From IMG/VR virus record IMGVR_UViG_3300049215_000781, positions 1 through 42,964 of that record: a stretch of DNA of 42,964 nt. One strand, written 5' to 3'. The notes under the pieces are model-generated. The model saw nothing but the letters and a program-made list of their open reading frames with translations, was not told the origin of the DNA and made no database searches. Below, in pieces: positions 1-42,964 of this stretch; positions within the stretch are counted from its first letter, which is position 1; each line of letters begins with the position of its first letter. Source of the stretch: a virus. The position numbers were made by a program, and so were the translations under genes.

Positions 1-2574
1 TTACTCCACCGCCGGTATTTCATCACCATTGCCAGAAGTTTCCCCGGTTTCATCCTCCTGCTCTTGTATGCGGGCTATTGCGGCAATTTCATCACCCTCG
101 TCCAGGTTGATCAGTTTAACACCCTGTGTAGCCCTACCGGCTTCACGTATATCAACTACCTTCATCCGTATGGTTACGCCGGATTTGCAAGTGATCATTA
201 GGTCATCTTTCTCTTCAACAGCCAATAAGCCTACGAGAAAGCCTGTTTTTTCTGTTATGTTTATAGTCTTTACGCCTTTGCCACCACGATTTGTAACACG
301 ATAAGAAGGAACTATGTTATTTGTTCCCTCTACTGTTTCAAAGAATGGTGTGCGTTTTCCTAAACCTTTTTCGGATACAACAAGGATTTGTTTATTCTGC
401 TCGTTTTTAGGCAGGCATATCATCCCAATCACTTCATCATTAGCGTCATCCAATTCAATGCCTGCAACGCCTATGGCGCCACGGCCTGTAGAACGAACTT
501 TACTTTCCTCAAAGGAGATAGCCCTTCCGCTCTTTACTGCCATCATGATATAGCTGTCGCCATCTGTTAAAGAAACATCTAGTAGCTGATCATCGTCCAA
601 TATAGTGATCGCTATTATACCATTCTGACGCGGACGGCTAAAGTCTTCCAGGTCGGTTTTTTTGATGATACCTTTTTTAGTACAAAGCACCACATATTTA
701 CCGGCTAAAGCCTCTTTTTCTTCCAGTTTAGGCACATCAATAATGGTCCTGATCTTGTCGTCCTGTGGAATTTGTATAAGGTTTTGTATAGCCCGTCCTT
801 TAGAGGTCTTATCACCATCTGGTATTTCATATACTTTCAGCCAGTAACAGCGTCCTTTTTCGGTAAAGAAAAGCAGCGTATGATGCGTTGAGGCAATAAA
901 CAAATGCTCTATGTAATCCTCATCACGCGTTTTACCACCCATTACCCCACGACCTCCCCGACGCTGCGCACGATATTCTGCAGCAGGTGTACGCTTAATA
1001 TATCCCATGTGAGAAACTGTGATGACCACATCCTCCTCTTCAATAAGGTCTTCTATACTCATCTCATCAGCCATGTAGTGTATCTCACTTCTGCGCTCAT
1101 CACCAAACTTGGTCTTAACTTCAGTTAATTCATCTTTTATGATCTTATAACGCAAGCCTTCATCCGCTAAAATCTCCTTCAGATAAGCTATGTGCTTCAT
1201 TAATTCTGCATGTTCTTCACGGATCTTATCACGTTCCATGCCTGTAAGACGCTGCAGGCGTAGTTCCAATACCGCTTTCGCCTGAATATCAGTCATGCCA
1301 AACTGGCTCATCAAACCATCCTTTGCAATATCAGGATTAGCTGAATTACGAATTAGGGTGATCACCTCATCTAAATGATCAAGAGCGATAAGGTAGCCTT
1401 CTAAAATATGTGCCCGCTTCTCAGCTTCTCGCAATTCGAACTGTGTACGTCGAACTACTACCTCGTGACGGAATATTACAAACTCGCTTACGAGATCTTT
1501 GAGATTTAAAGTGCGGGGGCGGCCATTAACCAAAGCCACATTGTTGATACCGTATGAAGTTTCGAGCTCGCTAAATTTGTATAGCTGGTTAATGATGACC
1601 TGAGCAACTGCATCGCGGCGCAACTCAATTACTATACGAGTGCCTTCTTTATTGGATTCGTTGGCGACGTGAGTTATACCTTCTATCTGTTTATTATTAA
1701 CAAGTAACCCGATTTTTTCAGCAAGAGCATCGCGGCTTACCTGGTATGGAACTTCGGTAATGACTATTTGTTCTTTGCCCGATTTTAAAGTCTCTACATT
1801 TACTTTTCCGCGAAGTACCACTCTACCCCTACCTGTATGCATGGCCTGTTTAACACCCTCCATTCCATAAATAATACCCCTTGTAGGGAAATCAGGAGCT
1901 TTAACGTGTTTCATCAACTCATCTATCGTAACTTCCTTATTATCAATGTATGCAATGCAGCCATCTATTACCTCGGAAAGATTATGCGGCATCATATTAG
2001 TTGCCATACCAACAGCAATACCAGATGAACCATTTACCAATAATTGGGGAATACGGCTTGGTAGAACTGTGGGCTCCTGCAATGAATCATCAAAGTTCAA
2101 AGAAAAGTCTACAGTCTCTTTGTCCAGATCATCCAGCATACTTTCCGCAACACGTTGCAAGCGGGCCTCAGTATAACGCATAGCCGCCGGTCCATCACCA
2201 TCCTGGCTACCATAGTTACCCTGACCATCCACCAGCATGTAGCGCATGCTCCATGGTTGAGCCATACGAACCATTGCATCATAAACGGCAGTATCGCCAT
2301 GCGGATGGTATTTTCCTAAAACCTCACCGACTATGCGGGCACATTTCTTGTAAGGTTTATTATATGTATTTCCAAGTTCATGCATGGCAAAAAGCACACG
2401 GCGATGAACAGGTTTTAAACCATCGCGTACGTCAGGCAAGGCACGCCCAACTATTACAGACATAGAGTAATCTATATATGCAGTTTTCATCTGCTCCTCT
2501 ATGTTAACTGGTACTATTTTATTGGTTTCTTCTGACGACTCTTGCGGGGTTAAATCTGCGTTATTTTGATCCAT
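1..2574 (-). CDS. gyrA: DNA gyrase subunit A
   Basis: Breakage-reunion subunit of the type II topoisomerase that supercoils the host chromosome. The 857-residue length is normal for the family. The active-site tyrosine is in AMRYTEARL (Tyr about 134), the quinolone-resistance region [14 protein letters not shown] is at 93-106, and the GyrA box QRRGGRG near residue 540 separates it from ParC. The C-terminal DNA-wrapping domain and an acidic tail follow. It is a single intact host gene reading out of the window's left edge. The start is the ATG giving MDQNN, downstream of a TATATTTG promoter element. It lies outside the prophage. Confidence 0.98.
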
Positions 2575-2598
2575 ATCTGGGCGTTAAAAAATAGTCTG

Positions 2599-2606
2599 CA
2601 AATATA
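2599..2606 (-). promoter_or_regulatory. gyrA promoter -7 element
   Basis: On the minus strand this reads TATATTTG, a perfect match to the Bacteroidota -7 consensus TAnnTTTG, 24 bp before the gyrA start codon. No clear TTG -33 box is visible at the usual distance, so the call rests on the -7 box and its position. Confidence 0.55.
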
Positions 2607-2766
2607 CCGAAAAATGCCCATGATTAAGCTTAAAACCGGAGGATTTCCACCATTATTTTGACAATGTGAATAAGTAGCATGAAAGCGTTGAAAATTTCCA
2701 CTCACTTCCGCTTTTTTCCGCAAGCGGAAATAGTAATATGAGCCATAGACAATGGTTTAAGAGGAC

Positions 2767-2794
2767 TATTTCCTAAAAGAGGAAATATTTTTTT
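2767..2794 (+). terminator. intrinsic terminator-like hairpin (host)
   Basis: An 8-bp stem TATTTCCT/AGGAAATA with a 5-nt loop is followed by seven T on the plus strand. No plus-strand gene is visible upstream, so the transcript it would end is unknown. It lies just outside the prophage's right end. Confidence 0.45.
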
Positions 2795-2804
2795 GTGAGA
2801 ATCG

Positions 2805-2809
2805 GAATT
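2805..2809. repeat. target-site duplication GAATT, copy next to the phage right end
   Basis: GAATT immediately precedes the phage terminus TGCAG at 2810 and is repeated right after the other terminus (CA at 41013-41014). Five-base duplications are the known signature of Mu-type transposition. The pair defines a 38.2-kb element, the usual size for Mu-like phages. Confidence 0.75.
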
Positions 2810-2828
2810 TGCAGATATAATCGCCAAA

Positions 2829-2868
2829 ACCATTTGTAACAACTTCCCAAGACCATTTGAGACAATTT
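2829..2868 (+). other. phage right-end transposase-binding motifs R1 and R2 (putative)
   Basis: Two copies read inward from the right terminus: ACCATTTGTAACAACTT (2829-2845) and ACCATTTGAGACAATTT (2852-2868), identical at 14 of 17 positions and 23 bp apart. Related copies occur in inverted orientation at the other end (40983-40999, 40877-40893). In Mu, MuA binds such repeats, with R1 and R2 adjacent. Function here is inferred. Confidence 0.65.
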
Positions 2869-2891
2869 TACAGTTTTCCTCCCACTGGCAC

Positions 2892-2900
2892 TTATCCACA
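2892..2900 (+). promoter_or_regulatory. DnaA-box sequence in the phage right end
   Basis: TTATCCACA, a perfect match to the bacterial DnaA-box consensus, 82 bp inside the right terminus and just beyond R2. Together with flanking bases it forms an inverted repeat TATCCACATTTT (2893-2904) with AAAATGTGGATA (3144-3155), which brackets the small right-end gene. Binding by host or phage DnaA-like protein is inference. Confidence 0.5.
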
Positions 2901-2903
2901 TTT

Positions 2904-3107
2904 TCAGTATAAACCAGTCTTCAAAAAGCCCTTGGTTACCACTTGCTTGTACTTCTTGAGGAAGTCGAACTCACGCTTGGTATTGTAGATCATCTCCTCC
3001 TGATCCCATATCTGAAACGTAGTAAAACCGGGATATATTACCTTTTTAAACACCCATCTTTCGTGAGCTATATAAAACCTGTTTTTGCTGATTTGTTGCC
3101 ATTCCAT
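2904..3107 (-). CDS. small hypothetical right-end phage protein
   Basis: I do not recognise this 67-residue protein. It is basic and aromatic-rich (YIAHERWVFKK, KREFDFLKKYKQ) with no membrane segment or signal. It is the last phage gene before the right terminus, the position occupied in Mu by accessory genes such as com/mom. I chose the ATG giving MEWQQISK. The frame stays open upstream to a TTG at 3143 (79 aa) and beyond, so the true start may be earlier. Its stop overlaps the repeat arm at 2893-2904. Confidence 0.55.
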   Translation of the reverse strand: MEWQQISKNRFYIAHERWVFKKVIYPGFTTFQIWDQEEMIYNTKREFDFLKKYKQVVTKGFLKTGLY

Positions 3108-3186
3108 ACCTACTAAATAAGTACCACCATGTGAGATGAACAAAAAATGTGGATATGTTATTGCAAGCCTGTTGAAACGGCATTTT

Positions 3187-3214
3187 TTTGCAGTTTAAAC
3201 AATCATTATCTTCA
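3187..3214 (+). promoter_or_regulatory. possible promoter for the candidate small RNA
   Basis: TTTG at 3187-3190 and TATCTTCA at 3207-3214 resemble the Bacteroidota -33 and -7 boxes, but the 16-bp spacer is short and the -7 box deviates at its end. Initiation would fall about at the first base of the long stem at 3218. Confidence 0.25.
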
Positions 3215-3217
3215 CGC

Positions 3218-3326
3218 CGCGAACCATTCTAATGGCCACTATCCTGGCTTGTTTTCCCCATAATAAAGGAAACCACCCGGACAGAGGCTTCGGCCTCAAG
3301 CTGTTAGAATGGTTCGCGCCTTTTTG
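3218..3326 (+). ncRNA. candidate structured small RNA downstream of dam
   Basis: Bases 3218-3232 pair perfectly with 3304-3318, and with two G-U pairs the helix extends to 3236/3300 (19 bp). The helix is followed by CC and TTTTT, as in an intrinsic terminator. Inside are a hairpin GAGGC-TTCG-GCCTC (3284-3297) with a very stable UUCG loop and a second stem TTTCC/GGAAA (3253-3257/3268-3272). A further 10-nt pairing, CACCCGGACA (3274-3283) with TGTCCGGGTG (3330-3339), interleaves with the long helix, so the two are mutually exclusive or form a pseudoknot. No ORF is credible here. It could instead be a DNA-level element, for example a MITE-like inverted repeat. Confidence 0.45.
3247..3272 (+). 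repeat. imperfect direct repeat flanking dam, copy 1
   Basis: This stretch (GCTTGTTTTCCCCAT then AATAAAGGAAA) matches 4162-4187 (GCTTGTTTCCCCAT then CAAATAAAGAAA) apart from small indels. The two lie in the same orientation on either side of the methylase gene. Copy 1 is inside the candidate small RNA; copy 2 is the dam leader. Confidence 0.6.
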
Positions 3327-3345
3327 CAGTGTCCGGGTGACATTA

Positions 3346-4131
3346 CTAAATCTCATAATTGGCCGTCATCACCTCAGTCTTAATCTTTCCACGACCCGAG
3401 CCTTTATTTACTGATACCTTTTGCTGAATAGTCTTGGTATTCCAGCCATTCTTTTTGGTATAACCGGCCAATAGATCGGATGGGTATGATGATAATAGGA
3501 ACTTGCCTTTTATTGAACTGAGCGCCTCTAATAGCGCCTTAAATGCAAGTTCATTATACCCCGCATAATGACCGCAATCGCTGTTAAAGTATGGTGGATC
3601 GCAATAATGGAAAGTGTCTTTAGTATCCCGGCTCTTTATGATATACAGCGCATCGGCACATTCAAGTTGAACATTCTGCAGCCTGATCGCGTATTCCTCA
3701 GTAAAAAGCTTCCCCTTGTTAATTATCTTTTTCGTGGTAGTATTCCTGGTCTTGTCATACCCCCATGATCCGTCAAGCATAGAGCTGAAGCTTTGGCTGG
3801 CCAGCACCCATACTGCCCATGCCCGGTCGAGGTCATTAAATAGGTCGGGATTATCATAGATCACACCGGCATTATGGTGTTGTTTCCTGGAATGTAATGT
3901 AATCCTGATTCGCTTCTCGAGACTAATAAAATCCTGCTGTACAACCTTATAGAAATTGATCAGTTCCTTATTGGTATCATTCAATACCTCAATTTCGCTT
4001 GGCTCTTTGGCGAATAGCACTGCCGCTCCACCGGCAAATGGCTCATTGTAAAGCACATGATCCGGGATCAGCGGCAAAATGATGGGAAGTAGCTTCTGCT
4101 TCCCTCCGTAATACGTCAGTGGTGTTTTCAT
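3346..4131 (-). CDS. D12-class DNA N6-adenine methyltransferase (orphan, Dam-like)
   Basis: Transfers methyl groups from S-adenosylmethionine to adenine in DNA. The N-terminal TYYGGKQKL and NEPFAGGAAVLF form the SAM-binding region, and the catalytic motif is DPPYF (about residue 179). The 261-residue length fits the MethyltransfD12 family. No restriction endonuclease is adjacent, so it is probably a stand-alone protective or regulatory enzyme, placed where Mu carries its DNA-modification gene mom. It follows the last fibre gene and is flanked by 26-bp imperfect direct repeats, which suggests a cassette acquired separately. Target sequence cannot be read from the protein. Confidence 0.9.
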   Translation of the reverse strand: MKTPLTYYGGKQKLLPIILPLIPDHVLYNEPFAGGAAVLFAKEPSEIEVLNDTNKELINFYKVVQQDFISLEKRIRITLHSRKQHHNAGVIYDNPDLFNDLDRAWAVWVLASQSFSSMLDGSWGYDKTRNTTTKKIINKGKLFTEEYAIRLQNVQLECADALYIIKSRDTKDTFHYCDPPYFNSDCGHYAGYNELAFKALLEALSSIKGKFLLSSYPSDLLAGYTKKNGWNTKTIQQKVSVNKGSGRGKIKTEVMTANYEI

Positions 4132-4161
4132 TTATTCTTCTATCTAATGGTTACTTTTCTT

Positions 4162-4187
4162 GCTTGTTTCCCCATCAAATAAAGAAA
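4162..4187 (+). repeat. imperfect direct repeat flanking dam, copy 2 (dam leader)
   Basis: Second copy of the repeat at 3247-3272, lying between the fibre stop codon and the dam start codon. Read on the minus strand it is part of the dam mRNA leader. A plus-strand RNA from copy 1 could therefore pair with it over about 21 bp with small bulges. Confidence 0.6.
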
Positions 4188-4190
4188 TCG

Positions 4191-4964
4191 TTAATCAAGT
4201 GGAATTATTGCATTAATTGAAATGAAATAATTGGTGCCCGTCTTTAAAACACTTGCCTGTAAATTTCCAGCTGCATCCACATAAAATGGGACAGTTGCCA
4301 CGTAATCTTTACCCGAGCTATCAATTGTAAAAATGCCGTTATCTACCACTCCAATAAATGGCGCATTTGAGGGAGGGGTAACACCAGTGTTCAATATATT
4401 ATACACTCCGGATGAAGCAATTCCAGCATGTATTTCTAATTCTCCCCTGAATCGCACAGTCTTATTAAGGAAGTCATTCCTTTGGTAGATATCTCCCGTA
4501 ATTGTAGCCCCTGCTGCACTTATTGCATGATGCACTTCCGCATCTTTTATCATTGTTGCAAAACTGCTTGGGAAGGTTAAAAGAGATGTAAGAGGGAAAT
4601 GTGTCGCATCGGTTACTGTAGCACCAACGGTAAGCGCGGCTCTTGGGCTGATTTTCACAACTGGATTAGTTCCATCATCAAAGGCTAAAGTACCTGTGTC
4701 GTTTGTGATCTGAACTAACACTACAGAACCCCCTCCGGGCACTGGAATTACCCCACCGGTGAACGAGACAAGATCGCCATTGTAAAAGAACCAACCATCG
4801 CTGATATTTCCACCTGCTTGAACCATACCGCTGATAATATAAGGCCCTGCACCAAAGTTGGCGCACAGCTTTTGCATCATGGTTAGGTATTGCTCCTGCA
4901 TGTCCTTCAAAATATTCTGGTCAAAAGGGAACCCACCAGGTTGGGTAAAGTCGTAACGTTCCAT
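4191..4964 (-). CDS. tail fibre-like protein, distal
   Basis: 257-residue protein with an N-terminal segment (GGFPFDQNILKDMQEQY) that I recall from fibre and baseplate-attached proteins of Bacteroidota phages. Gly/Thr/Val-rich beta-structured sequence follows. It is probably a receptor-binding or fibre-tip component. Its ATG overlaps the stop of the upstream gene (TAATG), indicating translational coupling. No catalytic motif or signal peptide is visible. Confidence 0.6.
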   Translation of the reverse strand: MERYDFTQPGGFPFDQNILKDMQEQYLTMMQKLCANFGAGPYIISGMVQAGGNISDGWFFYNGDLVSFTGGVIPVPGGGSVVLVQITNDTGTLAFDDGTNPVVKISPRAALTVGATVTDATHFPLTSLLTFPSSFATMIKDAEVHHAISAAGATITGDIYQRNDFLNKTVRFRGELEIHAGIASSGVYNILNTGVTPPSNAPFIGVVDNGIFTIDSSGKDYVATVPFYVDAAGNLQASVLKTGTNYFISINAIIPLD

Positions 4965-5470
4965 TATACTATTAGAATTGAGTAAGTTTTGCTTGTTAAT
5001 TTATATTTCTGAATAAGGCCATCCAGGTACTGCGCATTAAAGCTAACCGCGGCTGGTATTTCCACAATAAAGTCTGGCCCGAGAGCTGCTATTTCCGCAT
5101 CTGTGTATAGATAAACTGGCTTTGCTTCAGCAGTTGTGTATAATGGCACTGGCTTCAGCTCTGCAGGTAAATAAATATATACAGGCTCTTCATCAGGGCC
5201 ATCAACTATCACTATTCTTCGCAACGTGTCATCGAATGCATCGTTAAGCACCGCCTCGAGGTGAACAACTTGACCGTTGTGGTTTAGATCATAAGTTGTT
5301 GCATTTACGAAAGCGATGAAAATGTTGTATAGATACTTTACCGGTATCATTGTAGCATTCAGCCTCGCCATTCGTTTTAGGCAGGGCAATTCTGTCCGGC
5401 TGTTTACCTGCCACTCCTGGGGAGTATTCTGTTTTACCAGGTCATCCCAGTTTATATCAAATTGGCCCAT
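4964..5470 (-). CDS. baseplate/tail protein, Mu gp48-position
   Basis: 168-residue protein directly after the baseplate J-like gene and overlapping it by 14 bp, the position held by gpI/gp48-type tail proteins in contractile-tailed phages. Sequence alone gives only a weak match. It has a repeated PVYIYL/PVPLYT/PVYLYT pattern at about residues 115-142 that may be a small beta repeat. The role is inferred mainly from gene order. Confidence 0.5.
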   Translation of the reverse strand: MGQFDINWDDLVKQNTPQEWQVNSRTELPCLKRMARLNATMIPVKYLYNIFIAFVNATTYDLNHNGQVVHLEAVLNDAFDDTLRRIVIVDGPDEEPVYIYLPAELKPVPLYTTAEAKPVYLYTDAEIAALGPDFIVEIPAAVSFNAQYLDGLIQKYKLTSKTYSILIV

Positions 5471-6278
5471 GCGCTTGGAAGGTTAAGATTAAATCAGTTA
5501 CTGGGTTATCAATTCTTAAATATCCCGCATCGGGCAAATATTCCGGATCAATATCGGTGTAAGGAAGAGCGCCGTGTGTGGCTCGTGCATATACTAAGTC
5601 AGGCATTACCACACCTTCAACCTTTGATATTGCATTGAGCAATGCAAAATTCGTATAAAGGCCATTGAACGGCAGGTTCTTTAGAAATTCATCAATTGCA
5701 TCCTGAACTGGTGTATCATCTGTCCCATCCAATCTTTTGCCAGCACTATCAAGTATAAGTGGATCATAATAGATTGTCAGGCTCAGCTGCAAACTGTCGG
5801 GATCATTGCTGTCAATCTGTAACCTTACCCCGGCATCTTTTATTAGGCCCATGTAAGCTGTAAATGCGGCCAGTTCTGTCGTGATCTTGGCCAAGTCGCC
5901 ACCGCTTAACTTTGCCACTTTGATCCTGATTCCTTTAGTTATCTCAACTGCAGCGGCATAAGCAACAACTTGTTTAGTTGCATCGATCACGGCGTAAACA
6001 TCGCTGTCTACAGGTAATGCATCCCCATATTGAAATGCCTTTGCTTTAGTTACATACCATTGTAAAGTATGCGCTTTCATGGTCGCAATCGCATTGTTCA
6101 CGAGAGCCGTAAGGTCATCATACAGATTCTCCTCTGTATTATTAGCTTCTGAAATAAGCCAAAGCCATTGCCTGTAAGATGCAACCTTGCTTGTGCTGGT
6201 ATATAGTGGCCCAAGTATTGGATCGGCCAGCACTTGGGCTAAAAGATCGTCGAATATATCTTGTGTGTCTCTTGCCAT
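5457..6278 (-). CDS. baseplate J-like protein
   Basis: 273-residue protein with the baseplate J/gp47 pattern: an N-terminal helical part (MARDTQDIFDDLL, then YRQWLWLISEANN), a central repeat-like alpha/beta section, and a C-terminal part with VQDAIDEFLKNLPFNG and VEGVVMPDLV. These proteins form the baseplate wedge joining the hub to the fibres. It lies between the accessory secreted genes and the gp48-like gene in the expected order. Confidence 0.75.
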   Translation of the reverse strand: MARDTQDIFDDLLAQVLADPILGPLYTSTSKVASYRQWLWLISEANNTEENLYDDLTALVNNAIATMKAHTLQWYVTKAKAFQYGDALPVDSDVYAVIDATKQVVAYAAAVEITKGIRIKVAKLSGGDLAKITTELAAFTAYMGLIKDAGVRLQIDSNDPDSLQLSLTIYYDPLILDSAGKRLDGTDDTPVQDAIDEFLKNLPFNGLYTNFALLNAISKVEGVVMPDLVYARATHGALPYTDIDPEYLPDAGYLRIDNPVTDLILTFQAHGPI

Positions 6279-6284
6279 TTACTT

Positions 6285-6632
6285 TTATTGAACTGTAAAC
6301 CCTAAATAATATCCCACGAATTGTGCGGGTGTTGTTACCGTATTGTCATATTCCATCCACCGGTTATAAAGGTTCAGTGGGTATGCCGGTATGTTTCCGT
6401 ACGGTGTATGGGCCGGTATGTTCCCCTGAGTTATCAAATGATTTGCGCGGCCAAATACTCCATAATTTACCACGAACGAAGTATCGTCATATAAGCAAGC
6501 TACATTAGCTGTAATGTAGATCAGGCTGTCATTGCCAATTTTTATAGGCGGATTGAATTTTACAGTGTCAATACTCTGCGCCAGTCCATCTATTGAAAAA
6601 CACAGTGCTGCCGCCAATAATATCTTTCTCAT
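6285..6632 (-). CDS. small exported protein in the tail region
   Basis: 115 residues beginning with a clear Sec signal peptide (MRKILLAAALCFSIDGLAQ, predicted cut at about residue 19-20), then a short beta-rich domain. I recognise no family. Its start overlaps the stop of the preceding gene (ATGA), so it belongs to the late operon. An exported protein encoded between a fibre-like gene and the baseplate J gene is unexpected. Confidence 0.65.
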   Translation of the reverse strand: MRKILLAAALCFSIDGLAQSIDTVKFNPPIKIGNDSLIYITANVACLYDDTSFVVNYGVFGRANHLITQGNIPAHTPYGNIPAYPLNLYNRWMEYDNTVTTPAQFVGYYLGFTVQ

Positions 6633-6868
6633 TTCGTTTTGTTTTTGGGTGATTGAATGCTTTTTGATGTATCCGCTTCTTGCTTTTCTACTTGCGATAT
6701 GATCTTTCGCTGCAACTCCACAACTGTGCTATGCGGAGCGTTGCTTTGATCAAGACATTGATATAGAACGACCATTTCATTATCACTTAGAGTAAGCGTG
6801 TAATTTCGTGGAGTGTTTGCAGCCATCAGGGCGGCATAGATCATGATTGCTAATATTGCTTTCTTCAT
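6629..6868 (-). CDS. small protein with N-terminal membrane or signal segment
   Basis: 79 residues: a hydrophobic start (MKKAILAIMIYAALMAA) that is a signal peptide or anchor, then a helical region with LQRKIISQVEKQEADTSKS and a polar C-terminus. No family recognised. It sits between two genes whose products also carry Sec signals and overlaps the next start by 4 bp. Confidence 0.55.
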   Translation of the reverse strand: MKKAILAIMIYAALMAANTPRNYTLTLSDNEMVVLYQCLDQSNAPHSTVVELQRKIISQVEKQEADTSKSIQSPKNKTK

Positions 6869-6876
6869 ATTGTTGG

Positions 6877-8526
6877 TTATTGAATTACGTGATAATACCA
6901 GATGTAGGTGGTTGCAGCCGTTAAATTGGTTGAGCCCACTTTAGCTATAAATTGGGTAGTTGAGGTGCTCGCTTCATCGGCATACACTGCAGCATTCCCT
7001 GATAAGGTGGCGGTGTTTGGCCCTCCGGGAGTTAATACTACGCTTTTAGGAGCGGCACCATAAGCCACATTAAATGTTACTGTAAAAACTGTCGCAGAAG
7101 CTGATGGGCTTGTCCCGGTAGTAAGGCTTATAAAGCCACCGGCATCAGTTCCTGATATGCTGATGGTTGGGCTCGTACCCGCTCCAGTTCCAGCTGCAAT
7201 TGTAGGCGCGGAACTATTGCCAATAATGTGCGTGACTTTCAATGGTTGCTTACATTGAACGAATGCATCATCGGTAATCAAAACTTCATCTGTGGCACCC
7301 GTGTTCAATATACCTACTTCACCACCACTTACATTGCGCGGTTGAATAGCAAGGTCTTTAGATGATCCTCCGGTAATTCCATTTGTGAAGTATATGGACG
7401 CAGTCGTAGTAGTGTGAAAGGCTTGCGATACACCAAAGTTTATGCCATCATTAATAGTGACACCAGTATTAAGAGTATTAGTGTAATCTAACGATGGCCC
7501 CATTTGAATATTTCCAAAATTGTCAATAATCATTGCCCCTGTCGCATTAGTGCCAATAATAGTCCTATCTGCTCCAATACCAAAAACTGTATTGTATGCC
7601 GGAGTTCCTGTTGCCCTTGTTCCATATCCCAGCTTAATTCCATATCCACCTGACGTTTCCCCTGTCCTGAATGTTTCATAAAAAACCGGATTGCCAGATG
7701 TAGCTGTTCCTCTATCCGCATAAAACTCACCAGCATCATTTGCTGCAGTAGCTGCTATTGTAACAGTTTGCCTGGCTGTAAAAGCATTTGAATGCCCCAA
7801 AGCGATGGATGCTATAACCGATCCGGTGGTTGGGCTTATAGTTAATGAGCCGTCACTATTGCTTACTGAATTTGCATAGGTTCCGGATAACGTAAATCCT
7901 CCCTTCCCATCATATACAATTGGGGATGTTGCAGAGAAAAGACTATGCACTGAAGCGTAAAAGGTAGATATATAAGAAGAGTCAAGAGATGTCCATTGAA
8001 CGCCTCCTCCAGCTCCGTTTACATTTGCAAGAACTTTTCCAAGAGCTGGAGTTCCGTATCCTCGAGAATAACTTAACCCTCCCTGAATTGTCACATCATA
8101 AGGGCCGCCAGTTGGGGTATTACCAAGACTTACTGTTTGGCCTAAAAAAAGTTCACCATCTGGCTTAATCATAATATGCCAGTTTCTTAAACCATTTGCA
8201 CCCAAGTATAACGGGAAATTATCTCTCGTTTGAACCACCCCCGTATCATTAAAGAAATTGCCCCTATTCCTGAAATATGTGCCAGTATCTCCTTTCTCCA
8301 GACTTCTTGCCACTACCATACTATCAGCAAGTGCTGTACTGTCTGCCAGCAACCCATAAATTATAGTATTGCCCAAAGTAATTTGCTTCAGCAGCGCATG
8401 CATGTTAACAGTATAATAAGTCACACTGTCATTTGTGCGACTAATGGCTTGCCTAAAACTTTGCGCTTTACCACCCATGGCCATGCAAGCGAATGCAATC
8501 AATACAATTAGTTTCTTCAGTCTCAT
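6877..8526 (-). CDS. tail fibre-like protein with a Sec signal peptide
   Basis: 549 residues. The start MRLKKLIVLIAFACMAMG followed by GKAQ is a textbook signal peptide, predicted to be cut after residue 22. The mature part is Gly/Ser/Thr/Asn-rich and repetitive, with segments like LYLGANGLRNWHIMIKPDG and FGNIQMGPSLDYT that resemble trimeric fibre shafts. The C-terminal approx 60 residues form a compact beta domain ending in TYIWYYHVIQ. It follows the LysM-like tail gene. Phage fibres normally assemble in the cytoplasm, so export is surprising. It may instead be a surface or adhesion protein carried by the prophage. Confidence 0.6.
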   Translation of the reverse strand: MRLKKLIVLIAFACMAMGGKAQSFRQAISRTNDSVTYYTVNMHALLKQITLGNTIIYGLLADSTALADSMVVARSLEKGDTGTYFRNRGNFFNDTGVVQTRDNFPLYLGANGLRNWHIMIKPDGELFLGQTVSLGNTPTGGPYDVTIQGGLSYSRGYGTPALGKVLANVNGAGGGVQWTSLDSSYISTFYASVHSLFSATSPIVYDGKGGFTLSGTYANSVSNSDGSLTISPTTGSVIASIALGHSNAFTARQTVTIAATAANDAGEFYADRGTATSGNPVFYETFRTGETSGGYGIKLGYGTRATGTPAYNTVFGIGADRTIIGTNATGAMIIDNFGNIQMGPSLDYTNTLNTGVTINDGINFGVSQAFHTTTTASIYFTNGITGGSSKDLAIQPRNVSGGEVGILNTGATDEVLITDDAFVQCKQPLKVTHIIGNSSAPTIAAGTGAGTSPTISISGTDAGGFISLTTGTSPSASATVFTVTFNVAYGAAPKSVVLTPGGPNTATLSGNAAVYADEASTSTTQFIAKVGSTNLTAATTYIWYYHVIQ

Positions 8527-8829
8527 TTATTCAAATTCTTTATTGTCAAATTCACCAGGATCAAACTCTTCCATCTGCCTTGGCGGCGGCGCAGTAGCTA
8601 TTACATACTGTCCTCTATCCGGGCCGTAGTTTCTCATTTGCAAGGCTACTTGGCTTACTTTATCGATCTTCACACCATCCGGTATAATAAAGGTTGCTCC
8701 CGGTGTTGGTATATCAGTAACACTTAGTCCATTCGCTTTTGCAATTGCATAAGCATTCTTACTCGTCCCGGTAGCCATTGACGATACGTCCCACATACTC
8801 TGGTTTTGCATTACTGTTACTGTTCTCAT
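8527..8829 (-). CDS. LysM-like tail protein (gpX-like)
   Basis: 100 residues with a LysM-type fold pattern: QNQSMWDVSSMATGTS, NAYAIAKANGLS, then PGATFIIP. Small LysM proteins (gpX/gp53 type) bind the tail hub or tube in contractile phages. The C-terminus is acidic. Its ATG overlaps the stop of the gp25-like gene by 4 bp, which fits a baseplate operon. Confidence 0.7.
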   Translation of the reverse strand: MRTVTVMQNQSMWDVSSMATGTSKNAYAIAKANGLSVTDIPTPGATFIIPDGVKIDKVSQVALQMRNYGPDRGQYVIATAPPPRQMEEFDPGEFDNKEFE

Positions 8830-9113
8830 AAATAATATGCGACCAGGTTGTTTAAGTTTAAGATTTCTATTTCCATACCGTCCCGGTTAAACTGGCTCTT
8901 TATGTCTTCCAGGATGCTACCTGCGCCCTCATCATCATCAAAATAATTTTCAAGGCCAATCCCCACGCTCGGACTTTGTGTAAATGCGCCGGGTGCATTT
9001 AAAAGTAATTGCCGCTGATGCTCCAATGTGCTCTCTACACTGCTTAAATCACCATTCAGCCACAGATCATCTCCGTTCTCATCAAAACCTATGTCTAACA
9101 TTTCTCTTGCCAT
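8826..9113 (-). CDS. gp25/gpW-like baseplate wedge protein (Mu gp46 type)
   Basis: 95 residues with the gp25-like pattern: an N-terminal DIGFDENGDDLWLNGDL, VESTLEHQRQLLLNAPGAF, then SVGIGLENYF. These proteins trigger sheath contraction in the baseplate wedge. Coupled by ATGA overlap to the LysM-like gene downstream. Confidence 0.75.
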   Translation of the reverse strand: MAREMLDIGFDENGDDLWLNGDLSSVESTLEHQRQLLLNAPGAFTQSPSVGIGLENYFDDDEGAGSILEDIKSQFNRDGMEIEILNLNNLVAYYL

Positions 9114-9117
9114 ATCA

Positions 9118-9351
9118 TCAAATTAAATTGCCTATACTTATTGCTGGCCCTGGCCCTGTTACAGGCCCTCCGGCTGGCGGAGCGATTAAGCCTACGTTAT
9201 ACGCTATTCCTCCGCTTTTCACATATACATCAATGGCGTTTGCCAAAGCATCTGCAAAATCATCCGCAGCCACTACCGGGTCAGCCACATTCGCTCTCGC
9301 AGCGGCAAATGCCGCTATTATACTTGCTTTCAATGTCGCTTTATCTAACAT
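9118..9351 (-). CDS. small hypothetical tail-region protein
   Basis: 77 residues, alanine-rich helical first half (KASIIAAFAAARANVADPV) and a proline/glycine-rich tail (APPAGGPVTGPGPA). No family recognised. It is sandwiched tightly between the baseplate spike and gp25-like genes, so it is probably a minor tail or assembly protein. Confidence 0.55.
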   Translation of the reverse strand: MLDKATLKASIIAAFAAARANVADPVVAADDFADALANAIDVYVKSGGIAYNVGLIAPPAGGPVTGPGPAISIGNLI

Positions 9352-9353
9352 CT

Positions 9354-9866
9354 CTATGCGCTTAAAAAATTATCAACCCTTGTTTTTATTGCAGTAAATG
9401 TTGGTGCGTTGATCGGTTCCAAACTTGGGCCTGCATTCGTAGGAACAGTTATTGCGTTTATCCCGTCCAGCAGATCATCAAGTATCTTTTTCATACTCTC
9501 ACCTCCATTCACTAACCCGAACTTTGTCCCATCCATCGTAAATACCTGGTTCCCGATCGTAATGACAACCTTATCTATACTGCTTGTCTTAATGATCGCA
9601 TACTCACCCGGGCCGTCAATCTCTGCTATCATTACTGCAGTATTTTCTTTTGGGTAAATTATGAATCCGTCATTGTTCTCACTAATGCTCTGCAGGTTAC
9701 AAACAAAGGTCTCACCGCTGCCATCATCATCGCTCAGCGCATTTGGTTGCACTACCGCTGTCTTTTCTCCGTCATCCACGCTCACTACTAAACCGCTCAT
9801 AATAGCAGCCGGGCGACTGTTGAGCCGCTTAAAATGTTCCGCTATTTTCTTTCTTGTTTGTGACAT
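9354..9866 (-). CDS. baseplate assembly/spike protein (gpV, Mu gp45-like)
   Basis: 170 residues with an OB-fold-like N-terminal half (IMSGLVVSVDDGEKTAVVQP) and a C-terminal beta section followed by a helix. This matches the position and general pattern of gpV/gp45 spike proteins that sit at the tail tip below the hub. It directly follows the gpD-like hub gene. Confidence 0.65.
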   Translation of the reverse strand: MSQTRKKIAEHFKRLNSRPAAIMSGLVVSVDDGEKTAVVQPNALSDDDGSGETFVCNLQSISENNDGFIIYPKENTAVMIAEIDGPGEYAIIKTSSIDKVVITIGNQVFTMDGTKFGLVNGGESMKKILDDLLDGINAITVPTNAGPSLEPINAPTFTAIKTRVDNFLSA

Positions 9867-9868
9867 TT

Positions 9869-10921
9869 CTAAACTTTTCCAAATCCTACTTTCGGCCCGA
9901 TCTCAACTATTCTCCTGGCGCCATTCACTCCAAATTTTACTTCTACGCTATCAACTATATATGTTCCGTCCCTCTCCGGGTACCGGCTATCATATACATT
10001 TGCTTTATAACCCGGCAGACAGTACGGTACCAGGAATGCTGTTATTTTCCCTTCATACCCGGTATAATTCAAAGCAAATTGCTTTTCCTGAGCAAGCGCT
10101 TTAAGTTCAGTAGATGCAATTATTCTGTTTAATGTTTTGCGATGCTTCCTGAATTGAGGCAGTAATGGATCAGCACTCGTCCCGCTTATTCGCTGGCCCT
10201 TCGCTAACGTTTTGTTATAATGCACAATTGCCGGATTATCTTCAATCACCCTCTCCTTCAGTCCGTTATCTTTCACAACATTAAATCCCAGCCGATAACT
10301 CACTATTCCCTGGTTAAATGCATCACTGCCGTCGCTGTATGGCGTATAAGTAAGCCCGCACCATAGCACATCGGGTTGTATAAAGAATATGGTCAGGCAG
10401 CCGTCTGTTTCTTTTTTAATAAAGTCAAGTATCTCAACTCCGGAAACGTCTTTTAAACCTACATTGCCAAGCTCAGTATCATGCGTACAGATCACCTGCT
10501 TGATGTCGGTTCCGGCTATGGCCTTCTTCAGCAGGTCACTTACACTAATACTCTTCCAGGTACCGCTTATTTTATTCCTCCGCATCTGCCAGCTATATCC
10601 CTCACATTCAATTATCAATGGCATTTCAAGGCTCCTGCGTTTCACAAACCCCCTGAACTCTTCCTGCAATTCGCCATTATATCCAAGTTGTATGGTTACC
10701 TTATCGCCATCATTAAAAAGCTTTCCCATCACTTCCCGCACAGGGTCGTCCTGGTTCTTGTACTTCACGAGGCCAATGCTCGGTATGGTGATCTTTGCAG
10801 TATCTTCATAGCTATGTAGGCTGCGTTTCGTTTCCACTTCATGCACGCCACTCCAGCTAATTTTGCCGATCGTTAGTTTGCTATTCAATACAAATGATGC
10901 CATTAATAAAAACAATTTCAT
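9869..10921 (-). CDS. baseplate hub protein, gpD / late-control family
   Basis: About 350 residues with the gpD/gp44 hub layout: an N-terminal beta domain (SKLTIGKISWSGVHEVE), phage-tail barrel parts around VTIQLGYNGELQEEFRGFV, ISVSDLLKKAIAGT, and a C-terminal domain with DGTYIVDSVEVKFG. The start chosen is the ATG one base past the stop of the upstream gene (TAG-T-ATG). The leading MKLFLLMASFVL looks hydrophobic, but homologous hubs begin near MASFVLNS, so an internal ATG seven codons in may be the real start. Confidence 0.75.
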   Translation of the reverse strand: MKLFLLMASFVLNSKLTIGKISWSGVHEVETKRSLHSYEDTAKITIPSIGLVKYKNQDDPVREVMGKLFNDGDKVTIQLGYNGELQEEFRGFVKRRSLEMPLIIECEGYSWQMRRNKISGTWKSISVSDLLKKAIAGTDIKQVICTHDTELGNVGLKDVSGVEILDFIKKETDGCLTIFFIQPDVLWCGLTYTPYSDGSDAFNQGIVSYRLGFNVVKDNGLKERVIEDNPAIVHYNKTLAKGQRISGTSADPLLPQFRKHRKTLNRIIASTELKALAQEKQFALNYTGYEGKITAFLVPYCLPGYKANVYDSRYPERDGTYIVDSVEVKFGVNGARRIVEIGPKVGFGKV

Positions 10922-10922
10922 A

Positions 10923-11558
10923 CTATACTTCTTCAAGACTGAAAGGCATATCGCCCTTCACTTCCATGTCATAAAATCTCACGTTAATACCGCCGCGCCC
11001 TTCAGGTATTTCCATATTCCGGATCGTTACTTGGTAGCTTCCATTTCTTTCCGGAGTACTCAGGTATATATCACTCAATGCGCTGCGCATGATCACCGGT
11101 GTTTGTGCCCGGAATAGATTCTCCAGCATCTGCAACTGATCTTCCGGCCATTGCCTATTCTTATCAAACAAAATCCCCCTTATACGGAACATGGGATCAT
11201 TTATATTGATCAACTCTGTCACATCACCGGCCCTCTCGGTTAGCGGCGTATCGATAAATCTTTTGCTTCGCATCACTCTTATCACTCCATAAGGTAGTGT
11301 AATAGTCTGCTTGGCTATGCTTGCCACTATTGCGCCGGTACCGCCAAACGGTAATTGCTCTGCTGGAGTGAAGATTGTGATCGGCATAAAATAATCGCGG
11401 CCATACGCATCTATACCATACAATGGACTGCCTCCATTAGCTCTCTTGGTATTATGTCCGGCTACGTTTGGGTTCGGATCAGTGAAATGATAATCCGGTG
11501 TTATTCCAAACTGCTTGTTCAGCAGGTCTATTACGCTCAGTGATGCTTCCCTGTTCAT
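10923..11558 (-). CDS. tail protein, DUF6046-like
   Basis: 211 residues between tape measure and hub, matching my recollection of a Bacteroidota-phage tail family annotated DUF6046. The N-terminus is helical (SVIDLLNKQFGIT). The remainder is beta-rich, with PYGVIRVMRSKRFIDTPLT and RNGSYQVTIRNMEIPEG. By position it corresponds to Mu gp43, the tail-tip DNA circulation-type protein. The function is positional inference. Confidence 0.6.
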   Translation of the reverse strand: MNREASLSVIDLLNKQFGITPDYHFTDPNPNVAGHNTKRANGGSPLYGIDAYGRDYFMPITIFTPAEQLPFGGTGAIVASIAKQTITLPYGVIRVMRSKRFIDTPLTERAGDVTELININDPMFRIRGILFDKNRQWPEDQLQMLENLFRAQTPVIMRSALSDIYLSTPERNGSYQVTIRNMEIPEGRGGINVRFYDMEVKGDMPFSLEEV

Positions 11559-13307
11559 TTATCCCGCAGCCTCCATGCTTGCAAATACTTCTAACATTGT
11601 TTCCTCGATCGTACGCTTCAGTTTTTCTGGACTCTCTGCACCGTTTGCTATATGCTGCACAATTTGTCCAACCACTTCTTTGTTAAAGTTCACGATGATG
11701 TTTCTCCTGCCGCCACCGGTTATTCTATCAGCTGCGCTCTCAGCGCCGCCAATATTGCTGCCACCGTTTTTACTTGGCAATAATGAGCTTCCTCCGGAAT
11801 GGGCATTATACCAGGCTAACGATCCGGGCATCAGCGAAGCAAGCGAATTAGGTATCAATCCGTCTGTTGTATTTTTCTTTCCGGCCAATAGCAGCTGCTG
11901 CATTATTTGATCATATCCTTGTTTCCGGTGTTCCGGATTTATCCAATATGCCGGGCTATTTGGATCTTCCAGGCCTTTCGGGTGCAGGAACCAGTCTAAA
12001 CCGTTCGAAACTCGGGTTAACAGCTTCGCTAATGGCTCAAGCGCTTCGGCGGCAAGTTTTACTGCAGGTATAAGGTCATGGCCAATATCACCTGCAAGGT
12101 TTAGAATGCTTTTTGCAAGCCCTTTCACTTCTTCACTGCCTAATAAAGACAATACTGGTTTTACAAGTCCCCATCCCGTTTCTAACAGCGACTTTACATC
12201 AGGCATTATTTCCTGCACAAAACTGAATGCCTTATTAAATCCTGGCGCCATCGATGATACCATCTCTGGTATCTTCTGCAGTCCGCTGATCAGCTGATCC
12301 TCCAGGCGAACGATATTATCTCTTTGGCTTAGCGTTAATTTCTGTTCGCCTATCTGCCAAAAGTCTTTTATTGTAGTCCACTTGCCATAAATGGTTTGTG
12401 ATAATTTCTCCAGGGCGCCGTTGAACATGCCGCCGTTCTTAGCGGCCTTTTCCAATGCATCGGCCACCATATCGTAAGTAATGGCGCCATGCTTTTCCAT
12501 ATCCATCAGCTTTGCCTGGGCTTTCTCATTGCCCAGCTTCGGGAAGAAGTCTTCCTGCAGCAGCTTCATAATTGGAATGCTCGCAAACGCGAATTCGCGC
12601 CGCTGTATGGCTTCCATATGCCCGCTTGCGGCCATCTGCTGCATATGCCATCCCATGCGCTCCAATGTATAATCGCTGCCACCAGTAGCGGCCACAGCAT
12701 TCGCGAGGGCCATTGTCGCATCATTAGCCTGGTTAATAGGTTTGTAGGGTATCAGGCCGCGTTCAACACCTAATAGTTGGGCAGAAGTAAAAGGAGTATA
12801 TACAGCTTGTCTCTGCAGCTGGCTGTATATGTCATTTGCTTTTTTGTCTCCAACGAAGGTGCTAAGCCCGACGATCATTCGTTCCGCATTCATTCCCTGT
12901 TCCAGGGCGCTGCGTCCCAGGTCAAGCATTTGATTGCCGGCCATCATGATCCCGCTCACGGCAAGGCCACCAAGAGCGGTGGCGCCAAACATCTTACCGA
13001 ACGAGAACCCTCCGCGATCGGAAGATCCACCGGTTAAACGATCTATTTGTTTTTGAGTAGAAGCAATTTGCTTATTCAGGTTGTCAATCTGCCTCGTGTT
13101 TACAGATATATTCCTGGTCTTGGTAAGATCATCCAGTTTTTTATTGAGTGCGTCAACACTTGGTGTTGTGCGGCCCATATTATTCTTAATGTTGTTGGCA
13201 AGACGCTGCACACCGGTATCAGCAAGTTTAGCGGCGCCTGCAATTTTTTGCAGTCCACCGCTAACAGTTTCTTTAAAGCTTGCTGAAAATTTAACCAGGT
13301 CGATCAT
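11559..13307 (-). CDS. tail tape-measure protein
   Basis: 582 residues with the tape-measure pattern: an N-terminal coiled coil (about residues 45-90, DNLNKQIASTQKQIDRL), then a glycine/alanine-rich hydrophobic stretch (GATALGGLAVSGIMMAGNQM, about 108-127), then long helices. It sets tail length and is threaded through the tube. For a contractile phage it is on the short side, implying a short tail. Its ATG overlaps the TGA of the -1 frame chaperone extension, the normal order chaperone, frameshift, tape measure. Confidence 0.85.
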   Translation of the reverse strand: MIDLVKFSASFKETVSGGLQKIAGAAKLADTGVQRLANNIKNNMGRTTPSVDALNKKLDDLTKTRNISVNTRQIDNLNKQIASTQKQIDRLTGGSSDRGGFSFGKMFGATALGGLAVSGIMMAGNQMLDLGRSALEQGMNAERMIVGLSTFVGDKKANDIYSQLQRQAVYTPFTSAQLLGVERGLIPYKPINQANDATMALANAVAATGGSDYTLERMGWHMQQMAASGHMEAIQRREFAFASIPIMKLLQEDFFPKLGNEKAQAKLMDMEKHGAITYDMVADALEKAAKNGGMFNGALEKLSQTIYGKWTTIKDFWQIGEQKLTLSQRDNIVRLEDQLISGLQKIPEMVSSMAPGFNKAFSFVQEIMPDVKSLLETGWGLVKPVLSLLGSEEVKGLAKSILNLAGDIGHDLIPAVKLAAEALEPLAKLLTRVSNGLDWFLHPKGLEDPNSPAYWINPEHRKQGYDQIMQQLLLAGKKNTTDGLIPNSLASLMPGSLAWYNAHSGGSSLLPSKNGGSNIGGAESAADRITGGGRRNIIVNFNKEVVGQIVQHIANGAESPEKLKRTIEETMLEVFASMEAAG

Positions 13308-13503
13308 TTCTTCGGTTGGATTTTCTCCTTTTCTCTTAAATGCGTTAGGTTAGCTATTTTCCTGACAAATTCCTGATCACTTAATTTCTTGTGATCAAGG
13401 CCCGGCAAATAATATTCCAACAATGTTTCATAATATCCCAGGAAGTCGAGGTTCGGGCCTCCACGAGCTTCCTCTATAGCTCCTTTAATTCGGCATGTTT
13501 TCC
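13304..13503 (-). CDS. tail assembly chaperone C-terminal extension, likely made by -1 frameshift
   Basis: An open frame of about 60 codons lies between the upstream chaperone and the tape measure, containing LDFLGYYETLLEYYLPGLD and a basic C-terminus. It has no in-frame ATG or GTG and is in the -1 frame of the preceding gene. The -1 frame opens after a TAA only about a dozen codons before the zero-frame stop, so any shift must occur in that window. GGAAAAC (13497-13503) within A-GGA-AAA-C resembles the lambda G-GGA-AAG slip site. Such G/GT frameshifts before the tape measure are widely conserved. Product: a chaperone fusion. Confidence 0.65.
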
Positions 13504-13797
13504 TTCCGCCTTAATCTTCACTTTCTTCATTATGCCTTTCAGCGCCTGGTAATCATCTAACTTTTCTTTGTCGCCGCCGATGCATGTCATTTTAGTAACT
13601 TCCTCCATGTAGGCAAGAGGATTAGTTTCATCTGCATTTGCGATCGTTAACGCCGCATTGGTTTCATGCCTATTAGGAACTGAAAAGTATAATCTGCTTC
13701 CATCCACGTCAACAGCATAAATGCCATCTGGATATTTCTTTTTCCAGGCTTCGATTTGAGAGGCTTCTACTTCGCCTTTTAGTTTTGTTTTTGTCAT
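13474..13797 (-). CDS. tail assembly chaperone (gpG-like)
   Basis: 107 residues, the first of two overlapping frames between the tail tube and tape measure, the universal position of tail assembly chaperones. The sequence begins KLKGEVEASQIEAWKKKYPD and has a short helical C-terminus ending in AELKEL. Chaperones of this kind coat the tape measure during tail assembly and are absent from the mature virion. The final codons overlap the frame of the extension at 13304-13503. Confidence 0.65.
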   Translation of the reverse strand: MTKTKLKGEVEASQIEAWKKKYPDGIYAVDVDGSRLYFSVPNRHETNAALTIANADETNPLAYMEEVTKMTCIGGDKEKLDDYQALKGIMKKVKIKAEGKHAELKEL

Positions 13798-13812
13798 GTT
13801 GCTTTCATTTAG

Positions 13813-13886
13813 TATCGCGGATGGGATTCGAACCCACGACCTCCGGGTTATGAGCCCGGCGAGCTGGCCAACTGCTCTACCGCGCT
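13813..13886 (-). tRNA. tRNA-Met (CAT anticodon), initiator-like, phage-encoded
   Basis: On the minus strand the cloverleaf is complete: acceptor AGCGCGG/CCGCGAT, U8-A9, D stem GAGC/GCTC, anticodon stem CCGGG/CCCGG around CTCATAA, variable AGGTC, and T arm GTGGG-TTCGAAT-CCCAT. The three G-C pairs next to the anticodon loop and the A11:U24 pair are both hallmarks of bacterial initiator tRNA. The 1:72 pair is A:U, which is weak as initiators need, and 2:71 is a G/A mismatch. CCA is not encoded. It lies between tail tube and chaperone genes in their direction. Ile2 (lysidine) identity is the alternative for a CAT anticodon. Confidence 0.9.
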
Positions 13887-13890
13887 ATCC

Positions 13891-14316
13891 TTATATTTTC
13901 GGAACAAGTCTCAGGAAGGTGATCGGCAAGGTTATCTCCATAAACTTGCTTCCCTGATCCCAGCCCTGCTCATATTCTTTTATCTGCACCCCTGCCAGCA
14001 CGTCCTGCTTCAAAGGCCTGTTACTTTTAGGGAGGTATGTAGCTACTATGTCAAACTCCAGGTCGAGTACATCAGTAGCTCCGGCAGCTATCGCAGCCGC
14101 TTGCATATCATCAAGCGCGCCCTTCAGTATCTTTATTTCGCCCTCATAATCCCGGTTGCCGCTTTGAATGGCAAATGGCTGATCCCCTTCCGCATATAAT
14201 GGCTCTTTATCCTTTTTAGCCTTATACTTCAGGCCGCGAATTTTGGTCACTTTAGCAGCTGCCAGCATCACTTCAAAGTCTGCCCATTCGCACTCCTTAC
14301 TGTTGAAAAAATCCAT
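13891..14316 (-). CDS. tail tube protein
   Basis: 141 residues following the sheath gene, where the contractile phage tail tube gene lies. The pattern fits a tube monomer: beta-rich, with GLKYKAKKDKEPLYAEGDQP, NRDYEGEIKILKG and DVLDLEFDIVATYLP. The protein polymerises as hexameric rings inside the sheath. Confidence 0.75.
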   Translation of the reverse strand: MDFFNSKECEWADFEVMLAAAKVTKIRGLKYKAKKDKEPLYAEGDQPFAIQSGNRDYEGEIKILKGALDDMQAAAIAAGATDVLDLEFDIVATYLPKSNRPLKQDVLAGVQIKEYEQGWDQGSKFMEITLPITFLRLVPKI

Positions 14317-14347
14317 TTTATTAGCTTTTAAACGTTTTTAAATTTGG

Positions 14348-15511
14348 TTAGAATGATGTTGCGAAGCCAAGCGTTACCACTATCTGGTCACTGTATCCCA
14401 CCGGGATAATCTTCAGTGTCACATTCACCTGGTTGGTTGACAATACCGGTTGCGCAGGATCAACAAACGCCCTCACATCGCTTATCTCGTTCTTCGCTTT
14501 CATTGTCAGGTTTATTTGATTCTCTATTTGCTGTTCCATTGCCCTGCAGTAACCGGCATTAAGAGTGCCGTCATCGTTGATCAGCACTTCATTATCAAGT
14601 TCATCCACATAAACGCCATAAGCCAGTATCTGCGCCTTATCTATCACGCGGCCTCTGGCCAATGCATGGTAATCATCTGTTGTGGCCGAGCAGGTAGGGT
14701 CACCGGTATAGAAATAACCTGCGCTATTAAAGAAAGTTCTGTAAGTGATATACCCTTTGTCATGTATGGTTGACGTAGTAGTATATTTTGCCGCATCGGT
14801 AGTACCGATAAACGCTGTTGCCGATACCAGGGCGCCGGTTCTCTTCCTGCTCACTTTTCGCATCACCGGTATAGATGCCATGCGTCCTAAAAGCTGGCCT
14901 ATTCCAGCCCGGTTTGTTCCGGATGTGGTATCACCGATCAATATGGCAACACGATTTTTTGTATCGGTTGTTTGATCAGTAAGAGCGGATGCATCGCCGC
15001 TAAAGTTTTCACCGGCAATAATTCCCCTGAAGGGTTTATTAGCCGCAAAATAGGTAGCTCCTATCGCGGCCAGGTTAGTCTTAGCTGTTGCCACCTTGCT
15101 GTTCAATCCGTTCGTAATGGTAGGAGTGTATGCTGCCGGGTCATCCATTACGCCAAGCAGCCTGATCTTACCTGCAGCAGCGTCAAGAAGTTTTACAACA
15201 CTATTGGCGTTTGCACTGTCGCACATCAGTTCAACGGTCACTGTATTTGCAACCAGGTTGATCCACAATGTGGCGCCGTCACCAGCCTCCTTAAAGAAGT
15301 CTCCGATCTCTTTAAACGCGATCGGGTTATTTGCAAGTGTAAGGCCCTTGCTCTGCGCATCTGCCAGGCTTATGCAACTGAAGGGTGTTCCGGCTACTAA
15401 CGAGCCTTCGCTCACGCCCACCAGCTCCATACCGGCAAGACCGTCATCTGTCTGCAGTGTTTGCCCGAGTGTGCCGTTTGCTTCATTTACCGTTACTGTA
15501 GGTAATGCCAT
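14348..15511 (-). CDS. tail sheath protein, DUF2586-like
   Basis: 387 residues matching the DUF2586/contractile sheath pattern of Bacteroidota Mu-like phages: ATLWINLVAN and GKIRLLGVMDDPAAY in the middle, a nucleotide-fold-like core (NRVAILIGDTTSG), and a C-terminal sheath domain with YHALARGRVIDKAQILAYG and QIENQINLTMKAKNEIS. The sheath contracts to drive the tube through the envelope. Upstream lies a 46-nt hairpin. Confidence 0.85.
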   Translation of the reverse strand: MALPTVTVNEANGTLGQTLQTDDGLAGMELVGVSEGSLVAGTPFSCISLADAQSKGLTLANNPIAFKEIGDFFKEAGDGATLWINLVANTVTVELMCDSANANSVVKLLDAAAGKIRLLGVMDDPAAYTPTITNGLNSKVATAKTNLAAIGATYFAANKPFRGIIAGENFSGDASALTDQTTDTKNRVAILIGDTTSGTNRAGIGQLLGRMASIPVMRKVSRKRTGALVSATAFIGTTDAAKYTTTSTIHDKGYITYRTFFNSAGYFYTGDPTCSATTDDYHALARGRVIDKAQILAYGVYVDELDNEVLINDDGTLNAGYCRAMEQQIENQINLTMKAKNEISDVRAFVDPAQPVLSTNQVNVTLKIIPVGYSDQIVVTLGFATSF

Positions 15512-15549
15512 TATTATTGGTATTTAAAAACTGTTTAAACGATATTTTA

Positions 15550-15595
15550 CCCATGCCCCAGATCATCAGGGCTCCAGCCCCGATGATCCCATGGG
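15550..15595 (-). other. long hairpin in the leader of the sheath gene
   Basis: Nested stems CCCATG/CATGGG, GATCATC/GATGATC and GGGCT/AGCCC form one long hairpin between the preceding gene and the sheath start. There is no T-run, so it is more likely an RNA processing, stability or attenuation element than a terminator. Confidence 0.5.
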
Positions 15596-15599
15596 CGGA

Positions 15600-15881
15600 T
15601 TACTTTTTTGTTTTCTTGTTTTTTGCCGGTGTCTCTTCACCAGTTTCTGTGCCTGCATTTTCGCCTGCAGTCTCGCTTTCTTCACCTTCTGATTTAGAAC
15701 CGTTTGCCTTCCATTCTTCATAGTCTGCGCGGGTATGTGTTACCACATCTTCAGCTTTTAGGCCGATCGTTTTTGCGTGAGCCTCGGCATCAGGTTTTTT
15801 AAAAAATCCCATATCTCCCGCAAAGTGAAATTCCTTCGAGTCTTTGTGAGCCTGGAAATAAGAAGCCTTGTTCTTGTCCAT
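15600..15881 (-). CDS. hypothetical protein with acidic, low-complexity tail
   Basis: 93 residues from the ATG giving MDKNKASYFQAHKDSKEFHF; the frame is open 30 codons further upstream but no better start exists there. The first 60 residues look folded, with KKPDAEAHAKTIGL typical of small head-region proteins in related prophages. The C-terminus is Glu/Gly/Thr-rich and ends in a lysine cluster (PAKNKKTKK). Possibly a head-tail or capsid-associated protein. No family is certain. Confidence 0.6.
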   Translation of the reverse strand: MDKNKASYFQAHKDSKEFHFAGDMGFFKKPDAEAHAKTIGLKAEDVVTHTRADYEEWKANGSKSEGEESETAGENAGTETGEETPAKNKKTKK

Positions 15882-15931
15882 GATTATTAAAATTTTAGTT
15901 GTTAACGTTTTTGTTTCTAACCATTCCCGAA

Positions 15932-15954
15932 CCCCGGCGATCTCGGCACCGGGG
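15932..15954 (-). other. GC-rich intergenic hairpin
   Basis: Stem CCCCGG/CCGGGG extended by CCCG/CGGG across a small bulge, just before the start of the gene at 15600-15881. No T-run follows on either strand. Similar GC-rich hairpins occur at 15550, 25390 and 33759. Confidence 0.4.
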
Positions 15955-15982
15955 CCGGGATGGTGAAGCAACAGCAGCTTCT

Positions 15983-16159
15983 TTAATTCTTTTTAGCTAA
16001 GTTGTTCAACGCGGTCTGTAGCTTGCCGTTTGCTTCCTGCAGATCACCTTCAGCTTTCGCTTTGGCCGCATTTGCAGTTTTTACAATATCCTGGTGATAG
16101 ATCGTAGCGCCTACGGCTCCCAGGATAAGTCCAATAATTAATGCGATGACTATTCCCAT
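15983..16159 (-). CDS. small single-pass membrane protein in the lysis region
   Basis: 58 residues, recognised by reading the strand directly: one N-terminal membrane helix (MGIVIALIIGLILGAVGATI) then an amphipathic, coiled-coil-like tail (KAKAEGDLQEANGKLQTAL). It starts 2 bp after the stop of the nuclease gene, so it is co-translated. By position and topology it could be a pinholin, antiholin or a spanin-like partner in host lysis. Function is inferred from position only. Confidence 0.7.
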   Translation of the reverse strand: MGIVIALIIGLILGAVGATIYHQDIVKTANAAKAKAEGDLQEANGKLQTALNNLAKKN

Positions 16160-16161
16160 AA

Positions 16162-16833
16162 CTACTTTATTTGAAATTTTGAATAATGATTGATCACGTA
16201 TTTTATTCGCTCCAGTTGCTTCGCTGTTGGCCTGTAATCAGCAAACTCTCCACCGGCAGTCTCATCATTTGGGAAGCAATAAACCTCCCATAACTTGCTG
16301 TTAAAATGATAGATCGCTTTCCAGCAATACTTAGGAGCAAACACCTTGTCAGGCCCTATCGTCTCTAACTTACCAATGCTGCCAATAAACACTTCTATTT
16401 GACCTTCCTTTGTTGCATACTTCCTTTCTTGCGCCTCCAGCTTTTTCCATATACCACGATTCAAATGCCCGCTCTGCGGAAACATATTGGTATAGTAAAA
16501 GCATTCATGCTCACCGGTTTTATTGCAAGCATTATCCTCAGCGCTCATATTGTGGCCGCAGTCATACCCGGAGTGATCATAATCGCGCTTCAGGTTGGTA
16601 CCGGTCATGTCCGGATCAGCGGTAAATCCGCTTTGCCTGGGCAGCTTGTTATCGCAGCTCAGCATATCAGCAGTGAGCATGTATTCTACCAGGCAAGGAA
16701 TATGGGCGCTCTCGATCCAGGTACTTTCGTAATAGGTATGCTTTACAAGCACTGTATCCTGCGCATTGGCTGCAGCAGACATTGCGAGGATTGCCCCAAG
16801 ACATAAAGACGTTCTAATTACTGCTACTTTCAT
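16162..16833 (-). CDS. secreted DNA/RNA non-specific endonuclease (NUC1 family)
   Basis: 223 residues from the ATG that overlaps the endolysin stop (ATGA). A Sec signal peptide ending ...AANAQ is cut at about residue 24, and the NUC domain follows. The catalytic motif reads DCGH (90-93) in place of the usual DRGH; His93 is kept. The metal-binding part is YYTNMFPQ with Asn115, Asn124 and Glu132 in place. Several cysteines suggest disulphides, consistent with export. Encoded inside the lysis block, it would degrade nucleic acid in the periplasm or lysate. Activity despite the Arg-to-Cys change is likely but unproven. Confidence 0.8.
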   Translation of the reverse strand: MKVAVIRTSLCLGAILAMSAAANAQDTVLVKHTYYESTWIESAHIPCLVEYMLTADMLSCDNKLPRQSGFTADPDMTGTNLKRDYDHSGYDCGHNMSAEDNACNKTGEHECFYYTNMFPQSGHLNRGIWKKLEAQERKYATKEGQIEVFIGSIGKLETIGPDKVFAPKYCWKAIYHFNSKLWEVYCFPNDETAGGEFADYRPTAKQLERIKYVINHYSKFQIK

Positions 16834-17318
16834 ATTGTCAAAATTGTACCTCCTGCAGTCTCGTACCATTTCTTTTCCCATGCTACGCTATGCTGAGGCT
16901 GGTGATCTTTATTATGTGGCAAGCTTGCCCACGTCTTACATGCATCATCCAGGGCGTTTTCAAATTTGCCTGCAACTATATCCGGAAGCGCTTTCGCTTC
17001 TCTTAATAGTTCGATAGCTGCTATATCCTGGCTTTTTTCGCTGAAGTCCGGAAGGCCCAGTTTTTTCTTCAGTGCGCTCCAGGTTGTCCAGGTAATTTGA
17101 TAAGCACCGGCGGCGCTCGTCTTTATGGTTTTACCTGCCTTATTGGTATAGGCAAAGAATACATGTGGATGATCCTCCATGCTGCCGAATATCACACCTC
17201 CAAACATTGTCTTATAACCGTCGGGCCCCGATGTTCCTTCGGAGTGGCGGATCATGTCCAGGAATGCTCTCACATTCTTGTTACACAGATATGCATCATA
17301 AAATTTCAAGTCCGTCAT
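16830..17318 (-). CDS. endolysin, lambda R-like muramidase/transglycosylase
   Basis: 162 residues with the lambda endolysin pattern: AFLDMIRHSEGT with catalytic Glu27, GYKTMFGGVIFG, DHPHVFF, then TSAAGAYQITWTTWSALKK and WASLP. It cleaves the glycan strands of peptidoglycan. No signal peptide is present, so it needs a holin to reach the wall. The start is the ATG overlapping the u-spanin stop (ATGA). Neighbouring holin-like and spanin genes complete a lysis cassette. Confidence 0.9.
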   Translation of the reverse strand: MTDLKFYDAYLCNKNVRAFLDMIRHSEGTSGPDGYKTMFGGVIFGSMEDHPHVFFAYTNKAGKTIKTSAAGAYQITWTTWSALKKKLGLPDFSEKSQDIAAIELLREAKALPDIVAGKFENALDDACKTWASLPHNKDHQPQHSVAWEKKWYETAGGTILTI

Positions 17319-17932
17319 TTTGCCCAATGTTTTACCAGGTCAATAACCCATCTGCCAACCGGGATAATGAAAATCCCGATCGCAATTGCTATCAAGAACC
17401 ACTTAAGACTAAATTTTTCTTTTACGATCGTTTTTGCCGTCGCGGTCTCGTGAATTACTTGCACTTTGTCTTTTCGCCTGCTGATGCTGTCGTTACTCCG
17501 GGTAACAGAATCAATTATGATCCGCAGGCCATGCACAAGCTGTTTAATGCTGTCGCATTCACATTTTATGTTCACTTTGCCGTCCGGCTTCACAGTAACA
17601 GTTCCGTGTGCCCGGCCATCATCGAAATGGTAATCATGCTCCACCGGTTTACCGGCAGATGTAGTGGCCGGCTTCAGATCATCATCCCCTAAACTGATGT
17701 CCGCTTCATTAAAAGGAATTGTAAACAGACTATCCTTCGTAATATCCTGGTGCGATGTACTTGCATCATGCTTCACCTGGTTATTAACAAGGGCGCTGTC
17801 GATTGCAACTAATGTTTCGGAATTGCTCTTGCTCTTCTTCAGAGTAGCACAGCTCACCAATAAAGTCAAAACACAAAGCAGTAATCCGCATTTGCCTTTT
17901 GAATTGATCAGTATGTTAGTTGTCTTATGCAT
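17315..17932 (-). CDS. unimolecular spanin (u-spanin)
   Basis: 205 residues with a lipoprotein signal at the N-terminus (GLLLCVLTLLVSC, lipobox LVSC) and a transmembrane helix near the C-terminus (KWFLIAIAIGIFIIPVGRWV, about residues 175-195). One polypeptide anchored in the outer membrane by lipid and in the inner membrane by a helix is the topology of u-spanins such as T1 gp11, which fuse the two membranes in the last lysis step. The middle is a charged periplasmic domain. It overlaps the endolysin start by 4 bp. Start: the ATG three codons after a TTG. Confidence 0.75.
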   Translation of the reverse strand: MHKTTNILINSKGKCGLLLCVLTLLVSCATLKKSKSNSETLVAIDSALVNNQVKHDASTSHQDITKDSLFTIPFNEADISLGDDDLKPATTSAGKPVEHDYHFDDGRAHGTVTVKPDGKVNIKCECDSIKQLVHGLRIIIDSVTRSNDSISRRKDKVQVIHETATAKTIVKEKFSLKWFLIAIAIGIFIIPVGRWVIDLVKHWAK

Positions 17933-18155
17933 TTCCTTCAAGTCTTTTTAATCGGGTTTCCAGTTCCTCCAGTTTCGCTTTATGATCTTCGACAGTTGTA
18001 TTCAGCTTCTTCATTTCAGCCAGCATCTCGTCCAGCACATCAAGCTTATCCAGTTTCTTCAAGAACATTTGCATAAGGGTTTTGCTTGTAAAGCCTCCAA
18101 ATGCAATCAGAATTCCCACAGCTGCTGTCAGTAGCCATAGTTTTATGCTATCCAT
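17925..18155 (-). CDS. small membrane protein with coiled coil, lysis region
   Basis: 76 residues: one membrane helix (IKLWLLTAAVGILIAFGGF) and a C-terminal coiled coil (DEMLAEMKKLNTTVEDHKAK then LEELETRLKRLEG). Its ATG overlaps the stop of the holin-like gene (TGATG). It could be an antiholin, a holin partner or an i-spanin-like protein. The exact role cannot be decided from sequence. Confidence 0.65.
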   Translation of the reverse strand: MDSIKLWLLTAAVGILIAFGGFTSKTLMQMFLKKLDKLDVLDEMLAEMKKLNTTVEDHKAKLEELETRLKRLEGNA

Positions 18156-18490
18156 CAACTCGCGCTATTATTTGAGTTATTGCCTTTTTGCATTATATCC
18201 TTCAACACCTTTGCTCCGTTGCCAATTCCAAGCGCGGCACACAGCGCGAACAGAATGTTATCATCTATATGCTTACCTTTTAACACGCCGATTAAAACAA
18301 CCAGGATAAATAGAAGTGCGAATAGAAAATTGTTCAACCTGCTACTACTCCCTACGGTTCCTCCGTTTTCGCTTAGCGCTCCTTTTATAAAGTCATTCCA
18401 GCACCTGGCAATGAAAATGAACAATCCGACAATGATCACCAGGATCACTAAATTGTCAAACCCACCTGTTATGTCGAAAATGCTCTTCAT
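18155..18490 (-). CDS. holin-like membrane protein
   Basis: 111 residues with two clear transmembrane helices (about 14-30, LVILVIIVGLFIFIARC; about 54-70, FLFALLFILVVLIGVLK) and a third weaker one (ILFALCAALGIG). This is a class I/II holin topology. It opens the lysis block (holin, coiled-coil membrane protein, u-spanin, endolysin, nuclease) after a strong hairpin. Holins let the endolysin reach the cell wall. Family assignment is by topology and context. Confidence 0.7.
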   Translation of the reverse strand: MKSIFDITGGFDNLVILVIIVGLFIFIARCWNDFIKGALSENGGTVGSSSRLNNFLFALLFILVVLIGVLKGKHIDDNILFALCAALGIGNGAKVLKDIMQKGNNSNNSAS

Positions 18491-18510
18491 TGATTATTCT
18501 GTTTTTAAGG

Positions 18511-18536
18511 AAGGCCGCACCGCACAGTGCGGCCTT
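18511..18536. terminator. strong bidirectional hairpin between secreted protein gene and lysis block
   Basis: A perfect 10-bp stem AAGGCCGCAC/GTGCGGCCTT with a 6-nt loop, followed on the plus strand by TTG and on the minus strand by CC then TTAAAAA. T-tails are short, so it may act as partial terminator or as an RNA processing site separating head genes from lysis genes. Confidence 0.5.
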
Positions 18537-18572
18537 TTGTTCATACTTATACTCTGTTCGGCGGTTTTTTAT

Positions 18573-19031
18573 CTACTGTCGTAATAGCAAATACCCTCGG
18601 TAGCTGCTCTGCTGTCCTACACCACTATTAGAGGTATCATTTATGATCGCTCGGTAATTGGTGTTAGGATTGTTAGTGATGATCTCCCGGTATGACTTAG
18701 TGCTATTCGCAAGATTGGTCACGCTATCTACTATCCAACTGGCTGCTGTGTCGCAGCTGCTCTGCCAGCTGATATTGCCACCCATGTTGCCGCTTATTTT
18801 AGTCGCGTCGATCCAAATTGTAGCTGTCTTGTAAGTGCCCGGTATCTTCTGCGTGAATGTATCTGCCTTAGCAGCTACTGTATTTGTAAGAGTGTCCAGG
18901 GAAGTTGTATAAAACACACCTGATTGTACAGCCGTTACAAACCGGTTTTTATACACCTGTTGAGCATCCGCATGGAAGCTGCCGCAGACAGCAGCTCCCA
19001 AAATGCTTAGAATTAAAAGACTTTTTTTCAT
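18573..19031 (-). CDS. exported protein next to the capsid gene
   Basis: 152 residues starting with a strong Sec signal peptide (MKKSLLILSILGAAVCGSF, then HADAQ; cut near residue 24). The mature part is a beta-rich domain with several Asn/Thr-rich segments (SGNMGGNISWQSSCDTAAS). No family recognised. It lies directly downstream of the capsid gene, where head decoration or completion proteins are normally found, yet the signal would send it to the periplasm. Confidence 0.6.
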   Translation of the reverse strand: MKKSLLILSILGAAVCGSFHADAQQVYKNRFVTAVQSGVFYTTSLDTLTNTVAAKADTFTQKIPGTYKTATIWIDATKISGNMGGNISWQSSCDTAASWIVDSVTNLANSTKSYREIITNNPNTNYRAIINDTSNSGVGQQSSYRGYLLLRQ

Positions 19032-19072
19032 ATCGTTTATTACCTTTTGAATTATTTTTTTTGAATTATTTT

Positions 19073-20185
19073 TTAGTTGCTGTTAGGAGTTCCTTGCACA
19101 ATTGCGATCACGCCAAGATCATCACTCCTTCTACGGCGACCGCCCATACGTACTTGCACAGCATAGATATCACCTAAGTATTCAGGGTCTTGTAAACGTT
19201 CAAAAGGCATTACACTTCCGAGCGCTCTTGCCACTGCATTTTTTTGCCAGCATATACTTACCACATTATCAGTAGGAAGAACCGCTGCGCCTAATGCATT
19301 AACGGCTAATTGATTGCTACCATTCAATGCATTCGCAGCCATTGCAACACTTGCGCGTGTCATGATATTAAAGCCATATAGCTTTCCAACAATGCCCGTG
19401 CTCGCGTCATAATATTGAGAGAAGTCGCGATACTGTGTATTGGTAAGGCTATCTGTAAATTGCTCATACATGTCAGACTCTAAGAGGGCGTATCTATCAT
19501 TCTGAGGCACCTTTTTCCTGTTCATCTGCTTCCGTGCGCTCTTTAAATCCTGGTGCACCATAGCGTTACGCTGTCCTGTTTGGCCTGTATCCGAACCTAC
19601 ATCGGTTGCGGCGCCGGTTGTGTAAATGATATTTGCAGCTGGAGTTGTAAGCAACCATTTGATCAAAATATCATCTGCAACAGTTTCGTTTAATGTCATT
19701 AAATGGTCGTCCAGCACACTCGACATCTTATCATAGCTCACCTGCATTTCTTCAATGTTTGTGATCTGTGTTGGATCTGTGCTGTAATCGTCCAATACAT
19801 AAGTGATATCGCTATCTCCGCGTTGCACTATTGTGCCGGGGAATGAGCTTCTATTCTTAATTACATTGGGCTTGCTGCCGCGCTGTGGTATATGCACGAT
19901 CTGGCCGTTAATTACATACTGATCATCATTGAATGCATACTTCAGGAAAGCGTTATCTTCCCAAAAACGATCCATTATATAATTCACCCAAATCTCCACG
20001 TCAACTGATGCCTTAAATACATCTTGCACCCTTGTTTTTCTTAGGGTGGCGGAGTAGATCACCAGGGCCAGCATGGCGACCGTAGTGATCAGAGGCGAAA
20101 TGTGGGATTGCAAAGCATTACACGCCATGCATGTAAGCATCGCGAATGCTAAAAACGAAAAGAGAAATTGCAAAAAGCGTTTCAT
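19073..20185 (-). CDS. major capsid protein with hydrophobic N-terminal extension
   Basis: 370 residues. From about residue 52 (RVQDVFKASVDVEIWVNYI) it follows a HK97-like major capsid pattern of Bacteroidota phages, with LTNTQYRDFSQYYDASTGIV, GFNIMTRASVAMA and LGVIAIVQGTPNSN at the end. The first approx 47 residues hold two hydrophobic segments (FLQFLFSFLAFAMLTCMA; LITTVAMLALVIYSATL), unusual for a cytoplasmic capsid. The upstream protease could cut them off. Later ATGs exist (residue 38) but with no better ribosome site. It follows the prohead protease/scaffold gene as expected. Confidence 0.8.
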   Translation of the reverse strand: MKRFLQFLFSFLAFAMLTCMACNALQSHISPLITTVAMLALVIYSATLRKTRVQDVFKASVDVEIWVNYIMDRFWEDNAFLKYAFNDDQYVINGQIVHIPQRGSKPNVIKNRSSFPGTIVQRGDSDITYVLDDYSTDPTQITNIEEMQVSYDKMSSVLDDHLMTLNETVADDILIKWLLTTPAANIIYTTGAATDVGSDTGQTGQRNAMVHQDLKSARKQMNRKKVPQNDRYALLESDMYEQFTDSLTNTQYRDFSQYYDASTGIVGKLYGFNIMTRASVAMAANALNGSNQLAVNALGAAVLPTDNVVSICWQKNAVARALGSVMPFERLQDPEYLGDIYAVQVRMGGRRRRSDDLGVIAIVQGTPNSN

Positions 20186-20236
20186 TTGTTACTATTTTTT
20201 TGTTTACGATTTTACTGTCCTTGCTGCTGTTGCTTT

Positions 20237-21256
20237 TTATTTGCTTACCCCTTTCGGATATTTATTATACTTCGCCTTATAGAGCTCGTTATAGGCGTCC
20301 GGATTTTTTGCCTTTAAATCCTCCAATGTGCCATCCTTAAACATTTTGTCCCAGGTAGCCTTATCGTACTTAATACCGTCAGGCCCTTCTTCACTACCGG
20401 CTTTCAATTGATCGGTAACCAGTTTATTGCCGGGCATTTCAGCAAGCAACGCTTTCAGCTCAGCAGGTTTCCCTTCATATTGTTTCGCCAATGTCTCCTT
20501 CAGCTTGGCTGTGATTTTTCCTCCCTTTAAAGCCACGTCAAGTTGGTCGGTAACATCTTTATCTGTGGCGGCTTTTTTCAAACCGGCGATCTCACCTTCC
20601 AGTTTTGTTTTATCTGTCTTGAGTGTAGCATTCTCTGTTTCCAGAGCATCTGCCTTTAAGGCCTTTGCAGCGAGAGTATTTAGCGCCTCCGCTACCGCTT
20701 TGTTATCAGAACCATCTACCAGGTTCAAAGCTTTTAACACCTCGGGGGTGAGAACTAAATCTTTTTTTTCCATTGGGATTTTTATTTGATTATTAAAATC
20801 GGCGAGGTTGATTACGTTGTCCTCAGCATCGAATAATTGACAAAGAGCATTGCTATTCCCGGGTATGTCTACAAGGCTGCATTCCTTGTTATACCACTTT
20901 GTAACGGTTGGCCCCGTTTGTCCCGGCAGCATCATTGCAGGATCAGTGCTGTACTCCAGCACTACTATATGTCCTACGCTTGCAGCATTCAAAAAGCCGT
21001 TTTCTACTTCATCGGCCATTTGTTCGCCGCGCGGATTGGAAAGGTTGATCTCTGGATAGCCAACTACATTGTCTTCTTCCACAGCCATGTCGCACCATTT
21101 AAGCGCAACACCATCTTCCCGGCGATGCATATAGTAGCCGATCGGGTTACGCAAAAACTCATCCATCAGATAACCGCTTGACAAAAGCCGGAAGCCATAT
21201 TCATTTACTGAACTATCGGACAGAACAAATTTTTTATTGATTTTTTTAGATGCCAT
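20237..21256 (-). CDS. prohead protease/scaffold (Mu gpI-like)
   Basis: 339 residues in two parts. The first approx 160 follow a prohead protease pattern: GYYMHRRE with the putative catalytic His, ENGFLNAASVGH with the putative Ser, then ECSLVDIPGNSNALC. The second half is a scaffold-like coiled coil (KADALETENATLKTDKTKLE) with a lysine-rich C-terminus. In Mu, gene I makes both the protease and the scaffold. It heads the leftward late operon and diverges from the terminase genes. Confidence 0.8.
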   Translation of the reverse strand: MASKKINKKFVLSDSSVNEYGFRLLSSGYLMDEFLRNPIGYYMHRREDGVALKWCDMAVEEDNVVGYPEINLSNPRGEQMADEVENGFLNAASVGHIVVLEYSTDPAMMLPGQTGPTVTKWYNKECSLVDIPGNSNALCQLFDAEDNVINLADFNNQIKIPMEKKDLVLTPEVLKALNLVDGSDNKAVAEALNTLAAKALKADALETENATLKTDKTKLEGEIAGLKKAATDKDVTDQLDVALKGGKITAKLKETLAKQYEGKPAELKALLAEMPGNKLVTDQLKAGSEEGPDGIKYDKATWDKMFKDGTLEDLKAKNPDAYNELYKAKYNKYPKGVSK

Positions 21257-21408
21257 TAAGTGGGGGCCTGCTTTACGATGTAAAATTGCAACCCTCTGAA
21301 AGCCGCTCCAAATAAGAGATACAGCTCAAGTAAGCATCTTACCTGTAGTGGGGTTAAATCTTCCCTGTCTTAGATTTATTAATTGATACGCTCTGTTTTC
21401 GTGGTCAA
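21257..21408. promoter_or_regulatory. divergent intergenic region between the two late transcription units
   Basis: No gene is seen in these approx 150 bp, which separate the leftward protease/capsid operon from the rightward terminase operon, so late promoters for both directions should lie here. On the plus strand TTG (21383-21385) followed 20 bp later by CAACTTTG (21406-21413) resembles the Bacteroidota promoter, but it would place the start at or inside the terminase ATG. No clear Mor/C-type palindrome is visible. Confidence 0.4.
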
Positions 21409-21429
21409 CTTTGTAGCATGGCTACAAAG
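21409..21429 (+). repeat. 9-bp inverted repeat whose loop is the terminase start codon
   Basis: CTTTGTAGC-ATG-GCTACAAAG: perfect 9-bp arms (21409-21417 and 21421-21429) with exactly the ATG as the 3-nt centre. As RNA it would place the start codon in a hairpin loop. As DNA it is a 21-bp operator-like palindrome spanning the initiation site, and the encoded protein has a helix-turn-helix. Confidence 0.6.
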
Positions 21430-21867
21430 CAAAGGACGCTAAGCATCGAGCAGAAGAAAGAATGGGCTAAACTTTTATACACCCAGTACGACTATTCGCA
21501 AAAGGAGATCGCCGAAAAAGTGGATGTATCTACAAAGACAATGGTTAACTGGGTGCGTGATGGTAAATGGGAAGAATTCCGCATTTCTTTACTCACTACA
21601 AAACAAGATCAGCTGCGACGCTTGTACCTGATACTTGACCGGGCCACTAAGAAGATTGAAGAGGACGCAGATGGCGGCGATAGTGGCGATGGCGATAAGC
21701 TGCTTAAATACACTCAGGCAATTAAGAACCTGGAGAATGATACGAGCATAGCTGCTATTGTCGAAGCCGGTTCCAAGTTTGTTGAGTTCGTAAAGTCTAA
21801 CGATCTCGAAAAGGCTAAGGAGATCACCAAATTATTCGATGCATTTGTTGAATCCGAATTAAGTTAA
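21418..21867 (+). CDS. terminase small subunit (HTH)
   Basis: 149 residues. The N-terminal helix-turn-helix (YSQKEIAEKVDVSTKTMVNW, about residues 23-42) is the usual DNA-recognition element of small terminases. The C-terminal half is helical and would form the oligomer ring. It recognises phage DNA for packaging, which in Mu-like phages starts at one end of integrated DNA. The stop overlaps the large terminase ATG (TAATG). The start codon lies in a 9-bp inverted repeat, which may allow autoregulation. Confidence 0.75.
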   Translation: MATKQRTLSIEQKKEWAKLLYTQYDYSQKEIAEKVDVSTKTMVNWVRDGKWEEFRISLLTTKQDQLRRLYLILDRATKKIEEDADGGDSGDGDKLLKYTQAIKNLENDTSIAAIVEAGSKFVEFVKSNDLEKAKEITKLFDAFVESELS

Positions 21868-23372
21868 TGGCACGTACTCAAAAAGACAAACAGGCAATTG
21901 CCGATTGGAAGGAGTTAGCCGAAAGCATACTCAGCGCCACGCCGGTGGATAGAAGCGAAACGCTTAAAGAGCAGCGCGATCGTATTGCCAAATTAGAAGC
22001 TGATCCTGAAGCTTGGTTTAAATACTACTTCCCGAAATACGCTACTGCAGAACCGGCGCCATTCCACAAAGCAGCCACAAAAAGAGTTATTGAGAATTCT
22101 GAATATTACGAAGTCCGCATCTGGTCCCGGGAGCTGGCAAAAAGTACGCGCACAATGATGGAGGTGCTTTACCTGGGCTTGGTAAAAAATAAAAGATATG
22201 TGCTAATGATCAGCAACAGCCTTGATAATGCTATTCGTTTACTAATGCCCTATCAGATAAACCTTGAGGTCAATCCACGCATTATTCGCGATTATGGCAA
22301 GCAGGTTAAATTAGGAAGTTGGGACGCAGCGGAATTTACAACCAAGAAGGGATTGGCATTCAGGGCGCTTGGCGCTGGCCAGTCTCCGCGTGGTACCAGG
22401 AACGAGGAGCGCCGTCCTGATGTGATCCTGTTTGATGATATTGATACCGACGTAGACTGCCGTAATCCGGAGATCATACAATCTAAATGGGAATGGATCG
22501 AAGAAGCTGCTATTGGCACACGATCTATTTCAGAACCTACATTGATCATCTTTTGCGGCAACCGCATTGCAAAAGATTGCTGCATTGAGCGCGCTCGCGA
22601 ATATGCGGATCATAAATCCGAGATCAACATTCGCGATGAGAAGGGAAAATCTTCGTGGCCTCAAAAAAATACTGAAGCGCACATCGACCGGGTACTCGGA
22701 CAGAAAAGTTACTTCGCTCAGCAAAAAGAATATTTCAACAATCCCATAAATGAGGGTTCGGTGTTTAAAGAAATGGCATACAAGCCCGCCCGGCCTATAA
22801 AGGAATATAGTCTATTGGTATGCTACACCGACCCTTCATTTAAGGAATCTAAGAAGAATGACTTTAAAGCCACAGTATTGGTTGGCAAGTGGCGCGACGA
22901 GTTTCACGTTATCAAAGCTTTTGTGGAGCAAACCACAACTGCCAAAATGATAGAATGGCATTATGAGATCATGCGCATAGTTGGCGGCCAGGCGTGTTAT
23001 TATCAGATGGAAGCGAACTTTCTCCAGGATATCATCCTGAAGGAGTTTTATGAAGCAGCAAGGCGTAATGGCAAAACAATTCCGATCATAGGTGATCAAC
23101 GCCAAAAGCCCGATAAGTTTACCCGTATAGAAAGTTTGTTGGAACCATTGAACCGTAATGGCAAGCTCTTCCTGAATGAGGACGAGAAATCCGATACGCA
23201 CATGAAATGCCTGTATGATCAGTTTAAAGCCATTGCACCAGGTAGCCGGTCGCATGATGACGGCCCTGATGCTGTAGAAGGTGCCGTATGGATCATCAAC
23301 AATAAAGAAACTGCTGTGCGCCCGGATAGCGTTTATGCTGTCAGGCGCCCTTTAAATAAAAAACGTTTTTAG
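21867..23372 (+). CDS. terminase large subunit
   Basis: 501 residues, the packaging motor ATPase/nuclease. Walker A is variant (SRELAKST, 87-94), as often in large terminases, and Walker B is VILFDDID (186-193). The C-terminal RNase H-like nuclease begins near YTDPSFKE with its first acidic residue and ends at HDDGPDAVEGAVW. It corresponds to Mu gp28. Downstream neighbours gp36-like and portal confirm the packaging block. Confidence 0.92.
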   Translation: MARTQKDKQAIADWKELAESILSATPVDRSETLKEQRDRIAKLEADPEAWFKYYFPKYATAEPAPFHKAATKRVIENSEYYEVRIWSRELAKSTRTMMEVLYLGLVKNKRYVLMISNSLDNAIRLLMPYQINLEVNPRIIRDYGKQVKLGSWDAAEFTTKKGLAFRALGAGQSPRGTRNEERRPDVILFDDIDTDVDCRNPEIIQSKWEWIEEAAIGTRSISEPTLIIFCGNRIAKDCCIERAREYADHKSEINIRDEKGKSSWPQKNTEAHIDRVLGQKSYFAQQKEYFNNPINEGSVFKEMAYKPARPIKEYSLLVCYTDPSFKESKKNDFKATVLVGKWRDEFHVIKAFVEQTTTAKMIEWHYEIMRIVGGQACYYQMEANFLQDIILKEFYEAARRNGKTIPIIGDQRQKPDKFTRIESLLEPLNRNGKLFLNEDEKSDTHMKCLYDQFKAIAPGSRSHDDGPDAVEGAVWIINNKETAVRPDSVYAVRRPLNKKRF

Positions 23373-23374
23373 CC

Positions 23375-23812
23375 ATGTCAAGAATTATTGAACAAGCAGA
23401 CCTTAACACGAATATCTATCCCGAAATAATTACTGAGATTACCCGGGGCGATAATACGATCGTGGACAAAGCAATAGACAATGCGATCGAAGAAACTAAG
23501 TCCTTCCTGAATCGTTACGATCTGAACCAGCTATTCGGTGATGGCTCTACATCACCTTCATTCACAAGCGCCATGCTGCAGAATATCGTTAAGGATGTAG
23601 CTGTTTGGTGGCTTGTTAAGTTGGCGAATCCTAACATCAATTATGAACATGCAAAGGTCTGTTATGAGGATGCCATTGCCAGCCTCAAGATGATCCAGTC
23701 CGGAAGGATGGTTCCTCCTGGATGGCCGCTGATGGATTATTCAAATGCTACAACCACTCCGGGTGATGCGATCGTTTATACTTCTAATCCTAAACGCTGC
23801 ACACGCTTTTGA
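23375..23812 (+). CDS. Mu gp36-like protein (DUF1320)
   Basis: 145 residues with the gp36/DUF1320 pattern: an N-terminal ADLNTNIYPEIITEITRGD, then VDKAIDNAIEETKSFLNRYD, and a C-terminal PPGWPL segment. These proteins take part in head-tail connection. Starts 2 bp after the terminase stop, so it is co-translated. Confidence 0.8.
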   Translation: MSRIIEQADLNTNIYPEIITEITRGDNTIVDKAIDNAIEETKSFLNRYDLNQLFGDGSTSPSFTSAMLQNIVKDVAVWWLVKLANPNINYEHAKVCYEDAIASLKMIQSGRMVPPGWPLMDYSNATTTPGDAIVYTSNPKRCTRF

Positions 23813-23813
23813 T

Positions 23814-23939
23814 ATGACACCGGAGGAAGTAAAAGAAATGTTACGCAAAATTGCCGAGGCCATGCGAGTGCAAAATGGCGTCTGTAACATATTTCTAAGT
23901 ATAACGCTCGGCCAAAAAATAATAGTTCATTTAAACTAA
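23814..23939 (+). CDS. small hypothetical protein between gp36-like and portal
   Basis: 41 residues from the ATG one base after the gp36-like stop. The amphipathic start (TPEEVKEMLRKIAEAMRVQ) is followed by a short hydrophobic part (NIFLSITLGQKIIVHL). A longer frame starts at 23745 inside the upstream gene but is less likely. No family recognised. Tight spacing to both neighbours supports it as real. Confidence 0.5.
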   Translation: MTPEEVKEMLRKIAEAMRVQNGVCNIFLSITLGQKIIVHLN

Positions 23940-23943
23940 TAAT

Positions 23944-25389
23944 ATGCCTTCAAAGAATGGGAAGAAGATTCCAGATAAAAAAATGCCGGGAGTAGAAACG
24001 ACTCCTTTGCCTAACGAATTGAATGCAACGATTGATAGCGATAAGCCGGTCAACCTGGAAGGCGAAAAGAAGGTCGTTATCCAGGAACTGCAGATTCGCC
24101 AGGCCATACGCACCTTATTGGATGTGGAGGCTGTCCGGACAGCATATAAAAATGCAGATCTGCGTGTTCTTCCGAATCGTACCAGGTTATACGACATATG
24201 CGAGGACTGTTTGATCGACGGCCACTTGTCCGGTATTATTGATAAACGCATTGATGCTGTTGTAAATAAGCCTTTATATTTTGAAAAGGACGGAGAGAAA
24301 GTAGAAGAGCTTGATCCATTGATCAATAGCATCGACTTCTATAACCTGCGTAAAGAAATTTTGTGGACGAAGATGTGGGGGATTACCGGCTTCGAATTTG
24401 TGCCGGGCACAAAGTTTCGCTGGCGCTCTATTCCGCGCAAGCATATCAAGCCACACTGGCAGCGCATCACGATCGAACAGAACGGCACTGAAGGTTTTGA
24501 CTATACGCAGATACCGAGTGTATGGGTGATCGGTGAGCCGCGCGATCTGGGCTTGCTGAGCAAGTGCGCAACCTACGTAGTTTACAAACGCAATAATGTT
24601 GCCGATTGGGCGCAATACATTGAGATATTCGGCCAGCCTATTCGCGAGATACGGTATGAGAATTACGACGAGCAGGCAAGGTTAACGTTAAAGAAAATGC
24701 TGGATGAGATTGGCTCTTCGCTTTCACTGCTGATACCAAAGACCGCAGAATTGAAGGTGCATGATGGCAAGATCAGCAACGGCGATGGTGGCCTCCAGGA
24801 GAAATTTAAAGACTCCATGAATGCCGAAATGTCCCTGCTCATATTGGGTAACACAGAAACAAGCCACAGCTCTAAAGGCAGCGGTTATGCTCAAAGCAAA
24901 ACGCACCAGCAGCAGCAAATGGAAATTACCAAGAGCGATATCGTTTACCAGGAATTTATGCTGAACGATCCGCAGTTCCTTTCTATCCTGGCTGACTACG
25001 GTTATCCGGTGGAAGGTGGCAAGTTCGCCATAACCAGGGACATTGATATTGAATTCCTGAAGGAGCGGATTCAGATAGACAAACAGCTTGCGGAATTAAT
25101 ACCCATTCCTCAAGATTACTTTTATGACACCTATGGCGTACCACAGCCGGAGGATGGCCAGGAGGCTACCGATCCGGAGAACTACGACGAGAACGTAAAT
25201 AATGATCCTCCGGAAGATGATCCCGAAAATGGTGGCGATTCCGGCAAGAAGGGCCCAAAGGGTAATAACCCTCCGGCAGACAAGAAAAAGGCCGGTAAAT
25301 CAAAAAAGAATAGCAAACAGGCCGAAGACCTGGCCGACCAGGTGATCCGCATCATGCAGAATAAGCTGGGTGCAGATTTTTTCGAATAG
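23944..25389 (+). CDS. portal protein, DUF935 (Mu gp29-like)
   Basis: 481 residues matching the DUF935 portal family: RQAIRTLLDVEAVRTAY, YDICEDCLIDGHLSGIIDKR, WGITGFEFV, then FGQPIREIRYENYDEQAR and the AEMSLLILGNTETS region. It forms the dodecameric ring through which DNA enters. The C-terminus is Pro/Gly/Lys-rich (DPENGGDSGKKGPKGNNPPA) and ends in an amphipathic helix. Confidence 0.9.
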   Translation: MPSKNGKKIPDKKMPGVETTPLPNELNATIDSDKPVNLEGEKKVVIQELQIRQAIRTLLDVEAVRTAYKNADLRVLPNRTRLYDICEDCLIDGHLSGIIDKRIDAVVNKPLYFEKDGEKVEELDPLINSIDFYNLRKEILWTKMWGITGFEFVPGTKFRWRSIPRKHIKPHWQRITIEQNGTEGFDYTQIPSVWVIGEPRDLGLLSKCATYVVYKRNNVADWAQYIEIFGQPIREIRYENYDEQARLTLKKMLDEIGSSLSLLIPKTAELKVHDGKISNGDGGLQEKFKDSMNAEMSLLILGNTETSHSSKGSGYAQSKTHQQQQMEITKSDIVYQEFMLNDPQFLSILADYGYPVEGGKFAITRDIDIEFLKERIQIDKQLAELIPIPQDYFYDTYGVPQPEDGQEATDPENYDENVNNDPPEDDPENGGDSGKKGPKGNNPPADKKKAGKSKKNSKQAEDLADQVIRIMQNKLGADFFE

Positions 25390-25407
25390 GCCCCGGTCAA
25401 TCGGGGC
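25390..25407 (+). other. GC-rich hairpin between portal and MuF genes
   Basis: GCCCCG-gtcaat-CGGGGC, a 6-bp stem right after the portal stop codon, with no T-run. It may stabilise the upstream RNA or tune the downstream gene. Confidence 0.45.
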
Positions 25408-25412
25408 GCGTC

Positions 25413-26675
25413 ATGCGTGGGTTATCCCTCTTTTACAGTACTCGCTGTCCTGATTGCGGAGGCTATCGCTCCCTTCCGGTTCTTGCGGCTGCCGGTGATG
25501 ATTTTAAAGACATTTGCAACGACATTGCAAAACAGCTTTATGATGCGCAGATATCTTTAGGTACCATCCCCCGGGCGCTGTATGAAAAAACGGCTGCCGA
25601 GTTAATGGATGCGATCGAAAAAGGTATGGGCGGTGCTTCATTCAAATTCGGCGATCCGAACAATACGCTTCGCGCATACCTTCAGGAAAATGCATTTGCT
25701 TTCTCCGGCGCCAAGTCTTTAACTGAAATGCAATTATTCGGTTCGTTAATGTTCGATGAGAATGGCGTTAAAAAATCCTTTAACCAATATTTAAAAGACG
25801 TTTCCGATGCCGGTCTTGTTTTCAATAAAACTTACCTGGAAACAGAATGGAACACCGCAGAAGCTACTGCTACTGAAGCGGCCAACTTTCAGCAATTCGA
25901 AGATGACGAGCCTTTGCAGTACTCCACGGCCCACGACAACAGGGTTCGTCCATGGCATGCTATCCTGGATGGTACCACGTTTTATAAATCCGATCCGATC
26001 GCATCTAAAATATGGCCTCCACTCGATTGGAACTGCCGCTGCCATGTTGTCCCGGGCGTTGCTTCCAAAGTGGAAAAGCATAATGTTACTTCACTGGTAA
26101 AAGAAGCGCGAATCCCTAAGTACTTTCAGCGCAATCCTGGTATCACTAAAATGGTATTTGATAAAGGCCATCCATACTACAAATACAGCAAGGGCGATGT
26201 AAAGGAAATGACAGCAGAGAAAGTATACGGCATGCCACCGGTTAAAAAGCTGTACGCCGATTTCAACTTTCCAAAGCCTGAAGCAATTAGCTCAAAAGAA
26301 GAGGCTAACACCTGGTGGAAGGAACAGGCTGGCCAGCTCCGCGGATCATTCGACCAGGTAGACAATATTGGCAATACCATCCGCTTCGATAACGACTTCC
26401 GCAAACACATCATGGAAGACAATAAAGAAGATCGCTGGCGCTTGCTTCCTAACATTCCGGAAATGGTTAAATCACCTGATGAAGTTTGGACGGTTCGTAC
26501 CGGTGATAAACTGGAGCGCTATTACGTTAAATACTTCGATCGCTTTCCGTATGTGTTGGGAGTGAATGAAGATGCCAGGGCTTTCACTTTTTACGAAGCA
26601 TCAAAAGATGGTGAGATAAACGAAGGATCACTGATCAAAACAAGAAGAGGTGTATTGCTTTTTAGAAAGAATTAA
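25413..26675 (+). CDS. MuF-like head morphogenesis protein with C-terminal PBECR-type nuclease/toxin-like domain
   Basis: 420 residues. The middle part (about 170-215) has the MuF signature HDNRVRPWHAILDGTTF and IWPPLDWNCRCHVVP. The C-terminal approx 120 residues (after KKLYADFNFPKP) resemble PBECR domains, the Barnase/EndoU/ColicinE5-D/RelE-like nucleases often fused to MuF, with PDEVWTV and RYYVKYFDRFPYVLG. An N-terminal CPDCGG is a possible zinc site. MuF proteins sit inside the head at the portal, so the domain could be injected with DNA. The toxin activity is inferred; no immunity gene is obvious next to it. Confidence 0.8.
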   Translation: MRGLSLFYSTRCPDCGGYRSLPVLAAAGDDFKDICNDIAKQLYDAQISLGTIPRALYEKTAAELMDAIEKGMGGASFKFGDPNNTLRAYLQENAFAFSGAKSLTEMQLFGSLMFDENGVKKSFNQYLKDVSDAGLVFNKTYLETEWNTAEATATEAANFQQFEDDEPLQYSTAHDNRVRPWHAILDGTTFYKSDPIASKIWPPLDWNCRCHVVPGVASKVEKHNVTSLVKEARIPKYFQRNPGITKMVFDKGHPYYKYSKGDVKEMTAEKVYGMPPVKKLYADFNFPKPEAISSKEEANTWWKEQAGQLRGSFDQVDNIGNTIRFDNDFRKHIMEDNKEDRWRLLPNIPEMVKSPDEVWTVRTGDKLERYYVKYFDRFPYVLGVNEDARAFTFYEASKDGEINEGSLIKTRRGVLLFRKN

Positions 26676-26733
26676 GCCATCAGGTTATGCAGGCCGTAAC
26701 ATCCTCGGAGTTACCCCGCGCCCAATGGCTTAA
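26672..26733 (+). other. structured intergenic element between MuF and gpG genes
   Basis: The MuF stop region TTAAGCCAT (26672-26680) pairs with ATGGCTTAA (26725-26733), 9 bp, enclosing an inner hairpin GTAAC/GTTAC (26696-26700/26710-26714). It occupies most of the otherwise empty 80 bp before the next start. It could be an RNA stability or translation element. Confidence 0.4.
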
Positions 26734-26756
26734 TTCACCACAAATATACAAAAATT

Positions 26757-27317
26757 ATGAGTCCCGGCCAGCTATCAGCCTATTTAGATGCCAAAGCCAA
26801 AGAGCTGCAGAACTATGCGGATAACGTGTGGCCGCGCATGGCTGGCAGGAAGATACTGCGCTTCATTGATGGCAACTTCCGTGCACAGGGTTGGCAGGGC
26901 AGCGTATTTACGCCCTGGCCGCCAAATAAAAGAGGTGGCACTATACTCATAAAAACTGGCGCCGGTCGTCGCAGCTTTCGCCAGGAGATTCGCCCGGGTG
27001 TAGTCACTACCTGGAACACCAAGCCTTACATGTCGGTTCATAACAGGGGCTTTCGTGGCCGGGTTAAAGTAGGCGCTCATGCCAGGAACAAATTCACGGC
27101 AGCCAAAATTGGTACCGGCAGATTTACCGCTTCCGGAAAGGAGCGAACTAAAACAATTCACAAGCTCACCGGCAGCATCCAGGTTAAGGCATACTACAGG
27201 AATATGAACATTCCTAAACGTCAGTTCAGCCCGGAGCATAGTATTACCGAAAGCCCGATCCTGTTTAATGCAATCCAAAGACAAACAATTATCGACATTC
27301 AAAACATGTTCAAATGA
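26757..27317 (+). CDS. virion morphogenesis protein, Mu gpG-like
   Basis: 186 residues with the gpG/tail-completion pattern: FIDGNFRAQGW, FTPWPPNKRGGT, LIKTGAGRRSF, then PYMSVHNRGFRG. It is strongly basic. Related proteins complete the head-tail joint and bind tail proteins. Its TGA overlaps the following ATG (ATGA). Confidence 0.8.
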   Translation: MSPGQLSAYLDAKAKELQNYADNVWPRMAGRKILRFIDGNFRAQGWQGSVFTPWPPNKRGGTILIKTGAGRRSFRQEIRPGVVTTWNTKPYMSVHNRGFRGRVKVGAHARNKFTAAKIGTGRFTASGKERTKTIHKLTGSIQVKAYYRNMNIPKRQFSPEHSITESPILFNAIQRQTIIDIQNMFK

Positions 27318-27826
27318 ATTCTCAATTCGCAAATCTCTTTCTCGCAGTTCAAACACAAATTGCCGCAGTAGCTTCTGTGAAGCATGTGGATCAGGACTTA
27401 GGCCAGTTCGAAGATGAACGGCCACCGGTTACCTTTCCTGCAGTATTGATCGACGTAGACAATTTTATATTTTCCGATGCCGGTGAAAATATACAGTTGG
27501 CAAACGGTCAGCTCATTTTGCGCATAGGCTTTCCTCCTTACAGCGCATCAAGCAATGTGGTGCCCACGCAATACAAACAATCGGCCATTAATTATTACGA
27601 TATCGAATATGCCATACACGCAGCGCTTCAGGGCTGGAGTCCCGGCGATGCCTTCGGTAAGTTGGATCGCGTAAGTGCAAGAACAGAAAAGCGCACAGAC
27701 AATCTGCGTGTTCGCATCGTTACTTATTCCATTGCATTTGAGGATTACGATAATGCGATCGCGCACAGTTTCATTCCTGCAACTATGGATTTGACAACTG
27801 AATTTGTAGACAATTTTAACAGCTGA
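27314..27826 (+). CDS. Mu gp37-like head-tail connector protein
   Basis: 170 residues; position and pattern (NLFLAVQTQIAAVASVKHVD, LILRIGFPPY, LRVRIVTYSIAFEDYD) fit the gp37/tail-terminator-like proteins after gpG in Mu-like phages. It is the last gene of the rightward packaging block and ends only 3 bp from the convergent gene at 27830-28156, with no terminator between. Confidence 0.6.
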   Translation: MNSQFANLFLAVQTQIAAVASVKHVDQDLGQFEDERPPVTFPAVLIDVDNFIFSDAGENIQLANGQLILRIGFPPYSASSNVVPTQYKQSAINYYDIEYAIHAALQGWSPGDAFGKLDRVSARTEKRTDNLRVRIVTYSIAFEDYDNAIAHSFIPATMDLTTEFVDNFNS

Positions 27827-27829
27827 TAA

Positions 27830-28156
27830 CTAAAGGCTGATCCACTGGAACTGGCGCCAGTTTTCCTGGAAGAATTCTACTGAAGGTTTCTGATTCTTCA
27901 GCTGCCTGATGTATTGCATGTTTTCCGGCTCCTGCAGAATATTGGAGATCGTGCGCTCTGCCAGGTATATTTCATCGCTCAGGCGCTTAAGGATTGAATC
28001 GTATCTTTTATCGGTAAAGGTTAGATAGAAATAATAACGTGCGGCGATCATTTGGTTGCGCTTTGTGTCCAGTTCTGCTGACCGGCCTTTACGCCCTTCC
28101 TCCTGGATAGAATCTTCTTCTAAAATGTTTTCGAATAATACTTTTTGGCCGCGCAA
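27830..28156 (-). CDS. putative HTH regulator, Mor/C position
   Basis: 108 residues. The core IYLAERTISNILQ is helix-turn-helix-like, and RNQMIAARYYFYLTF plus the C-terminal QENWRQFQW resemble small regulators common in Bacteroidota mobile elements. It is the last gene of the early/middle operon before the late genes, where Mu has mor and C, so it may activate late genes. No ATG exists at the N-terminus: the frame begins with TTG right after an in-frame TAG. The alternative is the ATG at codon 36, which would leave only the HTH core. Confidence 0.6.
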   Translation of the reverse strand: MRGQKVLFENILEEDSIQEEGRKGRSAELDTKRNQMIAARYYFYLTFTDKRYDSILKRLSDEIYLAERTISNILQEPENMQYIRQLKNQKPSVEFFQENWRQFQWISL

Positions 28157-28223
28157 CTAAAATGGGGGTTGATATATACAAAAATAACCACATGCCCTCT
28201 CTTCGCAATAAAAAGATTTTCAC

Positions 28224-28249
28224 AAAAAAAGCCCCCTGTTTTAGGGGGC
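28224..28249 (-). terminator. intrinsic terminator upstream of the HTH gene
   Basis: On the minus strand GCCCCCT-AAAAC-AGGGGGC is followed by seven T: a textbook intrinsic terminator after the gene at 28260-28472. It separates the early operon from the HTH gene at 27830-28156, which therefore probably has its own promoter. Confidence 0.85.
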
Positions 28250-28259
28250 CTGATCTTGA

Positions 28260-28472
28260 TCACAATACAAGCTTAAATCGTCGTTGCATTTCTTTTGCTA
28301 CTTCATTAAACTCTTCCTGATCCTCTTCGCTGATCGGTGTCCCGTTCTTCGCCGTCGTAATTACGTTGTACAAAATGGTGGCCTTGATAGGGGTACTAAG
28401 GGCCATTGCTGCAAATACAAGTTGCAAAGTGTGTTCATCGAGTAGCGGTCTGGTTCGCGCCTGTTCTATCAT
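28260..28472 (-). CDS. small hypothetical phage protein
   Basis: 70 residues, helical with a hydrophobic centre (LQLVFAAMALSTPIKATIL) and an acidic then basic end (SEEDQEEFNEVAKEMQRRFK). No family recognised. It is a single gene between two intrinsic terminators (28224 and 28523), so it seems to be an independent transcription unit. Confidence 0.55.
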   Translation of the reverse strand: MIEQARTRPLLDEHTLQLVFAAMALSTPIKATILYNVITTAKNGTPISEEDQEEFNEVAKEMQRRFKLVL

Positions 28473-28522
28473 GGGTGTAATGTTTTGAAAGGCAACAAGT
28501 TATACCGTCAATTGTCATAAAC

Positions 28523-28549
28523 AAAAAGCGCTCCTGTTAAAAGGAGCGC
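28523..28549 (-). terminator. intrinsic terminator of the leftward early operon
   Basis: Minus strand: 8-bp stem GCGCTCCT/AGGAGCGC with a 6-nt loop and five T. It lies 25 bp after the gene ending at 28574 and is the likely end of the long early transcript. Confidence 0.85.
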
Positions 28550-28573
28550 GTTAACATCTGAATAACAAATGTC

Positions 28574-28954
28574 TTAATCCCTAATCTCTATTACCTTCCA
28601 ATTGTTCTCGTTATCAATATCGCCGCCATTATATTTTAAATCTACAGAGGCCGCTTGCAGGCGGTTCGCATCTTTAAAATTTACGATCCATTCGCCATTG
28701 CCCTGATCTATCACGTTGTAATTCGGCGGCCTGAATTCCGGCTTACTGCTTCTTACTGCCTTTTCTGCCATGTACTCTATTTGGCTTTCTGTTGGCGCTG
28801 TGGCCGTTGCGTTTGTATTGGTTGTGTCATTAGACCCCTTGTTCTCTTTGGGCATTAATGCGCCTATAATCGCCAAAGGAATGATCACCGCGACTATCTT
28901 GCCTGCTTTCGGCAATGCGATCCAAAGTCTTTTTAGTTCATTGATTGCTTCCAT
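28574..28954 (-). CDS. single-pass membrane protein, early operon
   Basis: 126 residues: a cytoplasmic N-terminus, one transmembrane helix (AGKIVAVIIPLAIIGALMP, about 17-35), a Ser/Thr/Asn/Ala linker, and a C-terminal domain with FRPPNYNVIDQGNGEWIVNF and DLKYNGGDIDNENNWKVIE. The end resembles small domains that sense or bind outside the membrane, but I cannot name a family. It may be a host-envelope modifier, for example in superinfection exclusion. Confidence 0.65.
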   Translation of the reverse strand: MEAINELKRLWIALPKAGKIVAVIIPLAIIGALMPKENKGSNDTTNTNATATAPTESQIEYMAEKAVRSSKPEFRPPNYNVIDQGNGEWIVNFKDANRLQAASVDLKYNGGDIDNENNWKVIEIRD

Positions 28955-28957
28955 GAT

Positions 28958-29293
28958 TTACTGTTTTGAATTATTAAATATTGGATCAGGTATAAATTCC
29001 ACCCCGAGATTGTCTGGCCAATACTTTCTTTTTATCCTCCCAAGTTGAATGTCCTTAAATTGAATTATATATTCGCCAAGCCTTACGGAGTCCGTAATTA
29101 TCGCCAACAATTTAATGTCTCTTTCGGTTGGCTCTCTCTGCAATATTTTCCGCAATACCTTTTTTACCACTTCTTCTTCTATTTTTTCGTAAGCCTTCAT
29201 TAGATCAAAAACTTTCTGCTCGATGTTTGGCGTTTCAAAATTAGGCATCGGCTCTGTGAATAATTCAAATCGATCGAGGTTTTCCGATAACAT
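28958..29293 (-). CDS. hypothetical early protein
   Basis: 111 residues; helical middle (IEQKVFDLMKAYEKIEEEV then KKVLRKILQREP) and a C-terminal ending WPDNLGVEFIPDP. No family recognised. Encoded 3 bp upstream of the membrane protein gene in the same operon. Confidence 0.6.
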   Translation of the reverse strand: MLSENLDRFELFTEPMPNFETPNIEQKVFDLMKAYEKIEEEVVKKVLRKILQREPTERDIKLLAIITDSVRLGEYIIQFKDIQLGRIKRKYWPDNLGVEFIPDPIFNNSKQ

Positions 29294-29322
29294 ATTCTGA
29301 AGTTTTATGCAAATTAATTAAA

Positions 29323-29661
29323 TTATTTAAGCCCTCTTTCCTGCTGAACCTTTTTTAACTCTTCAAGCTTTTCAGTCCAGCTTTTCTTATCTGGCACCCC
29401 AACCGGCCCGGCAGCAGTGGCAGCATCTTTAAGAAGATCCGCAAAAACCTGAGCCACCTTTTGAGGAATATTACTTTTTGCTTCATAATAGGCAGCAATG
29501 CTTAGTACAACTTCTTTTCGCAGTGTAAACCAATGGCCATCATGCGCTACAAAAATATGTGAGTCATGCACTTTGATATTTACATCCGCCTCTTGTTTTT
29601 CTGTTGGCAAGCCGTTAATTATTTTACCAATCGTTGTTCTTATTTTCATTTCCATTTCCAT
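29323..29661 (-). CDS. hypothetical early protein
   Basis: 112 residues starting MEMEMKIRTTIGKI, with a central DSHIFVAHDGHWFTLR beta segment and a charged C-terminal helix (WTEKLEELKKVQQERG). No family recognised. Same operon as the GemA-like gene. Confidence 0.6.
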   Translation of the reverse strand: MEMEMKIRTTIGKIINGLPTEKQEADVNIKVHDSHIFVAHDGHWFTLRKEVVLSIAAYYEAKSNIPQKVAQVFADLLKDAATAAGPVGVPDKKSWTEKLEELKKVQQERGLK

Positions 29662-29673
29662 TTTGCTGTTGTT

Positions 29674-30102
29674 TTATACTTTACTAATAAAATCGTTATA
29701 TACTTGTTCGTATTGGCTCACCAGGCGCGGCAGTTCCTCGTAGCTGTATTTATTCAGCCCCTTGTGCAGGTAGCCGTATTTCTTGCACCATTCATCTATA
29801 TGCTGCATATCTGCCTTTGCCCTGCCATCCTCAATTTTCACATGCCCCATTTCCCTGGCCATGCTGATGATCTTCTTGCGCATTACATCACTGCGCATTT
29901 CTTCAGGCGTCAGTCGCACTTTTTTCTGCAGGTCGCTGATTAGCTTAAAAGCCTCCATTGCGTCCAGCTGTGCGGTGCTGTCCGTGCGGCCATCGCTGTA
30001 TTGCCTGATCAGTTCACGCTTGAACTCCTTATCCTTCCCCATGCCCATCTGCCCAAGCAGCGCATGTATCTTAGTGATCTGTGGCAGTGTTATTGCTTTC
30101 AT
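29674..30102 (-). CDS. GemA-like (DUF1018, Mu gp16) protein
   Basis: 142 residues resembling the gp16/GemA family of Mu-like phages: a N-terminal QITKIHALLGQMGM, RLTPEEMRSDVMRKKIISMA in the middle, and the C-terminal QHIDEWCKKYGYLHKGLN. In Mu, GemA alters expression of host genes and DNA topology. Its ATG overlaps the stop of the MazG-like gene (ATGA). Confidence 0.65.
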   Translation of the reverse strand: MKAITLPQITKIHALLGQMGMGKDKEFKRELIRQYSDGRTDSTAQLDAMEAFKLISDLQKKVRLTPEEMRSDVMRKKIISMAREMGHVKIEDGRAKADMQHIDEWCKKYGYLHKGLNKYSYEELPRLVSQYEQVYNDFISKV

Positions 30103-30443
30103 TTCAAAAATGTTCTTTGATACTTCTGAGATTGCTCAGCCAACTTTTTTAGCTGCGTCAGAAATAAGCTGCTCATCGACATATTATTATCCAGCGCAAC
30201 TCTCACTAAATAAAAAAGCGCATCAGACAATTCCTCAGTTAATTGGGCCTTGAAATATTCAATGTCCGGGATCGAATTTTCGTTTTGCAATACCCATTCA
30301 GGCTTGATGGTAGCCATCTGAATTTTCTTAACCATATTCGCAACTTCACCTACTTCTCCCGCTAATGCGTTGGAATTGTATAATAGATTTGTTGGACAAA
30401 GGCTGTGCTTCTGCACCAGCATTTCAAAATGTTGTGTTTCCAT
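30099..30443 (-). CDS. MazG-like nucleotide pyrophosphohydrolase
   Basis: 114 residues with the MazG/all-alpha NTP-pyrophosphatase motifs: LAGEVGEVANMVKK (EVGE) and LTEELSDALFYLVRVA (EE..D), followed by the typical SSLFLTQLKKL helix. It hydrolyses (d)NTPs or alarmones; phage MazG is thought to tune nucleotide pools or starvation signals. It is short for the family but has both metal-binding motifs. Confidence 0.85.
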   Translation of the reverse strand: METQHFEMLVQKHSLCPTNLLYNSNALAGEVGEVANMVKKIQMATIKPEWVLQNENSIPDIEYFKAQLTEELSDALFYLVRVALDNNMSMSSLFLTQLKKLAEQSQKYQRTFLK

Positions 30444-30445
30444 AT

Positions 30446-30640
30446 TTATTGCTTCTTTTTTAGCTGCTGATAATCAATTAAGTTTTCCCGAACTGCAGTA
30501 AAGAATGCAAAGCTGCTTTCCTGTTGCCTTTTCTTCTTGGGATGCCTTGTATGTTCAATATCATACTTCATATCCTGAAGCATTTGTTCTATAGTGCTGA
30601 TGATTACAGGCACTTCCCATTCCTTTTGTTTTACTGGCAT
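30446..30640 (-). CDS. small hypothetical early protein
   Basis: 64 residues from the ATG giving MPVKQKEWEVPVI, 4 bp after the previous stop; an upstream in-frame ATG (30682) would overlap the preceding gene. It is helical with a basic patch (RHPKKKRQQ). No family recognised. It is 2 bp from the MazG-like gene and so in the same operon. Confidence 0.6.
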   Translation of the reverse strand: MPVKQKEWEVPVIISTIEQMLQDMKYDIEHTRHPKKKRQQESSFAFFTAVRENLIDYQQLKKKQ

Positions 30641-30644
30641 ATTT

Positions 30645-31073
30645 TTACAGTTTATTATAATCGTTTTTATAACATTGTTCACTCAGCCATCTGTCAGGCC
30701 ATTTCGGATTTTTAAAAGTGTTCTTGGCTATGTATCGCATATAGGCTGGCATCACGCGCAGCGCAAGAGCTCTGTCGCTTTCTGTCATCCGTCCCCACAC
30801 TTTCTCTGCCCGGGCGCGGTTGCCTTTCACTTCCGGCCACACCTTCCAAAATGCATCAAAGCTTAAATCCACCGGTATCTCTTGTATTGCAAACATCTTA
30901 GCTTCATATGCTATCAGATCAGCAGTGGTTAAGGGGTAATGCGTAGTGATCCAGTAGAGCGTTTTTTCTATCAGTTCTGCTCTTATATGCATACTGCTGA
31001 TAAAGCCCCGGTCATCAAAGCCAAACTCTATATCTCCTTCAAATTGTTGATGAGTAAGTATAAATGTCCTCAT
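30645..31073 (-). CDS. replication-organiser-like hypothetical protein
   Basis: 142 residues. The C-terminal half (FDAFWKVWPEVKGNRARAEK, then WGRMTESDRALALRVMPAYM and WPDRWLSEQ) has the pattern FxxFWxxxPxKxxKxxAxxxW common at the end of phage replication organiser proteins that help load helicase. Its ATG overlaps the stop of the RecA-like ATPase (ATGA), supporting a joint role in DNA replication or repair. Confidence 0.6.
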   Translation of the reverse strand: MRTFILTHQQFEGDIEFGFDDRGFISSMHIRAELIEKTLYWITTHYPLTTADLIAYEAKMFAIQEIPVDLSFDAFWKVWPEVKGNRARAEKVWGRMTESDRALALRVMPAYMRYIAKNTFKNPKWPDRWLSEQCYKNDYNKL

Positions 31074-31753
31074 AGTCCGTTTTCTTTTTTAGCGAAATAT
31101 GTCGGGTTCATCTGCCGGGCGCGTTCCTCCCATATTATATAGTCCTCAATACCGCCAAGCCTGCTTTTCACCGGTGTTGCAATAAAGGTTCTTACAAATA
31201 TGCCGAACTGGCCGTCATACATAATATCCTTTGCTAACTGCGTCTTGGGGTATTTACCTTTCGCATGACTGATGAAGATGATCCCTTTCTTTTCTCCGAA
31301 TTGTTCCTTCAGCTCTGCGTAATGATCAAACTCCCAATCTGTATAGTCTATGCTGTCAATAAATACAAATCTTGGGCTGCCTCTGCGCTTCAGGTATTTC
31401 ATCAGCTCTTCAAACAATATATCGGCCTTCTCCTTGCCCTCAATTTTGGGCAGCTTTTTTAGTGGATCGATGAATGTTATTTTTTTGTTCACTTCTTCCA
31501 GTTTGTTTCTGTTGATGGCAAGCTGCAGGTCAAACCCGTGTCCCTGTTCGTAGCTTAACCAGGATGCCTTATCGAAGTTGGTCAGGTATTTAGCCAGTCT
31601 TATGCAAAACTCCGTTTTCCCGTTCCCGCTGTCCCCATATATTGTCCCGATAAACGAAGTGGGCAATTGTCCCATGATACCTTTCCATTCTTCATTTACT
31701 CCTAATAGCTTAAACCTTTTCTGTTGAAATTGTACTACTCCTAACGACTTCAT
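31070..31753 (-). CDS. RecA/DnaB-fold P-loop ATPase
   Basis: 227 residues from the chosen ATG; the frame opens 17 codons earlier with an ATG (31804). Walker A is GDSGNGKT (40-47) and Walker B is FVFIDSID (about residues 137-144), followed by IIFISHAKG, the usual RecA-like third strand. Small phage ATPases of this type act in strand pairing or as helicase-like motors. It is coupled to a replication-organiser-like gene. Mu itself lacks it. Confidence 0.75.
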   Translation of the reverse strand: MKSLGVVQFQQKRFKLLGVNEEWKGIMGQLPTSFIGTIYGDSGNGKTEFCIRLAKYLTNFDKASWLSYEQGHGFDLQLAINRNKLEEVNKKITFIDPLKKLPKIEGKEKADILFEELMKYLKRRGSPRFVFIDSIDYTDWEFDHYAELKEQFGEKKGIIFISHAKGKYPKTQLAKDIMYDGQFGIFVRTFIATPVKSRLGGIEDYIIWEERARQMNPTYFAKKENGL

Positions 31754-31819
31754 TCTATTTTTCAGTTGTGTGTTCCTGCCTCTGCGCTCCGCGCCACTGA
31801 TCAACCCTTCACCTGGTAC

Positions 31820-32110
31820 CTAATGATAAACAACCGGCATTCCAATTCTTATAGCTATATCGCGCTCCAGCTGTGCGCCTCTGCTTTCCTGCCAGCAGGG
31901 TAAGAAATGCACCTCGTCACATTCAAGCATGGCCGGTATGCACTTCTTCATGGCCGCTTCCCACGTTTCATGCCATCCAATTATATCAAGTGGAACTATA
32001 ACCGTATGGCCCTGGTTCATCAGTTCCTTTTGTTTCAGTCCGAATTTTTGGCTTGCTTTGTGCAGCTCCAGCCCGGACACCTTACCTGCTAAGTATATTT
32101 TCTTGCTCAT
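31820..32110 (-). CDS. DUF4406 protein, nucleoside deoxyribosyltransferase-like
   Basis: 96 residues with the DUF4406 pattern: KKIYLAGKVSG at the start, HTVIVPLDIIGWHETWEAA, CIPAMLECDEVHFLPCW and then SRGAQLERDIA. The fold is that of nucleoside 2-deoxyribosyltransferases. It may act on nucleotides, as many phage-borne copies do, but the catalytic activity is unproven. It follows the phase-variable small gene. Confidence 0.8.
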   Translation of the reverse strand: MSKKIYLAGKVSGLELHKASQKFGLKQKELMNQGHTVIVPLDIIGWHETWEAAMKKCIPAMLECDEVHFLPCWQESRGAQLERDIAIRIGMPVVYH

Positions 32111-32121
32111 GTTTAAAGTTT

Positions 32122-32317
32122 TTATTCAATTACTAATTGTATAGAGTATCCAAACTTCTCGTTCAGTTCGCGCATATAACGCCTATCCTGGTCATTTACC
32201 CCCCCCCCATATAGCAAATGGCACAAAAATTGTTTTGCCGCGCCTAATGAGGCTGCTATTGCGTCTCAATCGCCTATGCAAATAATACTTACGATAGTTT
32301 GGATACTTGTTCGACAT
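32122..32317 (-). pseudogene. small ORF split by a G10 homopolymer; possible phase-variable gene
   Basis: The ATG overlaps the stop of the upstream gene (TAATG) and starts MSNKYPNYRKYYLHRRLRR. It runs to ...FAIW, then hits ten G (32199-32208 on the plus strand) and stops soon after (WGGGK, TGA). One G fewer (or two more) would join it to VNDQDRRYMRELNEKFGY... and a stop at 32122, making a 64-residue basic protein. The span is 196 nt, that is 65 codons plus one base. The second half keeps coding-like composition, so it was a gene recently or is switched by slippage. A sequencing or assembly error in the homopolymer is the other explanation. Confidence 0.6.
32199..32208. repeat. poly-C/G tract of 10
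   Basis: Ten C in a row on the plus strand. Such tracts slip at high frequency during replication. This one lies inside a small gene and sets its reading frame. Confidence 0.85.
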
Positions 32318-32616
32318 TAAGCCCGCTTTAAATTTTCATCGGTTCCCTTGCGCATTATCGCAGCAAAGTTTTTTGTAGGAGGCACTGGCTTGACGGCATT
32401 TTCATTATGCCTTAAATACACCACTTCTGTTTTTCCGTTTATCGCTTTAGGATAACGATCGCCATCCGCCTGGCACCAATAGCCATATGTTTTAAATGCG
32501 GTTCTTTTTATTTCTCCCGGGACCATCTCATATACCGCTTTCTTTTTGTCCTTCAACTTATAGAATCGATCTCCGATATTCAGTCTGTTTACTTTTGTAA
32601 CTGTACCTTTTTGCAT
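32317..32616 (-). CDS. hypothetical early protein
   Basis: 99 residues, basic, beta-rich (KVNRLNIGDRFYKL, GYWCQADGDRYP, KTEVVYLRHNENAVKPV). No family recognised. It could be a small nucleic-acid-binding protein given its charge. The stop overlaps the start of the homopolymer gene. Confidence 0.6.
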   Translation of the reverse strand: MQKGTVTKVNRLNIGDRFYKLKDKKKAVYEMVPGEIKRTAFKTYGYWCQADGDRYPKAINGKTEVVYLRHNENAVKPVPPTKNFAAIMRKGTDENLKRA

Positions 32617-32644
32617 TGCTGTTGTTTTTGTTTGGGAATAAGAT

Positions 32645-33451
<807 letters not shown>

Positions 33452-33471
33452 TTTGTTGCTTTTTTAAATTG

Positions 33472-33732
33472 TTATTGATTGTTTGTTAAAAACGGTTTAG
33501 AAAATAGCGGGCTCATTACATAGCCGCTCACCAGGCTCGCCACATCTTGCACCACCTGGTACCGGATCACCGCGCGTTGCACATTGTTTTGTTTATGATG
33601 TTCAACCATTGCCCAAAGGGCTTTTAAGTTTGGCGCTGGCACTTCATCAAGACGTGCGGCCAGGTTTTCGGCGGGGCTTTCCTCTATCAGAGAAGATAGC
33701 TCCATTCTTTGATTTTCGTCAAGCTGTTGCAT
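33472..33732 (-). CDS. hypothetical early protein
   Basis: 86 residues, acidic N-terminal half (QRMELSSLIEESPAENLAAR) and a more hydrophobic helix later (VVQDVASLVSGYVMSPLF). No family recognised. Located between the alanine-repeat gene and the GC-rich hairpin at 33759. Confidence 0.55.
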   Translation of the reverse strand: MQQLDENQRMELSSLIEESPAENLAARLDEVPAPNLKALWAMVEHHKQNNVQRAVIRYQVVQDVASLVSGYVMSPLFSKPFLTNNQ

Positions 33733-33758
33733 AATTGTAAGTTTTAAATTTGCACCCG

Positions 33759-33777
33759 TCCCGGTCTCGATCCGGGA
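33759..33777 (-). other. GC-rich intergenic hairpin
   Basis: TCCCGG-tctcgat-CCGGGA, a 6-bp stem with a 7-nt loop, in the gap between the small membrane protein gene and the next gene. No T-run follows. Similar in form to hairpins at 15932 and 25390. Confidence 0.4.
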
Positions 33778-33795
33778 TGATTGCCAACCGGGCGG

Positions 33796-34017
33796 TTAAT
33801 TCCACATATTCCATTCATCGGCGCTCCATTCATCAGTATCACATTCATGCTCTCTTTCATTATAGTCTCCTATCGCGGCCACGATTACGAACACCGCTAT
33901 AAGAAAGAAAAGCAGATACCAGTTGTTGAAGAATAGCGAAGCAGCGAACACTACCAGTATTCCGGCCAGGGCCACTATGCCCTGCACGGTTTGTTGATGC
34001 ACGTCTTTTTGATTCAT
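33796..34017 (-). CDS. small two-helix membrane protein
   Basis: 73 residues with two adjacent hydrophobic segments (IVALAGILVVFAASLFF and WYLLFFLIAVFVIVAAI, about residues 14-48) and an acidic Trp-rich tail (CDTDEWSADEWNMW). No family recognised. Early-expressed membrane proteins of this kind can act in superinfection exclusion, but that is speculation. The overlapping frame at 33860-34075 is rejected because its composition is not protein-like. Confidence 0.6.
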   Translation of the reverse strand: MNQKDVHQQTVQGIVALAGILVVFAASLFFNNWYLLFFLIAVFVIVAAIGDYNEREHECDTDEWSADEWNMWN

Positions 34018-34078
34018 TTTCTAAGTTGCGTTTAAATATTATGAGTAATTCGTGTTTTTGCTGCCGCCGGTTCATCTG

Positions 34079-34603
34079 TTACGCTGTTACAGGTTCTTCC
34101 TTTTTCAGTTCAATAAAGAATGTTTCATCCTGCACTACTTCAACACCAACCTTTTTCAAATTGGCTGCTACTTCTTCCTGTTCTCTGTCAGCCAGCAATC
34201 TGTCTTTTGCAACTTCCTCTGTTTTACGCACGTAATCAGGCAGATAATGTTTAAGGTTGTCTAATACTTTCGCCCAATTGAATTTTGAAAGCAGCTTTAA
34301 TTTTGGGGTGCCTGTTCTAAAGCCTACTGTTCCGTGTGTTGTTTCATGGCTTTTTTTCTTTGCAAAAAGCACGTCTTGTTTTTCCCTGCAGTAAACCTCA
34401 ATAATCTCTTTTTGCTCTTCCATTTGTTCCATTAGCTTATTAAACTCGGGATCGTACTTTTCCCTGCACTTAATAATTTCCATATCCATCTGCGCGGCCA
34501 ACTTTAGTGAGCGGGCATCATTTTTTGCATACCCGGCCATTGCCTCCTCAAATTGAGCAGTGCTCACATTTGAGATAATTTTTTTACTTACTCTTTTTGC
34601 CAT
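34079..34603 (-). CDS. gam: Gam-like DNA end-protecting protein
   Basis: 174 residues of the Mu Gam/host-nuclease inhibitor family: a long N-terminal coiled coil (QMDMEIIKCREKYDPEFNKL, MEEQKEIIEVYCREKQD) followed by the core HGTVGFRTGTPKLKLLSKFN and WAKVLDNLKHYLPDYV. It binds double-stranded DNA ends like Ku and shields them from host exonucleases. It is in the early operon, as in Mu. Confidence 0.92.
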   Translation of the reverse strand: MAKRVSKKIISNVSTAQFEEAMAGYAKNDARSLKLAAQMDMEIIKCREKYDPEFNKLMEQMEEQKEIIEVYCREKQDVLFAKKKSHETTHGTVGFRTGTPKLKLLSKFNWAKVLDNLKHYLPDYVRKTEEVAKDRLLADREQEEVAANLKKVGVEVVQDETFFIELKKEEPVTA

Positions 34604-34631
34604 ATAAAATTTTATTTTTTACTGTGATTGA

Positions 34632-34841
34632 TTACCATTCTATCGTTAATCGGCTTCCTTCAGGTAGCTGCCGGTCGTTAGGCAATACCCTATTCACCTT
34701 TCTTACTAAATCTCGGCGCTGTTTCTTGAGTGCATCTTTTTCACTCTCCACCAGCTCAAGGCCTATTAGGTCGTTCAGTACACTTATCTCGTGCAATAGC
34801 ATATCAAGCGATGCTTCTTTATGCTTTTGTAATTCGCTCAT
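34632..34841 (-). CDS. small hypothetical early protein
   Basis: 69 residues, a helical charged protein (LDMLLHEISVLNDLIGLELV, SEKDALKKQRRDLVRKVNRV). No family recognised. It overlaps the upstream gene by 23 bp and precedes gam, so it is translationally linked. Confidence 0.6.
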   Translation of the reverse strand: MSELQKHKEASLDMLLHEISVLNDLIGLELVESEKDALKKQRRDLVRKVNRVLPNDRQLPEGSRLTIEW

Positions 34842-35181
34842 AGTTCACTCTCTTTTGATCAATGATTGCATACACCTCAGCCAGTACTGCTTTGTCGTAA
34901 GCATCCTGTGCTTTCACTTGCGCCCAATACATCATAAATGCAAGAGCATCGCTGCTGGTAAAGTCTATCGTGTTTTTAGTTTGTCCGCGTTGGTACAGGT
35001 TGTGCAGCATTACGTATTGCTCAAACATGATCTCTTGCAATAGCTGCTCTTCTAATTCATCTGCCACCGGTTCGCTGAGTACATATTTCATGTAAAGCCT
35101 GAGCAGTATCCCGAGCTTCTCCCGGGAGAGCTTGATCTTTACGCCTTTTTCAATTATTTGTGTAATTATTCTTGCATCCAT
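34819..35181 (-). CDS. hypothetical early protein
   Basis: 120 residues, helical throughout (IIEKGVKIKLSREKLGILLR, DELEEQLLQEIMFEQYVMLH). No family recognised. It overlaps the DnaA-like gene by 16 bp and the next gene by 23 bp, so it is part of the compact early operon. Confidence 0.6.
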   Translation of the reverse strand: MDARIITQIIEKGVKIKLSREKLGILLRLYMKYVLSEPVADELEEQLLQEIMFEQYVMLHNLYQRGQTKNTIDFTSSDALAFMMYWAQVKAQDAYDKAVLAEVYAIIDQKRVNYERITKA

Positions 35182-35585
35182 TTTTCTACAGCTTTGGTGG
35201 CCATCTTGTAATTGTTGGTAAATGAGAAGTCCTGTGATTCCAATAGGTCATTGCCTTGTTTCAGGCCGTTCAGTACGGTCGCATGATCATGTAGGTAAAG
35301 CAGCTTTGCAATTTGTTTAAGCTTAAGGCTTGGGAAGTAGTGTATGAAAAGGAGCATGCAGATGTATCGCAGCTCGCACACTTCCCGTTTCTTGCTCTTC
35401 ACTTTATACATGCCGGTTTCATACCCAAGCGCTTTTTCTATAGTCTCTATCATCAAAGCAGGCGTTTTATTGGGCGCCCCGATCGTAATGATCACAGAAG
35501 CATTAATCCCGAAACGCTCAAGCTTTTTCTCGGCCTCATTGGCAACCACGTTCACTATTGATTTCTGTTCCGGTGTCAATTTCAT
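35166..35585 (-). CDS. DnaA domain IV-like DNA-binding protein
   Basis: 139 residues. The C-terminal half matches the origin-binding domain of DnaA: REVCELRYICMLLFIHYFPS, then the helix-turn-helix SLKLKQIAKLLYLHDHATVL with the signature DHATV (100-104) equivalent to DHTTV in host DnaA. It lacks the AAA+ ATPase domain, so it can bind but not drive origin melting. The phage has perfect TTATCCACA boxes at both ends and at the repressor start, which this protein or host DnaA could bind. Its start overlaps the stop of the upstream gene (ATGA). Confidence 0.8.
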   Translation of the reverse strand: MKLTPEQKSIVNVVANEAEKKLERFGINASVIITIGAPNKTPALMIETIEKALGYETGMYKVKSKKREVCELRYICMLLFIHYFPSLKLKQIAKLLYLHDHATVLNGLKQGNDLLESQDFSFTNNYKMATKAVEKWMQE

Positions 35586-35977
35586 AGCGCTGCTGTTTTA
35601 AGTTCTCTGTTAAATTCTCCCACCATCACGCAATAGCTCTCCTCCAGGATCACCCGGTTAGGGCTTGCGCTTTGCATCCTGCAGGCGTGGCTGCTGCGAT
35701 ATGATGCGTCTAATAGGTTTGCAGGTATATTGTTCGCGTAGGGCAGCCAGTTGCATTCATCAAAAAGGTTCCATTGGTTTACCCACCAGGCCCAATACTT
35801 CCGGCTCGTTTCCATTATGGCAATTATCTCCTCGTCCAGCTTCAGCACCTCTCTCATGTAACGAAGGCCCATTTCATATTGATAGTATCCGTATTGCTCT
35901 TCATCCCATCCAAGCTTCTTGCGCACAAGTAGCATGTTCACGCGATACCTTTTCTGCAGTTGCTTTATCCGGTTCAT
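35582..35977 (-). CDS. hypothetical early protein next to MuB
   Basis: 131 residues, aromatic-rich (DEEQYGYYQYEMGLRYMREV, YWAWWVNQWNLFDECNWLPY). No family recognised. Its ATG overlaps the MuB-like stop and its stop overlaps the DnaA-like start, so it is fully embedded in the transposition/replication operon. Confidence 0.65.
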   Translation of the reverse strand: MNRIKQLQKRYRVNMLLVRKKLGWDEEQYGYYQYEMGLRYMREVLKLDEEIIAIMETSRKYWAWWVNQWNLFDECNWLPYANNIPANLLDASYRSSHACRMQSASPNRVILEESYCVMVGEFNRELKTAAL

Positions 35978-36876
35978 GCTGCGTTCCTCCTTTGTAGTTT
36001 ATTGATGTTCTCAATTAGCCTGGTAAGGCTGTATATCGGGTTGCCTTTGCCATCGCGCGGAAGGAAATCTTCAAAATGGTATCCGGGAATCACTTTGTCA
36101 ACTATGCGCTCAGCTTCGCCCATCCAGTATTCAATAAATCCCGCGCGATCTTCCGGAGTGATCCTTTGATATTCGCTGCCAAATCTTCTGAAGAATTCAG
36201 AGTAACCAACAGTCTCCCGGGCCATGCATTTGTCTATCTTCTCTTTAAGGCCGAGGGCGCCGAGCATATACCAGCCGCAGTAGCCTTTGGTGTCGTTCCA
36301 TATGTCTTGTATTTCAACGAATGCACTGTAGCTTAATTTGCCGCCTTCATCCACCAGGAATATGGGACGCTCCAGCGATCGTATGTTATAGCACAGGCTT
36401 TTGCGTATCTGCGCGATCGAACCGGTTGTCTTCATACCGGCAGCTTGTGCCAGGGCGCGTATAAATTGCGAATAGGTTTTGCTTTGTCCGCAGTCAATAT
36501 AAAATGCGTTCACTCTGTTTTGGCTGAACCATCTTGCTGCAACTGTTTTTCCGGCATCGGGTATGTCGCAGAACAATCGCGCTATGCTATTGTCCTTGCA
36601 GTAATCCATTTGCGTGGTCAGGTATTTGAAGGCGTAAGTTTCTACCACTTCTTCTTCTATGGGCTTATTAAATTCTACGCCGAACTTTATCCCGAGTGTG
36701 ATCCACGTATCATCCGCGATCATCTTATCGGTCTTGCCGTGATTCTTAAGCCTGGAGAATGTCGCAGGGCTTATTCCGATACTGGAAGAGAATTTGTTAT
36801 CCGTACCGGTGTAACGTTGACGGGCCCCGAGTATGGCCTGCCTGATTTGTTCCCGTTGATCTGAATTTAAAGTCAT
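35974..36876 (-). CDS. MuB-like target-selection ATPase
   Basis: 300 residues of the MuB/AAA family. An N-terminal HTH (KFSSSIGISPATFSRLKNHG, about 28-47) precedes the ATPase domain. The Walker A reads DIPDAGKT (104-111), with Asp where the first Gly of GxxxxGKT is usual. Walker B is FLVDEG (173-178). The C-terminal region is helical and basic. MuB binds DNA, delivers targets to the transposase and stops insertion near itself. It follows the transposase in the usual order. Confidence 0.9.
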   Translation of the reverse strand: MTLNSDQREQIRQAILGARQRYTGTDNKFSSSIGISPATFSRLKNHGKTDKMIADDTWITLGIKFGVEFNKPIEEEVVETYAFKYLTTQMDYCKDNSIARLFCDIPDAGKTVAARWFSQNRVNAFYIDCGQSKTYSQFIRALAQAAGMKTTGSIAQIRKSLCYNIRSLERPIFLVDEGGKLSYSAFVEIQDIWNDTKGYCGWYMLGALGLKEKIDKCMARETVGYSEFFRRFGSEYQRITPEDRAGFIEYWMGEAERIVDKVIPGYHFEDFLPRDGKGNPIYSLTRLIENINKLQRRNAA

Positions 36877-36906
36877 AAATTTGCTGTTGCTTTATTGTTA
36901 TCAATG

Positions 36907-36931
36907 GCCCCCGTTTCAGCGGGGGCTTTTT
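36907..36931 (+). terminator. plus-strand terminator-like hairpin between the MuB gene and the small basic gene
   Basis: GCCCCCG-tttcag-CGGGGGC, a 7-bp stem followed by TTTTT on the plus strand, opposite to the surrounding genes. On the minus strand it is only a hairpin in the MuB leader. It could end antisense transcription or slow expression of MuB. Confidence 0.5.
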
Positions 36932-36933
36932 CT

Positions 36934-37188
36934 TTACTTGTTTGCGTCAGGCCGGTTGAACAGCCTGTTTTTCTTGGTGATCTTTACTTCCTTTTTTTCT
37001 CTTGCACCGTACACTATCCTTATTCCGTTTTTTTTCGGCTCTGCGGTCACAATAACTTTTTGCCCAAACGATTCAAGAACAGTATTCATCTTGCTCCAGG
37101 TAAATCCCATTGTCCGCATCCGCAATACCATGTCATCGCGCAGTAGTCGGTATAAAATTTTCTTAATACGTAGCTTTATCTTTCTCAT
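36934..37188 (-). CDS. small basic protein between transposase and MuB
   Basis: 84 residues, very basic at both ends (MRKIKLRIKKILYRLLRDD; REKKEVKITKKNRLFNR), with a central FTWSKMNTVLESFGQKVIV. Many Mu-like phages carry a small basic protein here. The role is unknown; DNA binding is likely from charge alone. Confidence 0.6.
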   Translation of the reverse strand: MRKIKLRIKKILYRLLRDDMVLRMRTMGFTWSKMNTVLESFGQKVIVTAEPKKNGIRIVYGAREKKEVKITKKNRLFNRPDANK

Positions 37189-37207
37189 TGTTACAAGTGG
37201 TTTTGTT

Positions 37208-39307
37208 TTAAATATCCTTTAGTGCCCTGGCCATCGCATCCTCAATTCTCGGCGGTATCCATTTTTCTTCGCGTGGTTTTGCCTTTTTGGCGGGTAATTT
37301 GGCTGCTTGTTCTGCCGCGTAATCTTCTTCTAATCCGCTCCTGTGGCCTCTTTCCTCTATTGCTGCCTGCTCTGCAGCGCTCCTTACGGCCTTCGTTAAT
37401 ACCCCCGCTTGCAGCACACTTTGTGCATTTACCCCCCTGTCTTGGAGCACTTTTCTGCGCTCTTTTCCGGCTTCTGCAATGCGCGTCATGTCCCTTTTCT
37501 TGCGCTCCATAAGCTGGTTTAATAGCATTCCCTCCCCGGGTTCAAAGTCTGCTATGGCCATACTTACCCTGTCTGTTTCCCGGGCCACAAAGCGTATTTT
37601 CTCCCCGTCCGTCACCAGCACCCGGCTCATATCCCTTTCGTCGTATAGCACTTGCATGCTCCTTCCCACGTTCGGCAGGTATAGGTTTTCAGGCACCATG
37701 TATTTGTATTTCACGCCGTCAATAGTCACTACCACACCATCATTGGTAATGGTATTGCCTGCATATTGATTACCGGTTTCGTGGGCTATTCCAAATCGCA
37801 TCAGCATCTGTTCGTCGCTTATGGCCTTTTGCTTGCTCTTCTCGCTGGCAATAAATGCTTCCTTCCATTCCTGCTGCCGGTTTTTATTCAGGCGCATCAG
37901 GGTGATGAATTGTCGGATGATCATTGGCGCATCATCAACTGTTGGGTACAATTTTTCATTGGCCTCGCGCATGTCTGTGTTAAGTTTTTCCTTGGCGGTA
38001 ATATTGAACCCGGCATAGTTGCCATACACAAGACTCATTTCTTTTAGCGTCTGATGCCATTCAGTTCCGAAGCTGCGTTCGATCGGTTTGCTCCTGGAAT
38101 TCAGCGCAGCTGCTGGCGTAAACTTTGCCAAACCTTCGTAGAACTCTTGTAGCTTCTCGCTCTTCAAACCAAAGTGATCAGTCTGTATTTGATGTGGCAG
38201 GTACCAGCTGCCGGTAAGTTCTTTTATGTGATACATGGCATCCAGGTAAGCTTCGCGCACCAGGTCTAATGTTTGGCTATTGCCTACCGCATATCCGAGT
38301 ATATAATCATTATAAGTGTCCAGCACTACTACAAGCACAAAACGCTTATAATAGTTTGTGTGGTTCTGATTTCCCTTTCTTACAGTTTCTTTAAAAAAAA
38401 GGTCAAGCCAGTTGTCATCACTATTTACAAGAAGTAATGGAGCGCTGCTGCGTTTCCGATTAATGATAAGCCCGTATTTATTGTAATTTTCGCTGCGGCC
38501 TTTTCTGCCATAAGTAATACTCCAGGCATTTTTGCGGCGGTAATTTCCGATCGTAGTTTTCGATTGTATGATGGGCTTATTGTTTGCTGCTGCCCATTTG
38601 TTATACTTCGCCAGTATCACGGTATCATCCAGTTGGTGGCCATCGCTGATCATTTCAAGCAGTAGCGCCTCGCACACTTCTTCTTTTACCTTGCTTGAGT
38701 TATTGTTGTTAAATCGCCATGCTTCAATTAGCGATGCATATTTTCCTGTACGATACTGTGCTATTTTTTCCTGGAGACGAATTCTGTTTTTAGGTAGATC
38801 AATGTTTTTAGATGCGATAAGTTTTGCGGTGGTCTCCCAAAATTGCGCCATGCTTAGTTTCAGCTCCTTCTTTATCACCTTCGGGTGATCCGTAAGTTGT
38901 ACGAGCATGTTAAGCCAGGATGCAGCAGCTGTGTATTTTTTTATGTAGTCATAATTCGGATCATACACAACCGCTCCGTTTTTGTTGCGCATCCCGTTCG
39001 GCAACTTTCCCCCACCGGCAAGCTCATACTCCGTATAGAATTTCTCCGCTTCAAAATCATGCTGCACTCTTTCAAGAACGGGCTCTCGTGCTATTAGCTC
39101 ATAAATATTACCGTGCTTCTTTTCTATCAGCTGCCGGTAGGGGGATGGGATACTTTCAAAACTGATAAGTATCTTATTGCCGTTACCTCCTCTACCAAAA
39201 ACAATTATTTTATTCCTTTGCTTTAAACTGTCATAGGTGGCCTTCACCATTATATCCGGGACGATCTCATCATATGTCAGGCAAGCAATATTTCCGTAGT
39301 ACTCCAT
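37208..39307 (-). CDS. Mu-like DDE transposase (MuA)
   Basis: 699 residues. An N-terminal DNA-binding region is followed by the rve-type catalytic core: Asp302 in NWLDLFF, Asp377 in IQTDHFG and Glu410 in KPIERSFG, with the usual D-35-E type spacing (33). The beta-strand FVLVVVLDTYNDYILGYA lies between. A C-terminal barrel (NTITNDGVVVTIDGVKYKYM) and a basic tail would contact MuB. It joins phage ends to target DNA, producing 5-bp duplications, as seen at GAATT. It begins 1 bp after the Ner-like gene. Confidence 0.95.
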   Translation of the reverse strand: MEYYGNIACLTYDEIVPDIMVKATYDSLKQRNKIIVFGRGGNGNKILISFESIPSPYRQLIEKKHGNIYELIAREPVLERVQHDFEAEKFYTEYELAGGGKLPNGMRNKNGAVVYDPNYDYIKKYTAAASWLNMLVQLTDHPKVIKKELKLSMAQFWETTAKLIASKNIDLPKNRIRLQEKIAQYRTGKYASLIEAWRFNNNNSSKVKEEVCEALLLEMISDGHQLDDTVILAKYNKWAAANNKPIIQSKTTIGNYRRKNAWSITYGRKGRSENYNKYGLIINRKRSSAPLLLVNSDDNWLDLFFKETVRKGNQNHTNYYKRFVLVVVLDTYNDYILGYAVGNSQTLDLVREAYLDAMYHIKELTGSWYLPHQIQTDHFGLKSEKLQEFYEGLAKFTPAAALNSRSKPIERSFGTEWHQTLKEMSLVYGNYAGFNITAKEKLNTDMREANEKLYPTVDDAPMIIRQFITLMRLNKNRQQEWKEAFIASEKSKQKAISDEQMLMRFGIAHETGNQYAGNTITNDGVVVTIDGVKYKYMVPENLYLPNVGRSMQVLYDERDMSRVLVTDGEKIRFVARETDRVSMAIADFEPGEGMLLNQLMERKKRDMTRIAEAGKERRKVLQDRGVNAQSVLQAGVLTKAVRSAAEQAAIEERGHRSGLEEDYAAEQAAKLPAKKAKPREEKWIPPRIEDAMARALKDI

Positions 39308-39583
39308 TTATATACTGGTTTTGGGGGTCATCAATTCTCTTACTTCTTTCAGCAGCTTATCCATTCCATCTGTCATCAGCTTATCCGTTACCTCTATCTT
39401 TTGGGCCAGCTCACTGTCATTTGGCCTGGCGCCGCGTCTTATTTTTTTTACATACACCACACTGCAATCAACTACGTCTGCTATCACCTTAGCCGGTATC
39501 TGAATCTCTACTGGTTGCGGTGTAATGGTTTCTACAGAATTTTTGTTACAAATGGATTTTTTATTTGCTATCTTCGTCTTCAT
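39308..39583 (-). CDS. Ner/Cro-like small regulator
   Basis: 91 residues from the ATG giving MKTKIANKKSICN. An earlier in-frame ATG (39604) would place part of the operator in the coding region. The middle VIADVVDCSVVYVKKIRRGA is a helix-turn-helix-like segment. Position first in the leftward early operon, opposite the repressor, is that of Mu ner, which limits early and repressor transcription. An inverted repeat TTGTATC/GATACAA starts right at its 5' end. Confidence 0.65.
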   Translation of the reverse strand: MKTKIANKKSICNKNSVETITPQPVEIQIPAKVIADVVDCSVVYVKKIRRGARPNDSELAQKIEVTDKLMTDGMDKLLKEVRELMTPKTSI

Positions 39584-39666
39584 TGTATCTCTTTGCGGAT
39601 ACAAATTTACATAATTTCTGTAAAAACAAAACGATAATACAGAATTTCTGGATTAAGTTATCCACA
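39583..39666. promoter_or_regulatory. repressor/early operator-promoter region
   Basis: This divergent region holds TTGTATC/GATACAA (39583-39589/39598-39604), a perfect palindrome CAGAATTTCTG (39640-39650), a related half-site TTCTGTA (39616-39622), and the DnaA-box sequence 39658-39666 that ends at the repressor ATG. TACAGAA-type half-sites also occur at 39533-39539. Inverted repeats at this place are expected to bind repressor and Ner, but which binds which cannot be read from sequence. Confidence 0.65.
39658..39666 (+). promoter_or_regulatory. DnaA-box sequence at the repressor start
   Basis: TTATCCACA sits immediately before the repressor ATG and 8 bp after the palindrome CAGAATTTCTG. 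A bound protein here would block the repressor's translation start or transcription, possibly linking repression to replication state. Confidence 0.5.
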
Positions 39667-40557
39667 ATGCCTAAAGACAACCCAAAAGAGAGAAGAACTG
39701 CTATAACACAGCGTTTTCAGCATGCAATTGAGGTTATCGAGGAGCAAAATCCACAGCTCCAGAGGGGAGCTATTGCCAATTCACTGGGTATCAGTCAGAA
39801 TACTTTTACAGAAATTATGGGAAACCGGCAGAACGTTTCCCCGGACATTTTACAGAATTTATTTACTGCTTTTAGTGTCAATTACGACTATATATTCCAG
39901 GCAAAGGAGCCTGTAATAGGTAAAAAGATCAATACATCTACCTCTGTCGTTTACGATATAGAACCGCCTGTTTATGCCACAGCACCAGCAGCTACCTCTA
40001 TACAAAAGCGGGGTAAAAAAGACATGGTTTTACCCAAGATCGTAACGGTAGACTCGTCCGGATCAGATAATATTGTCTATGTATCGGTAAAAGCCAGGGC
40101 GGGTTACTTGGTAGGATACGGTGATAAAGAATACATCGAATCGCTTCCGTCTTTTAGATTGCCAGGCCTTACTAATGGTACTTTCCGCGCATTCGAAGTG
40201 GAGGGATCATCAATGCAGCCGCGGCTTAGAAACAGGGACATGGCCATTGGCCGATGGGTTGGATCGTTAGATGAGATAAGAGAAAACCGGGTGCATATTG
40301 TTGTACTGAAGGATGGGGTAGTCATAAAGCGGGTCATCAACAGGATCAAAGAGCGCGGCAAATTATACCTCAAGTCCGATACCCCTACCAACCGGCAGGA
40401 TTATCCGATACTGGAAATTGATCCGGAAGATATTGTTGAAATATGGTACACGGTTGGCTTCTTCTCAACCGATCTCCGCGAGCCGGAGGATATATACTTG
40501 CAGCTGAATGACCTGAAAATTGAGGTTCAGGAGATAAAAAAGGCCCTCAAAAGGTAA
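39667..40557 (+). CDS. S24-family phage repressor (LexA/CI-like)
   Basis: 296 residues. I start it at the ATG giving MPKDNPKERR rather than the upstream ATG at 39565, because the extra residues look non-coding and overlap the operator. The N-terminal helix-turn-helix is GAIANSLGISQNTFTEIMGN (about 34-53). The C-terminal S24 peptidase has a presumed cut at Ala145-Gly146 (KARAGYLVGY), nucleophile Ser182 (GSSM) and Lys221. Self-cleavage on RecA activation would induce the phage. Divergent from the Ner/transposase operon. Confidence 0.9.
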   Translation: MPKDNPKERRTAITQRFQHAIEVIEEQNPQLQRGAIANSLGISQNTFTEIMGNRQNVSPDILQNLFTAFSVNYDYIFQAKEPVIGKKINTSTSVVYDIEPPVYATAPAATSIQKRGKKDMVLPKIVTVDSSGSDNIVYVSVKARAGYLVGYGDKEYIESLPSFRLPGLTNGTFRAFEVEGSSMQPRLRNRDMAIGRWVGSLDEIRENRVHIVVLKDGVVIKRVINRIKERGKLYLKSDTPTNRQDYPILEIDPEDIVEIWYTVGFFSTDLREPEDIYLQLNDLKIEVQEIKKALKR

Positions 40558-40610
40558 TTTACCCCTCTGTCAATTCGGCAATCACATATACAATACTGGC
40601 CTTAATTGCT

Positions 40611-40625
40611 GCATACCTGGTATGC
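40611..40625. repeat. perfect 15-bp palindrome
   Basis: GCATACC-T-GGTATGC: 7-bp arms around one base. An operator-like site 54 bp past the repressor stop codon. Confidence 0.6.
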
Positions 40626-40640
40626 TTCCCGAGGCATTTT

Positions 40641-40676
40641 GCATGCCCAACTGCATGCCCAACTGCATGCCCAAAG
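40641..40676 (+). repeat. three tandem 12-bp repeats
   Basis: GCATGCCCAACT occurs twice (40641-40652, 40653-40664) and once with the last two bases changed (GCATGCCCAAAG, 40665-40676). Each contains GCATGC, itself a palindrome related to the half of the 15-bp palindrome nearby. Confidence 0.9.
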
Positions 40677-40858
40677 GGTTAAAAACAGGTAATATTATCC
40701 CTGTTCCTAATCCATATTTCAACGGCTTAGCAACGTCATTATTACAGTAATTATAGCTTGTTTAATTTGCCCTGAAACGGGCTTTAAATGGCGTTTTTGG
40801 CCGTTTTATAGTATATGATACACCTATCCTGGAGCGGCGCCATTTCCCAATGGAAGTG

Positions 40859-40999
40859 AAATTTACCCAAATGAACCCTATTGTTACAAATCGATTTGCC
40901 CCGTACCGAACCCCCAGTTATCCACAAAAGCCGCGCTGGTGGCGGTTTTTCTGCTCAAAAAATGCGCTTTTTTCTTGTCTCTTAATTGTTACTTATGGT
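40859..40999 (-). other. phage left-end transposase-binding motifs L1, L2 and possible L3
   Basis: Read inward from the left terminus on the minus strand: ACCATAAGTAACAATTA (40983-40999), CGATTTGTAACAATAGG (40877-40893) and TCATTTGGGTAAATTT (40859-40874, weaker). They share ATTTGTAACAA with R1. One outer motif spaced about 100 bp from an inner pair repeats the Mu layout, where HU bends the spacer. Here the spacer holds a perfect DnaA-box sequence. Confidence 0.6.
40918..40926 (+). promoter_or_regulatory. DnaA-box sequence in the phage left end
   Basis: TTATCCACA, 88 bp inside the left terminus and between L1 and L2. It is almost the same distance inside as the right-end copy (82 bp). Confidence 0.5.
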
Positions 41000-41014
41000 A
41001 TTACCCCCCTTACA

Positions 41015-41019
41015 GAATT
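41015..41019. repeat. target-site duplication GAATT, copy next to the phage left end
   Basis: Directly follows the CA terminus at 41013-41014 and matches the copy at 2805-2809. See the prophage entry. Confidence 0.75.
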
Positions 41020-41220
41020 TGTAGTATTAAAGAAATTTAGAGAATATATATTAAGCAATTTGAAAGAAGCCCATCTTTCCGCCGGGCGAGGGTTTAAAGT
41101 GGCGGCGAATTTAAGGTGAAAAGGGCCTAATAAACGAATATTATTTTTAGTATGCTATTTTCGAATATTAAATGGTGGTTCGTGCCGTTCGGGAGACTCA
41201 CCTATGAAGAATTCTAAATA
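41020..41220. other. host intergenic region
   Basis: No gene is seen. It holds two CGAATATTA direct repeats about 26 bp apart (around 41136 and 41162) and GC-rich sequence near 41080. It joins 2809 in the presumed empty site. Confidence 0.5.
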
Positions 41221-41457
41221 ATGAACAAGTTTATTTTAGTACTTTGGACAATAATTTTCGCATACGATTCCAATCCTCAAATCATAATACATTTTGAAGG
41301 TGAAATTGTTAAAAGCCGGGGCGCAATACCACTTGTGAGGAGTATTGAAGTAAAGTCTTGCGGTGAATTTAGATTATGTAATGATAACAAATTACAGCAT
41401 TTAATTAAAGAGGCAATAAGGATAGATAGAACGATGCCACCGCCGCCAATTAACTAA
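41221..41457 (+). CDS. small host hypothetical protein
   Basis: 78 residues with a short hydrophobic start (MNKFILVLWTIIFAYD) that could be a signal or anchor, then a charged part with two cysteines (VKSCGEFRLCND) and a proline-rich end (MPPPPIN). No family recognised. It lies outside the prophage. Coding status is uncertain. Confidence 0.4.
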   Translation: MNKFILVLWTIIFAYDSNPQIIIHFEGEIVKSRGAIPLVRSIEVKSCGEFRLCNDNKLQHLIKEAIRIDRTMPPPPIN

Positions 41458-41532
41458 ATTCCAAAAATTGACCTTCGTTGGTATTTTAATCGTAAAGTGG
41501 ACAATGCTCTCAAAACAGATTAAATCCGTCTG

Positions 41533-41548
41533 ACCGCTAAAAAGCGGT
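41533..41548. terminator. small hairpin after the T9SS gene
   Basis: ACCGCT-aaaa-AGCGGT, a 6-bp stem 10 bp after the stop of the surface protein gene on the minus strand. No T-run, so termination is uncertain. Confidence 0.4.
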
Positions 41549-41557
41549 GCTGACAGG

Positions 41558-42964
41558 TTAGCGGATCAATGTAATGTCGCCTTTTTTTAACCTATTGATA
41601 TTTGATTTTTCATTTCGGTACTCAATCATATACATATAGGTGCCGACTTCCACATTTGAACCATTAAAAGTGCCGTCCCATCCATGCTTAAGGTTTTGAG
41701 AGAAAAATATCTGTTGTCCCCAGCGATTGTATACAGCCATAAAATAGGATGTAATATTGCATTCAGGGGATATTATGGGCTTGAATTCATCATTTTTGCC
41801 GTCTCCATTAGGAGTAAAGCCTGTAGGCATGACAGGCCCACAACCACATTCTGCGTTAGAGACATGAAAGGTGTCTGTAGTATTGCAATTTATACTGTTG
41901 CTTATACGGACCCAATAAGTGCCGGTGTCTCTTACATGCATTAATGGAATGACACTGCCATTATTCCATATAACATTCCCGCCGGGAGGAAAATCCACCT
42001 TTATATAAAAATCGATACGCTGATCACAAATAGTTGTGTCATGAAATGGTTGTGAACTATTTATGTCGGATTGACCATATTTGGCGAGATAATTTCCACC
42101 CTTGCCATTCAAGCTGTAAATAGTATCGCCTGCAAGTTCAAATGAAGGGCCGGCAAACGTGGCTGTTAAATACATGTCATCCTGCTGATCCGTTGCAATT
42201 CCTGACCGCCAAAAATAACCTCCACTTGGAATAGTAAATACGGTATTTGCACCTCCGTCAGCATCAAACTTAGCGATATACATGGGATCAAAAGAACCAT
42301 CGGGGGCGGTGATTATGTTGTTGTCTACCTGTGTTGTATCACTCATCGGGCCTGTTACCCAAAGGCTGCCGCATTTGTCTGAAGTGATATCGCGCAAATC
42401 TAAATTTCCAGGTACTGTTGAAGTTATTTCCCTGCTCCAGGATACGAGGCCGTCGGATGTATATTTTGCAACAAAAAAAGAAGGATACCCGTAAAGTGTT
42501 GTGATCAAGGTGCCGGCACCGAATACGGCAGTTGAATCAAAAAAGCCGGCTAAGAAAACATTATTTGAATTATCGCTTGTAATACAGTAAGCAGAAGTAT
42601 TTTGTGCACCATAAATATTTTGCGCCCAAATACCCCTTCCATCATCACTGAATTTAGCTATATAAGCAACATTAAAGTGTAAAGGATCAGTCAGTTTTGT
42701 CGTGTCGAAAGAAATAGTATTTGATGTGTAGGAACCACATAAATAAATATAATTATCAGAAGAAACGCAGATGTCTGATGAAAAGTCCTGACTACCACCA
42801 CCGAAGCTTTTTGCCCACCTTATTTGTCCATCGGTATTATATGCAGACATTAAAATGTTGTAGTAACCATTATTATTGAGTGTGTACCCATCCATATTGA
42901 TATTACGGGCGTAAAAACCTCCACAAACAAATACGTTACCCGAATGGGAAACGGTCAACGAGGT
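41558..42964 (-). CDS. SBBP beta-propeller surface protein with T9SS type-B sorting domain (5' end outside window)
   Basis: The last approx 468 residues of a larger host protein; the frame runs through the window edge with no start. Repeated units such as VSHSGNVFVCGGFYARN, WAKSFGGGSQDFSSDI and SWSREITS are SBBP-type propeller repeats. An Ig-like linker precedes a terminal domain with CGPVMPTGFTPNGDGKNDEF, MAVYNRWGQQIFF, WDGTFNGSNVEVGTYMYMIE: the gliding-motility C-terminal type-B signal (TIGR04131). This directs export through the type IX system, a Bacteroidota-only feature. It is a surface or secreted protein. Confidence 0.92.
   Translation of the reverse strand, partial: TSLTVSHSGNVFVCGGFYARNINMDGYTLNNNGYYNILMSAYNTDGQIRWAKSFGGGSQDFSSDICVSSDNYIYLCGSYTSNTISFDTTKLTDPLHFNVAYIAKFSDDGRGIWAQNIYGAQNTSAYCITSDNSNNVFLAGFFDSTAVFGAGTLITTLYGYPSFFVAKYTSDGLVSWSREITSTVPGNLDLRDITSDKCGSLWVTGPMSDTTQVDNNIITAPDGSFDPMYIAKFDADGGANTVFTIPSGGYFWRSGIATDQQDDMYLTATFAGPSFELAGDTIYSLNGKGGNYLAKYGQSDINSSQPFHDTTICDQRIDFYIKVDFPPGGNVIWNNGSVIPLMHVRDTGTYWVRISNSINCNTTDTFHVSNAECGCGPVMPTGFTPNGDGKNDEFKPIISPECNITSYFMAVYNRWGQQIFFSQNLKHGWDGTFNGSNVEVGTYMYMIEYRNEKSNINRLKKGDITLIR

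What the first reader, a model, noticed from the sequence alone, without database searches (positions are those of the whole stretch)
2892..40926. Perfect DnaA boxes 82-88 bp inside both phage ends and at the repressor start, with a phage DnaA domain IV-like protein
Seen: TTATCCACA at 2892, 39658 and 40918, plus a near copy at 3148-3155, and a 139-aa protein (35166-35585) with the DnaA HTH and DHATV signature but no ATPase. By chance a given 9-mer on either strand is expected less than once in 43 kb. The end boxes sit nearly symmetrically, the left one between L1 and L2. Inference: the DnaA-like protein or host DnaA may mark the ends for replisome loading after strand transfer, or shape the transpososome, and also control the repressor.
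Basis: partly seen in the sequence, partly recalled or inferred. Interest (0 to 1): 0.82.

Follow-up and report, generated by a model that had tools for sequence, protein, structure and literature searches.

The report
DnaA boxes at transposable phage ends
A Mu-like phage of a Bacteroidota bacterium carries perfect binding sites for the replication starter protein DnaA just inside its two ends; the site at the transposase-side end recurs at nearly the same spot in a few distant relatives far more often than chance, so it is probably a real control site, although most relatives lack it.

Summary
The three perfect DnaA boxes and the 139-aa DnaA domain IV-like protein are real. Comparison with relatives moves the ends to 2816 and 41012 (TA...TA, 4-bp duplication CAGA), so the end boxes lie 76 and 86 bp inside. 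In 41 non-redundant attL-like ends (repressor side) collected without using the box, TTATCCACA lies within 150 bp of the end in 4: here (86 bp), G055 (86), L350 (84, other strand), G050 (109). The same records hold 7 in 715 kb further inside (P 5e-7; 3e-5 without the window), and no other word of the same composition reaches more than 2 ends. A distant relative, L415, noticed through its boxes and so not counted, has a double box at 87 and 75 bp. The box between the two outer transposase-type sites is therefore a genuine but optional feature. The box at the other end (1 of 6) and at the repressor start (2 of 39) has little support. The DnaA-like gene is a usual member of the transposition operon (27 of 41 phages), but 24 of those 27 have no perfect attL box, and L415 has boxes without a detected gene. 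Most likely: an accessory site of the transposition end read by a DnaA-type domain, host or phage. Replisome loading is untested.

The parts
2816..41012 (.). Mu-like prophage, 38197 bp, TA...TA ends
   Evidence: ends by comparison with relatives; phage genes by Pfam and PHROGs
2812..2815 (.). left copy of the 4-bp duplication CAGA (right copy 41013-41016)
2824..2845 (+). outer transposase-type site at the attR-like end
   Evidence: direct repeat; sequence only, binding not shown
2847..2868 (+). second transposase-type site, 23 bp further in
2892..2900 (+). perfect DnaA box, 76 bp inside the attR-like end
   Evidence: not found in 5 other attR-like ends
3148..3156 (-). one-mismatch DnaA box ATATCCACA, inverted partner of the 2892 box
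34079..34603 (-). Gam-like end-protection protein
   Evidence: PF07352 E 4.1e-30
35166..35585 (-). 139-aa DnaA domain IV-like protein with DHATV, no AAA+ found
   Evidence: PF08299 2.9e-7; AlphaFold2 pLDDT 93.6; residues 40-135 on E. coli DnaA domain IV 1j1v, Z 14.1, rmsd 1.8 over 94
35582..35977 (-). o131, small ORF conserved between MuB and the DnaA-like gene
   Evidence: blastp hits in relatives
35974..36876 (-). MuB-like ATPase
   Evidence: phrog_296 4e-26
37208..39307 (-). MuA-like transposase
   Evidence: phrog_310 4.7e-34
39308..39604 (-). o98, small ORF upstream of MuA, divergent from the repressor
   Evidence: blastp hits in relatives
39543..39555 (-). internal exact copy of CCATTTGTAACAA
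39658..39666 (+). perfect DnaA box touching the repressor ATG at 39667
   Evidence: among 39 phages only G416 has another box within 600 bp upstream of MuA
39667..40557 (+). S24-type repressor
   Evidence: PF00717 9.6e-7, phrog_4 5e-13
40880..40902 (-). inner transposase-type site (L2-like)
40918..40926 (+). perfect DnaA box, 86 bp inside the attL-like end, between the L2-like and L1-like sites
40985..41007 (-). outer transposase-type site (L1-like)
   Evidence: end consensus

Best explanation
The DnaA box at 40918 is an accessory site of the transposition end. It lies in the spacer between the two outer transposase-type sites of the attL-like end, where a DnaA-type DNA-binding domain bends or occupies the DNA and so helps, blocks or times assembly of the transposition complex. 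The box at 2892 would let the same protein touch the other end in this phage. The site is optional: some lineages keep a perfect box, most have none. Shown: the box, its position, its recurrence, the protein family and fold, the operon. Inferred: who binds and what binding does.
For: 4 of 41 non-redundant attL-like ends hold TTATCCACA in the last 150 bp, at 86, 86, 84 and 109 bp; the rate further inside the same records predicts 0.06 (Poisson P 5e-7; 3e-5 without the window). Of 1680 words of the same composition it alone reaches 4 ends, five reach 2, and it is not over-represented further inside (7 against a mean of 7.46). Window and G055 share GTTATCCACA at the identical offset, while outside the box and the last 30 bp 32 of 111 positions match. 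L415, a distant relative (MuA-like 21.6%, MuB 9e-22, Gam 2.5e-6, repressor 6e-25), has two sites GTACTTTTGGTT 106 bp apart, as in the window (105), and between them TTATCCACA-TAA-TTATCCACA, 87 and 75 bp from its inferred end; its 3-bp gap is one that E. coli DnaA prefers (PMC11317965, passages). For the phage protein as reader: the three box carriers among the 41 whose operon is held (window, G050, L350) all have the gene and keep DHAT, NHTS and DHTT; the model fits DnaA domain IV solved on its box (1j1v, Z 14.1); none of six boxes tested in window, G055, G050 and L350 has a partner at 2-3 bp better than 5 of 9 letters, whereas E. coli DnaA in vivo mostly needs pairs. For host DnaA: L415's double box without a detected phage gene, and the Tn5 precedent (PMC3347997, passages).
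Against: 37 of 41 ends have no perfect box, among them 24 of 27 gene carriers. Box-less ends do not hold an excess of one-mismatch boxes: at 65-125 bp, 4 ends against 2.8 expected. In 24 further phages whose ends I did not delimit, 43,673 bp upstream of MuA hold no box (about 0.4 expected at the background rate), although not all of those stretches reach the end. Box against intact motif, 3 of 12 and 0 of 12, is not significant (one-sided Fisher 0.11, my arithmetic). In the window protein the third residue of DHxTV is A and K stands where E. coli has R399 (alignment; residue roles recalled). No binding, bending or transposition data exist. L415 was noticed through its boxes, its end is placed by analogy, and no duplication was checked.
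Confidence: 0.5

Rival explanations
1. Only host DnaA reads the end boxes, coupling or restraining transposition with the host replication cycle as reported for Tn5; the phage protein works elsewhere. (A special case of the best explanation; odds overlap.)
For: TTATCCACA is the DnaA consensus. Both Tn5 end types carry one DnaA site, and DnaA is reported to out-compete transposase for the outside end (passages of PMC3347997). L415 has a double box and no detected DnaA-like gene in 9169 bp. Box presence does not follow the phage gene closely.
Against: The boxes in window, G055, G050 and L350 are single, and in E. coli only 13 of 32 single consensus boxes lay in DnaA-bound regions (PMC11317965). 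In Tn5 the box is inside the end that transposase binds (recalled for the exact overlap); here it is in the spacer.
Confidence: 0.3
2. The boxes mark the ends for helicase or replisome loading after strand transfer.
For: The favoured end is the transposase-side end; Mu replication is recalled to start mostly from that end.
Against: No AAA+ domain was found in the phage protein. Mu replication in vitro uses PriA, PriC and DnaT, and the word DnaA does not occur in that paper (passages of PMC3334882). Most relatives lack the box.
Confidence: 0.1
3. The end boxes are chance or hitch-hiking sequence without function.
For: 37 of 41 ends lack them; no excess of one-mismatch boxes; the repressor-start box has weak comparative support.
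Against: P 3e-5 with the window left out; same-composition control; no excess in the next two 44-bp windows at 150-238 bp; L415.
Confidence: 0.13
4. The phage DnaA-like protein acts mainly in trans on host DnaA boxes, for example to block host initiation or steer target choice, and its tie to the end boxes is incidental.
For: G070 (DHTTV) has no TTATCCACA in its 34.5 kb of phage held. Host-derived loci held 30 such boxes in 1.47 Mb, 16 expected.
Against: Does not explain the enrichment at attL ends.
Confidence: 0.27

Closest known systems
Tn5/IS50 ends with a DnaA site (Yin and Reznikoff 1987, seen only as cited in PMC3347997)
   Same: A DnaA site at a transposon end, thought to let DnaA influence the transposition complex
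   Different: Here the box is in the spacer between two transposase-type sites, 75-109 bp inside, and many of these phages encode their own DnaA domain IV-like protein
Phage Mu and other transposable phages
   Same: MuA, MuB, Gam and repressor; tandem sites at one end and widely spaced sites at the other (Mu layout recalled)
   Different: TA...TA ends with a 4-bp duplication; a DnaA-like gene in the transposition operon. The word DnaA does not occur in the two Mu papers looked into
Leptospira transposable prophages with TA-TA ends (PMC8705779, passages)
   Same: TA...TA ends
   Different: 6-bp duplication; the word DnaA does not occur in the paper
Small phage proteins annotated 'Chromosomal replication initiator, DnaA C-terminal'
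   Same: Best BFVD matches (23 at E 0.001 or better), 97-190 aa in the 50 rows shown
   Different: Named rows come from uncultured and other phages such as Flavobacterium and Tenacibaculum phages; their gene neighbourhoods were not looked at. Here the gene sits in a MuA-MuB operon
Flavobacterium columnare prophage fF4 group (PMC7761591, passages)
   Same: Bacteroidetes prophages with a DDE transposase followed by an ATPase
   Different: The words DnaA, duplication and terminal do not occur in that paper

Membership tests
Mu-like transposable phages | MuA-type transposase plus MuB ATPase | tested here: met
   phrog_310 4.7e-34, phrog_296 4e-26
Mu-like transposable phages | Target duplication flanking the integrated phage | tested here: met
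   CAGA in the window; 4-bp duplications at the left ends chosen in five relatives
Classical Mu end type | TG...CA ends and 5-bp duplication | tested here: not met
   TA...TA ends and 4 bp; TA-TA ends are described for other transposable prophages, so this is Mu-like but not of the classical Mu end type
Mu-like transposable phages | Replicative transposition | not testable with these tools
   needs an induced lysogen
DnaA box | Consensus TTATCCACA | tested here: met
   three exact copies
DnaA box | Bound by DnaA or a DnaA domain IV protein | not testable with these tools
   no binding data
DnaA domain IV family (PF08299) | Profile match over the curated cut-off | tested here: inconclusive
   window protein E 2.9e-7 but 0.7 bits under the cut-off; all 10 members of A3 match at E 0.01 or better
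DnaA domain IV family (PF08299) | Domain IV fold | tested here: met
   1j1v Z 14.1, rmsd 1.8 over 94; 3pvp Z 15.1; Foldseek best E only 3.1e-3, probability 1.00
DnaA initiator | AAA+ ATPase domain | tested here: not met
   139 aa, only PF08299 found at E 0.001: it is not a DnaA
Tn5-type DnaA-regulated end | DnaA site within the transposase-bound end sequence | tested here: not met
   box 40918-40926 lies between the inferred sites 40880-40902 and 40985-41007

The most novel reading that the evidence does not exclude
These Bacteroidota transposable phages carry a DnaA domain IV-derived protein as a regular member of the transposition operon, and it acts as a sequence-specific architectural or timing factor of the transpososome by binding DnaA-box-type sites in the spacer between transposase sites, in rivalry with host DnaA: a replication initiator's DNA-binding domain turned into a transposition cofactor. 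Box-less relatives would use a diverged site.
Probability: 0.3. Interest if true: 0.8.

Novelty: new variant of a known kind. Interest (0 to 1): 0.57.

Why it matters
It would link replication-initiator DNA binding to phage transposition beyond the single-element Tn5 case: a recurrent site in a fixed position of the transposition end, and in many of these phages a candidate reader made in the same operon. It gives a direct test of what small 'DnaA C-terminal' phage proteins do, and the TA/4-bp ends point to a distinct transposition geometry.

Tried and rejected
Exact-peptide scans with the window MuA (viral contigs) and MuB (genome contigs) found no relative; TerL, a MuA alignment, a repressor alignment and hairpin patterns did.

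A first reading of the ends (TG at 2810, CA at 41014, duplication GAATT) was given up: with TA ends the ACCAT motif is 13 nt from both ends, and relatives end in (T/A)TA. The search demanded at least 4 matching flank bases. Ranking left ends by similarity alone puts the chosen one first in G451, G187 and G461, second in the window, but only 12th in G380 and 21st in G012, so those two lean on the duplication and on the tandem sites read. G078b, G070 and G017 gave no convincing left end.

Rejected or weak: relaxed-box enrichment in the window; one-mismatch boxes in box-less ends; box at the other end, 1 of 6; box upstream of MuA, 2 of 39 in 23,400 bp with about 0.23 expected (my arithmetic), 1 of 38 without the window; link of box and DHxT motif. 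Pattern TTATCCACA-60..90-GTTTTANCCCCYWTA in viral contigs: 0 hits; none of the four box ends could match there (other L1 letters in window and G050, other strand in L350, G055 is not a viral record). Search for the missing attR-like end of G055 gave only other sequence. Repressor alignment in 396 genomes hit 334, too broad, not used for counts. Double boxes in viral contigs: at least 120 stretches, scan stopped at its limit; among the 80 loci shown none encodes a relative of the window or L415 MuA, MuB or repressor at E 1e-4, so double boxes are common and L415 stays a single case.

What the 41 ends leave out: ends were taken only where I recognised the terminal motif by eye or pattern. Dropped as repeats: L351 (= L356), L364 (= L298), L366 (same end motif and place as L365), L377 (= L293), L387 (= G050), L462 (= G019), L464 (= L372), L465 (same spacer as G416). 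A weak motif in L361 was not used. Of 80 repressor loci most showed no recognisable end, many because the contig stops. 30 further phages were not delimited; 24 had a MuA ORF by the profile and no box up to 2500 bp upstream of it, 6 had none. The background stretch is up to 38 kb inside each end; in the window it starts at 3012, so the 2892 box is not in it. The iterated DnaA_C profile was trained on these same phages, so the count of 27 leans on itself; it includes a weak hit in G078b (E 0.0018). Independent Pfam checks: 10 of 50 TerL-related contigs, some of them fragments, and 10 of 10 in A3. The VIA list excludes no fold that it does not show; the N-terminal 36 residues are barely tested.

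Literature searches: the rows listed showed no paper on DnaA boxes at Mu-like ends or on a DnaA-like protein in a MuA-MuB operon; only listings and the passages named were seen, in a library of openly licensed PMC papers.

Full report
What was checked. The window is itself an IMG/VR virus record. It holds a prophage beside a type II topoisomerase (gyrA-like) gene of the host (1-2574, minus; PHROG match). The top-ranked match of that protein is 82% identical (MAG SZAS-30), others up to 84%, with titles such as Bacteroidetes, Flavipsychrobacter, Taibaiella and Chitinophagaceae. TTATCCACA occurs three times where 0.33 is expected. The 139-aa protein is a DnaA domain IV-like protein without a detected ATPase: residues 40-135 of the model superpose on E. 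coli DnaA domain IV with Z 14.1 and rmsd 1.8, and a 10-sequence profile has only DnaA chains among its PDB matches below E 0.1 (best 8btg, 2.6e-16).

The ends. Relatives share an attL-like terminus of the type GTTTTANCCCC(T/A)TA against other DNA. Demanding at least 4 equal flank bases, left ends starting with TA were found in the window (CAGA), G451 (AATA), G187 (TGAT), G461 (CCAT), G380 (ATTG) and G012 (AGTA). Without that demand the same left end is the most similar place in G451, G187 and G461, the second in the window, the 12th in G380 and the 21st in G012; the last two rest also on their tandem sites. The phage is therefore read as 2816-41012. Transposase-type sites are tandem at the attR-like end and 105 bp apart at the attL-like end; they are inferred from sequence only.

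Is the end box more than chance? I collected 41 non-redundant attL-like ends by routes that did not use the box: TerL, MuA and repressor homology, host genomes, and hairpin patterns (stretches fetched). Four hold a perfect box within 150 bp of the end: window 86 bp, G055 86 bp, G050 109 bp, L350 84 bp on the other strand. Up to 38 kb further inside the same records there are 7 in 715,299 bp, so 0.06 are expected (P 5e-7; leaving the window out, P of at least 3 is 3e-5). Composition shuffles of the first 35 ends (one a repeat) gave a mean of 0.07, and none of 3000 reached 4. Among 1680 words of the same composition TTATCCACA is the only one in 4 ends; five reach 2. Two 44-bp windows at 150-238 bp show no excess. 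Window and G055, whose MuA proteins are 30% identical, share GTTATCCACA at the identical offset against a background of 32 matches in 111.

A further case. On rechecking the boxes I found that L415, a distant Mu-like phage (homologues of MuA, MuB, Gam and repressor), has two copies of GTACTTTTGGTT 106 bp apart at its repressor-side end, and between them a double perfect box, TTATCCACA-TAA-TTATCCACA, 87 and 75 bp from the end inferred by analogy. No DnaA-like gene was found in its 9169 bp. It was noticed through its boxes, so it is not in the statistic; double boxes as such are common in viral contigs (at least 120 stretches).

What is not supported. The other end: of six attR-like ends only the window has a box. 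The repressor start: G416 also has a perfect box upstream of its repressor, but 2 of 39 regions is weak. Conservation with the gene: 27 of 41 phages have the DnaA-like gene by an iterated profile, ten with at least 7.4 kb held do not, and four are too short to tell; attL boxes are in 3 of 27, 0 of 10 and 1 of 4. Carriers with DHTT or DHTS and no box include G060, G070, L349, L356 and G380. Phages close to the window by MuA (G012, G017, G021, G008, G002) have lost the DHxT motif and have no attL box. One-mismatch boxes are not in excess, and 24 undelimited phages have no box in the stretch upstream of MuA.

How it may work. In Mu the spacer between L1 and L2 is bent by HU (recalled; not found in the passages read). 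The box occupies the same place. The gene order MuA-MuB-o131-DnaA-like is repeated in many relatives, so the protein should be made when the transposition complex forms. Four phages have single boxes, which E. coli DnaA binds poorly in vivo, and one has a double box with a spacing that E. coli DnaA prefers. The odds of the rivals overlap, because one protein may do more than one thing.

Comparison with the known. Small DnaA C-terminal proteins are known from many phages, DnaA sites at Tn5 ends are known, and TA-TA ends are known in Leptospira with 6-bp duplications. The combination here, a DnaA-like gene in a MuA-MuB operon and a recurrent box in the L1-L2 spacer, was not in the rows listed by the searches named under Tried and rejected. 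I rate it a new variant of a known kind.

Noticed in passing
2812-2815, 41013-41016; G451, G187, G461, G380, G012: TA...TA ends with 4-bp target duplications in Bacteroidota Mu-like prophages, unlike Mu (5 bp) or Leptospira TA-TA prophages (6 bp); G380 and G012 are the less certain ones.
   Followed up: partly
attL-like ends of relatives, e.g. L270 near 5545-5565: A hairpin plus T-run GTGCATTTTTNGCACNTTTT in the L1-L2 spacer, probably the repressor terminator; found in 8 of 396 genomes, in 7 of them at such an end.
   Followed up: partly
35582-35977: o131, an unnamed small protein conserved between MuB and the DnaA-like gene in distant relatives; no Pfam or PHROG match.
   Followed up: no
39543-39555 and 37188-37200: Internal copies (exact, and one mismatch) of the transposase-type motif CCATTTGTAACAA, in the o98/repressor region and just downstream of the MuA stop: possible enhancer or operator.
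   Followed up: no
2904-3143: A short minus-strand ORF at the attR-like end, flanked by the 2892 box and the inverted near-box at 3148.
   Followed up: no
40640-40675: Three tandem 12-bp repeats TGCATGCCCAAC after the repressor gene.
   Followed up: no
3346-4131: DNA methyltransferase gene at the attR-like end (phrog_56 1.6e-61).
   Followed up: no
G050 (L168) 1003-1821: The DnaA-like ORF of G050 is 273 aa and gives two domain matches to the profile, as if duplicated.
   Followed up: no
L415 8945-8985: Next to the double DnaA box of L415 lies a further imperfect copy, TTGATAACC.
   Followed up: no
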